From: Hyphomicrobiales bacterium
GTDB lineage: Bacteria > Pseudomonadota > Alphaproteobacteria > Rhizobiales > Beijerinckiaceae
Assembly (NCBI GenBank): GCA_019237205.1
Contig: JAFAHO010000224.1
Location: 1 to 55,557, forward strand
Reading direction: 5' to 3'
DNA: 55,557 bases
The translations under genes were made by a program, and so were the position numbers. Of this stretch, positions 1-55,557 are shown piece by piece (within the stretch, counting starts at the first letter, position 1; the number at the start of each line of letters is the position of its first letter). The notes under the pieces were generated by a model. That model was not told the DNA's origin. It ran no database searches and saw only the letters and a program-made list of their open reading frames with translations.

Positions 1-614
1 CGCGGCTTGGCGACGAGCGCCGCCGCCTTGCTCATCGCATGCGCGAGCAGCGTCGACTCGGGCACAAGTGCGTTGACGAGGCCGAGCTCCCGCGCGGTCT
101 CGGCATCGAAGGCTTCCGCGAGCAGCAGGAGCTCCGACGCCCTTGCCCGGCCGAATCGTAAGGGGACGAGCAGCGAGGAGCCAGCCTCCGGAACGAGGCC
201 CAGATTGACGAAAGGCATGTGGAAGCGCGCGCCGGGCGAGGCGTAGACGAGGTCGCAATGGAAGCAGAGCGTCGCGCCGACCCCGACCGCCAGCCCCTGG
301 ACCGCTGCGACCAGCGGCTTTTCGAAACGCGCAAGCCTGCTGGTGAACCGCCAGGCGGGAGCGTCATGCATATCGCGCGACCCGACGGCGCCGGTTGCGA
401 GCGCGAGGAAATCGGCGATATCGTTGCCGGTAGTGAAATCCCCGCCGTTGCCGCTGAGAACGAGAGCGCCAACGTCCGGATCGCGTGCGGCCTCGTCGAA
501 GGCCTCGATCAGCGCTTCGTACATCGCGCCGGTGATCGCGTTCTTCTTTTCCGGCCGGTCGAAGGCCGCCGCCATGACGGCGCCGTCTCGCCTCACTTCG
601 ATTCCTTGCGTCAT
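1..614 (-). CDS. enoyl-CoA hydratase/isomerase family protein (3' part missing)
   Basis: Crotonase-fold enzyme that probably hydrates an enoyl-CoA in fatty-acid or organic-acid breakdown. The visible 204 residues begin MTQGIEVRRDGAVMAAAF and contain the two oxyanion-hole segments (GGDFTTGNDI near residue 69 and GVGATLCFHCD near 109) and a VPEAGSS segment carrying the usual catalytic glutamate. The frame runs off the left edge, so about 50 C-terminal residues are missing. The ATG overlaps the stop codon of the acyl-CoA dehydrogenase by four bases (ATGA), so the two are translationally coupled and likely act in consecutive steps. The family is secure; the substrate cannot be told from sequence. 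Confidence 0.9.
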   Translation of the reverse strand, partial: MTQGIEVRRDGAVMAAAFDRPEKKNAITGAMYEALIEAFDEAARDPDVGALVLSGNGGDFTTGNDIADFLALATGAVGSRDMHDAPAWRFTSRLARFEKPLVAAVQGLAVGVGATLCFHCDLVYASPGARFHMPFVNLGLVPEAGSSLLVPLRFGRARASELLLLAEAFDAETARELGLVNALVPESTLLAHAMSKAAALVAKP

Positions 615-2401
615 GCGCTGTCCGCCAGAATGGCTTCATGGGTCTGCTGCGACGCGGAGCCAGCCGCGATGGCGCGCGCGAGGCCCGGCGCCACCGGAAG
701 CAGTTTCTCAGCGAAGAAACGGGCGAGACCGACGCGCGCAAGCTCGCCGCCGTTCCCCTGGACGGCGAGCGCCTCGGCCGCCAGCCCCGCCTTCGCCAGG
801 CATGCGCCACCGAGCGTTAGTCCGAACAGCCGCAAATATTGCGCGGCGCCGGCCAGCGCCGACTCTTGGTCGCTCTGAAGCCATCCGCGCATGGCGATCG
901 TCGCGGCATCGAGCGCGTCCGCCGCGTCGGAGAGGACCGCGGCCGTGCCGCCGAACCCGTCGCCGCCAGTCCCTGCGACTTGCCGCGCGACCGAGCGGAT
1001 GCCGGCGATTTCGTTTCTCACCGTTTCGCCGCCAGCCAGCGGCAGCTTCCGCTGCACGAGATCAATCGCCTGCACCCCATTGGCGCCTTCGTAGATCGCA
1101 GCGATGCGCGAATCCCGTGTGTGCTGAGCCGCGCCCGTCTCCTCGATGAAGCCCATGCCCCCGTGGACCTGCACGCCGAGCGAGGCCGCTTCGTCGCCGA
1201 TGTCCGACGAGAAAGCCTTGGCGATCGGCGTCAGCAGCGCGGCGCGATCGGCGCCGGCGGCCCGCGCTTCCGCAGTCCGTCCGTGGCTCGCAAGATCGAG
1301 CGACGCGGCGGTCAGATGACAGACGCCCCGCGCCGCCTGGACGTTCGCTTTCATCGTCATCAGCATGCGCTGAACGTCGGCGTGCTCGATGATTGGCGCC
1401 ATGCCGTCGCCGCCTTTCGGGCCGCGGCCCTGGCGCCGCTCGCGCGCAAATGCGAGCGCCTGCTGGTAGGCGCGCTCGCCGACGCCCACCCCTTGCGTCC
1501 CGACCGCGAGCCGCGCGGCGTTCATCATCACGAACATGGCCGCAAGACCGCGGTTCTCTTCGCCGATGAGCCAGGCCTTGGCGCCCTCGTTCTCGCCATA
1601 GATCATGACGCAGGTGGGCGAAGCATGGATGCCGAGTTTGTGTTCGATGCTGGCGCAACGCAAATCGTTGCGCTGGCCCAGCGAGCCGTCTGGATTGATC
1701 AGGAATTTGGGCGCAAGGAACAGCGAAAGGCCGCGCGTGCCGGCGGGCGCGTCGGGGAGGCGCGCAAGCACGAGATGGACGATGTTTTCGACCATGTCGT
1801 GCTCGCCGTAGGTGATGAAGATCTTCTGGCCGAAAATGCGATAGGAGCCGTCGCCGGCGCGCTCCGCGCGGGTCCTGACGGCGTTGAGGTCGGACCCGGC
1901 CTGCGGCTCCGTCAGGTTCATCGTTCCCGTCCAGCGGCCCGCGATCATCTTCGGCAGGTAGAGGTCGAGCAACTCGCGCGAACCGAAAGCCTTCAGCGCG
2001 CCGATCGCGCCTTCGGTCAGCAGTGGGCAAAGAGCAAACGCCATCGACGCCCCGTTCCAGATTTCGGTACAGGCGACGTTGACCTGATGCGGCAATCCCA
2101 TCCCGCCGAATTCGGCCGGCGCCGAGACGCCGCCCCAACCGGCCTCCGCCCAGCGTCGATAAACGTCGCCAAACCCAGCCGGCATGGCGACGACCCCGTT
2201 TTCGTAGCGCGCGCCGATGAGGTCGCCCGCACGATTGAGCGGCGCGATCTCCTCGGTCGCGAAACGCCCCGCCTCGGCGACGACGGACGAAATTGTCTCC
2301 CAGTCGCAATCCGCATCCAGTTCGGAGCCGATCATTTCAGGCAGGCCCGCGACGGCCTTGAGCGAAAACAGAATATCGCGGACAGGCGAACGATAGGACA
2401 T
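611..2401 (-). CDS. acyl-CoA dehydrogenase (large, DmdC-like family)
   Basis: FAD enzyme of 596 residues that oxidises an acyl-CoA to the 2,3-enoyl-CoA. It has the N-terminal helical domain, the middle-domain signature MNLTEPQAGSD at residues 161-171, the segment QVHGGMGFIEE at 411-421, and the catalytic-base segment YEGANGVQ at 437-444 (Glu438). The extra ~150 C-terminal residues mark the long subfamily that includes DmdC (methylmercaptopropionyl-CoA dehydrogenase) and uncharacterised long-chain enzymes. The adjacent hydratase matches a beta-oxidation or DMSP-demethylation-like pair, but nothing visible fixes the substrate. It is divergent from the Sua5 gene across about 134 bases. Confidence 0.93.
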   Translation of the reverse strand: MSYRSPVRDILFSLKAVAGLPEMIGSELDADCDWETISSVVAEAGRFATEEIAPLNRAGDLIGARYENGVVAMPAGFGDVYRRWAEAGWGGVSAPAEFGGMGLPHQVNVACTEIWNGASMAFALCPLLTEGAIGALKAFGSRELLDLYLPKMIAGRWTGTMNLTEPQAGSDLNAVRTRAERAGDGSYRIFGQKIFITYGEHDMVENIVHLVLARLPDAPAGTRGLSLFLAPKFLINPDGSLGQRNDLRCASIEHKLGIHASPTCVMIYGENEGAKAWLIGEENRGLAAMFVMMNAARLAVGTQGVGVGERAYQQALAFARERRQGRGPKGGDGMAPIIEHADVQRMLMTMKANVQAARGVCHLTAASLDLASHGRTAEARAAGADRAALLTPIAKAFSSDIGDEAASLGVQVHGGMGFIEETGAAQHTRDSRIAAIYEGANGVQAIDLVQRKLPLAGGETVRNEIAGIRSVARQVAGTGGDGFGGTAAVLSDAADALDAATIAMRGWLQSDQESALAGAAQYLRLFGLTLGGACLAKAGLAAEALAVQGNGGELARVGLARFFAEKLLPVAPGLARAIAAGSASQQTHEAILADSA

Positions 2402-2535
2402 AGAGCCCTCGGATCTTGCGTTTCCCGCGGACCGGCGGCGACCAGCTCGTGACGTATGTCGCCGTTTCGCCGATCCCGCAGATCCAGACTATGTATAGAC
2501 GGGCTTCGGCGCAATGCGCGCTCGAAGGAGAACTC

Positions 2536-3519
2536 ATGGCTTTTACGCGCCGAACGACGCATGTCGCTCCGGCGACGGCGGAGTCGATCGCCGCTGCGGC
2601 CGCCTGCCTTCGCGCCGGCGGCCTTGTGGCGATGCCGACCGAGACTGTCTACGGCCTTGCTGCTGACGCGACTTCGGACGCCGCGGTCGCGGGCATCTAT
2701 GCGGCCAAGGGACGCCCGACGTTCAACCCGCTCATTGCGCATGTCCTCGACGTCGCGGCGGCGCGACGCCAGGGCGCATTCACCCCTGAGGCGGATAAGC
2801 TCGCCGAGGCTTTCTGGCCGGGGCCGCTCACGCTCGTCGCGCCGGCCGCCCCGAGCTGTCGCGTCAGTCTTTTGGCCCGCGCGGGTCTCGACACCCTGGC
2901 GATCCGCGTCCCCGCGCACGAAACGGCGCGCGCGCTGATCGAGGCGGCGCAGACGCCGCTCGTCGCCCCTTCGGCCAACCGCTCCGGCCGGGTCAGTCCG
3001 ACAACCGCCGCGCATGTTCTGGCGGATCTCGAAGGAAGGGTCGACTTGATTCTCGACAGCGGGCCTTCGCGCCATGGCCTCGAATCAACCATCGTCGCGT
3101 GCCTCGTTCAGGGACCCACGCTGCTGCGGCCGGGCGCGATCGCGCGCGAGGCGATCGAAGGCGTCCTTCAGGCGCCGCTCGCCGTTCGGGACAAAGCGAC
3201 AAGGGCGCCCAATGCGCCAGGGCAACTCCAATCGCACTATGCGCCGCGCGCCCGGGTTCGGACCGAGGCCACGGACGTGGAGAGCGACGAGGCCGCGCTC
3301 GATTTTGCCGGCGCACTCGCTGAAAGCGCGGCGGCCGCGCGTCTCGATCTGTCGCCCAATGGCGACCTCGTCGAGGCCGCATCGAACCTCTTCGCCTATC
3401 TACGCGCCCTGGACGAAACCGGAGCGCCGCGCATAGCCGCAGCTCCGGTTCCCCACCGCGGCCTCGGCGCCGCGATCAACGACAGGCTCAAACGCGCGGC
3501 CGCCTCCCGAGAGGCCTGA
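2536..3519 (+). CDS. L-threonylcarbamoyladenylate synthase (Sua5/YrdC/YwlC)
   Basis: Makes threonylcarbamoyl-AMP from threonine, bicarbonate and ATP, the first step of t6A modification of tRNAs reading ANN codons. The 327-residue protein has a YrdC-type domain (about 15-205) with MPTETVYGLAADA near 33-45, KGRPTFNPLIAHV near 58-70 and PSANRSGRVSPT near 150, followed by the C-terminal Sua5 domain. This makes it the long Sua5 type rather than the short TsaC type. The ATG at 2536 is chosen because GAAGGAG lies just upstream; the frame is open back to 2416, but that extension lacks homology-like content. Confidence 0.93.
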   Translation: MAFTRRTTHVAPATAESIAAAAACLRAGGLVAMPTETVYGLAADATSDAAVAGIYAAKGRPTFNPLIAHVLDVAAARRQGAFTPEADKLAEAFWPGPLTLVAPAAPSCRVSLLARAGLDTLAIRVPAHETARALIEAAQTPLVAPSANRSGRVSPTTAAHVLADLEGRVDLILDSGPSRHGLESTIVACLVQGPTLLRPGAIAREAIEGVLQAPLAVRDKATRAPNAPGQLQSHYAPRARVRTEATDVESDEAALDFAGALAESAAAARLDLSPNGDLVEAASNLFAYLRALDETGAPRIAAAPVPHRGLGAAINDRLKRAAASREA

Positions 3520-3621
3520 GGGCCGCGGCTGAGACGAATTGGATTTTGATGGCGGGAATTGCAGAATTGCAGCCATGGCAGGCAAGGTGATGATCGACGG
3601 ACTGCAACCGGCCCCAAAGGC

Positions 3622-4542
3622 ATGAACGCGGAACTCAGCTGGGACGAATTCCGACTGGTCAAGGCGATCTCGGATTCGGGTTCGCTTGGAGGCGCGGCGG
3701 AAGTCCTTGGCCTCAATCATTCGACCGTCTTCCGGCGACTCACGGCGCTCGAGATCGCTGTCGGAGCGCCCCTGTTCGAGCGGTCCCGCGAAGGATATCG
3801 GCCGACTGCGGCGGGCGAGGAGATGATCTCGCTTGCGACCACCATGGCCGATTCCATCGTGGAGTTTCAGCGCAAGCTCGCGGGTCGCGACGTCAGACCC
3901 ACGGGCCTGTTGCGCGTGACCACGGTCGAGACGATCGGACAGCAAATCCTTCCGGCCATCCTGGGGCAGTTTCAGGCTCAATATTCGGGCGTTGTTATCG
4001 AACTGACGCTGTCGGGTGAAATCCTCAATCTGTCGCGCCGAGACGCGGACGTCGCCATCCGCGTCACCAACGATCCTCCCGAAACCCTGGTCGGACGAAG
4101 ACTGTGCGCCGTCCGATGGGCCATCTACTATCGACGCGACCTCGTCGCCGCGTTGGGATCCCAGCCCCTGGAAGCGGCGCCGTTCATCGGGTTTGCCGGG
4201 GACTTCCGTCGGCCGGCGGGGCGGCGTTGGATCGAGACTCATGTCCGTCCGGGGCGGCTTGTCAGCAAGGTCAACTCGGTCCTCAACATGCGCGAACTCG
4301 CGGTTCAGGGCCTTGGGGCGGCCCTGCTGCCTTGCTTCCTCGGCGACGTCAGCCCAGCTTTGATTCGGCTCGCGCCTCCGCTTGCGGAACTTGAGGCGGG
4401 TCTCTGGATCCTCACGCATTCGGACCTGCGCCGATCGGCGCGGGTCCGCGCCTTCATGGATTTTGCCGGCGCGGAAATCGCGAAGCAACGCCGCCTCTTC
4501 GAAGGCGCTGACGGGGAGGACGCAGTCGCGCGGCTGGTCTGA
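3622..4542 (+). CDS. LysR-family transcriptional regulator
   Basis: A 306-residue LysR-type regulator. The N-terminal winged helix (about residues 5-65) includes SDSGSLGGAAEVLGLNHSTV and a following FRRLTALE recognition region, and the C-terminal two-lobed effector-binding domain starts near residue 95. The ATG at 3622 gives the usual family length and begins right at the helix; upstream in-frame starts such as TTG at 3559 add only unconserved residues. It lies 102 bases downstream of sua5 in the same direction. No divergently transcribed target is adjacent, so its regulon cannot be read from context. It is not obviously the arabinose regulator. Confidence 0.88.
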   Translation: MNAELSWDEFRLVKAISDSGSLGGAAEVLGLNHSTVFRRLTALEIAVGAPLFERSREGYRPTAAGEEMISLATTMADSIVEFQRKLAGRDVRPTGLLRVTTVETIGQQILPAILGQFQAQYSGVVIELTLSGEILNLSRRDADVAIRVTNDPPETLVGRRLCAVRWAIYYRRDLVAALGSQPLEAAPFIGFAGDFRRPAGRRWIETHVRPGRLVSKVNSVLNMRELAVQGLGAALLPCFLGDVSPALIRLAPPLAELEAGLWILTHSDLRRSARVRAFMDFAGAEIAKQRRLFEGADGEDAVARLV

Positions 4543-4674
4543 TGCCGGTTGCGGCCGCGGCGAAGACTCGAAAGCGGTCCGCCTTTGCAGCTTTCTTATG
4601 CCCGGCCGCGCCCATCGATATGGAGCCTTTGCGCTCCAGAATGCTATCAGCGCCGAGGAAAAGGGGTGGGCTCT

Positions 4675-5010
4675 ATGTTCAGGAACGCTCTGCGCGCTTC
4701 GATTGGCGCGCGGGCGCAGAAACTGGACGCGAGGGCCTTGCGTTCGAGGCCGGCGGCCATCGCACGCTTCATCGCCGAGTCGGCGTTCGCCGCCTTCGTC
4801 GTCGCGCTGCTCATCGGGTGGTTGATCTCGCGTCCGGGTTCGGATTTGGCGGCCGGGCGCGGATCCCAATGCGTCAGTCGCGGCCGGGGGGGCGTCTTCT
4901 GCGCGGAGCCCGCTCACGGCCCAGCCTTTTCTCACCCGGACGACGACTGCGCGAGTCTCGGAAAGGGCGGCCGGATCTGCTTCGCCCGACCGGCCTCAAC
5001 CGGATCGTGA
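4675..5010 (+). CDS. small single-pass membrane protein with a duplicated Cys motif
   Basis: I do not recognise this 111-residue protein. It starts MFRNALRASIG at an ATG preceded by an AAGGGGTGGG ribosome-binding stretch, has a basic N-terminus, one hydrophobic segment (AFAAFVVALLIGWLI, about 36-50) and a tail holding four cysteines in two similar units. The first unit is QCVSRGRGGVFCAEPA and the second is DCASLGKGGRICFARPA. By the positive-inside rule the Cys tail should be periplasmic, where the pairs could form disulfides or bind metal. Third-position GC is high, as expected for a real gene here. It lies between the LysR gene and an exported protein on the same strand. Confidence 0.55.
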   Translation: MFRNALRASIGARAQKLDARALRSRPAAIARFIAESAFAAFVVALLIGWLISRPGSDLAAGRGSQCVSRGRGGVFCAEPAHGPAFSHPDDDCASLGKGGRICFARPASTGS

Positions 5011-5110
5011 ACAGCCGGCGCCCGGGCTTGCCAACGGACGCCGGTCAGGTCTATGCAAATGCCGTTGTCGGCGCGCATCGTGCGCGGCGACCTTGCGGGG
5101 GGATCTACCC

Positions 5111-5551
5111 ATGAAGACCATCACGCGCCGCAGTCTGATCGTGTCCGGCGCTGCTCTGGCGACAGGCGGCCTGTTGACGTCCGCCGACGCGGCGACGGGA
5201 TCGATCACGCTCCACATCGTCGCCGCGGGGTTCATATTTGGCGTCTCCGGCGGAAGCGGCGTCTTGACCCTCGGGGGACAGCAATTCCCCTTGTCGATCG
5301 GCGGGATCAGCGCCGGCGCCACGATCGGCGCGTCTGGAACGGACCTGGTTGGGACCGCCTCCCACATCCATCAGCCGGCCGACATCGAGGGCATTTATTC
5401 CGCGGTTGGGGCCGGACTGTCGGTCGCTGGCGGGCGCTCGGCGGCGCAACTTTCGAACGCGCGCGGCGTCATTCTGCGGCTGAGAGGCCGTCAGGTTGGC
5501 TTCATGTTCTCGCTCGACCTCAGCGGCATGCAGATTTCGCTGAGATCCTAA
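5111..5551 (+). CDS. Tat-exported small Gly-rich protein, possibly EipA/DUF1134-like
   Basis: A 146-residue protein with a twin-arginine-like signal (MKTITRRSLIVSGAALATGG, cleavage probably after SADA near residue 27). The mature part is rich in Gly, Ala and Ser with alternating beta-strand patterning, for example GGSGVLTLGGQQFPLSIGG and AAQLSNARGVILRLRGRQ. This pattern resembles the EipA/DUF1134 and Ysc84-like periplasmic families, but I cannot confirm membership. The ATG at 5111 directly precedes the signal peptide; a GGGGGG stretch about 8 bases upstream may serve as ribosome-binding site. It is convergent with araD across 50 bases. Confidence 0.7.
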   Translation: MKTITRRSLIVSGAALATGGLLTSADAATGSITLHIVAAGFIFGVSGGSGVLTLGGQQFPLSIGGISAGATIGASGTDLVGTASHIHQPADIEGIYSAVGAGLSVAGGRSAAQLSNARGVILRLRGRQVGFMFSLDLSGMQISLRS

Positions 5552-5601
5552 GAGAACCGATCCGAGCGCGGTGGGATGAAGCTTCGCGCCGCCGCGGTCG
5601 C

Positions 5602-6333
5602 TCAGGATTGTTTGGCGGTCGGGGGCTTGGCGTCTTCTAGCGCCTGGCCGTAATAGGCGCCCGCGCCGTGCTTCCGCTTGAAATGCTTATTGAGCAGCTC
5701 CGTCTCGATCGGCTCGAGGCCGGGCGCAAGCTGGAGCGACATCAAGGCCATGTGGGCGATGCATTCGATTGCGACCGCGGCCTCGACCGCCTTACTGACA
5801 TTCGGCCCCCAGGCAAAGGGCGCATGCCGATTGACCAACACCCCCGGAAAGTCTGCCGGATCAAGGCCCCGCATCCGCTCGACAATCACATTGCCCGTCT
5901 CCCATTCATAAGCCGAGGCGATCTCCTCGAGCGTCATCTTGCGGGTGACCGGCACCTCGCCGTTGAAATGGTCGGCGTGAGTGGTGCCGAAGATCAGGAT
6001 CGGCCGGCCGGCCTGGGCGAAGGCGGTCGCATGAGAGGAATGCGTGTGGACGACGCCGCCGATTTCCGTGAACGCGAGAAAAAGCCGCCGGTGCGTCGGC
6101 GTATCCGACGAGGGATTGAGCCGCCCTTCGACTTTGCGTCCGTCGAGATCAACGACCACCATGTCCTCGGGGGTGAGAGACGCATAGTCGACGCCGCTCG
6201 GCTTGATCGCGAACACGGCGCTGGACCGGTCCAGCGCGCTGGCGTTGCCGAAAGTGAGGTTGATGAGGCCGTGGCGGGGCAGGGCGACGTTGGCCTCGAA
6301 CGACTCGCGCTTGAGCTCCGTGAACCGACCCAT
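5602..6333 (-). CDS. araD: L-ribulose-5-phosphate 4-epimerase
   Basis: Zinc-dependent class II aldolase-family epimerase that converts L-ribulose 5-phosphate to D-xylulose 5-phosphate, the last step of L-arabinose breakdown. The 243 residues include the phosphate-loop segment LTFGNASALD, the metal-ligand motif HTHSSHATAFAQ, GTTHADHF, and VNRHAPFAWG with the third zinc histidine. Length matches E. coli AraD (231). It is the last gene of the arabinose operon, 34 bases after araA. Confidence 0.95.
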   Translation of the reverse strand: MGRFTELKRESFEANVALPRHGLINLTFGNASALDRSSAVFAIKPSGVDYASLTPEDMVVVDLDGRKVEGRLNPSSDTPTHRRLFLAFTEIGGVVHTHSSHATAFAQAGRPILIFGTTHADHFNGEVPVTRKMTLEEIASAYEWETGNVIVERMRGLDPADFPGVLVNRHAPFAWGPNVSKAVEAAVAIECIAHMALMSLQLAPGLEPIETELLNKHFKRKHGAGAYYGQALEDAKPPTAKQS

Positions 6334-6367
6334 CGACTTCCAGCCCCCGACCCGTTCGAACGACCGC

Positions 6368-7876
6368 TCAGGCGCGGAACCCTTGCGCGAGATAATAGTA
6401 GACGTCGTTGGCCCGCAGGTCCTGCTTCAAGCTGGAAAGGGTCACGCCGTCGCCGATCCTGACCAGCTCGATGTCGGCGATCGTCGCGAAATCCTCGAGC
6501 ATTTCGGCCGTTACGCTATAGCTGAAGCCGGTGTGGTGCGCTCCGCCTGCGAGAATCCAGGCAGCGCAGGCCGTCTTGAAGTCAGGCTTGCACTCCCAGA
6601 CCGCGCGCGCGACCGGAAGCTTGGGCAGCGCGGGATGGGCGACCGCCGTGACCTCGTTCACGAGCAGACGAAAGCGGGCGCCGAGGTCGATCAGGCTCGC
6701 GTTGAGCGCCGGCCCCGGGGGCGTATTGAAGACGAGGCGGACCGGATCCTCCTTGCCGCCGATGGTCAGGCGGTGAATCTCGAGCGACGGTTTGGCGGTA
6801 GCGACCGACGGACAGATTTCGAGCATATGCGCGCCGAGAACCAGATGGCCGTCGGGCGGAAGATGGTAGGTGTAGTCCTCCATGAACGACGTGCCGCCGG
6901 GAAGCCCGTCGCCCATCACCTTCATCGCGCGCACGAGCGCAGCCGTCTTCCAGTCGCCCTCGGCGCCGAAGCCGTAACCGTCCGCCATCAGCCGTTGCGG
7001 CCCCAGTCCCGGCAGCTGCCTCAACCCGTGCAGGTCCTCGAAGGTCGTGGTGAAGCCCTTGAACCCGCCTCCGTGCAGAAAAACGCGCAATCCGAGCTCG
7101 AGCCGAGCGCCATATAGGAGCGACTCGTGCCGCTCGCCCCCTTTGCGCAATTCCGGCGCGACGTCGTAACGCTCCTCGTATTCGCCAGCCAAGGCCTTCG
7201 CCTCGGCGTCCGAAACGGCGCCGACCGCCGTCGCCAACTCGCCGACGCCAAAGCCGTTGGTGGCGAAGCCGAACTTCATCTCGGCTGCAACCTTGTCGCC
7301 TTCGGTCACGGCGACCTGGCGCATGTTGTCGCCGAAGCGGCAGAATCTGGCGCCCTGCCAGTCGCGCCACGCTCGCGCCGCCCGCATCCAGGCGCCGATG
7401 CGGTCTTGAACCTCCGGGTCCGACCAATGACCGACGACCACCTTGCGGGAAAGGCGCATGCGCGAATGAATGAAGCCGGCCTCGCGATCCCCGTGCGCCG
7501 ACTGGTTCAGGTTCATGAAGTCCATGTCGATCGTCGCCCACGGCAGATCGCGATTGAACTGCGTGTGGAGATGCAGGAAGGGCTTGCGAAGCGCGTTCAG
7601 GCCACGAATCCACATCTTTGATGGCGAAAACGTATGCATCCAGAGGATCAGCCCGGCGCAGTTTTCGTCGGAATTCGCCTCCATGCAGAGCGTGGCGATC
7701 TCGTCCGGCGTAGTCAGCAGCGCCTTGGAGATAGTCTTCAGCGGCAGTTTGGGCGAGTCCGCGAGCGCCCCGGCGATGTCGCGCGCGTCGGCCGCAACCC
7801 GTTGCAAAGGGCCTGGTCCGTAGAGATGCTGGGAGCCGCAAACAAACCAGATTTCCGGAGCAGCGAGATTGATCAT
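6368..7876 (-). CDS. araA: L-arabinose isomerase
   Basis: Converts L-arabinose to L-ribulose in the cytoplasm. The 502-residue protein begins [20 protein letters not shown], the classic AraA N-terminus. It carries all four expected metal ligands in their motifs: Glu in [13 protein letters not shown], Glu in [11 protein letters not shown], His in [11 protein letters not shown] and His in [11 protein letters not shown]. Length matches E. coli AraA (500). It sits between araB (91 bases upstream) and araD in one transcript with its own sugar importer. Confidence 0.97.
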
Positions 7877-7967
7877 GAGCCCCCTCGCGAGAGTGCCCGC
7901 TTCCCTCGGCCCTCGTGGTTGGGCCGCCGCGGTTTGGTCGAATGGAAAGAGCGGTTTTGCATGAGCG

Positions 7968-9629
7968 TCAAGCGCGCTGCGCGTATTTGATCTCGATCAG
8001 GGTCTTCATGACGCGCGACAGATCGGCCGATTTCGTCAAGCCTCCGAAGCTGTCATGCAGGTCGCGGTAAAGCGCGTAGAGCCGATCGTAAACCTTTCGG
8101 TTCTCGGCGACCGGTTCGTAGTGCGCCGGCTTCAAGGACGTCATCGCCGCCTCGGCGGTCGCGAAGTCTGGATGCGCGCCGGCGAGCACCGCCGCGGCAA
8201 TGGCGGAGCCGAGAGCGCAGGTCTGGCTCGAGCCCGCGACATGCATCGCGCAACCAGTCACGTCAGCATAGATCTGCATCAGCAACGGGTTTTTGTCGGC
8301 GATTCCGCCGGTGCAGACAACCTTGTCGATCCGCACGCCGTATTCTTGAATGCGTTCGATGATCGCGCGCGCGCCGAACGCCGTCGCTTCGATAAGCGCG
8401 CGATAGATATCGGCGCGCGTCGTATAGAGGTCCTGCCCGATGAGAAGGCCGGACAGCAGTTGATCGACGAGGATGGTCCGGTTGCCGTTGTTCCAGTCGA
8501 GCGCCAGCAATCCGGCCTGCCCAGGCTTCTGGCTCGCCGCCTCGGCGCTCAGTTGCTCGTGAAGCGCGGCGTCGCCGCCACAGACGCCCTCGACCCACCA
8601 CTTGAAGATGTCGCCGACGGCCGACTGTCCGGCCTCGATGCCGAAGTAGCCCGGCAGTATTGCGCCTTTGACGATGCCGCAGATGCCCGGAATGTCGGCG
8701 ACGCGCTTGTCCGCTGAGACGACGGCGCAGTCGCAGGTCGACGTTCCGATCACCTTGACGAGCGTGCCCTCGCTGACGCCGCAGCCGATCGCGCCGTAAT
8801 GCACGTCGAATTCGCCGATTGCGACCGGAATGCCCGCCGCGAGACCAAGCCTTTCGGCCCATTCCGGGCAAAGCGAGCCGGCCGGCTCGGTTGCGTCATA
8901 GGCTTTTTCGTAGAGGCGATCGCGGAGATTGGCGAGCCGGGGATCGAGCGCGCTGAGGAACTCCTTGTCCGGAAGACCGCCCCAATCGTCGGAATAGAGC
9001 GCCTTGTGGCCGGCGGCGCAGACGCCTCGTTTGACAAGCCGCGGATCGGCGACGCCGGCAAGCACGGACGGCGCCCAGTCGGCGAGTTCAACCCACGAAT
9101 AGGCGGCCTCGAATGTCCCCGGCGCGACATTGAGGCAATGCCAGATCTTGGCCCAGAACCATTCGGACGAATAGACCCCGCCGCATTTGGCGATGAATTG
9201 CGGGCGCATCTTGGCGCAAAGCTCGGTGATCCTGGCGGCTTCGCGCCAGCTCGTGTGGTCCTTCCAGAGCCAGCACTGGGCGTTGAGATCACGTTTCCAA
9301 GGCTCGGTGAGGGCGAGAGGCTGGTTTTTCTCATCGACCGGCAGGGGACTCGACCCCGTCGTATCGACCCCGACGCCGACGACCTTCGCGGGAGTGAAAT
9401 CGCGCTTTCCGGAAGCCTCCGCGAGAGCTCCCTTGATGCTCTGCTCCAGTCCGAGGAGATAGTCGCCGGGATGCTGCCTGGCGAGACGGCCGTCCAGCGG
9501 ATCGAGCAGGACGCCTTGGACGCCGGAGGGATAGTCGACGACGCGGCCGCCGTATTCCGCGCCGTCGGTTGAGCGCACGACGAGCGCCCGCACCGAGTTG
9601 GTGCCAAAATCGACGCCTATCGTGAACAT
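7968..9629 (-). CDS. araB: ribulokinase
   Basis: FGGY-family kinase that phosphorylates L-ribulose at O5 with ATP. The 553 residues start with the ATPase-fold segment [20 protein letters not shown], followed by [16 protein letters not shown] and [14 protein letters not shown], and near the C-terminus the adenosine motif [15 protein letters not shown]. Length and order fit AraB (566 in E. coli). It lies between the periplasmic binding protein and araA, so uptake and catabolism are co-expressed. Confidence 0.96.
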
Positions 9630-9697
9630 TCGCGCTCCCTCTCCTTGAACTCAGGCGCCGGCGACCGAGCGCCGGCGCCATTCTCGCATTGACTTCG

Positions 9698-10687
9698 TCA
9701 GCGGATGCCGGCGTCGATCAACTTGGTCAGCGCGTCGATCGTCTTCGGCGTCACTGTGCCCGCGCCCGTGTTGAGCGAGAGCCCCGGCATCTTGTACTTG
9801 GCGGTCATCACGCATTGCACGACCGGAACGAAGCCCTGCAGGTAGAGGAGCTGGTCGAGCGTGGCGCTGACATAGCCGGACTTCAGCCCGTCGATCGTCG
9901 CAGGCGCGAGGTCGATGCCGCCGACGATGATCTCGCCCGGCTTCTTGCCCGCCTTCTTCAGAGCCTCCGCCATGACGCCGGTGACGCTGCCGTGCTGCAG
10001 GCCGATGGCCTTGAGGTTCGGATGCGCCTGGATATAGGCCGCGAACTGCGGGACGCCGAGTGTCGGGTCGCTGTTGACCTCCTGCGGGATATCCAGGCGA
10101 TCGACCTTGAGACCCGCCTTCTCCAACGTGTCGGCGAGGCCCTTCTCGGACTGACCGCGCTCGGCCTGGCTGAAGATGCCCCAGACCACCGCCTCGTCGC
10201 CCGCCTTGAGGCCTTGTGCGATCATGGCGTTGGCGGTCAGCGAGCCGCCGGCGTAGAGGTCGACGCCGGCGTAGCCGAAGCCCTTGGGGCCAAACTCCTT
10301 CTGCAGGTCGGTCAAAGGCGAGTTGCCGTCGGTGACCACGATCCCCTGATCGACGGCTTGCTTGACGAGGTCATGGAACGCGACGCTGCCGGGGTGCCCC
10401 ATGATCTCGATGCAGTTCGGCTTCGCCGCCATCGCTTCCTTGAACTGGGCGATCATGGTTTCGGGCTCCCACTTCGAGAACTGAGACTTCAGGTCGACGC
10501 CGAGAGCTTCGGCGGCTTCCTTCGCTCCGGTCTGACGGGCAAGGGTCGCGCCGTCGCCAGCGTTGCCGCCCATCTGCATATACATCACTAGCCCCTTGCC
10601 GATCGGTTCGTCGGCCGAAGCCGCGGACGCGGCGACCGCGAGCCCCGCCGCGGCGACGCCCATCAAAAGGTGATTGGCCAAACGCAT
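9698..10687 (-). CDS. sugar ABC transporter periplasmic binding protein (probably L-arabinose)
   Basis: A 329-residue periplasmic binding protein of the RbsB/FrcB type. It has a Sec signal peptide (MRLANHLLMGVAAAGLAVAA, cleavage near ASADEP) and a pentose/hexose-binding fold with MYMQMGGNAGDGATLARQ, EIMGHPGSVAFHDLVKQA and VVTDGNSPLTDLQKEF. The ATG at 10687 has a GGGAG ribosome-binding site about 8 bases upstream. Upstream the same frame stays open through a duplicated permease fragment to about 10924, but the signal peptide shows where the protein starts. Arabinose specificity is inferred from linkage to araBAD. Confidence 0.92.
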   Translation of the reverse strand: MRLANHLLMGVAAAGLAVAASAASADEPIGKGLVMYMQMGGNAGDGATLARQTGAKEAAEALGVDLKSQFSKWEPETMIAQFKEAMAAKPNCIEIMGHPGSVAFHDLVKQAVDQGIVVTDGNSPLTDLQKEFGPKGFGYAGVDLYAGGSLTANAMIAQGLKAGDEAVVWGIFSQAERGQSEKGLADTLEKAGLKVDRLDIPQEVNSDPTLGVPQFAAYIQAHPNLKAIGLQHGSVTGVMAEALKKAGKKPGEIIVGGIDLAPATIDGLKSGYVSATLDQLLYLQGFVPVVQCVMTAKYKMPGLSLNTGAGTVTPKTIDALTKLIDAGIR

Positions 10688-10756
10688 GTTCGTTTCTCCC
10701 TTGCTAATTTCGGGCCGCTCGCTCGAGCGAACCCGCGCCTGTTCGGATGCGCGCAC

Positions 10757-10911
10757 GCCCCCGAATCTCCTGAACGACAGCAGATTGACGAGGAACGCCT
10801 GCCGCCGCTGTGGTTCGTCCACGTACATGTAGAAAACGATCGCGATCAGAAAGATCAGCCCCTGCACCGTTCGCACCCAGGCGCCGGTCAGGCCCGCCGC
10901 GACGAGGCCGG
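10757..10911 (-). pseudogene. duplicated 3' fragment of the sugar permease gene (repeat copy A)
   Basis: These 155 bases are about 92 percent identical, without gaps, to the permease 3' end at 11366-11520. They encode the same C-terminal helix (GLVAAGLTGAWVRTVQGLIF, then a stretch ending YVDEPQRRQAF) in an open frame. There is no start or remainder of a permease here. The frame runs without a stop into the binding-protein gene, which a functional permease end should not do. A TAG lies one frame off just before the binding-protein ribosome-binding site, so a small indel may have removed the old stop. I read this as the stranded original or duplicate end of the permease. Confidence 0.8.
10757..10911. 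repeat. direct repeat, copy A (155 bp)
   Basis: Matches 11366-11520 in the same orientation, offset 609 bases, with about 13 mismatches by eye. Most differences fall in the first third, which encodes the end of the permease tail, and the part encoding the last transmembrane helix differs by only four bases. The two copies bound a 454-base insert of lower GC. Confidence 0.88.
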
Positions 10912-11014
10912 TGGCGTTCGGCAAATCGCCAGGCTCCCCGGCCAGCTCGCGGGCGTTCGGCCCTTAGCCGTTCGCCGCATCGGAACGAACTCGCGCGCGC
11001 GGGCGTCTTGTAGA

Positions 11015-11033
11015 CTCGCTCGGTAAGAGCGAG
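11015..11033 (-). terminator. hairpin just after the zinc-ribbon reading frame
   Basis: A perfect 7-bp stem (CTCGCTC / GAGCGAG) with the 5-base loop GGTAA, three bases past the stop codon of the zinc-ribbon frame on the minus strand. It has no clear U tract, so it may be a weak terminator or an RNA-stabilising hairpin. It would fall between the inserted gene and the binding-protein gene. Confidence 0.4.
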
Positions 11034-11035
11034 AT

Positions 11036-11344
11036 TCAGGTTTCGAAGGGTTTCCAAGGGTTGTCTCTCGTGCATTCCCCACAAGTCCATCCTCTAGGCC
11101 CGCTCCGAAGTATAGTATCGCGGTCTCGTTGCAGCATATCGCTGTCTGGATTCGACGTTCGTCCAATCATGAGCTTCTGATCCATGAACTCCTTTGCCGC
11201 ACCTGTACTCCCAAAAACGACACCCCCGAGGAGCCCGGCCAATTCACTACCTGAGATGCAGATTGCATCAACGCCAAGCGTATAAGTCGCTCCACATCCT
11301 TCACACTTGATCTTGGTAGCCCTACTGGACGGGGTCTCCACCAT
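11036..11344 (-). CDS. inserted zinc-ribbon-like protein (possible separate start)
   Basis: An internal ATG at 11344, in frame with the permease, would give a 102-residue protein starting MVETPSSRATKIKCEGCGAT. It has two CxxC pairs, CEGC near residue 15 and CGEC near residue 92, separated by about 75 residues with a Gly-rich stretch (SELAGLLGGVVFGST). This suggests a zinc ribbon with a long loop. Codon use is much less GC-rich at third positions than in the flanking permease, marking it as recently acquired. No convincing ribosome-binding site precedes the ATG, so expression may depend on read-through from the permease. I do not recognise the family. Confidence 0.45.
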   Translation of the reverse strand: MVETPSSRATKIKCEGCGATYTLGVDAICISGSELAGLLGGVVFGSTGAAKEFMDQKLMIGRTSNPDSDMLQRDRDTILRSGPRGWTCGECTRDNPWKPFET

Positions 11345-12406
11345 CGTCTGAGGCACGTCGCGGGTGCCCCCGAATTTCCCGAACGAACCCAGCCGGGCGA
11401 GGAACGCCTGCCGCCGCTGCGGTTCGTCCACGTACATGTAGAAAACGATCGCGATGAGAAAGATGAGCCCCTGCACCGTCCGCACCCAGGCGCCGGTCAG
11501 GCCCGCCGCGACGAGGCCGGCCTCGATCATCCCGATGATGAAGCAGCCGAACACGGTCCCCACGATCGTCGCCCGGCCGCCGAAGATCGACGTGCCGCCG
11601 ATCAGCACCGAGGCAATGGCGGTCAAGAGATAGCCCTGTCCCTGATTGCCGAAGAAGTTCTTGTTCTCGAGCGTGAGAATGATGGCGGCGCAGGCGGCGA
11701 GAAAGCCCATCAGCGTGAAGATCTTGATCTTTTCACGGTCGACGTCGATGCCCACGACGCGCGAGACGTCGTTCGAGTCGCCGATGAAGAGCGTGTGCTC
11801 GCCGAAGCGGTGGCGGGTGAGGACAAGCCAGAGAAAGCCGACGATGAGCGCCGTCCACAGCGCCTGGATCGACACCTCCTGCAGCCAGGGCACGCTCGCC
11901 ACCGAGGCGAACGGGCGTCCGACGATCCACTGCCAGACCGAGCTCTCCTCGGCGCCGCGCAACGCATAGGATTTGCCGCCCGACAGCACCGTCGCCATGC
12001 CGGCCCAGAAGAACTGGGTCGCCAGAGTCGTCATGAAGGATGGGATGCCGACCTTGGCGATGAGCAGGCCGTTGACGAACCCGACGAAAACTCCGGAGGC
12101 TAAGCCCGCGATCACCGCGAGCCAGCCGAGTTCGTATTCCTTAAACAGCACAGCGAAGACGAACCCGGAGAAGGCGATGATCGACGGGAAACAGAGGTCG
12201 ATCTCGCCGGCGCCGATCACGAACGTCAGGCCCGCCGCGAGCAGGATCAGCGGCGGCAGGGTGGAGAGGAAGGTCGTGTAGATATAGGGCGCGAGGAAGA
12301 CGCCCGGCGACAGATACATGAACAGCGCCAGCAGAAGCACATAGACGATGATGATCGGCAGCGCCTCGACGCGTTGTAGGATCGACACGCTCGACCGCTC
12401 AGCCAT
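11036..12406 (-). CDS. sugar ABC transporter permease with a foreign zinc-ribbon-like C-terminal extension
   Basis: RbsC/FrcC-type inner-membrane permease. After a short cytoplasmic start it has about ten hydrophobic segments and the family motifs FVIGAGEIDLCFPSI, GFVNGLLIAKVGIPSFMTTL and ASVLIGGTSIFGGRATIVGT. The family part ends near residue 350 (FGKFGG). The frame then continues about 105 residues through inserted DNA into a Cys-rich domain, giving 456 residues against the usual 320-350. I chose ATG 12406, with GAGGGGG about 8 bases upstream; GTG 12424 is also possible and would overlap the ATPase stop. Whether the extension is tolerated, cleaved or reflects separate translation is unknown. 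Confidence 0.88.
   Translation of the reverse strand: MAERSSVSILQRVEALPIIIVYVLLLALFMYLSPGVFLAPYIYTTFLSTLPPLILLAAGLTFVIGAGEIDLCFPSIIAFSGFVFAVLFKEYELGWLAVIAGLASGVFVGFVNGLLIAKVGIPSFMTTLATQFFWAGMATVLSGGKSYALRGAEESSVWQWIVGRPFASVASVPWLQEVSIQALWTALIVGFLWLVLTRHRFGEHTLFIGDSNDVSRVVGIDVDREKIKIFTLMGFLAACAAIILTLENKNFFGNQGQGYLLTAIASVLIGGTSIFGGRATIVGTVFGCFIIGMIEAGLVAAGLTGAWVRTVQGLIFLIAIVFYMYVDEPQRRQAFLARLGSFGKFGGTRDVPQTMVETPSSRATKIKCEGCGATYTLGVDAICISGSELAGLLGGVVFGSTGAAKEFMDQKLMIGRTSNPDSDMLQRDRDTILRSGPRGWTCGECTRDNPWKPFET
11366..11520. repeat. direct repeat, copy B (155 bp, inside the intact permease gene)
   Basis: Partner of 10757-10911. This copy is joined to the full permease gene and encodes its last transmembrane helix and tail. 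The repeat begins at the end of the permease homology, on the boundary with the lower-GC insert. Confidence 0.88.
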
Positions 12407-12420
12407 CCTTTGTTGCCCCC

Positions 12421-13194
12421 TCACGCCTTGTGCTGCAGATCGATCAGATATTCGGTGAGTTCGGACACCGTCATATCCCTGGGGATAATCTCGGACACGA
12501 TCCGTCCGCGATCGAGAACGACCAGCCGATCCGCGACCTCATGCACATGCGCCAGATTATGTTCAATATAGATGCAGGCGCGTCCCGACTGTTTGATCCG
12601 GCGCACGAAATCGATCACTTTGCGAACTTCCGAGACGCCGAGCGCCGCCGTCGGCTCGTCGAGGACGATAAGGTCGGCGTTGTAATGCATGGCCCGCCCG
12701 ATCGCGATGCCCTGGCGCTCGCCGCCCGAGAGGTTGGCGACCGTTGAATCAACGGTGATCCCGACGCCGCGGAAGCCGATGACGTCGAGCAGAATCTGCT
12801 GCGCGACTTCCTTCTCGCGCTTGATGTCGATAAAGCCGAATCGGTTTGCGATCTGACGACCGACGAAGAAGTTGCGCCATAGCGGCTGCTTTTCCGCGAG
12901 CGACTTGTCCTGATAGACGGTCTCGATCGAGAGGTCGTGAGCCATGCGGACGGAGTATTCGCTCGGCTGAATCTCGCGGTCGCGCACGAAAATCTTGCCC
13001 GAGGTCGGCGCGAGGACGCCCGTCATCACTTTGATCAGGGTCGATTTGCCAGCGCCATTGTCGCCAATGAGCCCGACGATTTCATTGCATCCGATCGTGA
13101 GATCAATGTCGCGCAACGCCTGCACCGCGCCGAAGAATTTCTGCACGGCTTCCAACCGCACGATCGAGTCGAAATCGGGAGCCTCCGGCGCCAT
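12421..13194 (-). CDS. sugar ABC transporter ATP-binding protein (single-domain, FrcA-like)
   Basis: Energises the sugar importer. The 257 residues hold one ATPase unit: Walker A GDNGAGKST, signature LSGGERQGIAIGRAM, Walker B LIVLDEPTAALG and the switch histidine in YIEHNLAHV. Unlike RbsA or AraG, which carry two fused ATPase domains, it has only one, as in the rhizobial fructose ATPase FrcA, so it probably works as a homodimer. The ATG at 13194 follows a strong GGGAGGGAG site; the frame is open to 13230 without homology. It is the first gene of the arabinose operon. Confidence 0.93.
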   Translation of the reverse strand: MAPEAPDFDSIVRLEAVQKFFGAVQALRDIDLTIGCNEIVGLIGDNGAGKSTLIKVMTGVLAPTSGKIFVRDREIQPSEYSVRMAHDLSIETVYQDKSLAEKQPLWRNFFVGRQIANRFGFIDIKREKEVAQQILLDVIGFRGVGITVDSTVANLSGGERQGIAIGRAMHYNADLIVLDEPTAALGVSEVRKVIDFVRRIKQSGRACIYIEHNLAHVHEVADRLVVLDRGRIVSEIIPRDMTVSELTEYLIDLQHKA

Positions 13195-13236
13195 TCTTCT
13201 CCCTCCCGCCGGAATCCGGTCGATGAGCACGTTTCC

Positions 13237-13249
13237 TCATACAGTATGA
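13237..13249. promoter_or_regulatory. palindrome upstream of the arabinose operon, candidate operator
   Basis: TCATACAGTATGA is a perfect 13-base palindrome with one central base, 43 bases upstream of the ATPase start codon. An ATAC-N-GTAT core is typical of sites bound by GntR-type and other dimeric repressors. No such regulator is encoded in the window, so the identity of the binding protein is open. Confidence 0.5.
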
Positions 13250-13272
13250 AGTAAGCCCAACTGCGCTGACTT

Positions 13273-13292
13273 GGCAATGGGCTAAGATTGCC
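13273..13292. promoter_or_regulatory. inverted repeat upstream of the arabinose operon
   Basis: GGCAAT and ATTGCC form 6-base arms around 8 bases, 24 bases further upstream than the 13-base palindrome. The right half, read on the minus strand, contains TTGCCA, a possible -35 element. It could be a second operator site or chance. Confidence 0.3.
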
Positions 13293-13351
13293 GCGTCGAC
13301 CTCCCGCAAGACAGCCTCAGCGAACGTCTCTCCCTCCTGGCTCGCCGCCGC

Positions 13352-14005
13352 TCAGGCTAAGCGTTTGTGAAGGCGCGTCATAAAGGCGGTCGCGAAAAGC
13401 GGCGTAAGCAGGTTCAGAAGCGGGACGGCGACCAATCCCGAGATGATCACGCCCGCGAGGTAGACCTGCCCCGAATGGCGGCGGCGCAGGGCTGCCGCCT
13501 CGGAGGGCGCGCGATGACGCATCGCAGCGAGCTCGAAATATTCGCGCCCCAGCAGATATCCGTTCAGGAGGAAGAACGAGGCGAGGCCGACGCCGGTGAA
13601 GATCGTCAGCAGCAGGACCAGAACATTGACGAGGATCGACAGGATCGCGAAGCGCAGCCCCATTGCGACGGATGCGGCCAGCGGCGCCGGCCGGCCCGGG
13701 GCGCCATAGGGATCAATCTCGCGCTCGACGATCGTCGCGATGTCGTCGAGAAAGAAACTGGCGACGAACAAGACCGTCGGCGCGGCGAGAAAGACCATGC
13801 CGGCGATGAGGCCGAGCGCCACCACGATCGAGAGGCCCGTGCTCAGCCATGAGGGCCCCACATGCGTCAGGGATAGCGCGAGGCGGTCCAAGACGACGCC
13901 GGCGAGAGCGAGAATCGCGGCTGTGAGCCCGAGCGACTTCCACATCACCGTTCGAAACGGCGGCGAGAATATCTGCGCGAACGAGTCGAAAGCGTCGGCG
14001 AGCAT
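13352..14005 (-). CDS. EI24/CysZ-like integral membrane protein
   Basis: A 217-residue membrane protein with four or more hydrophobic stretches (about 23-45, 58-90, 118-143 and 180-205). It has the family pattern of a conserved FLLNGYLLGREYFELAAMRH segment after a hydrophobic helix. CysZ members import sulfate; other EI24-family members have no assigned substrate. A sulfur assimilation operon lies about 38 kb away in the window, which is only a loose hint. It is the last gene of a four-gene minus-strand run with the hydrolase and the two glycosyltransferases. Confidence 0.8.
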   Translation of the reverse strand: MLADAFDSFAQIFSPPFRTVMWKSLGLTAAILALAGVVLDRLALSLTHVGPSWLSTGLSIVVALGLIAGMVFLAAPTVLFVASFFLDDIATIVEREIDPYGAPGRPAPLAASVAMGLRFAILSILVNVLVLLLTIFTGVGLASFFLLNGYLLGREYFELAAMRHRAPSEAAALRRRHSGQVYLAGVIISGLVAVPLLNLLTPLFATAFMTRLHKRLA

Positions 14006-14038
14006 CGAACGATCCGGTTAGGCCGACGGGCGCGCGCC

Positions 14039-15184
14039 TCAGCGGCGGAGGCGAGGACGCCAGATGAGATTGGTGCTGACCGCGTAATTCCAGACGACGC
14101 TCAATATGGCGCCCGCTATTCCCGCGACCCACCAGGTCTGGTTCCATTTGAAAAGCCAGGAGGCCACGTCGATGTTCGCGAGCACGCCGACGCTGCATCC
14201 GAGCGCGAACCCCACAAAACCTCCGAGCATGCTCAGTCCCCTGTATCGATAGGGTCGATAGGTGATTTCATTGTTGAGAATGAAATTGCTCGCCATGGCG
14301 ACAAGGGTGGCGGCGAGTTGAGCCGAGTTGAAATCTGCGGGTCCAACCCAATGGCGAAATGCCGTGAGCGCGACGACGTGGACGGCGAGGCCGACCACCC
14401 CGATGAGGGCGAACAGCACGAATCGAATCGGCAGGAGGCCGCCGCTTGCGTGATGGGCGACGAGACCGAGAAAATCGAGGCCGACAAGCGGCGTCAATTT
14501 CGACTCGCCTGCGACGCGCTTGCGAAATCGGTAGGGCGCCTCGATGATCTTCAGCTCCCCGCCCGCGGACAGAATGACGTCGACCAGGATTTTGAAGCCG
14601 TCCGGAGACAGACGCGGAGCGAGACGGCTGACGATTTCGCGGCGGATCATGAAATAGCCGCTCATCGGATCGGTCACGGGGGCGCCCGCGATCCGTCGAA
14701 AGAACCAGGCTCCGAGGTCGCTCAGCTGCTGCCGCGCGGGCGAGAGGCCTGCTGCGCGGTCATCGGCGACGCGGGTCCCAATCGCCAGATTGCTCTCTCC
14801 CTCAGCGAGCGCCCAATACATCTTGGGGAGGATCGTTTCGTCGTGCTGGAGGTCGCCATCGATCACCGCAACGAGGTCCGCGCTCGAGGACATCCACCCT
14901 TCGACGACGGCTCCGGCGAGACCCGAGCGGTTGACGCGCCTCAGACACCGCATTCGCGGGTCCGAAGACGCAAGCGCGAATGCGATTTCGGAGGTGCCGT
15001 CCGGCGAATCGTCGTCGACGACGATCATCTCCCACGGCAAACCTTCGAGGACCGCTTTGATGCGCTCGAACAGCACGAGCACGTTGGCGGATTCACGGTA
15101 CGTCGGAACAACGACCGAGAGAGTCGGGTGCAATTTCGGCCGCGGGGCGTCCAGAGCCACTATGCTTGTCTCATTCGACGTCAA
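14039..15184 (-). CDS. GT2 glycosyltransferase fused to a GtrA membrane domain
   Basis: Probably moves a sugar from a nucleotide donor onto polyprenyl phosphate at the inner membrane. The GT2 domain (about 20-245) has VVPTYRESANVLVLFERIKA, the DDDSPDGT loop, AVIDGDLQHDE with the DxD-like metal site, and TDPMSGYFMIRRE, typical of dolichol-phosphate-mannose synthases. The C-terminal 130 residues form a GtrA-type four-helix domain. The start is a TTG at 15184 with AGG seven bases upstream; a GTG ten codons in is an alternative. It lies 7 bases after the GT39 gene, which would use the polyprenyl-phosphate sugar it makes. Confidence 0.9.
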   Translation of the reverse strand: MTSNETSIVALDAPRPKLHPTLSVVVPTYRESANVLVLFERIKAVLEGLPWEMIVVDDDSPDGTSEIAFALASSDPRMRCLRRVNRSGLAGAVVEGWMSSSADLVAVIDGDLQHDETILPKMYWALAEGESNLAIGTRVADDRAAGLSPARQQLSDLGAWFFRRIAGAPVTDPMSGYFMIRREIVSRLAPRLSPDGFKILVDVILSAGGELKIIEAPYRFRKRVAGESKLTPLVGLDFLGLVAHHASGGLLPIRFVLFALIGVVGLAVHVVALTAFRHWVGPADFNSAQLAATLVAMASNFILNNEITYRPYRYRGLSMLGGFVGFALGCSVGVLANIDVASWLFKWNQTWWVAGIAGAILSVVWNYAVSTNLIWRPRLRR

Positions 15185-15191
15185 CAGCTGC

Positions 15192-16727
15192 CTAATGGGG
15201 GGCGACCGGATAGGGGATGGGAAGCTCCCGCGTCAAGCCTTTCACCGGAACAAGCGCAAGCTCAATCTCGCGATAGCCGTTTCGCGTCAGCGTCCACGAG
15301 CGCGGCTCCCCGAGAGATTGGAAAGCGGGTCTGGCCGCGGAGAGCGCATCCGGCAGGTCGGCGGTCCGCACGACCAGCACTCCGTCGCGTCCGAGAAGCG
15401 CGCCTCCGCCTCTTACGAAGGCCCATCCCCTAGGATCGCCTGAAATCACGAAGACCGGAATGTCCGGCCCCAGCGCCAGCGCGATCTTCCCCGCGTCCGA
15501 CCACTTTGCCGAGACAACGAAGGCCGGGCTTGGATTGAACGCAGGCGCCTTGCGCAGACCGCGCCAATCGAGCGCCTCGAGCGTGGGGTCGGCGACGCCC
15601 CGCTGAATCGGCGCCAAGGGCGTGAGCCAGCCAGTCAAGCTCTGGAGGACGGGCACGACTGCGACCGCCGCCAGCGTTCCGGACGAGATGAAGGCCCAAC
15701 GGCGCAATGCATGGACGTCGATGGCGCGCTCGTCGAGCCACGCGCCCATCAGCGGGAACGCGAAGAACCAGCCCGACATGGTCCATTGCGGAAGGCCCCG
15801 AGCGCCCCACAGCGGCGTGATCGTGAAAACAACAATCGGAGGGAGGGCGAGGCAGAGCAGGAACAGTCGCCGCTCGTCCGCTCGCCGGCGCCACGCCGCG
15901 GCCAGACCCGCAACCAGGGGACCGAAGATCCAGGGCAAAAGATAGGCGATCTCGCCGAGAGCCATCGCAGAGACCTGGATTGGCCTGAGCCCGCCTCCGG
16001 GAGCTCCCCGAGCGCCCTGAAATTGAAACGACGCCCACCCGTGCTCCGCGTTCCACACGAACACCGGGGCCGTCATCGCCAGCGCGACCGCCGCAGCGAC
16101 ATAGGGCGCCGGATGAGCGAGCCAGCGGCGCTGTTTGGGCGCCATGAGCACAAACGCTGTCAGGCCGGCGGCGCTGAGCGCGGCGCTGTACTTAGACAAT
16201 CCCGCGACCCCCAGGCCGACGCCGGCGAGGAGCCAGAGTCCCCAGACCGACGAGCGATCGGGAGACGACAGAAAAAACAGTCGCGAGAGCGCCCATCCGG
16301 CGACGGCCACACCAAAGAGCAGCGGCCCGTCCGGCACGACCCAGGTCCCGGCAGAGGCGAAGAAAAACGGAGCGACGTTCAACGAGAACAGGGCAATCGT
16401 GGCGGCGCGCGGACCGAACAGGTCGCGCGTCAGCCGAAAGAGGATCCAGCCGGTCGCAGCGAAGAGAACAATGAACGGGAGCCGCGTCGCTACGCCTTCG
16501 CCGAGCGTGAGCGCGGCGAAATGGGCGATCCACTGGTGCAGAGGAGGATGGTCGAAATAGGACAGGCTCAGGTCTCGAGCGATTGCGAGCGTATAGCTCT
16601 CGTCGATCCCGGGTCCGATGAGACATGCGAAAAGAAGCCGCGCGATGAGAAATCCCGCGATGATGGCGGCGGCGAGGCGATCTGCGTCTTCGGTCTGCCC
16701 CGAGGCCCAGTCTATTCCAGTCCGCAT
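15192..16727 (-). CDS. GT39/ArnT-like membrane glycosyltransferase
   Basis: A 511-residue multi-pass protein of the GT-C fold. Such enzymes transfer a sugar from polyprenyl phosphate to a lipid or protein on the periplasmic side. It shows the diagnostic first-loop acidic motif (GPGIDESYTLAIARD, about 37-51), SYFDHPPLHQWIAHFAAL, and about ten hydrophobic segments, with a soluble C-terminal part. It sits 3 bases after the hydrolase stop and 7 bases before the GT2 gene, so the two transferases probably form one donor-acceptor pair. The acceptor is unknown. Confidence 0.9.
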   Translation of the reverse strand: MRTGIDWASGQTEDADRLAAAIIAGFLIARLLFACLIGPGIDESYTLAIARDLSLSYFDHPPLHQWIAHFAALTLGEGVATRLPFIVLFAATGWILFRLTRDLFGPRAATIALFSLNVAPFFFASAGTWVVPDGPLLFGVAVAGWALSRLFFLSSPDRSSVWGLWLLAGVGLGVAGLSKYSAALSAAGLTAFVLMAPKQRRWLAHPAPYVAAAVALAMTAPVFVWNAEHGWASFQFQGARGAPGGGLRPIQVSAMALGEIAYLLPWIFGPLVAGLAAAWRRRADERRLFLLCLALPPIVVFTITPLWGARGLPQWTMSGWFFAFPLMGAWLDERAIDVHALRRWAFISSGTLAAVAVVPVLQSLTGWLTPLAPIQRGVADPTLEALDWRGLRKAPAFNPSPAFVVSAKWSDAGKIALALGPDIPVFVISGDPRGWAFVRGGGALLGRDGVLVVRTADLPDALSAARPAFQSLGEPRSWTLTRNGYREIELALVPVKGLTRELPIPYPVAPH

Positions 16728-16730
16728 CGA

Positions 16731-17729
16731 CTAGGCCGCCGAGCGAGTATCTGCGCTGGTCGTCGACCCGGGCACGAATTGATCGAAGGCCGCCCAGAAC
16801 TGCCGCCTGAATACATCGCGCTCGATCAGGATTTCATGTTTGGCGCCTTCGATCACGACGATTCGGCCCGCGCGGAGCCGCGAGGCGAAGCGCTCGGCCG
16901 CGGCGGTCTGCGTCACCTGGTCCGCCCCAGCGGCGACAATGAGGATGGGCGTCGTTATGCGACGCGGAAAATTCGGCTCGTCAAAGCGTCTCATGAGCCG
17001 AAATGCGGCATGAAGCCAGCCAATCGTCAGGCCGGAAGAGAAAAGGTTCGGAGCTGCCGAGACGAGTTCCGCCGTTCGCGCGAAGCGACGCGCATCCGAG
17101 GTCAAGACATTTCCTTCAAATTGCCCGAACCAGCCGTCCGATCCGTTGTCGCCGGGGATGAAGGCGCCGCCAAGACCCAGCGTGTCGAGCGCCCCGACCA
17201 GGAATCCTGCGGGGCCGCGGTGGCTGACGCGCCTGGCCGCGATCAGCGGCGAGGTCAAGACGAGACGTTCGAACGGGCATCGGCCGCCTTCCGCTGCGCC
17301 GAGAAGCACCGCCGCGCCCATCGAGTGGCAAAGACCGAACCACGGGCGCGAGCAGTTCGGCTCCAGCACAGATCGCACCAATGCAGCCAGATCGCGCTCG
17401 AAGTAAGAAAAGTCGTCGACATGGCCTTTGCGGCTGTTTCGCAGCGGCCTATCCGAGCCGCCCTGGCCGCGCCAGTCCATCATCGCCACGGCGAAGTCTC
17501 GCGACAACAGTTCGCCGGCCACTTCAAAATACTTCTCGATGAATTCTCCCCGGCCGCCCAGAACGGCAATCGTCCCCCGCGGCGTCGAGACCGGAGCCCA
17601 GCGCGCGGTTCGCAGTCGCACGCCGTCGGCGGCGCGGATAGTCTCCTCTATACCGAATGGAGGAGGCGGATTGTCGAGCGTCGACGTCAAAGCCATCAGC
17701 GCAGTCGTATCAGATGAGGTCCAAGACAT
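16731..17729 (-). CDS. alpha/beta hydrolase (monoacylglycerol lipase / lysophospholipase-like)
   Basis: A 332-residue serine hydrolase. The nucleophile elbow is CHSMGA (the first Gly of GxSxG is Cys), the acid is probably Asp in AAGADQVTQ, and the histidine is in EGAKHEILIE near the C-terminus. The oxyanion region is LGGRGEFIEKYFEVA and the fold motif is MMDWRGQGGSDRP, both typical of the PldB/monoglyceride lipase group. The start is uncertain: ATG 17729 or ATG 17696, neither with a good ribosome-binding site. It heads the glycosyltransferase run and is divergent from the KpsD-like gene. Confidence 0.87.
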   Translation of the reverse strand: MSWTSSDTTALMALTSTLDNPPPPFGIEETIRAADGVRLRTARWAPVSTPRGTIAVLGGRGEFIEKYFEVAGELLSRDFAVAMMDWRGQGGSDRPLRNSRKGHVDDFSYFERDLAALVRSVLEPNCSRPWFGLCHSMGAAVLLGAAEGGRCPFERLVLTSPLIAARRVSHRGPAGFLVGALDTLGLGGAFIPGDNGSDGWFGQFEGNVLTSDARRFARTAELVSAAPNLFSSGLTIGWLHAAFRLMRRFDEPNFPRRITTPILIVAAGADQVTQTAAAERFASRLRAGRIVVIEGAKHEILIERDVFRRQFWAAFDQFVPGSTTSADTRSAA

Positions 17730-17934
17730 GAAGGAGGGCGTCGACCGGGTCCGAAGTCACAAGATGGCGACTGGTCAGACCGATGGGCTCCGCTCGCGCA
17801 GCGACACAGACGATTTTCCCAAAGGGAACATCAGAAACATTGATGCAAAGCTGCCACACTATGGCCAAGAACAGGGGGCGGGGGTGGCGGAGCCTATGAC
17901 GAACTGGTAAAGCCTAGTATGACTGGGGCGAGGC

Positions 17935-19116
17935 ATGCAGCTTTTGCAGAAATCGGGGTTTCTCATCGCTGTCCTCGGGTGTGCCCTGTCGGGACTCTGC
18001 GCATGCTCGTCGCTTCCCGAATCCGGGCCAAGCGCGCAGGACGTGCAGCAGCAGCAGGTCGACGCTGACCAAGGGCTCAGGTACGAAGTCGTCGATATCG
18101 ATCCGTCGGTCGTCTGGGCGCTCAGGCGACGAGGCTACGAAAGCTTCTCCTCTCGATTCGGAGATCGCGCGCTGTCTCCGGAGCCGGTGATCGGGGTCGG
18201 CGACTCGGTCACGGTCACGATCTGGGAGGCGACCGCAGGCGGCCTATTTTCCGCGCCCCTCGCTGCTGAAAAGATCGGCGCCGGGTCGAACAGCGCCATG
18301 ATCCCCGAACAGGTGGTGGGGCGCGACGGCGGCATAACCGTGCCCTACGCGGGCAGAATTCATGTGGCAGGAAGGACGCCCCGGGCCGTTCAGCAAATTG
18401 TGCAGAAGGCGCTCGAGGGCAAGGCGATCGAGCCGCAGGCTCTAGTCAGCGTCACCCGGCCCGTCAGCAACAGCGTGAGCGTCGGCGGAGAAGTGACGGC
18501 CGGAGCGCGCGTTCCCCTGTCGGTCAAGGGGGACCGACTTCTCGACGTCCTGGCCGCCGCCGGCGGGGTGCGGGCGCCCGTCAACGAGACCTTTGTCGAA
18601 CTCTCGCGCGGGCCGACGACCTCCCGCATGCCCTTGTTGACGATCATTTCGAATCCCCCGGAAAACATCTACTTGCATGCGAACGACGTTCTGACCCTGG
18701 TTCGCGATCCCCAAACCTTCATCGCCTATGGCGCGACCGGGCGAAATGCGGAGATCCCCTTCGAGGCGGACGGAATCACGCTTGCCCAGGCGCTCGCCAA
18801 AGCGGGCGGCTTGCTCGACGAGCGCTCAGATCCTCGAGGCGTCTTCGTTTTCCGCTATGAGCCCGAGTCGGTTTTCAGAGCCATTCGGCCGACGAGTCCA
18901 TTGCTCGCGCATGACCGTCTCGTGCCTGTGGTCTATCGCCTCAATCTAGCCGATCCCAACAGCCTGTTTCTTGAGCAGAGTTTTCACATTGCCAATCGCG
19001 ATCTGATTTATGTGTCGAACTCGCCCTCGACAGAGCTTCAAAAAGTGTTCGCAATCATCTCCGGCGGGATAGGGCCCATCGGAACGGCCGCCAGCGTGGC
19101 TACTTACGTCAAATAG
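17935..19116 (+). CDS. capsule-type polysaccharide export outer-membrane lipoprotein (KpsD/BexD/CtrA-like)
   Basis: A 393-residue Wza-superfamily protein that would form the outer-membrane channel of an ABC-dependent polysaccharide exporter. It has a lipoprotein signal with a lipobox-like LCAC (Cys24) and a polysaccharide-export domain (GVGDSVTVTIWEATAGGLFS, then DGGITVPYAGRIHVAGRTP). SLBB-type repeats follow (SVSVGGEVTAGARVPLSVKG; AYGATGRNAEIPFEADGIT). The ATG at 17935 follows GGGGCGAGG. It precedes the polyketide synthase on the same strand and belongs functionally with the KpsE and KpsT homologues 13-16 kb downstream. Confidence 0.92.
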   Translation: MQLLQKSGFLIAVLGCALSGLCACSSLPESGPSAQDVQQQQVDADQGLRYEVVDIDPSVVWALRRRGYESFSSRFGDRALSPEPVIGVGDSVTVTIWEATAGGLFSAPLAAEKIGAGSNSAMIPEQVVGRDGGITVPYAGRIHVAGRTPRAVQQIVQKALEGKAIEPQALVSVTRPVSNSVSVGGEVTAGARVPLSVKGDRLLDVLAAAGGVRAPVNETFVELSRGPTTSRMPLLTIISNPPENIYLHANDVLTLVRDPQTFIAYGATGRNAEIPFEADGITLAQALAKAGGLLDERSDPRGVFVFRYEPESVFRAIRPTSPLLAHDRLVPVVYRLNLADPNSLFLEQSFHIANRDLIYVSNSPSTELQKVFAIISGGIGPIGTAASVATYVK

Positions 19117-19142
19117 CGGCAAGAAGATAAGCAATCGAATAC

Positions 19143-19171
19143 TTGGCGAAATAGTTAATATAGACTATAAT
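19143..19171 (+). promoter_or_regulatory. sigma-70-type promoter of the polyketide synthase gene
   Basis: TTGGCG (19143-19148), a 17-base AT-rich spacer and a perfect TATAAT (19166-19171) form a strong housekeeping-type promoter. It lies in an AT-rich island between the KpsD-like gene and the PKS. Transcription would start near 19178, leaving a leader of about 65 bases. Confidence 0.65.
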
Positions 19172-19244
19172 AACGATCCGGAGAGGAAATCGCCTGAAGT
19201 TATAGGGCGCGGCAATTCTTTGGCACGGGAAGGTACTCGCGGCT

Positions 19245-22200
19245 TTGCGCCACTATACAGGAAACACCCGAAAAGACGTTGCGGTCGTGGGCCGATCGTG
19301 CCGCCTCCCGGGCGCTCCCGACGTCTCGCGCCTCTGGGAGTTGCTCAAAGGGGGACATTGCGCGGTGTCGCGCATTCCCGCAGATCGGTGGCCGCAGAGC
19401 CGATTTGGGCATCCAAAGGGCAAGGAACGAGGCCGGAGCTATACCTGGGCGGCCGGCGTTCTCGAGGACATTTGGGGTTTCGACCCGGGTGTGTTCCGCA
19501 TTTCGCCCCGCGAGGCCGAACAGATTGATCCGCAACAACGTCTGCTGCTCGAGCTTGTCTTCGAAGCGTGCGAGGACGCGGGCCTCCCGCCCTCGCGGCT
19601 GGCGGGGAGCGGCGCAGGCGTTTATGTCGGCGCCTCAGCGCTCGATTATTCGACGATAGCCCTGCACGATCCGGCGCTTGCCGACGCCTATTTTGCGACC
19701 GGGAATACGTTGTCGATCATCTCGAACAGAATTTCGTATATTTTTGACCTCCACGGTCCGAGCCTGACCATCGACACCGCCTGTTCCTCGTCGCTTGTCG
19801 CGTTGCACGAGGCGTGCGAGGCCCTGGCGCACGGAGAGATCGACGCTGCGGTCGTTGGCGGGGTGAACATCCTGGCCGGCCCCTTCGGGTTTGTCAGCTT
19901 TTCGCAAGCAACGATGCTTTCGCCGACTGGACTCTGCCGCGCGTTTTCGGCCAACGCCGACGGCTATGTTCGTTCCGAAGGCGGCGTCGTCCTCCTGCTC
20001 AAGACTCTGGACCGGGCCCTCGCCGACGGCGATCGCGTGCACGCCGTGATCCGCGGTAGCGGAGTGAATTCTGACGGACGAACCAGCGGCATCTCGCTGC
20101 CAGCGGAGGCGTTCCAGACAAAGCTCCTTCGCGCAGTGTACGAACGGGCGGCCGTGTCTGCGGACGCTGTAGTCTATGTCGAAGCGCACGGCGCGGGGAC
20201 ACAGGCCGGCGACCCGGTCGAGGCATCCGCGCTCGGGACAATCCTGGGGCGCGTCCGGGAGAAACCGCTGCCAATCGGTTCGATCAAGACCAACGTCGGC
20301 CACCTCGAGCCCGCATCGGGCCTGGCGGGGTTGCTCAAGGCGATGCTTGCTCTGGAGCATGACGAGGCGCCGAGGTCCCTTCATTTCGAGCGCCCCAATC
20401 CAAACATCGACTTCGCGCGATTGAACCTCGCCGTAACGGCCGAGGCGACGGCCCTGCCGCCGAGAAAGGACCAGCGCTTCGCCGGCGTGAGCTCGTTCGG
20501 GTTTGGCGGGACCAACGCTCATGTCGTTCTCACCGATCCGCCCAAGGCGGTGAGACGCCCGAAATCCGAGCCCCGCTACTTGATGCTGTCGGCGCAAACC
20601 GAGGCCGCCTTGCGAACGCTAGCAGGGCAATATGCTGCGAGACTAACGCTAGAGTCGAATGACGAGGTGGATCGGATCGTCGCTGCGACGGACTACCGTC
20701 GCGAGCGCATGCGAGAGCGATTGGTCCTGCCGGCCGGCGACCAGACTGCGCTTCAATCGGCGCTCAAGCGTTTCGCGGATTTGGGGAGACCGGACGCCAT
20801 AGCGGCAAAGGGGACTGCGATTGACGGCGACAAATCCGTTGTCTTCGTTTTTTCCGGGAACGGCGCACAGTGGGAGGGAATGGGCCGAGAGGCTCTTCGC
20901 CGCGACGCGCATTTCCGCGAGGCGCTGAGAGAGATCGACTCCCATTTCTTTCGCCTGGCGCGATGGTCGTTGCAGGATAAGCTCGGGGCGCCTGATCTGA
21001 AGACCGATCTCGCAAGAACGAGCATCGCCCAGCCGCTGATTTTTGCGGTTCAAGCGGCCAGCGTCCGCGCGCTCGCCGCCATCGGCGTGCGTCCGTCGCT
21101 GACGATGGGCCACAGCGTGGGCGAGGTCGCGGCGGCGGAAGCCGCGGGCGCGCTTACTCTCGGAGACGCCGTCAAGGTCATCTATGATCGCAGTCGCCAT
21201 CAGGAGGCGACGGCCTTTACCGGCGGCATGGCCGCAGTCATAGGGTCTCGCGAGGCTTCGGTTTCGCTGGTTCGGACGTTCCCCGCGCTCACGATCGCCG
21301 CGCACAATTCCTACCGGTGCATTGTCGCCGCCGGACCGATTGACGCACTGGAGGCCCTCGCAATACGCGCGCGAGAGACGCAGAAGGTCAGGGTGCAACG
21401 GCTGGACCTTGCGTATCCGTTTCACACGCCGCTCATGGAGCGCGCAAGGCGGCCGCTTCTCGAAAGCCTGTCCGATCTTGCGCCTTCGGCCAGCGCGGCG
21501 CCTTTTCTTTCGACGATCGCCGATGCAATTCTGCCCGGCCCTTCCCTCGACAACCGCTACTGGTGGCGCAACGTCCGCGAGCCGGTCCTCTTTCAGGAGG
21601 GAGTCGAGCGTGCGATCGAAATGGGCAAGCGGGTGTTCCTCGAAATTGGTCCGCGCCCAATCCTGCGCGGTCACATTCGCGATGCGATCAACCATAGGGA
21701 TGTTGGCGCCGTTGCCGACGCCGTGCATGACGAGGAGTTCGACGATCTCGACGTCAATCCATTCGAGCATTGCGCAATTCGGCTTCTCGTCGCCGGGGCG
21801 CAAATCGATTCGTGTCATGTGTTCGGGACCGATCCCGGCGCCGGGGTTGACCTGCCCGCATACCCGTGGCGCCGGACGACCTATCGATACGGCGAAACGA
21901 CCGAGGCGACGGGCGCTTTCAGCTTGCGAGCCAGGCATCCCCTCGTCGGCGCTCGCGACAGCGCCAGCCTGGAATGGCGAACCCATCTCGACCCCGAACT
22001 TGAGCCCGCGCTTGGGGATCATCGGGTCCAGGGACAGATTCTGCTGCCCGGCGCAGCGTTCATCGAAATGGGTGTGGCGATCGCGCGCGATTGGAAGGAC
22101 AGCGACGCTGTTGCGCTGGCGGACCTCGAAATCCTCCGTCCTCTGAGTTTTGCCGGCAAGGGGTCGAGAGAAATTCTTTGTCGCATTTCCGCGGCGACCT

Positions 22201-25200
22201 CCACCTTCGAAATCATGAGTCGTCCCCGCCTCAGCACGGCGTCATTCGTGCTGCACGCGCGGGGCGCCATAGTCGACAAGGCGGGAGCCGTCGACGGCGG
22301 GCCCGCGCCCGCCGACTTCGAGGACGGGCATGAGGGCGAAGCGCTTTATTCGGTCGCCAGCCAGTGCGGTCTTGAGTTCGGTCCGGCGTTTCGCCAGCTC
22401 GCAAGAGCCAGGAGAGCCGCCGACGACGTGATCGAGGTTGAATTGTCGTCGCAAGGCGGAGACGCGCGCTACGGGCTCGATCCCGCTCGGCTCGACTCCT
22501 GTTTCCACGGATTGATCCTCCTATTCTCGAATCTCGGCCGGGAGACGGTCGGCTATTTGCCGGTGCGGTTCGACAAGATCCGATTGATGAGGCCGGCGGA
22601 GCCGCTGGCGCGAGGGCGCCTGCGTATTCGACGCGCCGACGATCGCGCCATCGTCGCCGACTACGAATTGTTCGACGATTTGGGGCGTATAGTTGCGACG
22701 CTGAGCGGCGCGCGCTATCAGCCCGCCCGCACGAGGCCATCGGCGACTCTTTCGCAAACTGGACTGGTCGAGCGTTGGATCCCCGCCACGGCAGAACTCA
22801 CGGACTCTGCGCCGGCGTTCGAAGTGGCGCCGCCTGGCGAACGCGAACCATCGCGGCTCGAGCTGCCTCCTCAGGCCGTCTTGATCGAAGGCTGGGCGAG
22901 CGCGGCCGCATCTGAGCTGGCGCACTATCTGGGCGTGGAACGAGTTCTCGATATTGACGAGCTCGTCCGGACCGGACGGTTGCCGAGCGAGAATCGTCTG
23001 TGGGCGCAAGCTATTTTCGACGCGCTCGAGGCGAGCGGCTTGCTGACGCGAGAGGCGTCCTTCTACCGGCTGAACAATAGGGACATGCCCCCCGCCGAGG
23101 CGGCGCTGACGAGTTTCGCCTGGCAATATCCGGATCGGGCGACCGAACTTCTGCTCGCGGCCAGCGTCGGCTCGTCCTTGCGCGCCTACGGATCGGGAAA
23201 AGGGGTTCTGGCGGGAGCCTCCGACGCGGCGCGCGAAGCCTTCGATCTGAGGTCGGCCTCGGCCGCCGCGGCGGCAATGGCCCTAAGCGTACGCCTCGAG
23301 CCGCTCTTCGAAGCGACAGCGCATGATCAAGCGCTGCGCATCCTCCAGGTTGGGTACGGGCCCTCAACGACGGTCGTGGCTCGCCTTGCGGCGCGTCAAA
23401 ATTCGCGGCTCACCGTCTTCGACCCTGACGCCAGGCGGCTGGAGCGAGCTCGCCACCGTTTTGGGCGCTCTCCGGAAATCTCGTTTTGCGACAATCTCGA
23501 AGGGCTCAAGACCCAAAGCTTCGACCTTATCGTGAGCTCAGGAGGCTTATCGCGGCTTTCCGTCAAACGCGGCGCTTTGCCTCAGCTTGCGGGCAAGGGC
23601 GCAGCGAATGCGAGGCTGGTCGCGATAGAACCGGCGCCGTCGTTGTTTCAAAGTCTTGTCTTTGGACTGAATGACGATTGGTTCGGCGACGATGGAGAAT
23701 GTCTGCGCTCGGCGGAAGGCTGGCGTTCGCATTTGACAAGGATGGGTTTGTCTCGCGTTCGCGCCGAGTTGACGGTTCAGGGCGGGGACGTTGCGGTCGC
23801 TATCGAGGCGCAAGTCTCCGAAGCGCGGTCCATTCTGGAGCCGCGGACGGTCGCGCCCGCGCCCGAAGTTCTGATCGTGCGCGAAGGCTCGCGGCCCGAC
23901 GATTTCATGCTCGCGCTGAAACGAGCCCTGACGAAGCGGCACGCGGCCTGCCGAGTGGTCGAGCGTCTTGAATGCGACGCCTCGTCAGAGAGCCCGCCGA
24001 CCATTCTTGCTTGGCCGGTTTGGGAGACTGAGGGCGACGGAGTGAGACGTGTCGCGGCGCAAGTCCTCGCCCTGAAGAGGCTTGCAATGGGCCTCGGCTC
24101 CGCAAAGGCCGATATCTTTGTCCCAATCGACGAGTCCGATCGTCCGGTCGCCGGCGCCGTTTCAAGCTTTCTCAGAACGCTTGGCAACGAAATTCCGGCC
24201 TTAAGCATCCATCGCGTCGAGATCCGAGCCTGGACATCCGAGGCGGCGGACAAGCTTGCCGCGGTCATCTTGTCCGGCGCCGAAGAGAGCGACATCGCGA
24301 TTCGCGATGGAAGGGTGGAGGTTTTGCGTTATGCGCCGCCCGATTTGAGCGAGGCGAGGACAACGCCGGGCCCGGGCGCCTGGCGCCTGGAGAAATCCCC
24401 AGATGGCGGGCTCGACCGCCTGCAGTGGAATCCCGCGCCGCGCGTTGCGCCGAAAGAAGGTCAGATCGAGGTCGAAGTCGTCGCGACGGGATTAAACTTT
24501 CGCGACGTCATGTGGGCGCTTTCGGTCCTTCCCGATGACATGCTGGAGGACGGATTTGCCGGGCCTACGCTCGGACTCGAGTTTTCGGGTCGCGTCGTTC
24601 GCGTCGGCCCGGACGTGACCGCGTTTCGCATCGGCGACGAAGTCGTCGGGTTTTGCGGTGGCGCTTTCAGCGCCTATGTGACCGTCGATGTCGATCATGC
24701 GGTGGCGCTGCCGTCGTCGGTCTCGTGCGAGAGCGCTGCGACCGTCCCGGTGGCCTTCCTGACCGCCTATTACGGATTGATCGGCTGCGCCAATCTGCAG
24801 CCGGGGGAGTGGGTCCTGATTCACGGCGGCGCCGGCGGCGTTGGCATGGCCGCCCTGCAAATCGCGCAGTGGCGGGGCGCTCGCGCGATCATTACCGCCG
24901 GCGCTCAGGAAAAGCGCGATCTCACGATCACGCTTGGCGCCGAATACGCGTTCGATTCGCGTTCTGGCGCTTTCGTGGACGACGTGATGCGCGTCACCGA
25001 GGGTCGCGGCGTTTCCGTCGTGCTCAATTCGCTCGCCGGCCAGGCGATGGAGAGCAGCATCGGCCTTCTGCAGCCTTTCGGGCGGTTCGTCGAACTCGGC
25101 AAGCGCGACTATCTTGCCAACACGCCTGTAGGTCTCCGGCCCTTCCGGCGGAACCTGAGCTATTTCGGCGTCGATCTCGACCAGATCCTGCTGTCGCGTC

Positions 25201-26651
25201 CTGACGTTTGGCGGCGTTTGTTCAGCGAGGTGTTGGAGGGTTTCGATCGGGGCGATTTCGCACCGCTTCCCTATACCGTGTTTGACAGCGCCGATATCGT
25301 CGAGGCGATGCGGTTGATGCAACAATCCGGCCATGTCGGACGGATTCTGGTGCGCCCACCGCCGTCCGAATGCGCGCCCAAGGCGCTCAGGCGCAGCGAA
25401 TTTCAAGTCGACGCCACGCGCACGCATCTCATCGCCGGCGGCCTCGGCGGCTTTGGAATCGAGACGGCGCGGTGGCTCGTTGAGCGTGGCGCTCGCCATC
25501 TCGTTCTCATCGGCCGTACAGGCTCCGCGAGCCAATCGGCGCGCGACGCCATAAAAGAGATGCGCGCGCGCGGCGCCGAAATTCGAGTCGAAGCGGCCGA
25601 CATCGCCGACGGCCCGTCCACAGGGGCTCTGTTTTCGGTTCTTAAACGCGAGATGCCGCCTCTCGCGGGCGTCATCCACGCGGCGATGGTGCTCGACGAC
25701 GCAATCGTCGCCAATATTGACGAGCGCCGTCTTCTCGACGTCTTGAGGCCGAAAATCTGCGGCGCCGAAAACCTGGAGCGACTGACGCTGGATCTTGATC
25801 TGGATTATTTCGTCCTGTTTTCCTCCGCGACGACGGTCATCGGGAATCCCGGCCAGGGAGCCTATGTGGCCGCCAACGGCTTTCTCGAAGGAATGGCCCG
25901 GCGGCGACGTTCTGCTGGGCTGCCCGCGCTCGCGATCGGATGGGGCGCCATTGAGGATGTCGGGATTCTGGCGCGTTCCACAGAGGTCCGGGAGGCGATT
26001 GCCGCCCGTGCTGGCGTCAAAGGGATCAAGGCGAGAGTCGCCCTCGATCTCATGGCCGAGGCGCTCGCGTTTGAGGGCGGACCCTCAGGCGACGGGGTTG
26101 TGGCTATCGCGGACATGAACTGGTCAGTCTCCCGCTCCAATCTCAAGGGCCTGACGTCTCCCACTTACGGACGACTACTGAATGCGCTGGAGCCGGATGA
26201 GGCCCGGTCGCGAACGGAAGTCGATCTTCGCGAGCTGATCAAGAGGCGCCCTCCAGAGACCGCGCGGCGCGCGGTCGCCGACGTCGTGATCGAGGAACTC
26301 GCGCGCATTTTGCGATTGGCGAGAGAAGACGTGAGCCGTTCGAAGCCGTTGTCGGAAATCGGGCTTGACTCGCTGATGGCGGTCGAATTGACGCTCGCGC
26401 TTGAAACGCGCCTCGGGCTGGATGCTCCTCTCGGCGAGGCGGCGGGCGCATTCAATGTGACGGAATTGGCCGCGCGAATTCTAGCGTCCCGACTCAGCGG
26501 CGATCACAATTTCGTCATTTCCGAGCGCCTCGCTGCACGTCATCTCGACGTTGCGGAGCGCGACGAAGTCGTTGGGTTGCTCGGCCGGCTGGAAAGAGCG
26601 GGTCCGGCCGCCGTCGCGAAGCTGGCAGGCGATCTCGACCCGCCGAGATGA
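19245..26651 (+). CDS. type I highly reducing polyketide synthase, KS-AT-DH-(MT)-ER-KR-ACP, no thioesterase
   Basis: Single-module 2468-residue synthase. KS about 12-430: Cys180 in DTACSSS, His315 in EAHGAGTQAGDP, His353 in NVGHLEPASG. AT about 530-830: GHSVGE with Ser624; YPFH at 724-727 suggests malonyl-CoA. DH about 898-1160: His926 and Asp1084. About 1200-1540 resembles a C-methyltransferase, but its SAM loop is degenerate (VGYGPS). ER about 1715-2035: HGGAGGVGMAALQ. KR about 2055-2240: Ser2194, Tyr2207 and a B-type LDD motif. ACP: Ser2376 in EIGLDSLMAVE. The domains allow full reduction after each extension, probably iteratively. There is no release domain; an oxoamine synthase encoded nearby could release the chain. 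The start is TTG 19245 with GGGAAGG 11 bases upstream, placing the KS at the very N-terminus. Confidence 0.95.
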   Translation: MRHYTGNTRKDVAVVGRSCRLPGAPDVSRLWELLKGGHCAVSRIPADRWPQSRFGHPKGKERGRSYTWAAGVLEDIWGFDPGVFRISPREAEQIDPQQRLLLELVFEACEDAGLPPSRLAGSGAGVYVGASALDYSTIALHDPALADAYFATGNTLSIISNRISYIFDLHGPSLTIDTACSSSLVALHEACEALAHGEIDAAVVGGVNILAGPFGFVSFSQATMLSPTGLCRAFSANADGYVRSEGGVVLLLKTLDRALADGDRVHAVIRGSGVNSDGRTSGISLPAEAFQTKLLRAVYERAAVSADAVVYVEAHGAGTQAGDPVEASALGTILGRVREKPLPIGSIKTNVGHLEPASGLAGLLKAMLALEHDEAPRSLHFERPNPNIDFARLNLAVTAEATALPPRKDQRFAGVSSFGFGGTNAHVVLTDPPKAVRRPKSEPRYLMLSAQTEAALRTLAGQYAARLTLESNDEVDRIVAATDYRRERMRERLVLPAGDQTALQSALKRFADLGRPDAIAAKGTAIDGDKSVVFVFSGNGAQWEGMGREALRRDAHFREALREIDSHFFRLARWSLQDKLGAPDLKTDLARTSIAQPLIFAVQAASVRALAAIGVRPSLTMGHSVGEVAAAEAAGALTLGDAVKVIYDRSRHQEATAFTGGMAAVIGSREASVSLVRTFPALTIAAHNSYRCIVAAGPIDALEALAIRARETQKVRVQRLDLAYPFHTPLMERARRPLLESLSDLAPSASAAPFLSTIADAILPGPSLDNRYWWRNVREPVLFQEGVERAIEMGKRVFLEIGPRPILRGHIRDAINHRDVGAVADAVHDEEFDDLDVNPFEHCAIRLLVAGAQIDSCHVFGTDPGAGVDLPAYPWRRTTYRYGETTEATGAFSLRARHPLVGARDSASLEWRTHLDPELEPALGDHRVQGQILLPGAAFIEMGVAIARDWKDSDAVALADLEILRPLSFAGKGSREILCRISAATSTFEIMSRPRLSTASFVLHARGAIVDKAGAVDGGPAPADFEDGHEGEALYSVASQCGLEFGPAFRQLARARRAADDVIEVELSSQGGDARYGLDPARLDSCFHGLILLFSNLGRETVGYLPVRFDKIRLMRPAEPLARGRLRIRRADDRAIVADYELFDDLGRIVATLSGARYQPARTRPSATLSQTGLVERWIPATAELTDSAPAFEVAPPGEREPSRLELPPQAVLIEGWASAAASELAHYLGVERVLDIDELVRTGRLPSENRLWAQAIFDALEASGLLTREASFYRLNNRDMPPAEAALTSFAWQYPDRATELLLAASVGSSLRAYGSGKGVLAGASDAAREAFDLRSASAAAAAMALSVRLEPLFEATAHDQALRILQVGYGPSTTVVARLAARQNSRLTVFDPDARRLERARHRFGRSPEISFCDNLEGLKTQSFDLIVSSGGLSRLSVKRGALPQLAGKGAANARLVAIEPAPSLFQSLVFGLNDDWFGDDGECLRSAEGWRSHLTRMGLSRVRAELTVQGGDVAVAIEAQVSEARSILEPRTVAPAPEVLIVREGSRPDDFMLALKRALTKRHAACRVVERLECDASSESPPTILAWPVWETEGDGVRRVAAQVLALKRLAMGLGSAKADIFVPIDESDRPVAGAVSSFLRTLGNEIPALSIHRVEIRAWTSEAADKLAAVILSGAEESDIAIRDGRVEVLRYAPPDLSEARTTPGPGAWRLEKSPDGGLDRLQWNPAPRVAPKEGQIEVEVVATGLNFRDVMWALSVLPDDMLEDGFAGPTLGLEFSGRVVRVGPDVTAFRIGDEVVGFCGGAFSAYVTVDVDHAVALPSSVSCESAATVPVAFLTAYYGLIGCANLQPGEWVLIHGGAGGVGMAALQIAQWRGARAIITAGAQEKRDLTITLGAEYAFDSRSGAFVDDVMRVTEGRGVSVVLNSLAGQAMESSIGLLQPFGRFVELGKRDYLANTPVGLRPFRRNLSYFGVDLDQILLSRPDVWRRLFSEVLEGFDRGDFAPLPYTVFDSADIVEAMRLMQQSGHVGRILVRPPPSECAPKALRRSEFQVDATRTHLIAGGLGGFGIETARWLVERGARHLVLIGRTGSASQSARDAIKEMRARGAEIRVEAADIADGPSTGALFSVLKREMPPLAGVIHAAMVLDDAIVANIDERRLLDVLRPKICGAENLERLTLDLDLDYFVLFSSATTVIGNPGQGAYVAANGFLEGMARRRRSAGLPALAIGWGAIEDVGILARSTEVREAIAARAGVKGIKARVALDLMAEALAFEGGPSGDGVVAIADMNWSVSRSNLKGLTSPTYGRLLNALEPDEARSRTEVDLRELIKRRPPETARRAVADVVIEELARILRLAREDVSRSKPLSEIGLDSLMAVELTLALETRLGLDAPLGEAAGAFNVTELAARILASRLSGDHNFVISERLAARHLDVAERDEVVGLLGRLERAGPAAVAKLAGDLDPPR

Positions 26652-27952
26652 AACGGCGGGTCGTCTACGACATCACGCGGCTGCTCACGCGCGTTTTCGC
26701 CCGCACGCCGAACGGCATCGATCGGGTGGACTACTCGCTGGCGGACTATTTTCTCCGTGAGGGCGATCCGCGTCGGTCCGGACTCGTGATGACGCCGTTC
26801 GGCCCACGCGTTCTTTCGGCGGTCGCCGCGCGGGAAGCGATCGCCAACATCCGCAAGCATTGGGGCGAAGAAGCCGAGCCTGACGAGCAATTTCTTTCGA
26901 TTGCAGCGGCGATTGATCAGTTGTCCGGGCCCGCGCCAAAGGTTTCGGTCCCTCGCCGCGGTCAATTTGCGGATGCGCTGTCCTGGGTCAGGCGACACGG
27001 ACTCCTGATCGGCGAATCGCCAGCCAAATGCTTCAACCGGGGCGGCGTCTATCTCAATGTTTCCCAGTTTCCGTTGGGAATCGATGAGTTTTTTTACTGG
27101 CTCGATCGCCAGTCGAACGTGGATGGGGTTTTTTTCATACACGATCTCCTGCCGATCGAAACACCGGAATACTTCCGCCCGATGGAGCGTCCGCGGCATC
27201 TTCGAAGGCTCAAAACGCTCGCTCGATATGGCCGGGCCGCGATCACATCGACGTCGATCACGCGCAACTCCCTCATCCGACAGCTCACTGCCCTGGGGCG
27301 TCCAGACATGCCGGTCGCGGTCGCTCCTTTGCCCGCGGACCCGACCTTTGCCTCAGGCCGCGGCCGCGGACTCCCGGTCGGCCGCCATCCCTATTTCATC
27401 ATGTGCGGGACGCTAGAGCCTCGCAAGAATCATCTGCTCGTCTTGCACGTCTGGCGCGACCTCATCGCCGAGTTCGGCCGCGCGACGCCCAAGCTTCTCC
27501 TAGTCGGCGAACGCGGCTGGGAGAACGAGCACATCATCGATCTGCTTGACCGATGCCCCGCGCTGCAGGGTCCGGTCATTCGTGCGTCAGGCCTCACGAC
27601 GCCAAGCCTGAAACGGTTGCTTCTCGGGGCTCGCGCGCTCCTGATGCCATCGTTTGCGGAAGGGTACGGTCTACCGGTCGTGGAGGCGATTGCGGCAGGG
27701 GTTCCCGTCATCGCGTCCGATATCCCGGTCTTCCACGAGATCGGCGGCGGCTGCCTGATGACGATCGATCCCACGAACGGCCCTGCGTGGCGCTTAGCCG
27801 TCTGCCAATTTTGGCGCGAGGACTCTCCTGAGAGGAAAGCCTGTCAGGCCAATATCGAACGCTATGTCGCGCCCGATTGGTCGAGCTTCTTCGATGAGAT
27901 CGAAGAATTCCTTCAGAGTCTTACGGACTCGGACCGGCGGCCTCAGCCCTGA
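26648..27952 (+). CDS. GT4 glycosyltransferase
   Basis: A 434-residue GT-B enzyme that probably adds a sugar to the lipid or polysaccharide of this cluster. The C-terminal half has MCGTLEPRKNHLLVLHVWRD, LVGERGWENE and the nucleotide-sugar motif PSFAEGYGLPVVEA. The N-terminal half (DITRLLTRVFARTPNGIDRV; FFIHDLLPIETPEYF) matches the protein at 37139-38440 but not typical GT4 enzymes. Its ATG overlaps the PKS stop codon (ATGA), so translation is coupled to the PKS. Its 3' end overlaps the convergent phosphotransferase gene by 10 bases. Confidence 0.92.
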   Translation: MKRRVVYDITRLLTRVFARTPNGIDRVDYSLADYFLREGDPRRSGLVMTPFGPRVLSAVAAREAIANIRKHWGEEAEPDEQFLSIAAAIDQLSGPAPKVSVPRRGQFADALSWVRRHGLLIGESPAKCFNRGGVYLNVSQFPLGIDEFFYWLDRQSNVDGVFFIHDLLPIETPEYFRPMERPRHLRRLKTLARYGRAAITSTSITRNSLIRQLTALGRPDMPVAVAPLPADPTFASGRGRGLPVGRHPYFIMCGTLEPRKNHLLVLHVWRDLIAEFGRATPKLLLVGERGWENEHIIDLLDRCPALQGPVIRASGLTTPSLKRLLLGARALLMPSFAEGYGLPVVEAIAAGVPVIASDIPVFHEIGGGCLMTIDPTNGPAWRLAVCQFWREDSPERKACQANIERYVAPDWSSFFDEIEEFLQSLTDSDRRPQP

Positions 27953-28662
27953 CGCGCGAGCTCTGCCGCTGTCAAATACACATTCACTAGGAATAGGCTG
28001 ACGAGAACGACCCCTAGTGCGCCGACGGAGATGGAGTGAAGGGAAAAAACCCGACCCAAGACATGCAGACTGATCGGCCCAAGCACGAACATCATCAGAT
28101 TGAAAAAAACCAGGAGCAAACGCAGTTCAGTCGGCCCAAAGCCCAAGAATGACAGCCGAAACGCGCCCGAGACGTGGTTGGAAAGAATAACGAAAACCCC
28201 CAGCATCAAATAGCCGACGAGCGTGAACAAAGCGACGTCCATACCAACGTACGGCGAGAGCCCAAGGCCGACCGTGATAATGAGATTGCTGAACGCATCC
28301 ATCGAATGATCGAGAAAAAAGCCGTAGCGGTGCCTCTCGGTCTGTCGATAGCGCGCCAGCGAGCCGTCAAGCGAATCTCCAAACCAATTGACGATGAGGC
28401 CGAAGCTCGCGAGAAACAGGAAACTCGGGTTCAAATTGCTGGCCGCATATCCGGCAGCGGCCACAACAGCGCCGAAGACGCCAATCGCAGTCAGGAGATC
28501 CGGCGTCACCCAGTGCGGCAATCGCTCGCAGAGAAGATCGAGCAGCTTCCGCTCGCGGGGCGCGAGCATACTCGTCTGAATCCGCGCAGGCGGATGAAAA
28601 GCGCCGGTTCCCGCCTTGAGTTTCGCCGGCGCGAAAGCCCTACTCGAACTGGCAACGGTCAT
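27943..28662 (-). CDS. CDP-alcohol phosphatidyltransferase-family membrane protein
   Basis: Transfers a phospho-alcohol or phosphatidyl group from a CDP-linked donor at the membrane. The complete family motif is present at about 96-122: DSLDGSLAR, then G and FLDHSMD with all four metal-binding Asp, in a 239-residue protein with about six hydrophobic helices. ATG 28662 is chosen for the GGGGGG site seven bases upstream; the frame is open to 28806. Related enzymes place phosphoinositol or similar heads on bacterial sphingolipids, which fits the neighbouring oxoamine synthase and reductase, but the substrate is inferred only. Confidence 0.9.
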   Translation of the reverse strand: MTVASSSRAFAPAKLKAGTGAFHPPARIQTSMLAPRERKLLDLLCERLPHWVTPDLLTAIGVFGAVVAAAGYAASNLNPSFLFLASFGLIVNWFGDSLDGSLARYRQTERHRYGFFLDHSMDAFSNLIITVGLGLSPYVGMDVALFTLVGYLMLGVFVILSNHVSGAFRLSFLGFGPTELRLLLVFFNLMMFVLGPISLHVLGRVFSLHSISVGALGVVLVSLFLVNVYLTAAELARQG

Positions 28663-28884
28663 AGGTCGCCCCCCGTCGGACAGGTTGGATACAACTTTCG
28701 ATTGTGACCTATTGCGATCCAGCCTAGATATTTCGTCAACATTACGCAACGGCAGGTAGAAGGCAACTGCAATAGAATCAGAACGTGTGACCATCAGACA
28801 ACACAAGCTTACAGGCGGCGCCTTGCGGAAGCCACAAAATACACCTGCAGATAACTGCGCATCATTGAATCGACGGAGTTCCGC

Positions 28885-29661
28885 TTGGCGCGAAATATTG
28901 TGATATCAGGGGCCAGCAGCGGACTGGGTCGCGCGCTAGCGATCGAATATGCCGTTTCCGGCGCGACTTTGGGCCTTCTTGGGCGCAACGAGGAGCGTCT
29001 CGAAGAGACCGCTCAGCGCGTTCGCGAAAAAGGAGCGGTTGTGTGCGCCGCCGCACTCGACGTTCGCGATCGAGACGCGATGCGAAGCTTCCTGCTCGAG
29101 TTTGACGCCGCCGCGCCGATCGATTGCGTCATCGCCAGCGCCGGCATGACGATGGTCACGCCGGTCCCGGGAGGGGTGGAGGACCTGACGAAGGCAGAGA
29201 AGCTGTTCGACGTCAATCTGAACGGCGTCATGAACACGATCGCTCCGATCGCGCCTCTTATGCGTCGCCGTCGCGCCGGACAGATCGTGCTGTTCGGGTC
29301 GATCGCAGCCTTCGCGCCGCCGCCGGACTCTCCATCCTACGCAGCGAGCAAAGCGGCTCTCGTCGCCTTTGCCCTGGCGACCCGGACTCTCTATCACGGA
29401 GACGGCGTGAGCGTCAGCGTGGTTTGTCCCGGCTTCGTCGACACGCCGATGGCGGGCTCCTTCGCGAGCTGGAAGCCGTTGATGATGTCTGCGGAGGACG
29501 CGGCGCGGCGAATTCGTCGTGGACTCGATCGCCGCAAGGCGATCATTGCGTTCCCGCTGCCGCTTTATCTCGCGGCGCGGCTTCAACAATGGCTCCCGGA
29601 CCCGTTGCGCACGGCCGCGATGCTGCGGTTTCGCGCTGTCAATCAGGCTGCGATTCGCTAG
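28885..29661 (+). CDS. short-chain dehydrogenase/reductase, candidate 3-ketosphinganine-type reductase
   Basis: A 258-residue classical SDR. The NADP(H) loop GASSGLGR is at 9-16, Asn near 111-113, catalytic Ser139 in LFGSIAAF, and Tyr152/Lys156 in SYAASK. The last 50 residues carry a basic, hydrophobic C-terminal segment (IIAFPLPLYLAARLQQWLPD), common in membrane-associated lipid SDRs such as 3-ketodihydrosphingosine reductases. The start is TTG with CGGAG seven bases upstream. It is convergent with the GNAT gene; the two stop codons share the palindrome CTAG. Reduction of the oxoamine synthase product is a reasonable inference. Confidence 0.9.
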   Translation: MARNIVISGASSGLGRALAIEYAVSGATLGLLGRNEERLEETAQRVREKGAVVCAAALDVRDRDAMRSFLLEFDAAAPIDCVIASAGMTMVTPVPGGVEDLTKAEKLFDVNLNGVMNTIAPIAPLMRRRRAGQIVLFGSIAAFAPPPDSPSYAASKAALVAFALATRTLYHGDGVSVSVVCPGFVDTPMAGSFASWKPLMMSAEDAARRIRRGLDRRKAIIAFPLPLYLAARLQQWLPDPLRTAAMLRFRAVNQAAIR

Positions 29662-30797
29662 CCGAGCGCCTTTTCGTAGACGCGAAAGGTGCGCGAATGA
29701 CGGGCTGGAAGACTTCGGACGTTGTTCAGAGCGGCCGTGTTCGTTTCCAGCATCCAGCTGTATTCGATCTCTTCGACCCCAGCCTTTCGAGCATCCTCAA
29801 TCGAGCGGGCCACCAGGCCGCTCAGTGCGAAGGCCGCGACCTTGGTGTTGCGCCACTTTTTCGCCACGCCGGTTATCGGCGCGCGCGTCATACGGGCGCC
29901 GCGCACATGGATGCGCCAGAGGAGCCGGGCGAAGCCGAAGGGCCAGAGCTTGCCTTGCAGGCCCTTGAGCGCCTCGTTCGCATCGGGAATTTGCGCGGCG
30001 ATCGCGACATCTTCGCCCTCGAACGTCGCGATGCGGATCCAGCTCGGGCGGCATACCGGCAGAGTCATGCGGCTGATGAGCCTCGCCTCTTCTTCCCCGA
30101 GCGGCGTCGCCCAGGCGTTGTCGGACCAGGCGTCGTTGTAAAGCGCCAGCACGCGCTTAAAATCGCGTCCCCAGTTCCATAACGAGAGGGAGTGAAACTC
30201 GATCCGCGGCGCCCCCCGGCTCCTGGCGACGCGGGCGACGCGGCCGGGAAGGCCCGATTCGGCCACCCGGCAGACATAGGCGAGCAGGTCCATCGCCTTC
30301 ACGTAGCCGAGCGCTTCGATATGGCGAGCGTAATAGGGAGGCGCGTGGTTGGTTCGAATGACATGCGGCTCGTCGAACCCGTGCACCAGAAGACCGCTCT
30401 CGTGATTGATGGTCAGGCTGAACGGGCCGCGCGCCCTCGTCATCCCGTGGCTTTTGAGAAATCGCTCCGCTTCGCCGAACAGCGCCGCAAACACTGCGTG
30501 ATCGTCGACCGCGTCGATGAAGCCGAAAAATCCGCTGCCATCGTTGAATTTGGCGAGGTGCTGGCGGTCGACGGTGGCGACGATGCGTCCGACCGGATCG
30601 CCGTCGCGCAAGGCCACGAATGGCTGAATGGCGTTCTCGCGCATGAACGGCGTGCGCCGCGGGTTGAAAGTCATGCGAATTTCGTCATGGACCGGCTCAA
30701 TCCACCGCGGGTTTCCCGCCTGGGCGCGGCGCGCAGCGGCAATGAACCACTCGATTCCACGCCGGTCGACGACGGGGACAATCTTCAAGTCATTCAT
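29658..30797 (-). CDS. GNAT-fold N-acyltransferase, resembles bacterial ceramide synthase family
   Basis: A 379-residue protein of a long GNAT-related family, recognisable from NPRWIEPVHDEIRMTFNPRR, DGDPVGRIVATVDRQHL, GSGFFGFIDAVDDHAVF and RGPFSLTINHESGLLVHGF, with a second GNAT-like half after about residue 200. From memory, the Caulobacter ceramide synthase bCerS belongs to this kind of protein; I could not verify this by alignment. It would N-acylate the amino group made by the oxoamine synthase. The ATG directly abuts the stop of that gene (TGA then ATG), so the two are tightly coupled. Confidence 0.75.
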   Translation of the reverse strand: MNDLKIVPVVDRRGIEWFIAAARRAQAGNPRWIEPVHDEIRMTFNPRRTPFMRENAIQPFVALRDGDPVGRIVATVDRQHLAKFNDGSGFFGFIDAVDDHAVFAALFGEAERFLKSHGMTRARGPFSLTINHESGLLVHGFDEPHVIRTNHAPPYYARHIEALGYVKAMDLLAYVCRVAESGLPGRVARVARSRGAPRIEFHSLSLWNWGRDFKRVLALYNDAWSDNAWATPLGEEEARLISRMTLPVCRPSWIRIATFEGEDVAIAAQIPDANEALKGLQGKLWPFGFARLLWRIHVRGARMTRAPITGVAKKWRNTKVAAFALSGLVARSIEDARKAGVEEIEYSWMLETNTAALNNVRSLPARHSRTFRVYEKALG

Positions 30798-32162
30798 TCA
30801 GCGCATGTCCGCTCGCGCGGACGCCGACGAAACGGTCAAGCGCAATTCCCGCAGCTGCTCGGCGAGGAGCCGGATAGCGGCGTCGATCTGTTCGAAGTTG
30901 TGTTCAGAGCTGATGAAAAAGCGCAGCCGGGCTAGCCGCTCGGGGATTGCGGGGTGGATAATCGGCTGCACGTTGACGCCTCGATCAAACAGCCGCTGAC
31001 TGAGCGCGACAGCGCGGAGCGAGCTTCCCGTGACGACCGGCGCGATCGCCTCGCCGACGCTCAAGCCGATATCCAGACCTGCAGCGCGCGCAGCCTCGTT
31101 GAAACGCCGCGAGTTCGCCTTCAGCCGGACGACGCGTTCGGGTTCGCTGCCCAAGAGCCCCAGCGCCGTGAGCGCTGCGGCTGCAATCGCGGGAGGCATG
31201 GCGACGCTGTAGACGAAGCCGCCGGCGGCGCCCTTGAGGTAGTCGACAAGCGTGTTCGGACCCGCGATGAATCCGCCGCAGGCGGCAAGCGTCTTTGACA
31301 ACGTTCCCATCCAGATGTCGACCCGCTTCGGATCGACGCCGAAATGCTCAAAGACCCCCTGGCCGGTGGGACCGAGCACACCTAGGCCATGGGCGTCGTC
31401 GATCATCAGCCACGCCTCGCGCCTGTCCTTGATTTCGATCAGCGCGGGCAAGTCGCAGATGTCGCCGTCCATGCTGTAGAGCCCCTCGGCGACGATGAGA
31501 ACCCTGTCATATTGGCCTCGAATGGCCGCAAGCGCTGCGTCGAGCGCCCCCATGTCGTTATGCGGGAAAGCGCGCCGCTCGCAACGCGCCATCATGGCGC
31601 CCATCACGATGCTGTTATGCGCGAGCGCATCATGCAGCATAAGATCTCGCGGTCCCAAGAGCGCGGCGATTGTCGCGACATTGGCGGCGTGTCCGCTCAC
31701 GTAAGTCAGAGAGCCTTCTTGCAGGTAATGGTTCGCCAAGGCCTTCTCGAGGGCGCCGTGGATCGGCCTCTCGCCGGCGACGAGACGGCTTGCCGAGGCG
31801 GAGACTCCATAGCGGTCGACTGCGCTTTGCGCCGCGCTTCGGACCGCCGGGCAGTGATTGAATCCAAGATAGTCGTACGAGGAGAAATTGATCAGCGGTC
31901 TGTTGTCGATGGTCGTCGTGGTGCCCGCGTCGGCATCGTGAACGAGAAAATAGGGGTCGCGAAGTCCCAAACCCGCGGCGGCTGACCGCAACATCTGTTG
32001 TTCCGCGTAACCGGGGAGGGTTGCGAAATCGAGCCGGCGCGAGCGATCGCTCGCTCTATCAGGACGCGCCGACGAGGACTGAGGGCCTTCGGTCAGCCCC
32101 GATCGGGCCCGAACCACGCGGTCGAGAAGTTGACGATCGGCCTCCGTCAGGCGCCGCACCAA
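30798..32162 (-). CDS. alpha-oxoamine synthase (serine palmitoyltransferase / BioF / KBL family)
   Basis: PLP enzyme that condenses an acyl thioester with an amino acid and releases CO2, giving an aminoketone. In 454-residue numbering, His182 in LAHNSIV stacks on the cofactor, Asp256/His258 lie in IDDAHGLGVLG, and Lys290 in GTLSKTLAACGG is the PLP lysine. An N-terminal extension of about 45 residues precedes DFATLPGYAEQQM. The start is unsure: TTG 32162 or GTG 32159 follow GGGGG; the frame is open to 32435, but that would overlap kpsT and is basic, low-complexity sequence. It lies between kpsT and the GNAT gene in one operon. Specificity among SPT, BioF and KBL types is not decidable by eye. 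Confidence 0.9.
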   Translation of the reverse strand: MVRRLTEADRQLLDRVVRARSGLTEGPQSSSARPDRASDRSRRLDFATLPGYAEQQMLRSAAAGLGLRDPYFLVHDADAGTTTTIDNRPLINFSSYDYLGFNHCPAVRSAAQSAVDRYGVSASASRLVAGERPIHGALEKALANHYLQEGSLTYVSGHAANVATIAALLGPRDLMLHDALAHNSIVMGAMMARCERRAFPHNDMGALDAALAAIRGQYDRVLIVAEGLYSMDGDICDLPALIEIKDRREAWLMIDDAHGLGVLGPTGQGVFEHFGVDPKRVDIWMGTLSKTLAACGGFIAGPNTLVDYLKGAAGGFVYSVAMPPAIAAAALTALGLLGSEPERVVRLKANSRRFNEAARAAGLDIGLSVGEAIAPVVTGSSLRAVALSQRLFDRGVNVQPIIHPAIPERLARLRFFISSEHNFEQIDAAIRLLAEQLRELRLTVSSASARADMR

Positions 32163-32373
32163 GCCATTCCCCCGTTTCTGACGACACTCCGGGTCTTCCT
32201 GAACCGAGCATCCGCGGACGAGCGGCCGCTTCTCGAACAGGTCTTTACGACAGAGCCCAAACCTCGATCGTGAACGCCTTCGCATGATGATGGGTTGGCA
32301 TGGCGTGACACGGCGAATGTGGCGGCGATAAGGCGTTTGCAGCCACGAATATTCGGCAGAGACATTTGCAAGT

Positions 32374-33114
32374 TCAAAGTGTCGTGTAAATCGCTTCGGC
32401 GAGTTCGATGTTATCAAAGACCTTGCCCCTTCCATCCATCAGGATTAAGGTTTTTTTACAATATTCCTTGACAAATCCGATGTCGTGAATTGCGACGATC
32501 ATCGCGCAGCTCTTTCTGTTTTGAAAAAGTTCATCATGACACTTCTGCTGAAATCTCCTGTCCCCGACGAGTATGACTTCATCTATCAGCAAACATTCGA
32601 ATTGGATCGCCAATGACAGCGCGAAAGCGAGCCGCATGCGCATGCCATTCGAGTAGAATCGCATCTGGAGATTGAGTTGCTCGCCAAGTTCCGTGAAATC
32701 CGCCACGTAATCGAATGTTTCCTTGATCGGCGCGTTGTAGAGGCGCGAAATGAATCGGACATTGTCGGCGCCTGTCAGTTCGCCTTCGAAACCGCCGCCG
32801 AAGGCAAGGGGCCAGGACATATTCAAGCCGCGGTGAATCCGGCCGTGGGTGGGGCGCTGCAGGCCGGACAATATCTTGATCAAGGTCGACTTGCCCGCCC
32901 CGTTCCGCCCCATGATCGCCATTCGCTCGCCCATCCCCACGCTGAACGAAATGCCGTCGAGGACGCGCCGTCTCCCGCCTCCTTCGGTGGGAAACTCCTT
33001 GATCACGTTGATGGCGTCGATGGTGCGGCGCGGGATCAAATCGAGAGGGGTTTCGGCGCGCCCTTCCGGGGCCGGATCCACGAGGTCCCCCGGGGCGGAT
33101 TTGACAGGAATCAC
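32374..33114 (-). CDS. capsule-exporter ATP-binding protein (KpsT-like)
   Basis: ATPase subunit of an ABC-2 polysaccharide or glycolipid exporter, 246 residues. Walker A GRNGAGKST is at 69-77, signature YSNGMRMRLAF at 154-164, Walker B LLIDE at 175-179, and the switch histidine in AIHDIGFVKEYC. LAFGGGFEGELTGADNVRF is characteristic of KpsT/Wzt/BexA proteins. The GTG start overlaps the KpsE-like stop codon (GTGA). The partner permease KpsM is not in the window and must lie elsewhere if the exporter works. Confidence 0.92.
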   Translation of the reverse strand: MIPVKSAPGDLVDPAPEGRAETPLDLIPRRTIDAINVIKEFPTEGGGRRRVLDGISFSVGMGERMAIMGRNGAGKSTLIKILSGLQRPTHGRIHRGLNMSWPLAFGGGFEGELTGADNVRFISRLYNAPIKETFDYVADFTELGEQLNLQMRFYSNGMRMRLAFALSLAIQFECLLIDEVILVGDRRFQQKCHDELFQNRKSCAMIVAIHDIGFVKEYCKKTLILMDGRGKVFDNIELAEAIYTTL

Positions 33115-34313
33115 CCTAGCTTTCCGACATGGGCCAGCGTGTCCTCGACGAACGTCCTGACGATTCGCCAGATCATGAATGCGATGGCGAAGATCCCGAG
33201 CGTCCAGGATAGGCGGTACGGGTAGGCCCGATAGTCGGGCAGATTGGCGGTAGTGATCGGTTCGACGAAAACGCGCTGCTTCAAGGCGTCGACGCGCGCG
33301 CTTTCCAGGGTTGCGAGCGCGGACATGAACGCTTTTTCCGCGAAGGTCTGATTGAGGACAAGGCCCTCATATTCCGCGACCTGCGGCGCCAGCGAATCGC
33401 TGCTTCCCGCCAGCTTTTGCCTTTCGACGCCGATCTGCTGCTGCAGCGCGTCGATCTTGTGCTTCAGGGCGGCGACTTGCGGTCCGCCGGGCGTCTCCTT
33501 TTCGACGTCCGTCAGCGTTGCATTGGTTTCCGCGGTGGCGAGCGACAGCGATGCGATTGTGTTGAATGTCGCCAGGGACGACTGGGACGGGTCGATCGTC
33601 CGCATCCGGTTGCGAAAATCAGTCACCGCGTCCAATGCCTCATGGGCGCGTTTTTCGGCGGTCTTGACCTCGTCGAGCGCGGAAGCAATCGCGTCGGCGC
33701 CCGAGCGTTGGTTCAGGCTGTTGATAAGCGCCTCAGAACGCTCAACCAGAGCCTCGGCGAGGCGCTGCGCATCGCGCGGTCGAAATGCCTGCACCCTCAG
33801 CGTCGCCACCCCGGTGCTGTGCTCGTAATCGACCGCGACGAATCTCAGATAGTGCTTGAAGAGCCGTTCGGCGCTCGGCCTGAACAGCAGGGGCGGGTAT
33901 CGCCACAGAAAATCCGCTTCTGGACGCTCAAAGGCGTCCATCAATCCCGCGCCGTCGACAAGCGAGTTCATCGCATCGCGGGACAGAATGTACTCCCGAA
34001 CGATATAGGCGTCATCCGACGAGCGAATGATCGACGACCCCTGTACGAGGCTGCTGAGTTGATTGGTCGCGCTCGTGGCGGGGCTGCGCACGACGAATTC
34101 GACTTCGGATTCGTATCGGTCCGCGGCGACAGCAAAGAAATAAAGTCCGCAGGCGAGCGTAGGCAGAGCCACCAGCACGAAGAATAGCGCGCCACGACGA
34201 ATGCGCGCTCTCCAGCGGTCTTTGACCGAGCCCGGGATCGAATCGGCGCCGTCGACTCCGAGGCGCACCAACTCGATCCGTTGAGCGGTGACTATACGTT
34301 GATCCTGGCGCAC
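33111..34313 (-). CDS. KpsE/BexC/CtrB-like inner-membrane capsule export protein, copy 1
   Basis: Periplasm-spanning adaptor that links the ABC exporter to the KpsD-like channel. The 400 residues have an N-terminal transmembrane helix (about 41-62) followed by the typical DRYESEVEFVVRSP, a long Ala/Glu/Gln-rich coiled-coil region (about 200-335) and a C-terminal helix (about 365-388) preceded by a Pro-Asp-Tyr motif (LPDYRAYPYRL). The start is GTG 34313 with only a weak ribosome-binding site. It is the first gene of the kpsE-kpsT-oxoamine synthase-GNAT operon. Confidence 0.92.
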   Translation of the reverse strand: MRQDQRIVTAQRIELVRLGVDGADSIPGSVKDRWRARIRRGALFFVLVALPTLACGLYFFAVAADRYESEVEFVVRSPATSATNQLSSLVQGSSIIRSSDDAYIVREYILSRDAMNSLVDGAGLMDAFERPEADFLWRYPPLLFRPSAERLFKHYLRFVAVDYEHSTGVATLRVQAFRPRDAQRLAEALVERSEALINSLNQRSGADAIASALDEVKTAEKRAHEALDAVTDFRNRMRTIDPSQSSLATFNTIASLSLATAETNATLTDVEKETPGGPQVAALKHKIDALQQQIGVERQKLAGSSDSLAPQVAEYEGLVLNQTFAEKAFMSALATLESARVDALKQRVFVEPITTANLPDYRAYPYRLSWTLGIFAIAFMIWRIVRTFVEDTLAHVGKLG

Positions 34314-34351
34314 TCGATGCTCAACTCTCCGTCCGCCTCATAGCAGATGCG

Positions 34352-34366
34352 CTTCCGCTGCGGAAG
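34352..34366. promoter_or_regulatory. 15-base palindrome between the divergent kpsE-like genes
   Basis: CTTCCGCTGCGGAAG has perfect 7-base arms around one central base and lies in the 97-base gap between two divergent kpsE-type genes. It could be a shared operator for both capsule transcripts. A short RNA hairpin in either leader is an alternative reading. Confidence 0.45.
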
Positions 34367-34410
34367 GACGGCCTATGGCGTAGGGGAAACCGCGATGATA
34401 GACTGAACCT

Positions 34411-35655
34411 ATGCTGGATACGGAAGACAGGCCTGCATTGCGGATTGAGGCGCTTCCCTCGCGCGAGCAGGCCGGATTCTTACGGCTGCTGCGCCAATGG
34501 CCCCTCGCGCCGCGCAATCAGCGGAACCTGCGGGAGTACAGGCCCCAACGAACGTCGCGCTGGCGCGCCTATGCGTTTCTCTTCATCGGACTTCTGCCGA
34601 CTTGGCTGACGGGCGTGTACCTCGCCGCCTTCGCCACAGACCGGTACGTGTCGGTCACGAGCTTCGTGGTGCGAACGGCCTCCAAACCCGCGGGGCCCAC
34701 GGGATTTGGGGCTCTGCTGCAAATGGTCGGTTTTTCCCGATCGGACGACGATGTTTTCTCGGTTCAGGATTTTCTGCGCTCGCGGGAAGCCGTCGATCGA
34801 CTCGGCAAACAACTTCCGTTGCATGAAATCTTTTCGCATTCGGGCCGTGATTTCGTGATGGCGTTCCCGTCCCTTCGGTATGGGGATACAAACGAAGAAT
34901 TCTACGAGTATGTCCAGAATTTCGTTGATGTCGTCTACAACAGCACGACCGATATCACCACGCTGACGGTTCAGGCGTTTCGGCCACAAGACGCCTACCG
35001 GATGGCCTCGGCTATGCTGGCCTTGGCCGAAGGGAAGGTGAACGACCTGAACGCGCGTATCCGGGACGACGCGGTTCGGGTCGCCAATGGCGAAGTTCAG
35101 CGGTCGGAAGCGCGGCTATCAGACGCAATGGTGAAAGTGACCGCGTTCCGAAACCGGGAAATGATGATCGACCCCAACAGGAACTCGATTATCCTGAGCG
35201 AATTGATCGGCCATCTCGGCGAGGATCTCGCCCAAACGCAATCTTTGGCCCGGGAAAAGGCGAGCGGTTCGCCGGAAGATCCCGGTCTTCCAGCGCTTCG
35301 ACAAAAGGCTGCGGCGCTGCAAAGTCAGATTCAGGCGGAGCGGGGTAAGATCGCCGACGACTCGACCGGCCTTGCGGACAAGCTCTCTGCTTATGAGCGC
35401 CTCACGATGGAGCGCGATTTCGCCCAGGCGGCGCTGACGCGATCATTGGACGCTCTCGATCTGGCGCGGGCCGAAGCTCGGCGCCAGCAATTGTTTCTGG
35501 AACGAATCGTGAGCCCGCAACTGCCCGACTATCCTCTGAGGCCCGCCAGCCTCGCGACGTTCTTCACGGTGCTCGCGCTCAATTTCATCGCTTTGATGGT
35601 TGTGTGGCTTCTGCGCACGGGCGTGCAGGAGCATGTTCAATATAACGAGCAGTAG
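34411..35655 (+). CDS. KpsE/BexC/CtrB-like inner-membrane capsule export protein, copy 2
   Basis: A 414-residue paralogue of the divergently encoded copy 1. It has a 50-residue basic N-terminal tail, a transmembrane helix at about 53-75, the motif TDRYVSVTSFVVRTA, a coiled-coil middle (about 215-345), SPQLPDYPLRPASLATF and a final transmembrane helix. The longer N-terminus and low overall identity to copy 1 show an old duplication or separate origins. It heads a plus-strand run with two GT4 glycosyltransferases. Confidence 0.9.
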   Translation: MLDTEDRPALRIEALPSREQAGFLRLLRQWPLAPRNQRNLREYRPQRTSRWRAYAFLFIGLLPTWLTGVYLAAFATDRYVSVTSFVVRTASKPAGPTGFGALLQMVGFSRSDDDVFSVQDFLRSREAVDRLGKQLPLHEIFSHSGRDFVMAFPSLRYGDTNEEFYEYVQNFVDVVYNSTTDITTLTVQAFRPQDAYRMASAMLALAEGKVNDLNARIRDDAVRVANGEVQRSEARLSDAMVKVTAFRNREMMIDPNRNSIILSELIGHLGEDLAQTQSLAREKASGSPEDPGLPALRQKAAALQSQIQAERGKIADDSTGLADKLSAYERLTMERDFAQAALTRSLDALDLARAEARRQQLFLERIVSPQLPDYPLRPASLATFFTVLALNFIALMVVWLLRTGVQEHVQYNEQ

Positions 35656-35726
35656 GCGCGAATCTGCGGTTTTGACAATCTTGTTGCAGCGACGCTCGGC
35701 TCGACAGGCGCGCCGCGGGGGGCTCA

Positions 35727-37109
35727 ATGGACGCCAGCGTCCTCTATGATGGACACAATCTCACCCTGTCAAAATCGACCGGGATCGGCACCTACGCGCG
35801 GACGCTCGCAGCGACCGCGGCGAGGATCGGTTTCAAACCGGAAATCCTGTTGGGCGGCAACGCGTCAGTCGATAGGAAGGACCCGCAACTCAGCGAAATT
35901 GTCCTGTTTGATGCGCTTACGGCGCTCAAACCCTCGCTCAAATTGCGCTTGGAGCGGTTTCTCGCCACCCTTTGGGGCAAGCCTCTCGGCGTGAGGTCGG
36001 CCGAATTCTCACGCGCCGGCGCTGTTCTCAACGGCGTCATGTCGAGTCTGGACGGCTTCGACAGAATGCACGTCGCTCCGAGCTTGTTTGAGGTAGGCCA
36101 GTCCCATTTTCACCGATATGGCGCGCGCGCCGAAGTGAAGCTGTCCAGCGCGCCCTCGCTCTTTCACATGACGTTTCCGACTCCGCTCAAAACGCGGGGA
36201 TGCCCCAACATCTATACTATCCACGACATTGTCCCGTTGCGCCTGCCTCAGACGACTTTGGACAACAAGAAGCAGTTCTTGCGACTCGTCCGCCATCTCT
36301 GCCGCAAGGCGGATCACATTGTGACTGTTTCTGAGTTTTCGCGGCAGGATATCATTCGCTTTGTCGGGATCTCGGAAAATAGAATCACGAACACTTACCA
36401 AAGCGTGCATTTGCCGGCGGTAATCAGCAAGAAAAGCGATGACGAAGTCGCCAACGAAGCGGCGCACGCATTTGGTCTCGATTTCCGAAGTTACTACATG
36501 TTTTACGGCGCAATTGAGCCCAAAAAGAATGTTTCCCGCATGATCGACGCCTATGCGGCGTCCGGCAGCGCGTTTCCGCTGATCATCGTGGGCGGGCTCG
36601 GATGGCAATACGAAGACGATGTCGAGAAGATCAAGGACGATCGATTTCTCTATTATCGCCAAGAGGCGGATCGCATCGTTCCCAGTCGACGAGTCCAGCG
36701 GATTCCCTACTTGCCCTTTTCGCAACTCATGACGTTGGTGAAGGGCGCGCGCGGCGTCCTTTTTCCGTCGCTCTATGAGGGTTTTGGGCTGCCCGTGCTT
36801 GAGGCCATGGCGCTCGGAACGCCGGTGATCACCTCGAACGTGGCGTCCTTGCCGGAAGTCAGCGCGGGGGCGGCTTTTCTCGTCGATCCGACCGACGTTG
36901 ATTCCATGACCAAGGCGATCCGCGCTTTCGATCACGACGACGGCCTGCGGCAGGACCTCGCGCTCAAGGGGAGAAAGAGGGCGGCCTTTTTCGAGCCTCA
37001 AGCGTACCAGGACCGCCTGGCGAACCTCTACTCGAAACTCGGCGTCGGACCCGTTCCGGTTGAGGCGCCGAGCGCCCACGTCATGAGTCTGCAAACGACG
37101 GCCTTATGA
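35727..37109 (+). CDS. GT4 glycosyltransferase
   Basis: A 460-residue GT-B enzyme with the GT4 pattern: STGIGTYARTLAATA (N-terminal acceptor side), IYTIHDIVPLRLPQTTLDN, VTVSEFSRQDIIRFVG, FYGAIEPKKNVSRMIDAYA and the donor-binding motif PSLYEGFGLPVLEAMALGTP. It probably builds the glycan of the cluster, likely with a mannose- or related donor, though donor type cannot be read reliably. The ATG at 35727 lies 71 bases after the KpsE copy 2 stop codon. Confidence 0.93.
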   Translation: MDASVLYDGHNLTLSKSTGIGTYARTLAATAARIGFKPEILLGGNASVDRKDPQLSEIVLFDALTALKPSLKLRLERFLATLWGKPLGVRSAEFSRAGAVLNGVMSSLDGFDRMHVAPSLFEVGQSHFHRYGARAEVKLSSAPSLFHMTFPTPLKTRGCPNIYTIHDIVPLRLPQTTLDNKKQFLRLVRHLCRKADHIVTVSEFSRQDIIRFVGISENRITNTYQSVHLPAVISKKSDDEVANEAAHAFGLDFRSYYMFYGAIEPKKNVSRMIDAYAASGSAFPLIIVGGLGWQYEDDVEKIKDDRFLYYRQEADRIVPSRRVQRIPYLPFSQLMTLVKGARGVLFPSLYEGFGLPVLEAMALGTPVITSNVASLPEVSAGAAFLVDPTDVDSMTKAIRAFDHDDGLRQDLALKGRKRAAFFEPQAYQDRLANLYSKLGVGPVPVEAPSAHVMSLQTTAL

Positions 37110-37138
37110 TCGACGGCGTTGGCGCTCTCTAAGATTGC

Positions 37139-38440
37139 ATGCCGACCGCATCGACCAATGGGCAGAGGCCAATAGTCTTCGACGTCACGCACGTGGTTTC
37201 GCGACTGCCGAAACTGGCGTCGACCGGGATCGACAGGATCGATTTGGCCTATGCCTCGCGCTTCGCGCGGCCCGGCGCGATGGCGGCTGGAGTGCACTAC
37301 GGACTGCGGCGGCCCCATCTCCTTTCCGTCGATGAGGCCCGGGAGTTCGTCGCCCTGTCAGAGTCATTGTGGGCTGAAGCCGGCGCCGCAAATGGGGCGG
37401 CCTTCTTGGCGGTTCTGCACTGGCTCGCTGCGCCCCCCGACCCCGGCTTGCGGAAGCCGGGCCGACAGATGCCCACGCCTGCCGCCTCAGACCGATTGAG
37501 ACGCCTTCAGCAGCTGAGGGGCCGCATCCTGAACAACCGCGCGCTCAGCGTTCCGGAACGTGCGATCTATCTCAATGTTGCACAACACCTGTTCGAGCAC
37601 CCAATCTTTTTCCGATGGCTGAAGCAGCGAGACGATCTATGCAACGTGTTCATGATTCACGACCTTCTGTCCTTGGATTATCCGGAGTTTTTTTCTCCCC
37701 CCAACCTCGACATCTTTCGCCGGCGGCTTTCCACCGCGTTTCTCCACGCGAGCGCCTTCATCGTCTCGACGCAGTCGGTCAAGCGGCGCCTCGAAGAGGA
37801 GCTTCATCGTCAGGGGTCGCGTCCGAGACCTGTGCATGTGCTGCCGTTTCCCTCGCCCCTGGAGGGCAGCCGGCGCGCGTCGCACGCGGATATGGTCTGG
37901 CTGGGCCATCCGTATTTCGTGATGCTTGGAACCGTCGAGCCCCGCAAGAACCATCTTCTCTTGCTGCATGCGTGGCGACAGCTCGTTATCGAAAATCCTC
38001 GAGCCCCGCGTCTTGTCATGGTCGGCGCCAGGGGCTGGGAGACCGAGCAGGTCGCCGACTTGCTCGACCGCAGCGCCGCGCTGCGCGGGCACATCCTGGA
38101 GCTGAGCGGGGTGTCCTCTCCGGACCTGGTCGATCTCTTGCGCGGCGCCCGCGCCTTGCTCATGCCTTCCTTCGAGGAAGGCTATGGTTTGCCCTTGGTC
38201 GAGGCGCTTTCGACCGGCACGCCTGTCGTCGCATCCGACGTTGCGGTGTTCCACGAAGTGACGCAGGAACGCGCGACTTTCCTCTCCCCCCTCAACGGCG
38301 AGGCGTGGCGGGACGTCATCAAACGAATGACGGGCGATAAAGACTACGCCGCCGAAAGGCGCGCGGAGGCGGCGAAGTTCGAACCGCCAATCTGGTCGGG
38401 CTACTTCGAAGAGTTGGATCGGTTTCTGGCAGCGTTGTGA
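37139..38440 (+). CDS. GT4 glycosyltransferase, paralogue of the PKS-linked GT4
   Basis: A 433-residue GT-B enzyme with MLGTVEPRKNHLLLLHAWRQ, VGARGWETEQVADLLDRSAA and PSFEEGYGLPLVEALSTGTP in the C-terminal half. Its N-terminal half (FDVTHVVSRLPKLASTGIDRI; FMIHDLLSLDYPEFF) closely parallels the protein at 26648-27952, so the two descend from a duplication. They could add successive similar sugars. It follows the previous GT4 gene by 29 bases. Confidence 0.93.
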   Translation: MPTASTNGQRPIVFDVTHVVSRLPKLASTGIDRIDLAYASRFARPGAMAAGVHYGLRRPHLLSVDEAREFVALSESLWAEAGAANGAAFLAVLHWLAAPPDPGLRKPGRQMPTPAASDRLRRLQQLRGRILNNRALSVPERAIYLNVAQHLFEHPIFFRWLKQRDDLCNVFMIHDLLSLDYPEFFSPPNLDIFRRRLSTAFLHASAFIVSTQSVKRRLEEELHRQGSRPRPVHVLPFPSPLEGSRRASHADMVWLGHPYFVMLGTVEPRKNHLLLLHAWRQLVIENPRAPRLVMVGARGWETEQVADLLDRSAALRGHILELSGVSSPDLVDLLRGARALLMPSFEEGYGLPLVEALSTGTPVVASDVAVFHEVTQERATFLSPLNGEAWRDVIKRMTGDKDYAAERRAEAAKFEPPIWSGYFEELDRFLAAL

Positions 38441-38494
38441 CCGTCTGTCCGAATGTTTCCTTGAAAGAAGAGCAGGCAAGAGGAGTCGCGTGTC

Positions 38495-38518
38495 AAGTCT
38501 TAGTCTTAGTCTAGTCTA
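38495..38518. repeat. short tandem repeat of AGTCT units
   Basis: Four consecutive (T)AGTCT units run into the stop codon of the minus-strand gene at 38516. A further TTCGAGTC duplication lies just inside that gene. Such a repeat can expand or contract and shift the C-terminus of the reading frame. Confidence 0.6.
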
Positions 38519-39598
38519 GCCAGCACCTTCGAGTCTTCGAGTCGTCTCGGCCGCGCTGTCGATTTCGTGGGAGAATTCTACTCTGCCGAGGGCGAGCCGC
38601 CCTTCGATAGTGCCGCGGTCGATCCGGACCCGCACCTCGACGGGCTTCGCGGCGTCGTCATGAACAAAGCCGAAGGAAGCATGATAAATGCCCTTGGCTT
38701 CCGGAACCATCGTTGCAATCGCGAGGAGCTGCTCGCCGGCGCCGGCGAAGACTTCGACAGAAAAAGGCGTTCGGCGCGCGCCGGCTGAAAAGCCAACAGT
38801 CATCTGCACTCTCCAGGCGCCTGCTGGCAAATAAAAGTAGGGGCCGTAGTACAGAATTCGTGCCGCCCCGGTCAGTTCGACCACCAACGAAGCTGGCGTA
38901 TCGGGACGGTCGCCCGACAGGAACGCTTCGGTCGGCCAGACGACCGGCCCGGCGTTTTCGCTGAAGCTCACCTGGATGAGCGGCGATAGCACGCCGCCGA
39001 TCATCGCGATTTCCTTGGGCGTGAACCGGGTTTGAGCTTCGTCCAGCGGTTCATAGCCGTCGACGCAGGCTTGCAGCGAGGATTCGAGATTTGCATCTTT
39101 TCCTTTCGGACCCAGACATTTTTCGCACAATTTTTCGTATTGTTCGGGGCTCAGACTAAATTCGAAATGTTCGAGAATGGTGTCGACGATTTCCGTTGTC
39201 GAGGCGTCGGCGAGACGGTGTAGAATCAATTGCCGAGGATGGCCGCGCAATTGCGCATAAAAAGCCGCCGCACCCGTTTGACGCCGAAGCGCTTCTATCG
39301 CGCTGACGCCTGCCTCTTGTTGGAGATACCTTACGCTGTCGACGGGATCATCCAAACACAAGAGAACCGGAGCCCCTCCTTTGCAGCATTCCGCCCGAAG
39401 CGGCGGGCTCGGGAAATGCGAGAGATAGATCAGCGGAGCGCGGTCGCCGTCCGGTTCGAGCGGGTCCTCGCGGTCGATGGCCCGGACCGCCGCGCGGTCG
39501 GGAATGAGAGTGCAGACCTCGCGCAGGAGGTCAAACGCCCAGGTCGAAAGCACGCTGGGCGGGCCAAGAGCAATGGCGTCATGCGCGCGGCGAGGCAT
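38516..39598 (-). CDS. two-domain protein of unknown function (sulfotransferase-like N-part, beta-sandwich C-part)
   Basis: A 360-residue protein I do not recognise. The N-terminal half starts near GPPSVLSTWAFDLLREV and includes VLLCLDDPVDSVRYLQQEA and HFEFSLSPEQYEKLCEKCLG. These recall the phosphate loop and RDP-type motif of sulfotransferases, but with key residues changed. The C-terminal half (about 210-355) is rich in beta-strand patterns (VVELTGAARILYYGPYFYLP, then AGAWRVQMTVGFS), like a carbohydrate-binding sandwich. ATG 39598 is chosen where the conserved-looking part begins; the frame is open to 39790 with low-complexity basic sequence. Lying next to the glycan cluster, it may modify the exported glycan. 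Confidence 0.65.
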   Translation of the reverse strand: MPRRAHDAIALGPPSVLSTWAFDLLREVCTLIPDRAAVRAIDREDPLEPDGDRAPLIYLSHFPSPPLRAECCKGGAPVLLCLDDPVDSVRYLQQEAGVSAIEALRRQTGAAAFYAQLRGHPRQLILHRLADASTTEIVDTILEHFEFSLSPEQYEKLCEKCLGPKGKDANLESSLQACVDGYEPLDEAQTRFTPKEIAMIGGVLSPLIQVSFSENAGPVVWPTEAFLSGDRPDTPASLVVELTGAARILYYGPYFYLPAGAWRVQMTVGFSAGARRTPFSVEVFAGAGEQLLAIATMVPEAKGIYHASFGFVHDDAAKPVEVRVRIDRGTIEGRLALGRVEFSHEIDSAAETTRRLEGAG

Positions 39599-39871
39599 CG
39601 GGTCCGGTGGGTTTGCTGGCCAAAGCGTCAACCCAGCATGTCGCGCGCCGCCCGGGCGCGCAACCTCAGCAACTCGGCCGCGTCTCTTGATCTGAAATTC
39701 GCTCTGCGTTCGTCGATTCGGGCAATTGCGGCGCCTCGCCTCCGCGAAAGGGACACGCCGTCGCGACTTCGCAAGCGGGCCTCCGTTCACGATTGTCGAG
39801 TTGACACTCTCGGGAGCGTCGCCGGCAAGCCCCCATGCCGCCCCCGAGCGCGTTCCGCCGCGCCCGATCCT

Positions 39872-41800
<1,929 letters not shown>

Positions 41801-41988
41801 AGCCTTCCCGTGACGACCGTGGGGCGGGGAATTCTCCAGCCTCTGTCGGCCCTGTCCTCTCCACCCATTTAAGCGCAGGTCATCGAATTGCCAAGAGAAC
41901 ACGAGTTCTCTGAATTCAAAGTGAAAGCCTCAAATGCAGCGTTTTGGCGGCGCTGGCGCTTTTAGCGACGTGTTGCGGCGCAGAAGAG

Positions 41989-43683
41989 TCAGGCCGTTTT
42001 CTCCTCGACGAGCGACAATTCTTGCATCATCGCCTGCCGCATCAGGAATTTTTGCGCTTTTCCGGTCACCGTCATCGGAAAAGCGTCGACGAAGCGCACA
42101 TAGCGCGGCGTCTTGTAGTGCGCCATCGAGGCGCGGCAGAAGGCGATCACCTCGTTCTCGTTCAGGCTCGCACCCTCGCGCCGGCGGATCCACACGCAGA
42201 GCTCCTCGCCGTAACGATGATCGGGAATGCCGAACGCCTGGACGTCTGCGACCGCCGGGTGGGTGTAAAGGAACTCTTCGATCTCGCGCGGATAAATGTT
42301 TTCGCCGCCCCGGATGATCATGTCCTTCAGCCGGCCGACGATGTTGCAATAGCCCTCCGCGTCGATGGTCGCGAGATCGCCGGTATGCATGAAGCGGGCC
42401 CCGTCGATGGCTGCGGCGGTCGCTGCCGGATCGTCCCAATAGCCGCGCATGACGCTGTAGCCGCGGGTCAGGAGCTCGCCGGGCTGCCCGGGCGGCACGA
42501 TCCGTCCCTCCGTATCGACGATCTTGACTTCGATGTGCGGCTGGATTCGTCCGACGGTCGAAACGCGCCGGTCGAGCGGATCGTCATGGGCGCTCTGAAA
42601 GCTGACGGGACTCGTTTCCGTCATCCCATAGGCGATCGTCACCTCCCGCATGTGCATGCGCTCGACGACCCGCCGCATCACTTCCACCGGGCATGGTGAG
42701 CCCGCCATGATTCCGGTTCGCAGAGTACGCGGATCAAAGCGGCCGAAGTCTGGGTGATCGAGCATGGCGATGAACATTGTCGGCACGCCGTGCAGGCCGG
42801 TGCATCCTTCGGCCTCGACCGCTTCCAGAGTGGCGATGGGATCGAATCCTTCGGAGGGGCTGACCATCGCGGCGCCGTGGGTGACGCAGGCGAGGTTGCC
42901 CAGCACCATGCCGAAGCAGTGATAGTAGGGCACCGGAATGCAGAGCCGGTCTTCGGGCGTCAGCCTCATCGCTTCGCCGACGAAGAAGCCGTTGTTGACG
43001 ATATTGTGATGCGTGAGGGTCGCGCCCTTCGGCGCACCCGTGGTGCCGGAGGTGAACTGAACGTTGATCGGGTCGTCGAACTGCAGCTTCGCCTCGAAGG
43101 CGGCGAGCGCTTTGCGCTCCTCGTCCGTTGCAGGCTTCGGGACCTCGTTGAAGTTGAGCATGCCCGGCGTCGTCTCAGCTCCGAGCCGGATGACGATCTC
43201 GAGTTTCGGAAGTCCCTTCGAGGCGAGCTTGCCGGGCTCGGCCGCGTCGATCTCCGGCGCGCTCGACCGAAGAGAGTCGAAATAGTCGTTGTTCTTGTGG
43301 CCGGGGCTCAGGATGAGCGCCCTGCAGCCCGATTTCCTGATCGCATAGTCGAACTCGTGTGCGCGATAGGCCGGATTGATGTTGACGAGGATCAGTCCCG
43401 CGAGCGCGGCGCCGAATTGCGCGAGCACCCATTCGCTCCGGTTGGCCGACCAGATGCCGACGCGGTCGCCTGTCCTGAGGCCGAGCGCCATGAGGCCGAT
43501 CGCAAGGTCTTCGGACCTTCGCAGGAGATCGGCATAGGTCCAGCGCACGTTTTGATGGCGGGTCACGAGCGCAAGTCGGTCCGGGCCTTCCGCCGTCACG
43601 CGCCGCAGCAGCGCGCCAATGGTCTCGCCGAGGAGAGGCGTCGAACTGGCGCCGTGCACGTAGGATTGTGTCAATGGCTCCAT
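41989..43683 (-). CDS. AMP-binding acyl-CoA synthetase
   Basis: Activates a fatty or related carboxylic acid to acyl-CoA through an acyl-AMP. The 564 residues show the adenylation motifs [61 protein letters not shown] and the C-terminal catalytic Lys in [15 protein letters not shown] 43683 has GGAGG about seven bases upstream; the frame is open to 43818. It could supply acyl-CoA to beta-oxidation or lipid synthesis. Nothing ties it specifically to the PKS cluster 10 kb away. Confidence 0.94.
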
Positions 43684-43769
43684 GCCGGTCCTCCCGTTTC
43701 CCCTCAGCCCCGCGCCGTCCGCGTCCGCAGATCGGGCGGCCTGGGCGCCCGAGGCCGCTCGCGCCTTTA

Positions 43770-46346
43770 TCACAATTCGCGCAAGAAGGCGGCGGGCTTT
43801 TGACCGAGAATGCGCCATGCGCCGATCATGCCAAGCCCGATGGTGAAGGCAAGGCCGCCTCCCGCCGCGGCCAGCGCTGAGGTCCAGTCGAAGACGAAAT
43901 CGGACAGCATGATCCGCTTGACCACGAGCCAGGCGGTCAGCGCGCCCGCGCCGACGCCGAAGGCCGCGGTCGTGGCTCCGAGAATGGCGTACTCGATGAG
44001 GAACATCGAGGTCAGGCGTGTTCGGGTCGCCCCGAGGATCTTCAGGATCGTCGCGTCGGCGAGCCGCGCGCGGCGGTTGGCGGCGAGCGCGCCGGCGAGC
44101 ACCAGGACCGAGGTCAGAAGCGCGACGCCGGTTGCGGCGCGGATCGCCAGCGCGAGCTTCGCCACCAGCGCCTCGATCGTCTCGAGCGCGTCGCGAACGC
44201 TGACACTGGCGACTTCGGGAAAGTCATGCGCCGCCGCGCGCAGAAGCGCGATTTCCTGGTCCGGACCGTCGCCTGCCGGCAGTGCGGCGGAGACGAGCTC
44301 GCTGAAAGGCGCGCCCTTGAACGTATTCGGCGAATAGACGAGGACGAAATTGATCGCGAAGCTGCGCCAGTTGACCTTCCTGAGATTGGCGACCTTTGCG
44401 GTGATGTCGCGCCCGAGCACGTTGACTACGACCGCGTCGCCGACCTTGAGGCCAAGGCCGTCGGCGACCTGCTTCTCCATCGAGACGAGCGGAGGGCCGG
44501 AATAGTCGCTTGGCCACCATGCGCCGGCGACGACCTCGGAGCCTTCGGGCGGCTTCGCCGCGAAGGTCACGCCGCGGTCGCCTTCCAGCGCCCAGGCGAC
44601 ATCCTCCCGCGCCTTGACCGCCTCGACCGGCGTATCGCCGATCTTGACGAACCGGCCGCGCATCATAGGCACTTCGCTGAAGGCGGCACCGGGCGCCTTT
44701 TGCTTCAGGAAATCGAGGAACGCCGCCGCGTCCGCGCTTCGAACGTCGAGGAAGAAGAAACTCGGCGTCACGCCGGGCTGGGAGTCCCTCAGCTCGGCGC
44801 GCATATTGAAGTCGATGAGAGTGAGCGCAACGAGAGCCGCGAGCCCCAGACCCAGCGACAACACGACCGAGGCCGTCAGCGCGCCCGGCCGGTGGATCGC
44901 CGCAAGCGCCATGCGGAGCTCGATCGGACGCGAAACCGGAGCGCGCCTTACGGCCAAGGCAATGGCGAACGCAACGAGTCTTAGGACGAGGAAGGCGGCC
45001 AGCGTCGCGCCGGCGACGGCGATCGCGACGGACCGCTGAGGGCTTGTCGCAATGGCGAGCCCGACAAGCGCGACGCCAGCCAGTGCGGCGCCGGCGACGT
45101 AACGGGCGCTCGGCCAGCCCTGGCGCTCCTCGGCGAGGTCGCGAATGAGGGTGGTGACCGGCAGGTCGTGCGCCCGGCCCAGCGGAACGATCGAAAAAGC
45201 AAGCGCCGTGAGAAGGCCGTAAGCCACGCCGAGCGCGACAACGCCCGGGTCGACCGACGGCGCGAGTGGGATCGGCAGGAGGTCGGCAAAGAGCCGGTTG
45301 ATGACGAACGGGATAGCGACGCCGAGCGCGGCTCCGGCGGAAGCGCCGACGAGGGCGACTATAAGGAACTCGAAGAGCGCGAGCATAACGACGCCCGTTC
45401 CTGTCGCGCCGATCGCTTTCAGGATCGCCAGCGAAGCGCGCTTTCGCTCGACGAAGCCCTGCGCCGCATTGGCGACGCCGACCCCGCCGACGACCAGCGA
45501 CAACAGGCCCGAGAGCGTCAGGAACTCGGCGAACCGGTCGAGGTCGCGGGTGAAGTCGGGCGAGACATTGAGGCGCGAGTGCGCCTCCCAGCCCGCTTGC
45601 GGAAACGTCCGGGCCGCGGCGTCCAGCAGGGCTTGCACGGCCGCTTCGGCCGGCGCGCCGTTCGGGCCGTCCATGATTACGCGCGTCGTCCAGCGCACGA
45701 GCGATCCCGGCTGCACGAGTCCGGTCGCGTCCAGCGCCTGTTGCGAGATCAGCACCCGCGGCCCAAGGCCGACTCCGACCGCTAGTCGGTCGGGCTCGCT
45801 CCTGAGGACGGCGCTGAGGATGAACCGAGCCTGCCCCAGCTGAAAGGCGTCGCCGATCTTCAGGTTCAGCCGGGCAAGCAAAGTCTCCGCCGCCGCCGCG
45901 CCGAAGGTCCCGTTTTTTTCCGCCAGCGCCTCGGCCGGCGTGATCCGCGGATCAAGGGCAGTTGCGCCGATCCGCGGCCACGACGGCTCGACGGCCTTGA
46001 TTTCCGCCAGGACCGCATCGCCGCTCCCGGTGCGGATCATCCCCCGCATAGTCGCGATGGTCGACAGCGACCCGTAGCGCTGAAGGAAGGCCTGCTCGTC
46101 TGGCGAGAGACGGCGATGGATGAGCGAGAACGAGGCGTCGCCGCCGAGGATAACCCGCCCTTGCCGTCCGAGGCCGTCGTCGAGCGCCTTTGCCAGGCTG
46201 TCGACCCCGACGATCGCCGCGACCCCAAGGGCGATGCAGAGACAGAAGATACGCAGGCCCGCCACTCCGCCTCGAAGGTCGCGCAGCGCAAATCGCGCCA
46301 CCGGCGACCGTCTCCGCGCTGTCGAGATCGCCGCAGGCGCGTTCAT
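43770..46346 (-). CDS. FtsX/MacB-type ABC transporter permease (YbbP-like)
   Basis: An 858-residue membrane protein of the YbbP family with two FtsX domains. It has an N-terminal helix ([20 protein letters not shown]), a large periplasmic part, helices around 265-350 ([20 protein letters not shown]) and 390-470, a second periplasmic part and three C-terminal helices. These systems move hydrophobic molecules or act in envelope stress rather than importing nutrients. Its ATG overlaps the ATPase stop codon (ATGA). With the divergent tesA homologue this keeps the tesA-ybbA-ybbP arrangement known from E. coli. Confidence 0.93.
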
Positions 46347-47038
46347 GCAGGTATGGAGACGGGGGCAGCGGCCTCGATTGCCCCCGATCGCATCCGGATC
46401 ACGCGGTCGCAGCGCTCCGCCAACGCCGGATCGTGGGTGACGAGCGCAAGCGTCGCGCCGCGGCGCGCGGAAGGGTCGAACATGAGGTCCATGATCGCGC
46501 GTCCGGTCGCCTCGTCCAGGTTGCCGGTCGGCTCGTCGGCGATCAGCAGGGACGGCCGCGGGGAGAGCGCGCGCGCAAGCGCCACGCGCTGCTGCTCGCC
46601 TCCGGAAAGCTGCGCCGGATAATGGTCGAGGCGCTCGCCGAGCCCCATCTGCTGGAGTTCGGCGCGCGCTCGCTCCAAAGCATCGCCGGCGCCAGCGAGC
46701 TCGAGCGGGGCGGCGACGTTCTCGAGCGCGGTCATGGTCGGGATGAGGTGGAAGGACTGGAAGACGATGCCCACGCGCGCGCCGCGAAAGCTGGCGAGCG
46801 CGTCTTCGCTGAGGTCACCGAGCCTGACGCCGTCGATCCGGACCTCGCCTTTGTCGGGGCGCTCGAGTCCAGCCATGATCATGAGCAGCGTCGACTTGCC
46901 GGATCCGGAGGCCCCGACGACGCCGACCGCCTCGCCCTTTGCGATTGTCAGACTGACGCCGCGCAAGATATGCACGCGCGCGGCGCCTCGGCCGAGGCTG
47001 AGATCGACGCTGCGCATCGCGACTGCGGGAAGGGTCAT
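46343..47038 (-). CDS. ABC transporter ATP-binding protein (YbbA/LolD-like)
   Basis: A 231-residue ATPase that drives the YbbP-type permease. Walker A is GASGSGKST, the signature is LSGGEQQRVALARAL, Walker B is LLIADEPTGNLDE, and the switch histidine is in LVTHDPALAERC. The EPTGNLD stretch is typical of the MacB/LolD/FtsE group. ATG 47038 is chosen because homology starts just after it; the frame is open to 47158. Its start codon is one base from the start codon of the divergent esterase gene. Confidence 0.94.
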   Translation of the reverse strand: MTLPAVAMRSVDLSLGRGAARVHILRGVSLTIAKGEAVGVVGASGSGKSTLLMIMAGLERPDKGEVRIDGVRLGDLSEDALASFRGARVGIVFQSFHLIPTMTALENVAAPLELAGAGDALERARAELQQMGLGERLDHYPAQLSGGEQQRVALARALSPRPSLLIADEPTGNLDEATGRAIMDLMFDPSARRGATLALVTHDPALAERCDRVIRMRSGAIEAAAPVSIPA

Positions 47039-47039
47039 C

Positions 47040-47714
47040 GTGTCGGGAGTCCTGAAGGCGGGGTGGCCCTCATATGGGCATTGGCGCGCCGTCGTCCAGG
47101 CGCTGGCTCTGGCCACGGTTTTGGCTCTCGGGATCGGCGAGCGCGCTCCGGCGCGCACGCTGAGCCTGGTTGTCCTTGGCGACAGCCTCGCCGCCGGGTA
47201 CGGCCTGCCGCCGGGAAAGTCGTTTCCCGACCAGCTTCAGGCGGCGCTGAGCGGCAGGGGGTGGGATGTGAAGGTCATCAACGCAGGCGTCTCGGGCGAC
47301 ACCGCGAAGGACGGGCTCGCGCGCTACGATTGGGCGGTGCCGGCGAACGCGGATGCGCTGATTGTCGAGCTCGGCGCCAACGATATGTTGCGCGGCCTGC
47401 CTCCTGAGGGAACAGAGAAAGCGCTGGCGACCATTCTCGACAAGGCAAAAGCCGCGCATTTGCCGACGCTCGTCGCCGGAATGCGCGCAGCGCCGAATCT
47501 GGGGCCGGAATACGTTCACGCATTCGACGCCATCTATCCGGCGCTCGCCGGCGCCTCCGGCGCGCTCCTCTATCCGTTCTTTCTCGATGGCGTCGCTGGC
47601 GACCCCAAGCTGAACCAGCCGGACGGCCTGCACCCGACCGCGGAGGGCGCCGCCGTCATCGTGAACCGGATCCTGCCTTCGGTGGAGGATCTCCTCCGGC
47701 GCGCCAAATCCTGA
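47040..47714 (+). CDS. tesA: SGNH/GDSL arylesterase / thioesterase I-like (TesA)
   Basis: A periplasmic lipase-like hydrolase of 224 residues. After a signal-like segment (VVQALALATVLALGIGERA) come block I LVVLGDSLAAGYGLPPG with the catalytic Ser, NAGVSGDTAKDGLARYDW, block III VELGANDMLRGLPPEGTE, and block V DGLHPTAEGAAVI with Asp and His. The order and spacing match E. coli TesA. The only sensible start is GTG 47040; upstream open frame lies inside the antisense ATPase gene. Having no leader, it may be translated from a leaderless or overlapping transcript. Confidence 0.9.
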   Translation: MSGVLKAGWPSYGHWRAVVQALALATVLALGIGERAPARTLSLVVLGDSLAAGYGLPPGKSFPDQLQAALSGRGWDVKVINAGVSGDTAKDGLARYDWAVPANADALIVELGANDMLRGLPPEGTEKALATILDKAKAAHLPTLVAGMRAAPNLGPEYVHAFDAIYPALAGASGALLYPFFLDGVAGDPKLNQPDGLHPTAEGAAVIVNRILPSVEDLLRRAKS

Positions 47715-47819
47715 CGGAAAATCGTCGTCGTCTCCCAGCGCCCTTGCGCATGAGAGGCGGCTTGCCGTAGCTAGCCGCGTCGTTGCGTCCAATCACGGAC
47801 GCGGGTCCCAGGGGCTTTG

Positions 47820-48683
47820 ATGTCGAGCGTGCGCCACATTCTCACCCTGTCCTGCGCCAACAGGCCCGGGATCGTCGCCCGGGTTTCGGCGGCGCTGTTC
47901 GACGGCGGCTTCAACATCCTCGACGCTCAGCAGTTCGACGACACGGAGACCGGCAATTTCTTCATGCGGGTCGAGTTCAACGCCGTGAGGGCGGACGCCG
48001 ACATCGAGGCTCTGCGCGGAACCTTCAAGGCGATTGCGGGCGATCTCGGGATGGCCTGGACAATCCGCCCGTCCGATCAGCGCAAGCGGGTCGCGCTGAT
48101 GGTGTCGCGATTCGACCATTGCCTCGTCGACCTTCTCTATCGCTGGCGCAGCGGCGAGATGCCGATGGAGCCGGTGGCGATCATCGCCAACTATCCGCGC
48201 GATATTTACGCGCACATCGATTTCGGCGACATCCCGTTTCATTATCTGCCGGTCACCAGGCAAACCAGAATGGAGCAGGAAGCGCTGGTGTGGGAGACGA
48301 TCAAATCCGCCAGGGCCGACCTTCTCGTGCTCGCGCGCTACATGCAGATCCTGTCGGACGGTCTTGCCGCCAAGCTGCAGGGACGCTGTGTCAACATCCA
48401 CCACTCCTTCCTACCGGGCTTCAAGGGGGCCAAGCCCTACCACCAAGCGCATGAGCGGGGGGTCAAGCTGATCGGCGCGACGGCGCATTTCGTGACGTCC
48501 GATCTCGACGAGGGCCCCATCATCGAACAGGACGTCGAGCGGATCAGCCACCGCGACACGCCCGAAGTCCTCGTGCGCAAGGGACGCGACATCGAGCGCC
48601 GTGTGCTTGCACGCGCGGTCGCCAACGTGCTTGACGACCGGGTGCTCCTGAATCAGGGCAAGACGGTCATCTTCGGCGGATAG
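47820..48683 (+). CDS. purU: formyltetrahydrofolate deformylase
   Basis: Hydrolyses 10-formyl-tetrahydrofolate to formate and tetrahydrofolate, balancing one-carbon pools. The 287 residues comprise an N-terminal ACT domain ([20 protein letters not shown], about 5-80) and a C-terminal formyl-transferase fold. The catalytic segments are [20 protein letters not shown] and [23 protein letters not shown] 47817 immediately before the ATG is an alternative start. It is convergent with the PEP-CTERM gene across 33 bases. Confidence 0.95.
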
Positions 48684-48716
48684 GCTCGGTTCGGGACCCG
48701 TGCCCTGGGCTCGGCT

Positions 48717-49586
48717 TCAGGCGGCCGACGCTGAGGCGCGGCGATACCCGACGAACGCGAGACTCGCGAACCCCAGCAGCATCATCGCCCAGGTTGAGGG
48801 TTCGGGGATTGGTGGTCCGCAAAGTGTGCAAGGGGGAGGAGGCGCTGCGGCGGGGTTTCCGACCTTTCCGAGGTACACGAGAATGTCCGCGGCGTTGCCG
48901 CTGAAACCCGTCGCGGCGTTCGTGCTGTAACGCAACCAGGTCGCAGTCGATTCCTCAACTCCGGGCTGCGGCGGGGCAACGCCGGTCACAGTCGCATCGA
49001 ACGAAACCCGATAGGAGTCTTGACTATTCACAACCACGGACTGGCTGAGCTCATCATAGCCAACCGTGGTCCCGTCGCTCCAACACTTGCCGCCGCCGGC
49101 GCAGAATTTGCTGAAACCTCCGGCGACAAAGATGTTACTGCCGGGGGGGTTGGGGTTGACGTAAGTCCAACCTGTCGGGATGTTGAGATAGCCGTTGCTT
49201 GTGTGCGTGCCGCCCGCAAAATTCCCATTCGCCAGCAGGTTTACGTTTGGCGTGGAAGACGACAGATCATACAATCCAATATTCGAGAAATCGATATACG
49301 CATAATCATCGCGAAACAGGAAAGTGAGGGTTGTGGCGCCGCCCACGATATCGGCTGGATCAACCTCGAATTGCACCCTGTAGGGCGACGGATCGTCAAC
49401 GGGAAGCGATTGGCCATTGAGATCCAAAACCGCGCCCGACGGCGGCGCGAGATTTTGCGGCGGCGCGACACTTTGCGCGGCGGCCGGGGCGGTCGACGAT
49501 CCCAGCGCAACACCGGACGCGAGCAGAAGCCCGGCAAGCGAACAAGTGCGAGACGCGTTCACCCAACTTCCCCGAATCTGAGCCAT
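48717..49586 (-). CDS. PEP-CTERM sorting-domain protein
   Basis: A 289-residue exported protein. It has an N-terminal signal (SLAGLLLASGVALGSSTAPA, cleavage near AAAQS), a beta-rich extracellular body with a LANGNFAGG-type start of a galactose-binding-like region near 118, and a C-terminal tripartite sorting tag. The tag is PEPSTWAMMLLGFASLAFVG followed by YRR, the PEPxxWA variant found in Alphaproteobacteria. An exosortase should cleave this tag and attach or release the protein at the surface; no exosortase is encoded in the window. The function of the body is unknown. Confidence 0.9.
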   Translation of the reverse strand: MAQIRGSWVNASRTCSLAGLLLASGVALGSSTAPAAAQSVAPPQNLAPPSGAVLDLNGQSLPVDDPSPYRVQFEVDPADIVGGATTLTFLFRDDYAYIDFSNIGLYDLSSSTPNVNLLANGNFAGGTHTSNGYLNIPTGWTYVNPNPPGSNIFVAGGFSKFCAGGGKCWSDGTTVGYDELSQSVVVNSQDSYRVSFDATVTGVAPPQPGVEESTATWLRYSTNAATGFSGNAADILVYLGKVGNPAAAPPPPCTLCGPPIPEPSTWAMMLLGFASLAFVGYRRASASAA

Positions 49587-49973
49587 CGCCTACGCCACCG
49601 CCAACTACCACCAGCACCGGGTGGGCGCAACGGGAATCTTAATCGTATGTTAACATGGAATCGAACCGCGGCATCTTTGAGGCGGCGGCCGGCTTCCCCT
49701 CTTCGATTTCTCCGAACGTTGGCCACAGGGACATCCCGGCCATGACGCGTCTTGTGTCCATTGGAGCACCCTGGCGTTCGATCGGGCTGGATCATCGAAG
49801 CGGATCGTTCGATGAGCTCCTGGCGGAAGGCGGCGTCTTCGCCAGCGTCGCGTAGGCGCAGTTCATGACCGGGCCGAAGCGGTTCCCGCGTAACAGCGAC
49901 GCCGGCCGGCGCGAACAAGGCCCTGCCGCCCGCTTCCGCCGGTTATGCTACAATCGCTTGCAAGGAGGATCTC
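49587..49973. other. 387-base stretch without a convincing gene
   Basis: Lies between the divergent PEP-CTERM and msrB genes and probably holds both promoters. It contains the palindrome ATGTTAACAT at 49647-49656 in a short AT-rich patch 60 bases upstream of the PEP-CTERM start, a reasonable promoter or operator zone. A 66-codon plus-strand frame (49655-49855) is open but has no ribosome-binding site or recognisable feature. AAGGAGG, 5 bases before the msrB ATG, is a strong ribosome-binding site. Confidence 0.5.
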
Positions 49974-50414
49974 ATGAGCCAATTTCAGAGACTGTCGAAG
50001 GAAGGCCATTTTCCCGTCACCCACTCGGAAGCCGAGTGGCGCGCCCTTCTGACCCCCGAGCAATACGCGATCATGCGCGAGCACGGCACAGAGCAACCGG
50101 GAAGCTGCGCGCTCCTCTACGAAAAGCGGGCCGGCGTCTTCTCCTGCGCCGCCTGCGGACAGCCGCTGTTCGAGAGCAAGACTAAGTTCGAAAGCGGCAC
50201 CGGCTGGCCGAGTTTCAACACGCCCGTCGAAGGCGCCATCGAAGAGTCGGTCGACCGTAGCTGGGGCATGGCGCGCACCGAGGTCCATTGCGCGCGTTGC
50301 GGCTCGCATCTCGGCCATGTTTTTCCCGACGGGCCGCCGCCAACCGGCCTGCGCTATTGCATCAACGGCTTGGCAACGACCTTCACGCCGGCATTGAACC
50401 GGCCGATCGCATGA
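49974..50414 (+). CDS. msrB: peptide-methionine (R)-S-oxide reductase
   Basis: Repairs oxidised methionine (R-sulfoxide) in proteins. The 146 residues have zinc ligands in CAAC (58, 61) and CARC (106, 109), [10 protein letters not shown] near 75-84 and the catalytic Cys129 in GLRYCINGL. The strong AAGGAGG site just upstream sets the start. It lies 13 bases before hemH, in the same direction. Confidence 0.96.
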
Positions 50415-50427
50415 GAGGCCCCGCTGC

Positions 50428-51483
50428 ATGAACGTCGTGAGCCTTCCGGGCGAGGTCCGATCGGGGCGCACTGCCGGCCACCCGGCCGTGCAAAGCGGCC
50501 GTGTCGGCGTGCTGATTGTCAATCTGGGAACTCCGGAAGGCACTGACTATTGGTCGATGCGCCGCTATCTCGAGGAGTTCCTGTCCGACCGACGGGTGAT
50601 CGAAGCGCCGCGCGCGATCTGGCTCCCGATCCTTCAGCTGATCCTGCTTCGCCGTCCGACCGTCAGGGGACGCGATTACGCGTCAATCTGGAATGTCGAG
50701 CGTGACGAAGGGCCGCTGAAGACCATCACCCGCTCGCAAAGCGAGAGGCTCGGCAAGGCGCTCAGCGCCCTCGGGCCTCTGATCGAGGTCGACTGGGCGA
50801 TGCGCTACGGGACGCCGGCGATCCCGGAGCGGCTGAAGGCGCTCAACGCGAAGGGCTGCGACCGCATTCTGGTCATGCCCCTCTATCCGCAATATAGCGC
50901 GGCCTCGACCGCAACCGTCTGCGACAAGGTCTTCGATACGCTGAAGGCCATGCGCTGGCAGCCGGCGCTGAGGATCGCGGCGCCCTATTACGACGACCCG
51001 GTCTATATCGAAGCGCTTGCAAGCTCGGTGCGGGCGGCGCTCGCAGGCCTCGATTTCGAGCCGGAGGTCGTGCTCGCCTCCTATCACGGCATTCCGCAGT
51101 CCTATGTCGACAAGGGCGATCCCTATTACTGCCACTGCGCCAAGACGACGCGGCTTTTGCGCGAGGCGCTGGCCTGGGGCGAGGACCGGCTGCGGATGAC
51201 CTTCCAGTCGCGGTTCGGCCGCGCCGAATGGCTGAAGCCATACACGGCCGGCATGGTTGTCGAACTGGCCAAGAGCGGCGTGAAGCGGCTCTTGGTCGTC
51301 ACCCCCGGCTTCGCCGCCGATTGTCTGGAGACCCTGGAAGAGATCGGGGTCGAGAACGCAGGCTATTTCCGCGAGGCCGGAGGCGCGCGTTTCGCCGCGG
51401 TCCCCTGCCTCAACGATAGTGTCGGGGGCATCGCCATTCTCGAAGCCGTCGCGCGACGGGAGCTTAAGGGCTGGGCGGAATAG
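50428..51483 (+). CDS. hemH: ferrochelatase
   Basis: Inserts ferrous iron into protoporphyrin IX, the last step of heme synthesis. The 351 residues start the domain with VGVLIVNLGTPEGTDYWSMR and contain the metal-binding His in SYHGIPQSYVDKGDPY and the acidic site GFAADCLETLEEIG. Length fits alphaproteobacterial HemH. It probably forms a two-gene operon with msrB. Confidence 0.97.
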   Translation: MNVVSLPGEVRSGRTAGHPAVQSGRVGVLIVNLGTPEGTDYWSMRRYLEEFLSDRRVIEAPRAIWLPILQLILLRRPTVRGRDYASIWNVERDEGPLKTITRSQSERLGKALSALGPLIEVDWAMRYGTPAIPERLKALNAKGCDRILVMPLYPQYSAASTATVCDKVFDTLKAMRWQPALRIAAPYYDDPVYIEALASSVRAALAGLDFEPEVVLASYHGIPQSYVDKGDPYYCHCAKTTRLLREALAWGEDRLRMTFQSRFGRAEWLKPYTAGMVVELAKSGVKRLLVVTPGFAADCLETLEEIGVENAGYFREAGGARFAAVPCLNDSVGGIAILEAVARRELKGWAE

Positions 51484-51559
51484 CCATCATCCGCCCCTCC
51501 GGCCGCCGTCGAGAGGCGGGGCGTCTTTCCACGCCCTATCCGGGAGAAGGGTAGCGCCG

Positions 51560-51640
51560 CCCCCTATTCCGCAAAGCTCGTTCCGGGCGTTCTTCCGAAC
51601 GCCCAATGCGGGAGAGGGCTGGGGTGTGGGGTCAACCCTG
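51560..51640. repeat. REP-like intergenic palindromic element
   Basis: Contains the hairpin GGGCGTTC-TTCC-GAACGCCC at 51585-51604, followed by GCGGGAGAGGGCTGGGGTGT. That motif looks like the dispersed palindromic elements common between genes in GC-rich proteobacteria. A related shorter GGGAGAAGGG motif lies just before it. It separates convergent hemH and the DUF934 gene and may also terminate both transcripts. Copy number cannot be judged from one window. Confidence 0.45.
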
Positions 51641-52150
51641 TCGGGCGGCCGAGATTGTCCGCCACGACCGGACGCCGGCGGGGGCTTCGTCTCCGCCGCT
51701 GCCCGGTTGATAATGAATGGGCGGGCCAGGCAGGCGGCCGGCTTCGAGAACGGCGAGCGTCGGCGCGTTGGTCACGTCGAACGAATCGAACCCGCATCGC
51801 AGCATGAGCGGGATTTCGTCGATCAGCACCTCGCCGACAGCGCGCAATTCGCCTTTGAAACCATGCCGGTCGCGCAGAAGCCGCGCATAAGAAAAGGAGC
51901 GGCCGTCGGCGAATTTGGCGAAAGCGAGCGCCACCAGCGGGCGGTTAGCGAGCTCGGGGAGATGCGCTTGCGCGTCGGCGCCGGCGTCGACCGCCACACC
52001 CACTGGGCCGGTTCGCGAGGCCAGAGCCTCGCGCTCTGCGAGCCAGCGCTTCAGCGAAACGACGATCGAGCCGGTCTCCGGAGCCTCCGCATCGTCCGCG
52101 AGAAAGGCCCATGCGTCCTCGGCAAAGCCCTCCCGCCGCCAAAGGACCAT
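51632..52150 (-). CDS. DUF934 protein of the sulfur assimilation operon
   Basis: A 172-residue protein with the family core LANRPLVALAFAKFADGRSF, then SYARLLRDRHGFKGELRAVG and CGFDSFDV. Members are nearly always encoded with cysI and cysH in Alphaproteobacteria and are thought to assist sulfite or sulfate reduction, but no activity is established to my knowledge. Its ATG shares one base with the cysH stop (TGATG). The upstream ATG at 52195 lies inside cysH and is rejected. Confidence 0.88.
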   Translation of the reverse strand: MVLWRREGFAEDAWAFLADDAEAPETGSIVVSLKRWLAEREALASRTGPVGVAVDAGADAQAHLPELANRPLVALAFAKFADGRSFSYARLLRDRHGFKGELRAVGEVLIDEIPLMLRCGFDSFDVTNAPTLAVLEAGRLPGPPIHYQPGSGGDEAPAGVRSWRTISAARQG

Positions 52151-52884
52151 CAGATGTCCGCTCCGGCGTCGAGCGCGCCCATGTGAATGCCGCATTCGAT
52201 CTTGCCGCGGCCCCGCCAGCGTCCCGCGCGCTCGTCCTCGCCCGGCTTCACCGGGCTCGTGCAGGGCAGGCAGCCGATCGAGGGAAAGCCCTTGGCGACG
52301 AGGGGATGGCGCGGCAATCCGGCCTCGGCGATGTAGCTCAGGACGTCCGTTGCGCTCCAGCCGACCAGCGGATTGATCTTGACCCGTTCGCCCTCGGCCT
52401 CGAACAGCGGCAGCGTCGCGCGCGTTGCGCTCTGGAAGCCCTTGCGCCCGGTGATCCAGGCGTCATAGCCCTCCATCGCTTCGGCGAGCGGGCGGACCTT
52501 GCGGATCTCGCAGCAGCGGTCCGGGTCGCTGGCGAAGAGAAACTTCTCCGGATCCTCCTCGGCGATCGTCTCCGCGCGCGGCTCGGCGACAATCACGTTG
52601 GTCAGGCCAAGCATGTCGCAGAGCTGATCGCGGTAGGCAAGCGTTTCGGGGAAATGCTGGCCGGTGTCGACGAAGATGACCGGCGCGCTCTTGTCGACGC
52701 GGGAGACCATATGCAGGAGGGCTGCGGCGTCGGCGCCGAAGCTCGACACCAGCGCGACGCGGCCGGGATAGAGATCCTCGATCACGAGCCGGACGAGCGA
52801 GGTTGCCTTGACGCGGGCGAAACGGCTCTCGAGCCTCGAGGCGGCGATCTGGTCGCCGAACATCTTGACGTCATGCGCGCTCAT
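52150..52884 (-). CDS. cysH: assimilatory adenylyl-sulfate (APS) reductase, CysH family
   Basis: Reduces APS (or PAPS) to sulfite with thioredoxin. The 244 residues show SSFGADAAALLHMVS, FVDTGQHFPET, and two cysteine pairs, RCCEIRK and GCLPCTSP, that bind a 4Fe-4S cluster. This cluster marks the APS-using bacterial type rather than the E. coli PAPS type. The catalytic cysteine is in IECGIHMG at the C-terminus. It overlaps the cysI stop by one base. Confidence 0.95.
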   Translation of the reverse strand: MSAHDVKMFGDQIAASRLESRFARVKATSLVRLVIEDLYPGRVALVSSFGADAAALLHMVSRVDKSAPVIFVDTGQHFPETLAYRDQLCDMLGLTNVIVAEPRAETIAEEDPEKFLFASDPDRCCEIRKVRPLAEAMEGYDAWITGRKGFQSATRATLPLFEAEGERVKINPLVGWSATDVLSYIAEAGLPRHPLVAKGFPSIGCLPCTSPVKPGEDERAGRWRGRGKIECGIHMGALDAGADI

Positions 52885-54557
52885 CAGATGTCCGATCCGG
52901 CGCTGCGTTCATAGAGCGCCTCCTTGAACGGCGCGAGGCCGACGCGCCGGAACGCTTCGATGAAAGTCTCGTCGTCGCGGCGCCTAAGGCCCATATAGGT
53001 CTCGACGATCGTGTCGATCGCGCCGACGATGTTCTCCGAGCTGAAGCCTGGACCGGTGATCTGGCCGATCGCGGCGTTTTCGTCGGCCGAGCCGCCGAGC
53101 GTGATCTGGTAGGTCTCTTCGCCGGCGCGCTCCAGGCCCAGAATGCCGATCTGGCCGACATGATGATGGCCGCAGGCGTTGACGCACCCGGAGATATTGA
53201 TCTTGAGCGGACCGATCGAGCGCGCCCGGGCGCCGTCGCCGAAGCGCTGGGCGATTCGCTGGGCGACCGGAATCGAGCGCGCCGTCGCCAGCGTGCAATA
53301 GTCGAGGCCCGGGCAGGCGATGATGTCGGTGACGGCGCCCGCGTTCGCAGTCGCAAGGTCGACGGATGCGAGCCGGTCGTAGACGGCCGGGAGATCGTCG
53401 AGCGCCACATGCGGCAGGATGAGATTCTGCTCGTGCGAGACGCGGAGCTCGTCGTGCGAATAGTCCTCGGCGAGATCGGCGACTGCGTCCATCTGGTCCG
53501 CGCTGGCGTCGCCGGGCACCGCGCCGATCGCTTTGAGCGAGACCGTCACGACGACGTAGCCGGGGACTTTATGGGCGACGACATTGGAGGCGAAGAAGCT
53601 GGCGAAGCGCGAATCCTTCGACTTGCGGCGCTCGACGCGGTCGCTGACCGGCTTCTTCGGCTCGAGTTCGGGCGGGGCGAAGAAGGCTGCGACTCGTGCG
53701 ACGTCCTCAGGCGGCAGGTCGAGCGCCTTCGCGTCGCGGGCGGCGAATTCGGTTTCGATTTCGTCGCGCAGCGTCTCGAGGGTCTTCTCATGCATCAGGA
53801 TCTTGATGCGCGCCTTGAACTTGTTGTCGCGCCGTCCCTCGAGATTATAGACGCGCAGGATCGCCTCGATATAGGCGAGGAGGTCGCGCTCGGGCAGGAA
53901 TTCGCGCACTTTGCGGCCGATGAACGGCGTCCTGCCCATCCCGCCGCCGACATAGACGGTAAAGCCGATCTCCCCTTCATTGTTGCGCACGACCTGGAGG
54001 CCGATGTCATGCGCCTGGATCACCGCGCGGTCGTGGGCCGCGCCGTTGACCGCGATCTTGAACTTGCGCGGCAGGAACGAGAATTCCGGATGGAGCGACG
54101 ACCATTGCCTCAAAATTTCGGCGTAAGGGCGCGGATCGGCGATCTCGTCATGGGCGACGCCGGCGTAATGGTCCGCCGTGACGTTGCGGATGCAATTGCC
54201 CGACGTCTGGATCGCGTGCATCTCGACGCTCGAAAGCTCGGCGAGAATGTCGGGCGTGTCCTTCAGCGCCGGCCAGTTGTATTGGATGTTCTGCCGCGTG
54301 GTGAAATGCCCGTAGCCCCGATCGTACTTGCGCGCGATCTCGGCGAGCTTGCGCATCTGGCGGGAGTTCAGCGTGCCGTAGGGCACCGCGATGCGCAGCA
54401 TATAGGAGTGAAGCTGCAGATAGAGCCCGTTCATCAGCCGGTGCGGGCGGAACTGCTCCTCGGTCAGTTCGCCCGAAAGCCGGCGGGCGACCTGGTCGCG
54501 GAACTGCTCCACCCGCGCCGCGACGAAGGCCGCGTCGAAATCATCATAATGATACAT
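52884..54557 (-). CDS. cysI: assimilatory sulfite reductase, ferredoxin/NADPH type hemoprotein
   Basis: Reduces sulfite to sulfide by six electrons on a siroheme-4Fe-4S centre. The 557 residues carry the cluster ligands in CPGLDYC and SGCVNACGHHH, FTTRQNIQYNWP and the substrate-side arginines in NCIRNVTADHYAG. A nitrite reductase of the same fold is the main alternative, but the neighbours cysH, DUF934 and DUF2849 favour sulfite. GGAGG lies six bases before the ATG, and the gene overlaps DUF2849 by 14 bases. Confidence 0.94.
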   Translation of the reverse strand: MYHYDDFDAAFVAARVEQFRDQVARRLSGELTEEQFRPHRLMNGLYLQLHSYMLRIAVPYGTLNSRQMRKLAEIARKYDRGYGHFTTRQNIQYNWPALKDTPDILAELSSVEMHAIQTSGNCIRNVTADHYAGVAHDEIADPRPYAEILRQWSSLHPEFSFLPRKFKIAVNGAAHDRAVIQAHDIGLQVVRNNEGEIGFTVYVGGGMGRTPFIGRKVREFLPERDLLAYIEAILRVYNLEGRRDNKFKARIKILMHEKTLETLRDEIETEFAARDAKALDLPPEDVARVAAFFAPPELEPKKPVSDRVERRKSKDSRFASFFASNVVAHKVPGYVVVTVSLKAIGAVPGDASADQMDAVADLAEDYSHDELRVSHEQNLILPHVALDDLPAVYDRLASVDLATANAGAVTDIIACPGLDYCTLATARSIPVAQRIAQRFGDGARARSIGPLKINISGCVNACGHHHVGQIGILGLERAGEETYQITLGGSADENAAIGQITGPGFSSENIVGAIDTIVETYMGLRRRDDETFIEAFRRVGLAPFKEALYERSAGSDI

Positions 54558-54891
54558 GGTCGGCCTCCTTCACGGCCGTCGGCCCGGAGAGCGGCGCGTG
54601 GCCCTCGGCCTGCTTGCCGAGATCGCGCCGTGTCGTCGGCCCGGCGGCGCGGATCGCCTCGCGCAGCGCCTTGGGCGCGACATGGCCGTTGCGGGTCTCG
54701 ACCGCAAAGGCATAGGCGTCGACGACCAGATTGCGCGTCACGTCCTCCGTGGCGCGCGCGAGCGCGGCCTTGGTCGCCTCCGCGTCCGGCAGAACCGCGG
54801 CGCGGTTGAAGTCCTCGCTCCAGCCCGCGTCGGCGGTTTGAAAAACGACAACGCCATCCGCAAGGCGGTTGGCGGTGATGACGTCAGGCAT
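54544..54891 (-). CDS. DUF2849 protein, first gene of the sulfite reductase operon
   Basis: A 115-residue protein (MPDVITANRLADGVVVFQT; GWSEDFNRAAVLPDAEATKA). Members are small and almost always encoded directly upstream of cysI in Alphaproteobacteria; their role is unknown. It begins 44 bases downstream of the probable transcription start at the palindromic promoter. Bases 54808-54864 of this gene recur exactly at the window end. Confidence 0.88.
   Translation of the reverse strand: MPDVITANRLADGVVVFQTADAGWSEDFNRAAVLPDAEATKAALARATEDVTRNLVVDAYAFAVETRNGHVAPKALREAIRAAGPTTRRDLGKQAEGHAPLSGPTAVKEADHVSL
54808..54864. repeat. 57-base exact repeat, internal copy
   Basis: Lies inside the DUF2849 gene and is identical, in the same orientation, to 55501-55557, the last 57 bases of the window. 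The match stops immediately at its left side and is cut by the window end on its right. Confidence 0.95.
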
Positions 54892-54942
54892 TTGATCACT
54901 CGGGCGGCGTCCGGACGCCGCGGTCGGAGACGCTATAGCAGA

Positions 54943-54977
54943 TTATACGGAAAATAGCTATAACTAATTCTGTATAA
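54943..54977 (-). promoter_or_regulatory. promoter and palindromic candidate operator of the DUF2849-cysI-cysH-DUF934 operon
   Basis: TTATACGGAA and TTCTGTATAA form 10-base arms (9 of 10 pairing) around 15 bases. The left arm, read on the minus strand, contains a perfect -10 box TATAAT (54947-54942), with no good -35 box, as expected for an activator-dependent promoter. Transcription would begin near 54935. A cysteine or sulfur regulator of the LysR (CysB/Cbl-like) or Rrf2 type would be a natural candidate; none is encoded nearby. Confidence 0.5.
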
Positions 54978-54979
54978 CA

Positions 54980-55315
54980 TCAATAATATGTATATAGTGT
55001 CCATGAATCCATTTCCAACTTTCCCGAGCGAAATCCAAACTGCGCGCAACAAAATCTGCGCGGGCTGATCTGCGCCTTGAAGACCTTGATCATCTTCTGC
55101 ACCTCGGCGTCCCAGAAGGCCTTGCCCTTGTTCGACGGCTGGGTGCTGATGTAGTCGACGGAATGGCAGGTTTGGCAGCGGGTTGAGGCGATGTCGCCGC
55201 CAGGGCCCTCCTTGAGCTGGGCCGTCTCGTCCGGCAGCTGAAAGGTCAGCGGATCGGCGCTCGCCGGAGCCGCGAGCGCCAAAGAGACAAGCCAAGCGAG
55301 CGCGATGCGTTTCAT
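54980..55315 (-). CDS. SorB-like c-type cytochrome with an abnormal C-terminus
   Basis: Small periplasmic monoheme cytochrome that would accept electrons from a sulfite dehydrogenase. The 111 residues have a signal peptide (MKRIALAWLVSLALAAPASA), the heme site RCQTCHSVDYISTQP (Cys47, Cys50, His51) and WDAEVQKMIKVFKAQISP. Family members then continue into a helix around the heme, usually with a distal Met. Here, from about base 55061, the frame enters unrelated lower-GC sequence (RRFCCAQFGFRSGKLEMDSW) and stops. I read it as a broken or chimeric 3' end. ATG 55315 lies 11 bases after the sorA stop. Confidence 0.7.
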   Translation of the reverse strand: MKRIALAWLVSLALAAPASADPLTFQLPDETAQLKEGPGGDIASTRCQTCHSVDYISTQPSNKGKAFWDAEVQKMIKVFKAQISPRRFCCAQFGFRSGKLEMDSWTLYTYY

Positions 55316-55326
55316 GCGCCCTCTCA

Positions 55327-55557
55327 TCACGCCGCGATGACGTTGGTCGTTTCGACGACGTTGCGCGTGTAGCCGCCTGGGTTCCACAGCGGTTCGAGCG
55401 GCTGCGGCTCGCCGGCGCGATTGGCGGCGCGAACCATCAGCCGATGCTTGCCTGTCGGCAGCGCAACGTGGGCCTTCCACTCGCGGAATGAATATTTGCC
55501 GAAGTCCTCGCTCCAGCCCGCGTCGGCGGTTTGAAAAACGACAACGCCATCCGCAAG
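55327..55557 (-). CDS. SorA-like sulfite dehydrogenase molybdopterin subunit (C-terminal fragment)
   Basis: The last 58 codons (GKYSFREWKAHVALPTGKHR to ETTNVIAA) match the C-terminal Mo-cofactor oxidoreductase dimerisation domain, including NRAGEPQPLEPLWNPGGYTR. Upstream of base 55500 the frame abruptly becomes the DUF2849 sequence (LADGVVVFQTADAGWSEDF), still in frame. The true SorA sequence at this point is therefore missing. With the adjacent cytochrome it forms a sorAB pair for periplasmic sulfite oxidation. Confidence 0.75.
   Translation of the reverse strand, partial: LADGVVVFQTADAGWSEDFGKYSFREWKAHVALPTGKHRLMVRAANRAGEPQPLEPLWNPGGYTRNVVETTNVIAA
55501..55557. repeat. 57-base exact repeat, terminal copy
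   Basis: Identical to 54808-54864, inside DUF2849. It joins sorA in frame at EDF-GKYSF. SorA proteins often have a similar EDFGKYSF-like stretch, so the join may rest on a few bases of shared sequence. Confidence 0.95.

Follow-up and report, generated by a model that had tools for sequence, protein, structure and literature searches.

Putative ceramide-synthase-type N-acyltransferase gene coupled to a probable capsule lipid-anchor module in a Hyphomicrobiales bacterium

Our results suggest that the DNA between positions 17,935 and 38,440 of the stretch analysed (the window, 55,557 nucleotides from a Hyphomicrobiales bacterium) probably carries a capsule lipid-anchor module of the rkp-1/wcb type with an added ceramide-type step, which would yield a ceramide-like capsule anchor. 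Judged by its genes, the core of the locus (a PKS, an alpha-oxoamine synthase (AONS), an SDR and a capsule exporter) is already known from rkp-1/wcb-type modules. What appears to be new is the coupling of a putative ceramide-synthase-type N-acyltransferase to an RkpG-like AONS and, more locally, a predicted CDP-alcohol phosphotransferase. It is the joining of a ceramide-synthase relative to capsule lipid-anchor genes that suggests a ceramide-like anchor. The genes are:

17935..19116, + strand: KpsD/VexA-like outer-membrane polysaccharide export protein (PF02563 6.6e-15, SLBB_2 3.8e-12)
19245..26651, + strand: RkpA/WcbR-like type I PKS, KS-AT-DH-(MT-like, atypical)-ER-KR-ACP (domain matches and motifs)
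26648..27952, + strand: GT4 glycosyltransferase (PF13692/PF00534; 4 bp overlap with the PKS end)
27943..28806, - strand: CDP-alcohol phosphotransferase, candidate head-group enzyme (PF01066 26 bits, cut-off 22)
28885..29661, + strand: SDR, candidate 3-keto reductase, RkpH-like (PF00106 5.4e-42)
29658..30797, - strand: ceramide-synthase-family (YghO/CC_1154) N-acyltransferase-like GNAT-type protein (homologues)
30798..32162, - strand: RkpG-like AONS (PF00155 1.2e-43; RkpG clade 100/99)
32374..33114, - strand: KpsT-like ABC transporter ATPase (PF00005 2.1e-17)
33111..34313, - strand: KpsE-like inner-membrane export protein (TIGR01010 249 bits, below the 437-bit cut-off)
34411..35655, + strand: second KpsE-like protein (TIGR01010 258 bits, below the 437-bit cut-off)
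35727..37109, + strand: GT4 glycosyltransferase (PF00534 6e-25)
37139..38440, + strand: GT4 glycosyltransferase, kin of the PKS-linked GT4 (PF00534 1.9e-20)

All gene types that the initial annotation had claimed for this region were present, as judged by profile matches and, for the GNAT-type protein, by homologues, since neither Pfam (E 0.001) nor NCBIfam (E 0.1) yielded a match for it. The KpsE-like genes number two, which goes beyond the initial list. The PKS and AONS genes lie on opposite strands with 4 kb between them, and the GNAT start directly adjoins the AONS stop codon. The longest AONS open reading frame spans 30798-32435; its true start is probably the TTG at 32162, giving 454 aa. 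The KpsD-like protein is 54% identical to the Methylobacterium bullatum copy, which adjoins the PKS-AONS genes there, and the KpsT-like protein is 51% identical to one from Acidisoma. Homologues of the GT4 at 26648..27952 come after the PKS in relatives (PKS-GT4 pairs in L096, L097, L098 and L100), and the GT4 at 37139..38440 is 38-43% identical to GT4 copies at the relatives' loci. No KpsM was found among the window genes scanned. The window's organism is a soil bacterium; in its draft genome (G000, 91% complete) a single KpsM query gave no match.

The initial annotation was aware of no bacterial system on record that has all of these genes. The rkp-1/wcb layout, with PKS, AONS, SDR and export genes, contradicts this, and a wholly undescribed system was rejected because the rkp-1/wcb capsule module has the same core. 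Like Sinorhizobium rkp-1 (rkpU, rkpA, rkpG, rkpH, rkpI, rkpJ) and Burkholderia-type wcb, the window has a single-module PKS (RkpA-like, without thioesterase), a neighbouring AONS of the RkpG clade, an SDR and capsule export genes (KpsD, KpsT and two KpsE). Unlike them, it has the extra ceramide-synthase-type GNAT and the CDP-alcohol phosphotransferase, and it lacks the sulfatase/LTA-synthase-like (RkpI) and Capsule_synth (RkpJ, KpsC/KpsS) genes; RkpI and RkpJ were absent among the window proteins scanned. Here RkpG is taken as the oxoamine synthase and RkpH as the SDR, and the S. meliloti genes were assigned by gene order, in a record without rkp names. The RkpH-like SDR is 33% identical to the S. 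meliloti SDR, a similarity within a large family; identity rises to 48% in M. bullatum and to 68-69% in the same-genus loci L035 and L039.

With the proteobacterial ceramide cluster (aasR, acpR, spt, cerR, cerS; Caulobacter CC_1162-1165 plus CC_1154; the E. coli yghO locus) the window shares a homologous N-acyltransferase, an oxoamine synthase and a reductase, and a CDP-alcohol phosphotransferase also occurs in some of these clusters. However, the window AONS is RkpG-like and falls outside the SPT group, the PKS stands in place of AasR/AcpR and the SDR in place of CerR, and a capsule exporter is found where the ceramide cluster has LptFG. In fungi, fumonisin-type toxins are made by a PKS of the same domain order, an oxoamine synthase and a ketoreductase. 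That parallel concerns domain order only, and the window genes have close bacterial kin.

From the gene identities, family placements and conserved coupling seen in the sequences, the following chemistry may be proposed. The PKS would assemble a long, saturated acyl chain attached to its own ACP domain. Having no thioesterase, it would pass the chain to the RkpG-like AONS, which would condense it with an amino acid, most likely serine, yielding a 3-keto long-chain base. Reduction of the ketone by the SDR would follow, and the ceramide-synthase relative encoded right behind the AONS would N-acylate the base to a ceramide-like lipid. Next, the CDP-alcohol phosphotransferase and one GT4 could add a phospho-alcohol and the first sugar, replacing the KpsC/KpsS poly-Kdo linker, the remaining GT4 enzymes would elongate the sugar chain, and the KpsT/E/D exporter would move the anchored polysaccharide outward. 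Tentatively, and with less confidence than in this reading of the locus, we hypothesize that rkp/wcb capsules of alpha-, beta- and gammaproteobacteria stand on sphingoid anchors made by a dedicated PKS, and that the anchor built by the present variant is a genuine analogue of ceramide with a phospho-alcohol head, set by the CDP-alcohol phosphotransferase, in place of the poly-Kdo linker. Against a ceramide-like anchor, the Kdo capsule of S. meliloti 1021 reportedly has a phospholipid anchor, going by the title of a cited paper.

According to passages of published work, the rkp-1/wcb module known from the capsules of rhizobia and Burkholderia makes a lipid carrier or anchor; the product of rkpA and rkpGHIJ is called just a lipophilic molecule or a carrier lipid of the capsule, and E. 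coli-type capsules are described as built on phosphatidylglycerol. In the open-access titles and passages searched, the original rkp papers not being among them, we recognised no paper that links capsule anchoring with bacterial sphingolipids. That a gene from ceramide synthesis is locked to an RkpG-like one in several genera points, at the level of sequence, to the nature of the capsule lipid. It would join these two fields and bring the long-standing anchor question within reach of cultured strains.

In the window PKS, KS, AT, DH, ER, KR and ACP domains were found with the motifs looked for, the MT-like stretch stayed below the Pfam cut-offs with an atypical SAM motif, and the domain search gave no thioesterase match. 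We infer that the enzyme works iteratively. It is 47% identical to the M. bullatum PKS over residues 9-2415, and 38-41% to S. meliloti PKS. The PKS was found in 67 of the 297 genomes sampled from the order, each of which also has the AONS (67/67); the cut-offs were chosen after the results from the first relatives. With the window's own genome left out, the AONS adjoins the PKS in 66/66 PKS genomes; a PKS beside an oxoamine synthase is a regular arrangement. The GNAT occurred 11 times in this sample, always with both PKS and AONS (11/11), and 56 of the 67 PKS genomes had no GNAT at the cut-off; N-acylation is therefore dispensable for the basic system. Such absences are soft, because only the best candidates per genome were scored (up to six for GNAT and AONS, two for PKS). 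Three genomes with weaker PKS matches (G039, G053 and G059) were left out of the 60-relative PKS set.

The window AONS falls in the same 40-row clade as the S. meliloti copy (support 100/99) in a tree where E. coli BioF and Kbl are each entered twice. This clade stands separate from SPT, although the AU test did not reject joining the two (p 0.475). BioF, KBL and ALAS each group apart, and a housekeeping enzyme of these kinds was rejected. A firm grouping with BioF or KBL, which the initial annotation had named as contrary evidence, was thus not found, but AU tests left joining the clade with BioF or KBL unrejected (p 0.268 and 0.288). These values would suit a reading with a non-sphingoid rkp lipid, in which RkpG would take glycine or alanine, or free the chain otherwise, and an amino-ketone lipid, acylated by the GNAT, would still anchor the capsule. 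In the same direction, the best NCBIfam model for the AONS is bioF (355 bits vs a cut-off of 426), and its N-terminal 131-residue stretch has BioF as best PDB match. Against this, the best whole-protein PDB match is an SPT (223 bits), sister AONS-GNAT pairs have a sphingolipid-type desaturase (L093) or FA_hydroxylase genes (L093, L032) next to them, and genome G013 carries a separate BioF-like gene (L185, 422 bits vs a cut-off of 426). We regard the non-sphingoid lipid as unlikely. The window AONS scored below every NCBIfam SPT cut-off (293/640, 260/500 and 191/670 bits), and we consider it RkpG-like by its family placement and at most a possible SPT. Three bioF-model matches were found in G000; one is the RkpG-like AONS (E <= 1e-60), and none is an SPT-type AONS.

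The initially proposed kinship of the GNAT-type protein with bacterial ceramide synthase held up. Its full-length identity is 33-36% to YghO of E. coli and to the Roseomonas copies (33.4% over 99% for YghO), and YghO is the counterpart of Caulobacter CerS. All 16 AONS-linked copies, so labelled by neighbourhood alone, fall in one 17-row clade (support 100/100) set among ceramide-type rows; the Beijerinckia mobilis GNAT (L037) has its AONS on another contig. For the putative GNAT fold, searching the PDB by profile returned a single weak GNAT match (E 0.015), followed by four still weaker matches to NATA1-type GNATs (E 0.57-0.85). G000 has one GNAT at E <= 0.001. We infer from the homology to ceramide synthases that the window GNAT may N-acylate a long-chain base. 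That the capsule-type GNATs form a clade of their own on a long branch (0.66), and that other, shorter GNATs occur in some rkp/wcb-like clusters (L033, L204), would also suit an enzyme diverted from ceramide synthesis to the acylation of a sugar in the anchor or capsule. This seems improbable in view of the direct coupling to the AONS and of the 25 columns that do not vary among 40 copies, whether capsule-type, ceramide-type or other.

N-acylation of the AONS product, which we favour, agrees with the gene order in relatives. AONS and GNAT are co-directional in 14/14 linked named loci, with a gap of -3 to 13 bp in 11, and no SPT, AcpR, AasR or CerR match was found in the stretches examined around these 14 RkpG-linked loci. 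Methylopila, Hansschlegelia, Chelatococcus and Aquibaculum have PKS, AONS and GNAT next to one another. In two genomes of the window's genus (L035, L039) AONS, GNAT, SDR, CDP-alcohol phosphotransferase and KpsD recur together (KpsD being a fragment in L035), and two more have the AONS-GNAT pair (L036, with the CDP-alcohol phosphotransferase, and L041), so the window grouping is not chance. L103, L105, L106 and L107 match contigs of G009, G013, G005 and G004 in length and add no independent evidence.

The locus might instead make a free sphingolipid-like membrane lipid or a secreted small molecule, the export genes being mere neighbours. Indeed, the AONS-GNAT group stands apart from the PKS in several same-genus relatives (on separate contigs in 3/4 of those with the pair), and no kps match was found in the examined stretches of five sister pairs (L050, L083, L090, L091, L093). 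Nevertheless, the window, L104, L106 and L082 have KpsD, KpsE or KpsT genes close to the AONS, M. bullatum and S. meliloti carry KpsD next to their PKS-AONS genes, and rkp-1 is reported, in passages of published work, as required for K polysaccharide; a free lipid with the export genes as mere neighbours is improbable. As initially proposed, the lipid genes keep together and occur alongside capsule export genes, and neither a GNAT unrelated to ceramide synthases nor an unconserved lipid-export linkage was found. The L093 pair adjoins a Lipid_DES sphingolipid delta4-desaturase and an FA_hydroxylase, and Acidisoma L032 has AONS, SDR, GNAT and FA_hydroxylase within a cluster that also holds KpsE-, KpsM-, KpsT- and KpsD-like genes. 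G005 has GNAT and AONS without PKS. In Roseiarcus fermentans, where no PKS was found, a FabF-like KS and a MaoC dehydratase adjoin GNAT-AONS, placed as a chain supplier would be.

The KpsT-, KpsE- and KpsD-like exporter parts resemble the E. coli group 2 capsule system (KpsMTED with KpsC/KpsS); unlike that system, the window's draft genome gave 0 matches to the KpsC/KpsS poly-Kdo linker enzymes (PF05159, Capsule_synth). PF05159 was also unmatched in six GNAT genomes related to the window's, and was absent from 8/68 PKS genomes. Gain of the GNAT as the cause of this loss is refuted by the Methylopila group, where 10/10 GNAT genomes keep PF05159. The window CDP-alcohol phosphotransferase also matches NF040950 (3.9e-13, below the cut-off). 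It was rejected as a ceramide-cluster enzyme, the Roseomonas one being similar at 27% over 115 residues. The absence of PF05159 does track the presence of the CDP-alcohol phosphotransferase, which was found in 8/13 PF05159-negative vs 1/60 positive genomes (p 8e-7, kinship ignored).

ORF and domain/family scans bore out the gene content that the initial annotation had placed at positions 17935-38440. The genes lie in the order kpsD (+), type I PKS (+), GT4 (+), CDP-alcohol phosphotransferase (-), SDR (+), GNAT (-), AONS (-), kpsT (-), kpsE (-), kpsE (+), GT4 (+) and GT4 (+), where GNAT is a ceramide-synthase-family N-acyltransferase-like protein and AONS an RkpG-like alpha-oxoamine synthase. 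The PKS ends 4 bp within GT4, the GNAT start abuts the AONS stop codon, and 4 kb separate the PKS from the AONS, which is encoded on the other strand. In the PKS we found the motifs DTACSSS (KS), GHSVGE (AT), HxxxGxxxxP (DH) and GLDSL (ACP), and ER and KR nucleotide motifs; an MT-like stretch fell under the Pfam cut-offs and its motif is atypical. The long reading frame of the AONS overlaps kpsT; a candidate TTG start at 32162 has a purine-rich stretch upstream and fits the start of the AONS of a relative (G009). The window is contig C44 of a 5.46-Mb draft genome, 91% complete, that belongs to the Roseiarcus genus group of the Beijerinckiaceae. To the left of the locus, 5602-13230 holds an ordinary cluster of arabinose isomerase, aldolase, FGGY kinase and sugar ABC transporter. 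At 38516-39790 a 424-aa reading frame, which may be outside the system, had no Pfam or NCBIfam match and none among the loci compared.

AONS homologues in plasmid-collection records led to Sinorhizobium meliloti, where genes for a KpsD-like protein, a 2502-aa PKS, an AONS, an SDR, a sulfatase-family protein, a capsule biosynthesis protein and KpsF are clustered. Judged by gene order this set is the rkp-1 layout, the rkp names being absent from the record; in that nomenclature the oxoamine synthase is RkpG and the SDR is RkpH. The rkp-1 region is described as acting to synthesize and modify a lipid carrier for the K polysaccharide (PMC4881576), with rkpA making, and rkpGHIJ modifying and transporting, a lipophilic molecule that may be a carrier or an anchor (PMC3557214); the Burkholderia wcb clusters, with the type I PKS wcbR/rkpA, are given as its counterpart (PMC3908369). 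Two betaproteobacterial plasmid records and one Pseudomonas plasmid record also hold PKS, AONS, SDR and LTA-synthase-family genes together with capsule/export genes. The PKS, AONS, SDR and export features shared with these clusters make it well supported that the window locus is of the rkp-1/wcb kind; RkpI- and RkpJ-type genes were not found among the window proteins scanned. The S. meliloti Ak57 record with rkp-1-like genes (CP090106.1, 3.72 Mb), labelled pSymB, is probably a mislabelled chromosome. In Aquibaculum arenosum (L109:800-13251) one run comprises PKS, AONS, SDR and a Capsule_synth protein together with a ceramide-synthase-type GNAT, an rkp-1-like set to which the GNAT gene is added.

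In an 85-row tree the window AONS grouped with the S. meliloti copy and Burkholderia-type copies in a 40-row clade (support 100/99); E. coli Kbl and BioF, ALAS and the SPTs encoded in ceramide clusters fell outside it. AU tests on the deep order rejected none of the groupings compared (RkpG joined with SPT, p 0.475; with BioF, 0.268; with KBL, 0.288). The other oxoamine-synthase groups can be aligned with it across the lysine, histidine and arginine motif regions. BioF was not found in the window's draft genome with the bioF model (E <= 1e-40); its three matches were KBL, ALAS and the RkpG-like gene.

The anticipated co-occurrence of PKS, AONS and GNAT was recovered among 297 genomes of the order (PKS E <= 1e-150, AONS E <= 1e-110, window-type GNAT E <= 1e-84). 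PKS was detected in 67, AONS in 73 and GNAT in 11, counted with no kinship correction; 67/67 PKS genomes carried AONS, and each of the 11 GNAT genomes carried both; apart from the window's own genome these are ten that share a single other genus code, Methylopila and Hansschlegelia among them. Besides the window's own, all 66 PKS genomes had PKS and AONS on the same contig, the matched segments being separated by 219-488 bp. Among 60 nearer relatives, the window's own included (GNAT >= 50%, PKS E <= 1e-200, AONS >= 387 bits), the counts were 7, 10 and 13 for the closest GNATs, PKS and AONS, again with no kinship correction, and GNAT coincided with PKS in 6/7, GNAT with AONS in 7/7 and PKS with AONS in 10/10. 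Of the ten other members of the genus, six (G002, G003, G006, G007, G008 and G010) had no GNAT, PKS or AONS at the cut-offs used.

The window GNAT matched 44 plasmid-collection records. Among them was E. coli YghO, encoded with lptF, lptG, an SPT-type AONS, an ACP, an epimerase-type reductase and a fatty acyl-AMP ligase; the Roseomonas marmotae copy, another match, has a comparable gene neighbourhood. Both yghO and CC_1154 are reported as aca, the gene for the N-acyltransferase in dihydroceramide synthesis (PMC9386255); CerS is described as a cytoplasmic N-acyltransferase, the order of acylation and reduction being debated (PMC11324152, PMC11087976). Of GNAT relatives in named genomes, the best 80 of at least 503 were analysed: 14 lay with an RkpG-like AONS, 46 with ceramide-cluster genes, one with a sister AONS type, and 19 with neither within the stretch examined. 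In all 14 RkpG-linked loci of this subset AONS and GNAT share a strand; the gap is -3 to 13 bp in 11, and the other three values (-25, -558 and -564) look like over-long start calls. PKS lies within 191 bp of AONS in nine of these 14 and in the same locus in two more (L104, L108), and was not found within the stretch examined in three (L103, L106, L107). In a 100-row tree, 16/16 RkpG-adjacent GNATs fell in one 17-row clade (support 100/100); its 17th member is from Beijerinckia mobilis, where the AONS is on another contig with KpsD and CDP-alcohol phosphotransferase. Sequence homology, tree position and gene coupling support the ceramide-type step, which is new as judged against the open-access literature and whose chemistry is predicted. 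The odds of the rival readings overlap, because two of the rivals also accept a capsule anchor.

In G004, a related genome, AONS, GNAT, SDR, CDP-alcohol phosphotransferase and a KpsD fragment (L035) directly follow the GT2, PMT and hydrolase genes found at the border of the window's locus. The AONS-to-phosphotransferase block is inverted in the window relative to L035 and, unlike there, PKS and GT4 lie between KpsD and the phosphotransferase; in G001, G004 and G009 PKS and GT4 are on other contigs. The compact layout in the window is therefore one arrangement in which a conserved gene set occurs.

Roseiarcus fermentans had no match to the window PKS at 1e-50. Since a FabF-like ketosynthase and a MaoC dehydratase lie there between GNAT and GT4 (L106; L039:11318-13165), beside the GNAT-AONS pair, the data are consistent with the PKS being a replaceable chain supplier. 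CDP-alcohol phosphotransferase, present in 10/79 genomes tested, tracks the absence of KpsC/KpsS: it occurs in 8/13 PF05159-negative versus 1/60 PF05159-positive genomes, G010, which carries it, being left out of the comparison. GNAT presence does not track PF05159 absence.

Nine sister AONSs form a sub-clade that is likewise GNAT-linked, with pairs of this second type, in genomes of the same taxonomic family, at L093:962-5208, L050:8708-12884, L090:7952-10382, L083:9110-11496 and L091:8981-11514. The L093 pair is followed by Lipid_DES/FA_desaturase and FA_hydroxylase, enzyme types whose substrates include sphingoid bases. The five stretches gave no match to an SPT, to CerR or to a full-length PKS, and the pairs possibly represent a further sphingolipid cluster. 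On an Acidisoma sp. PAMC 29798 plasmid (L032:12774-28134), genes for an AONS of this sister type, an SDR, a ceramide-synthase-type GNAT and an FA_hydroxylase are clustered with KpsE-, KpsM-, KpsT- and KpsD-like genes; PKS was not found in that stretch. The L093 neighbours and the Acidisoma cluster are the strongest indirect hint that ceramide-like lipids are the products of AONS-GNAT pairs in this superclade and that these lipids accompany capsules, a hint weakened by the lack of kps genes within the stretches examined of the five sister pairs. Oxoamine synthases that share one long reading frame with further domains were also seen in a 2716-residue open frame, possibly open by chance (L060:1-2694, G045), in a 1607-residue protein of Streptomyces (L203:6311-11134), and in Planktothrix within a protein annotated as a type I PKS (L202:1548-9146).
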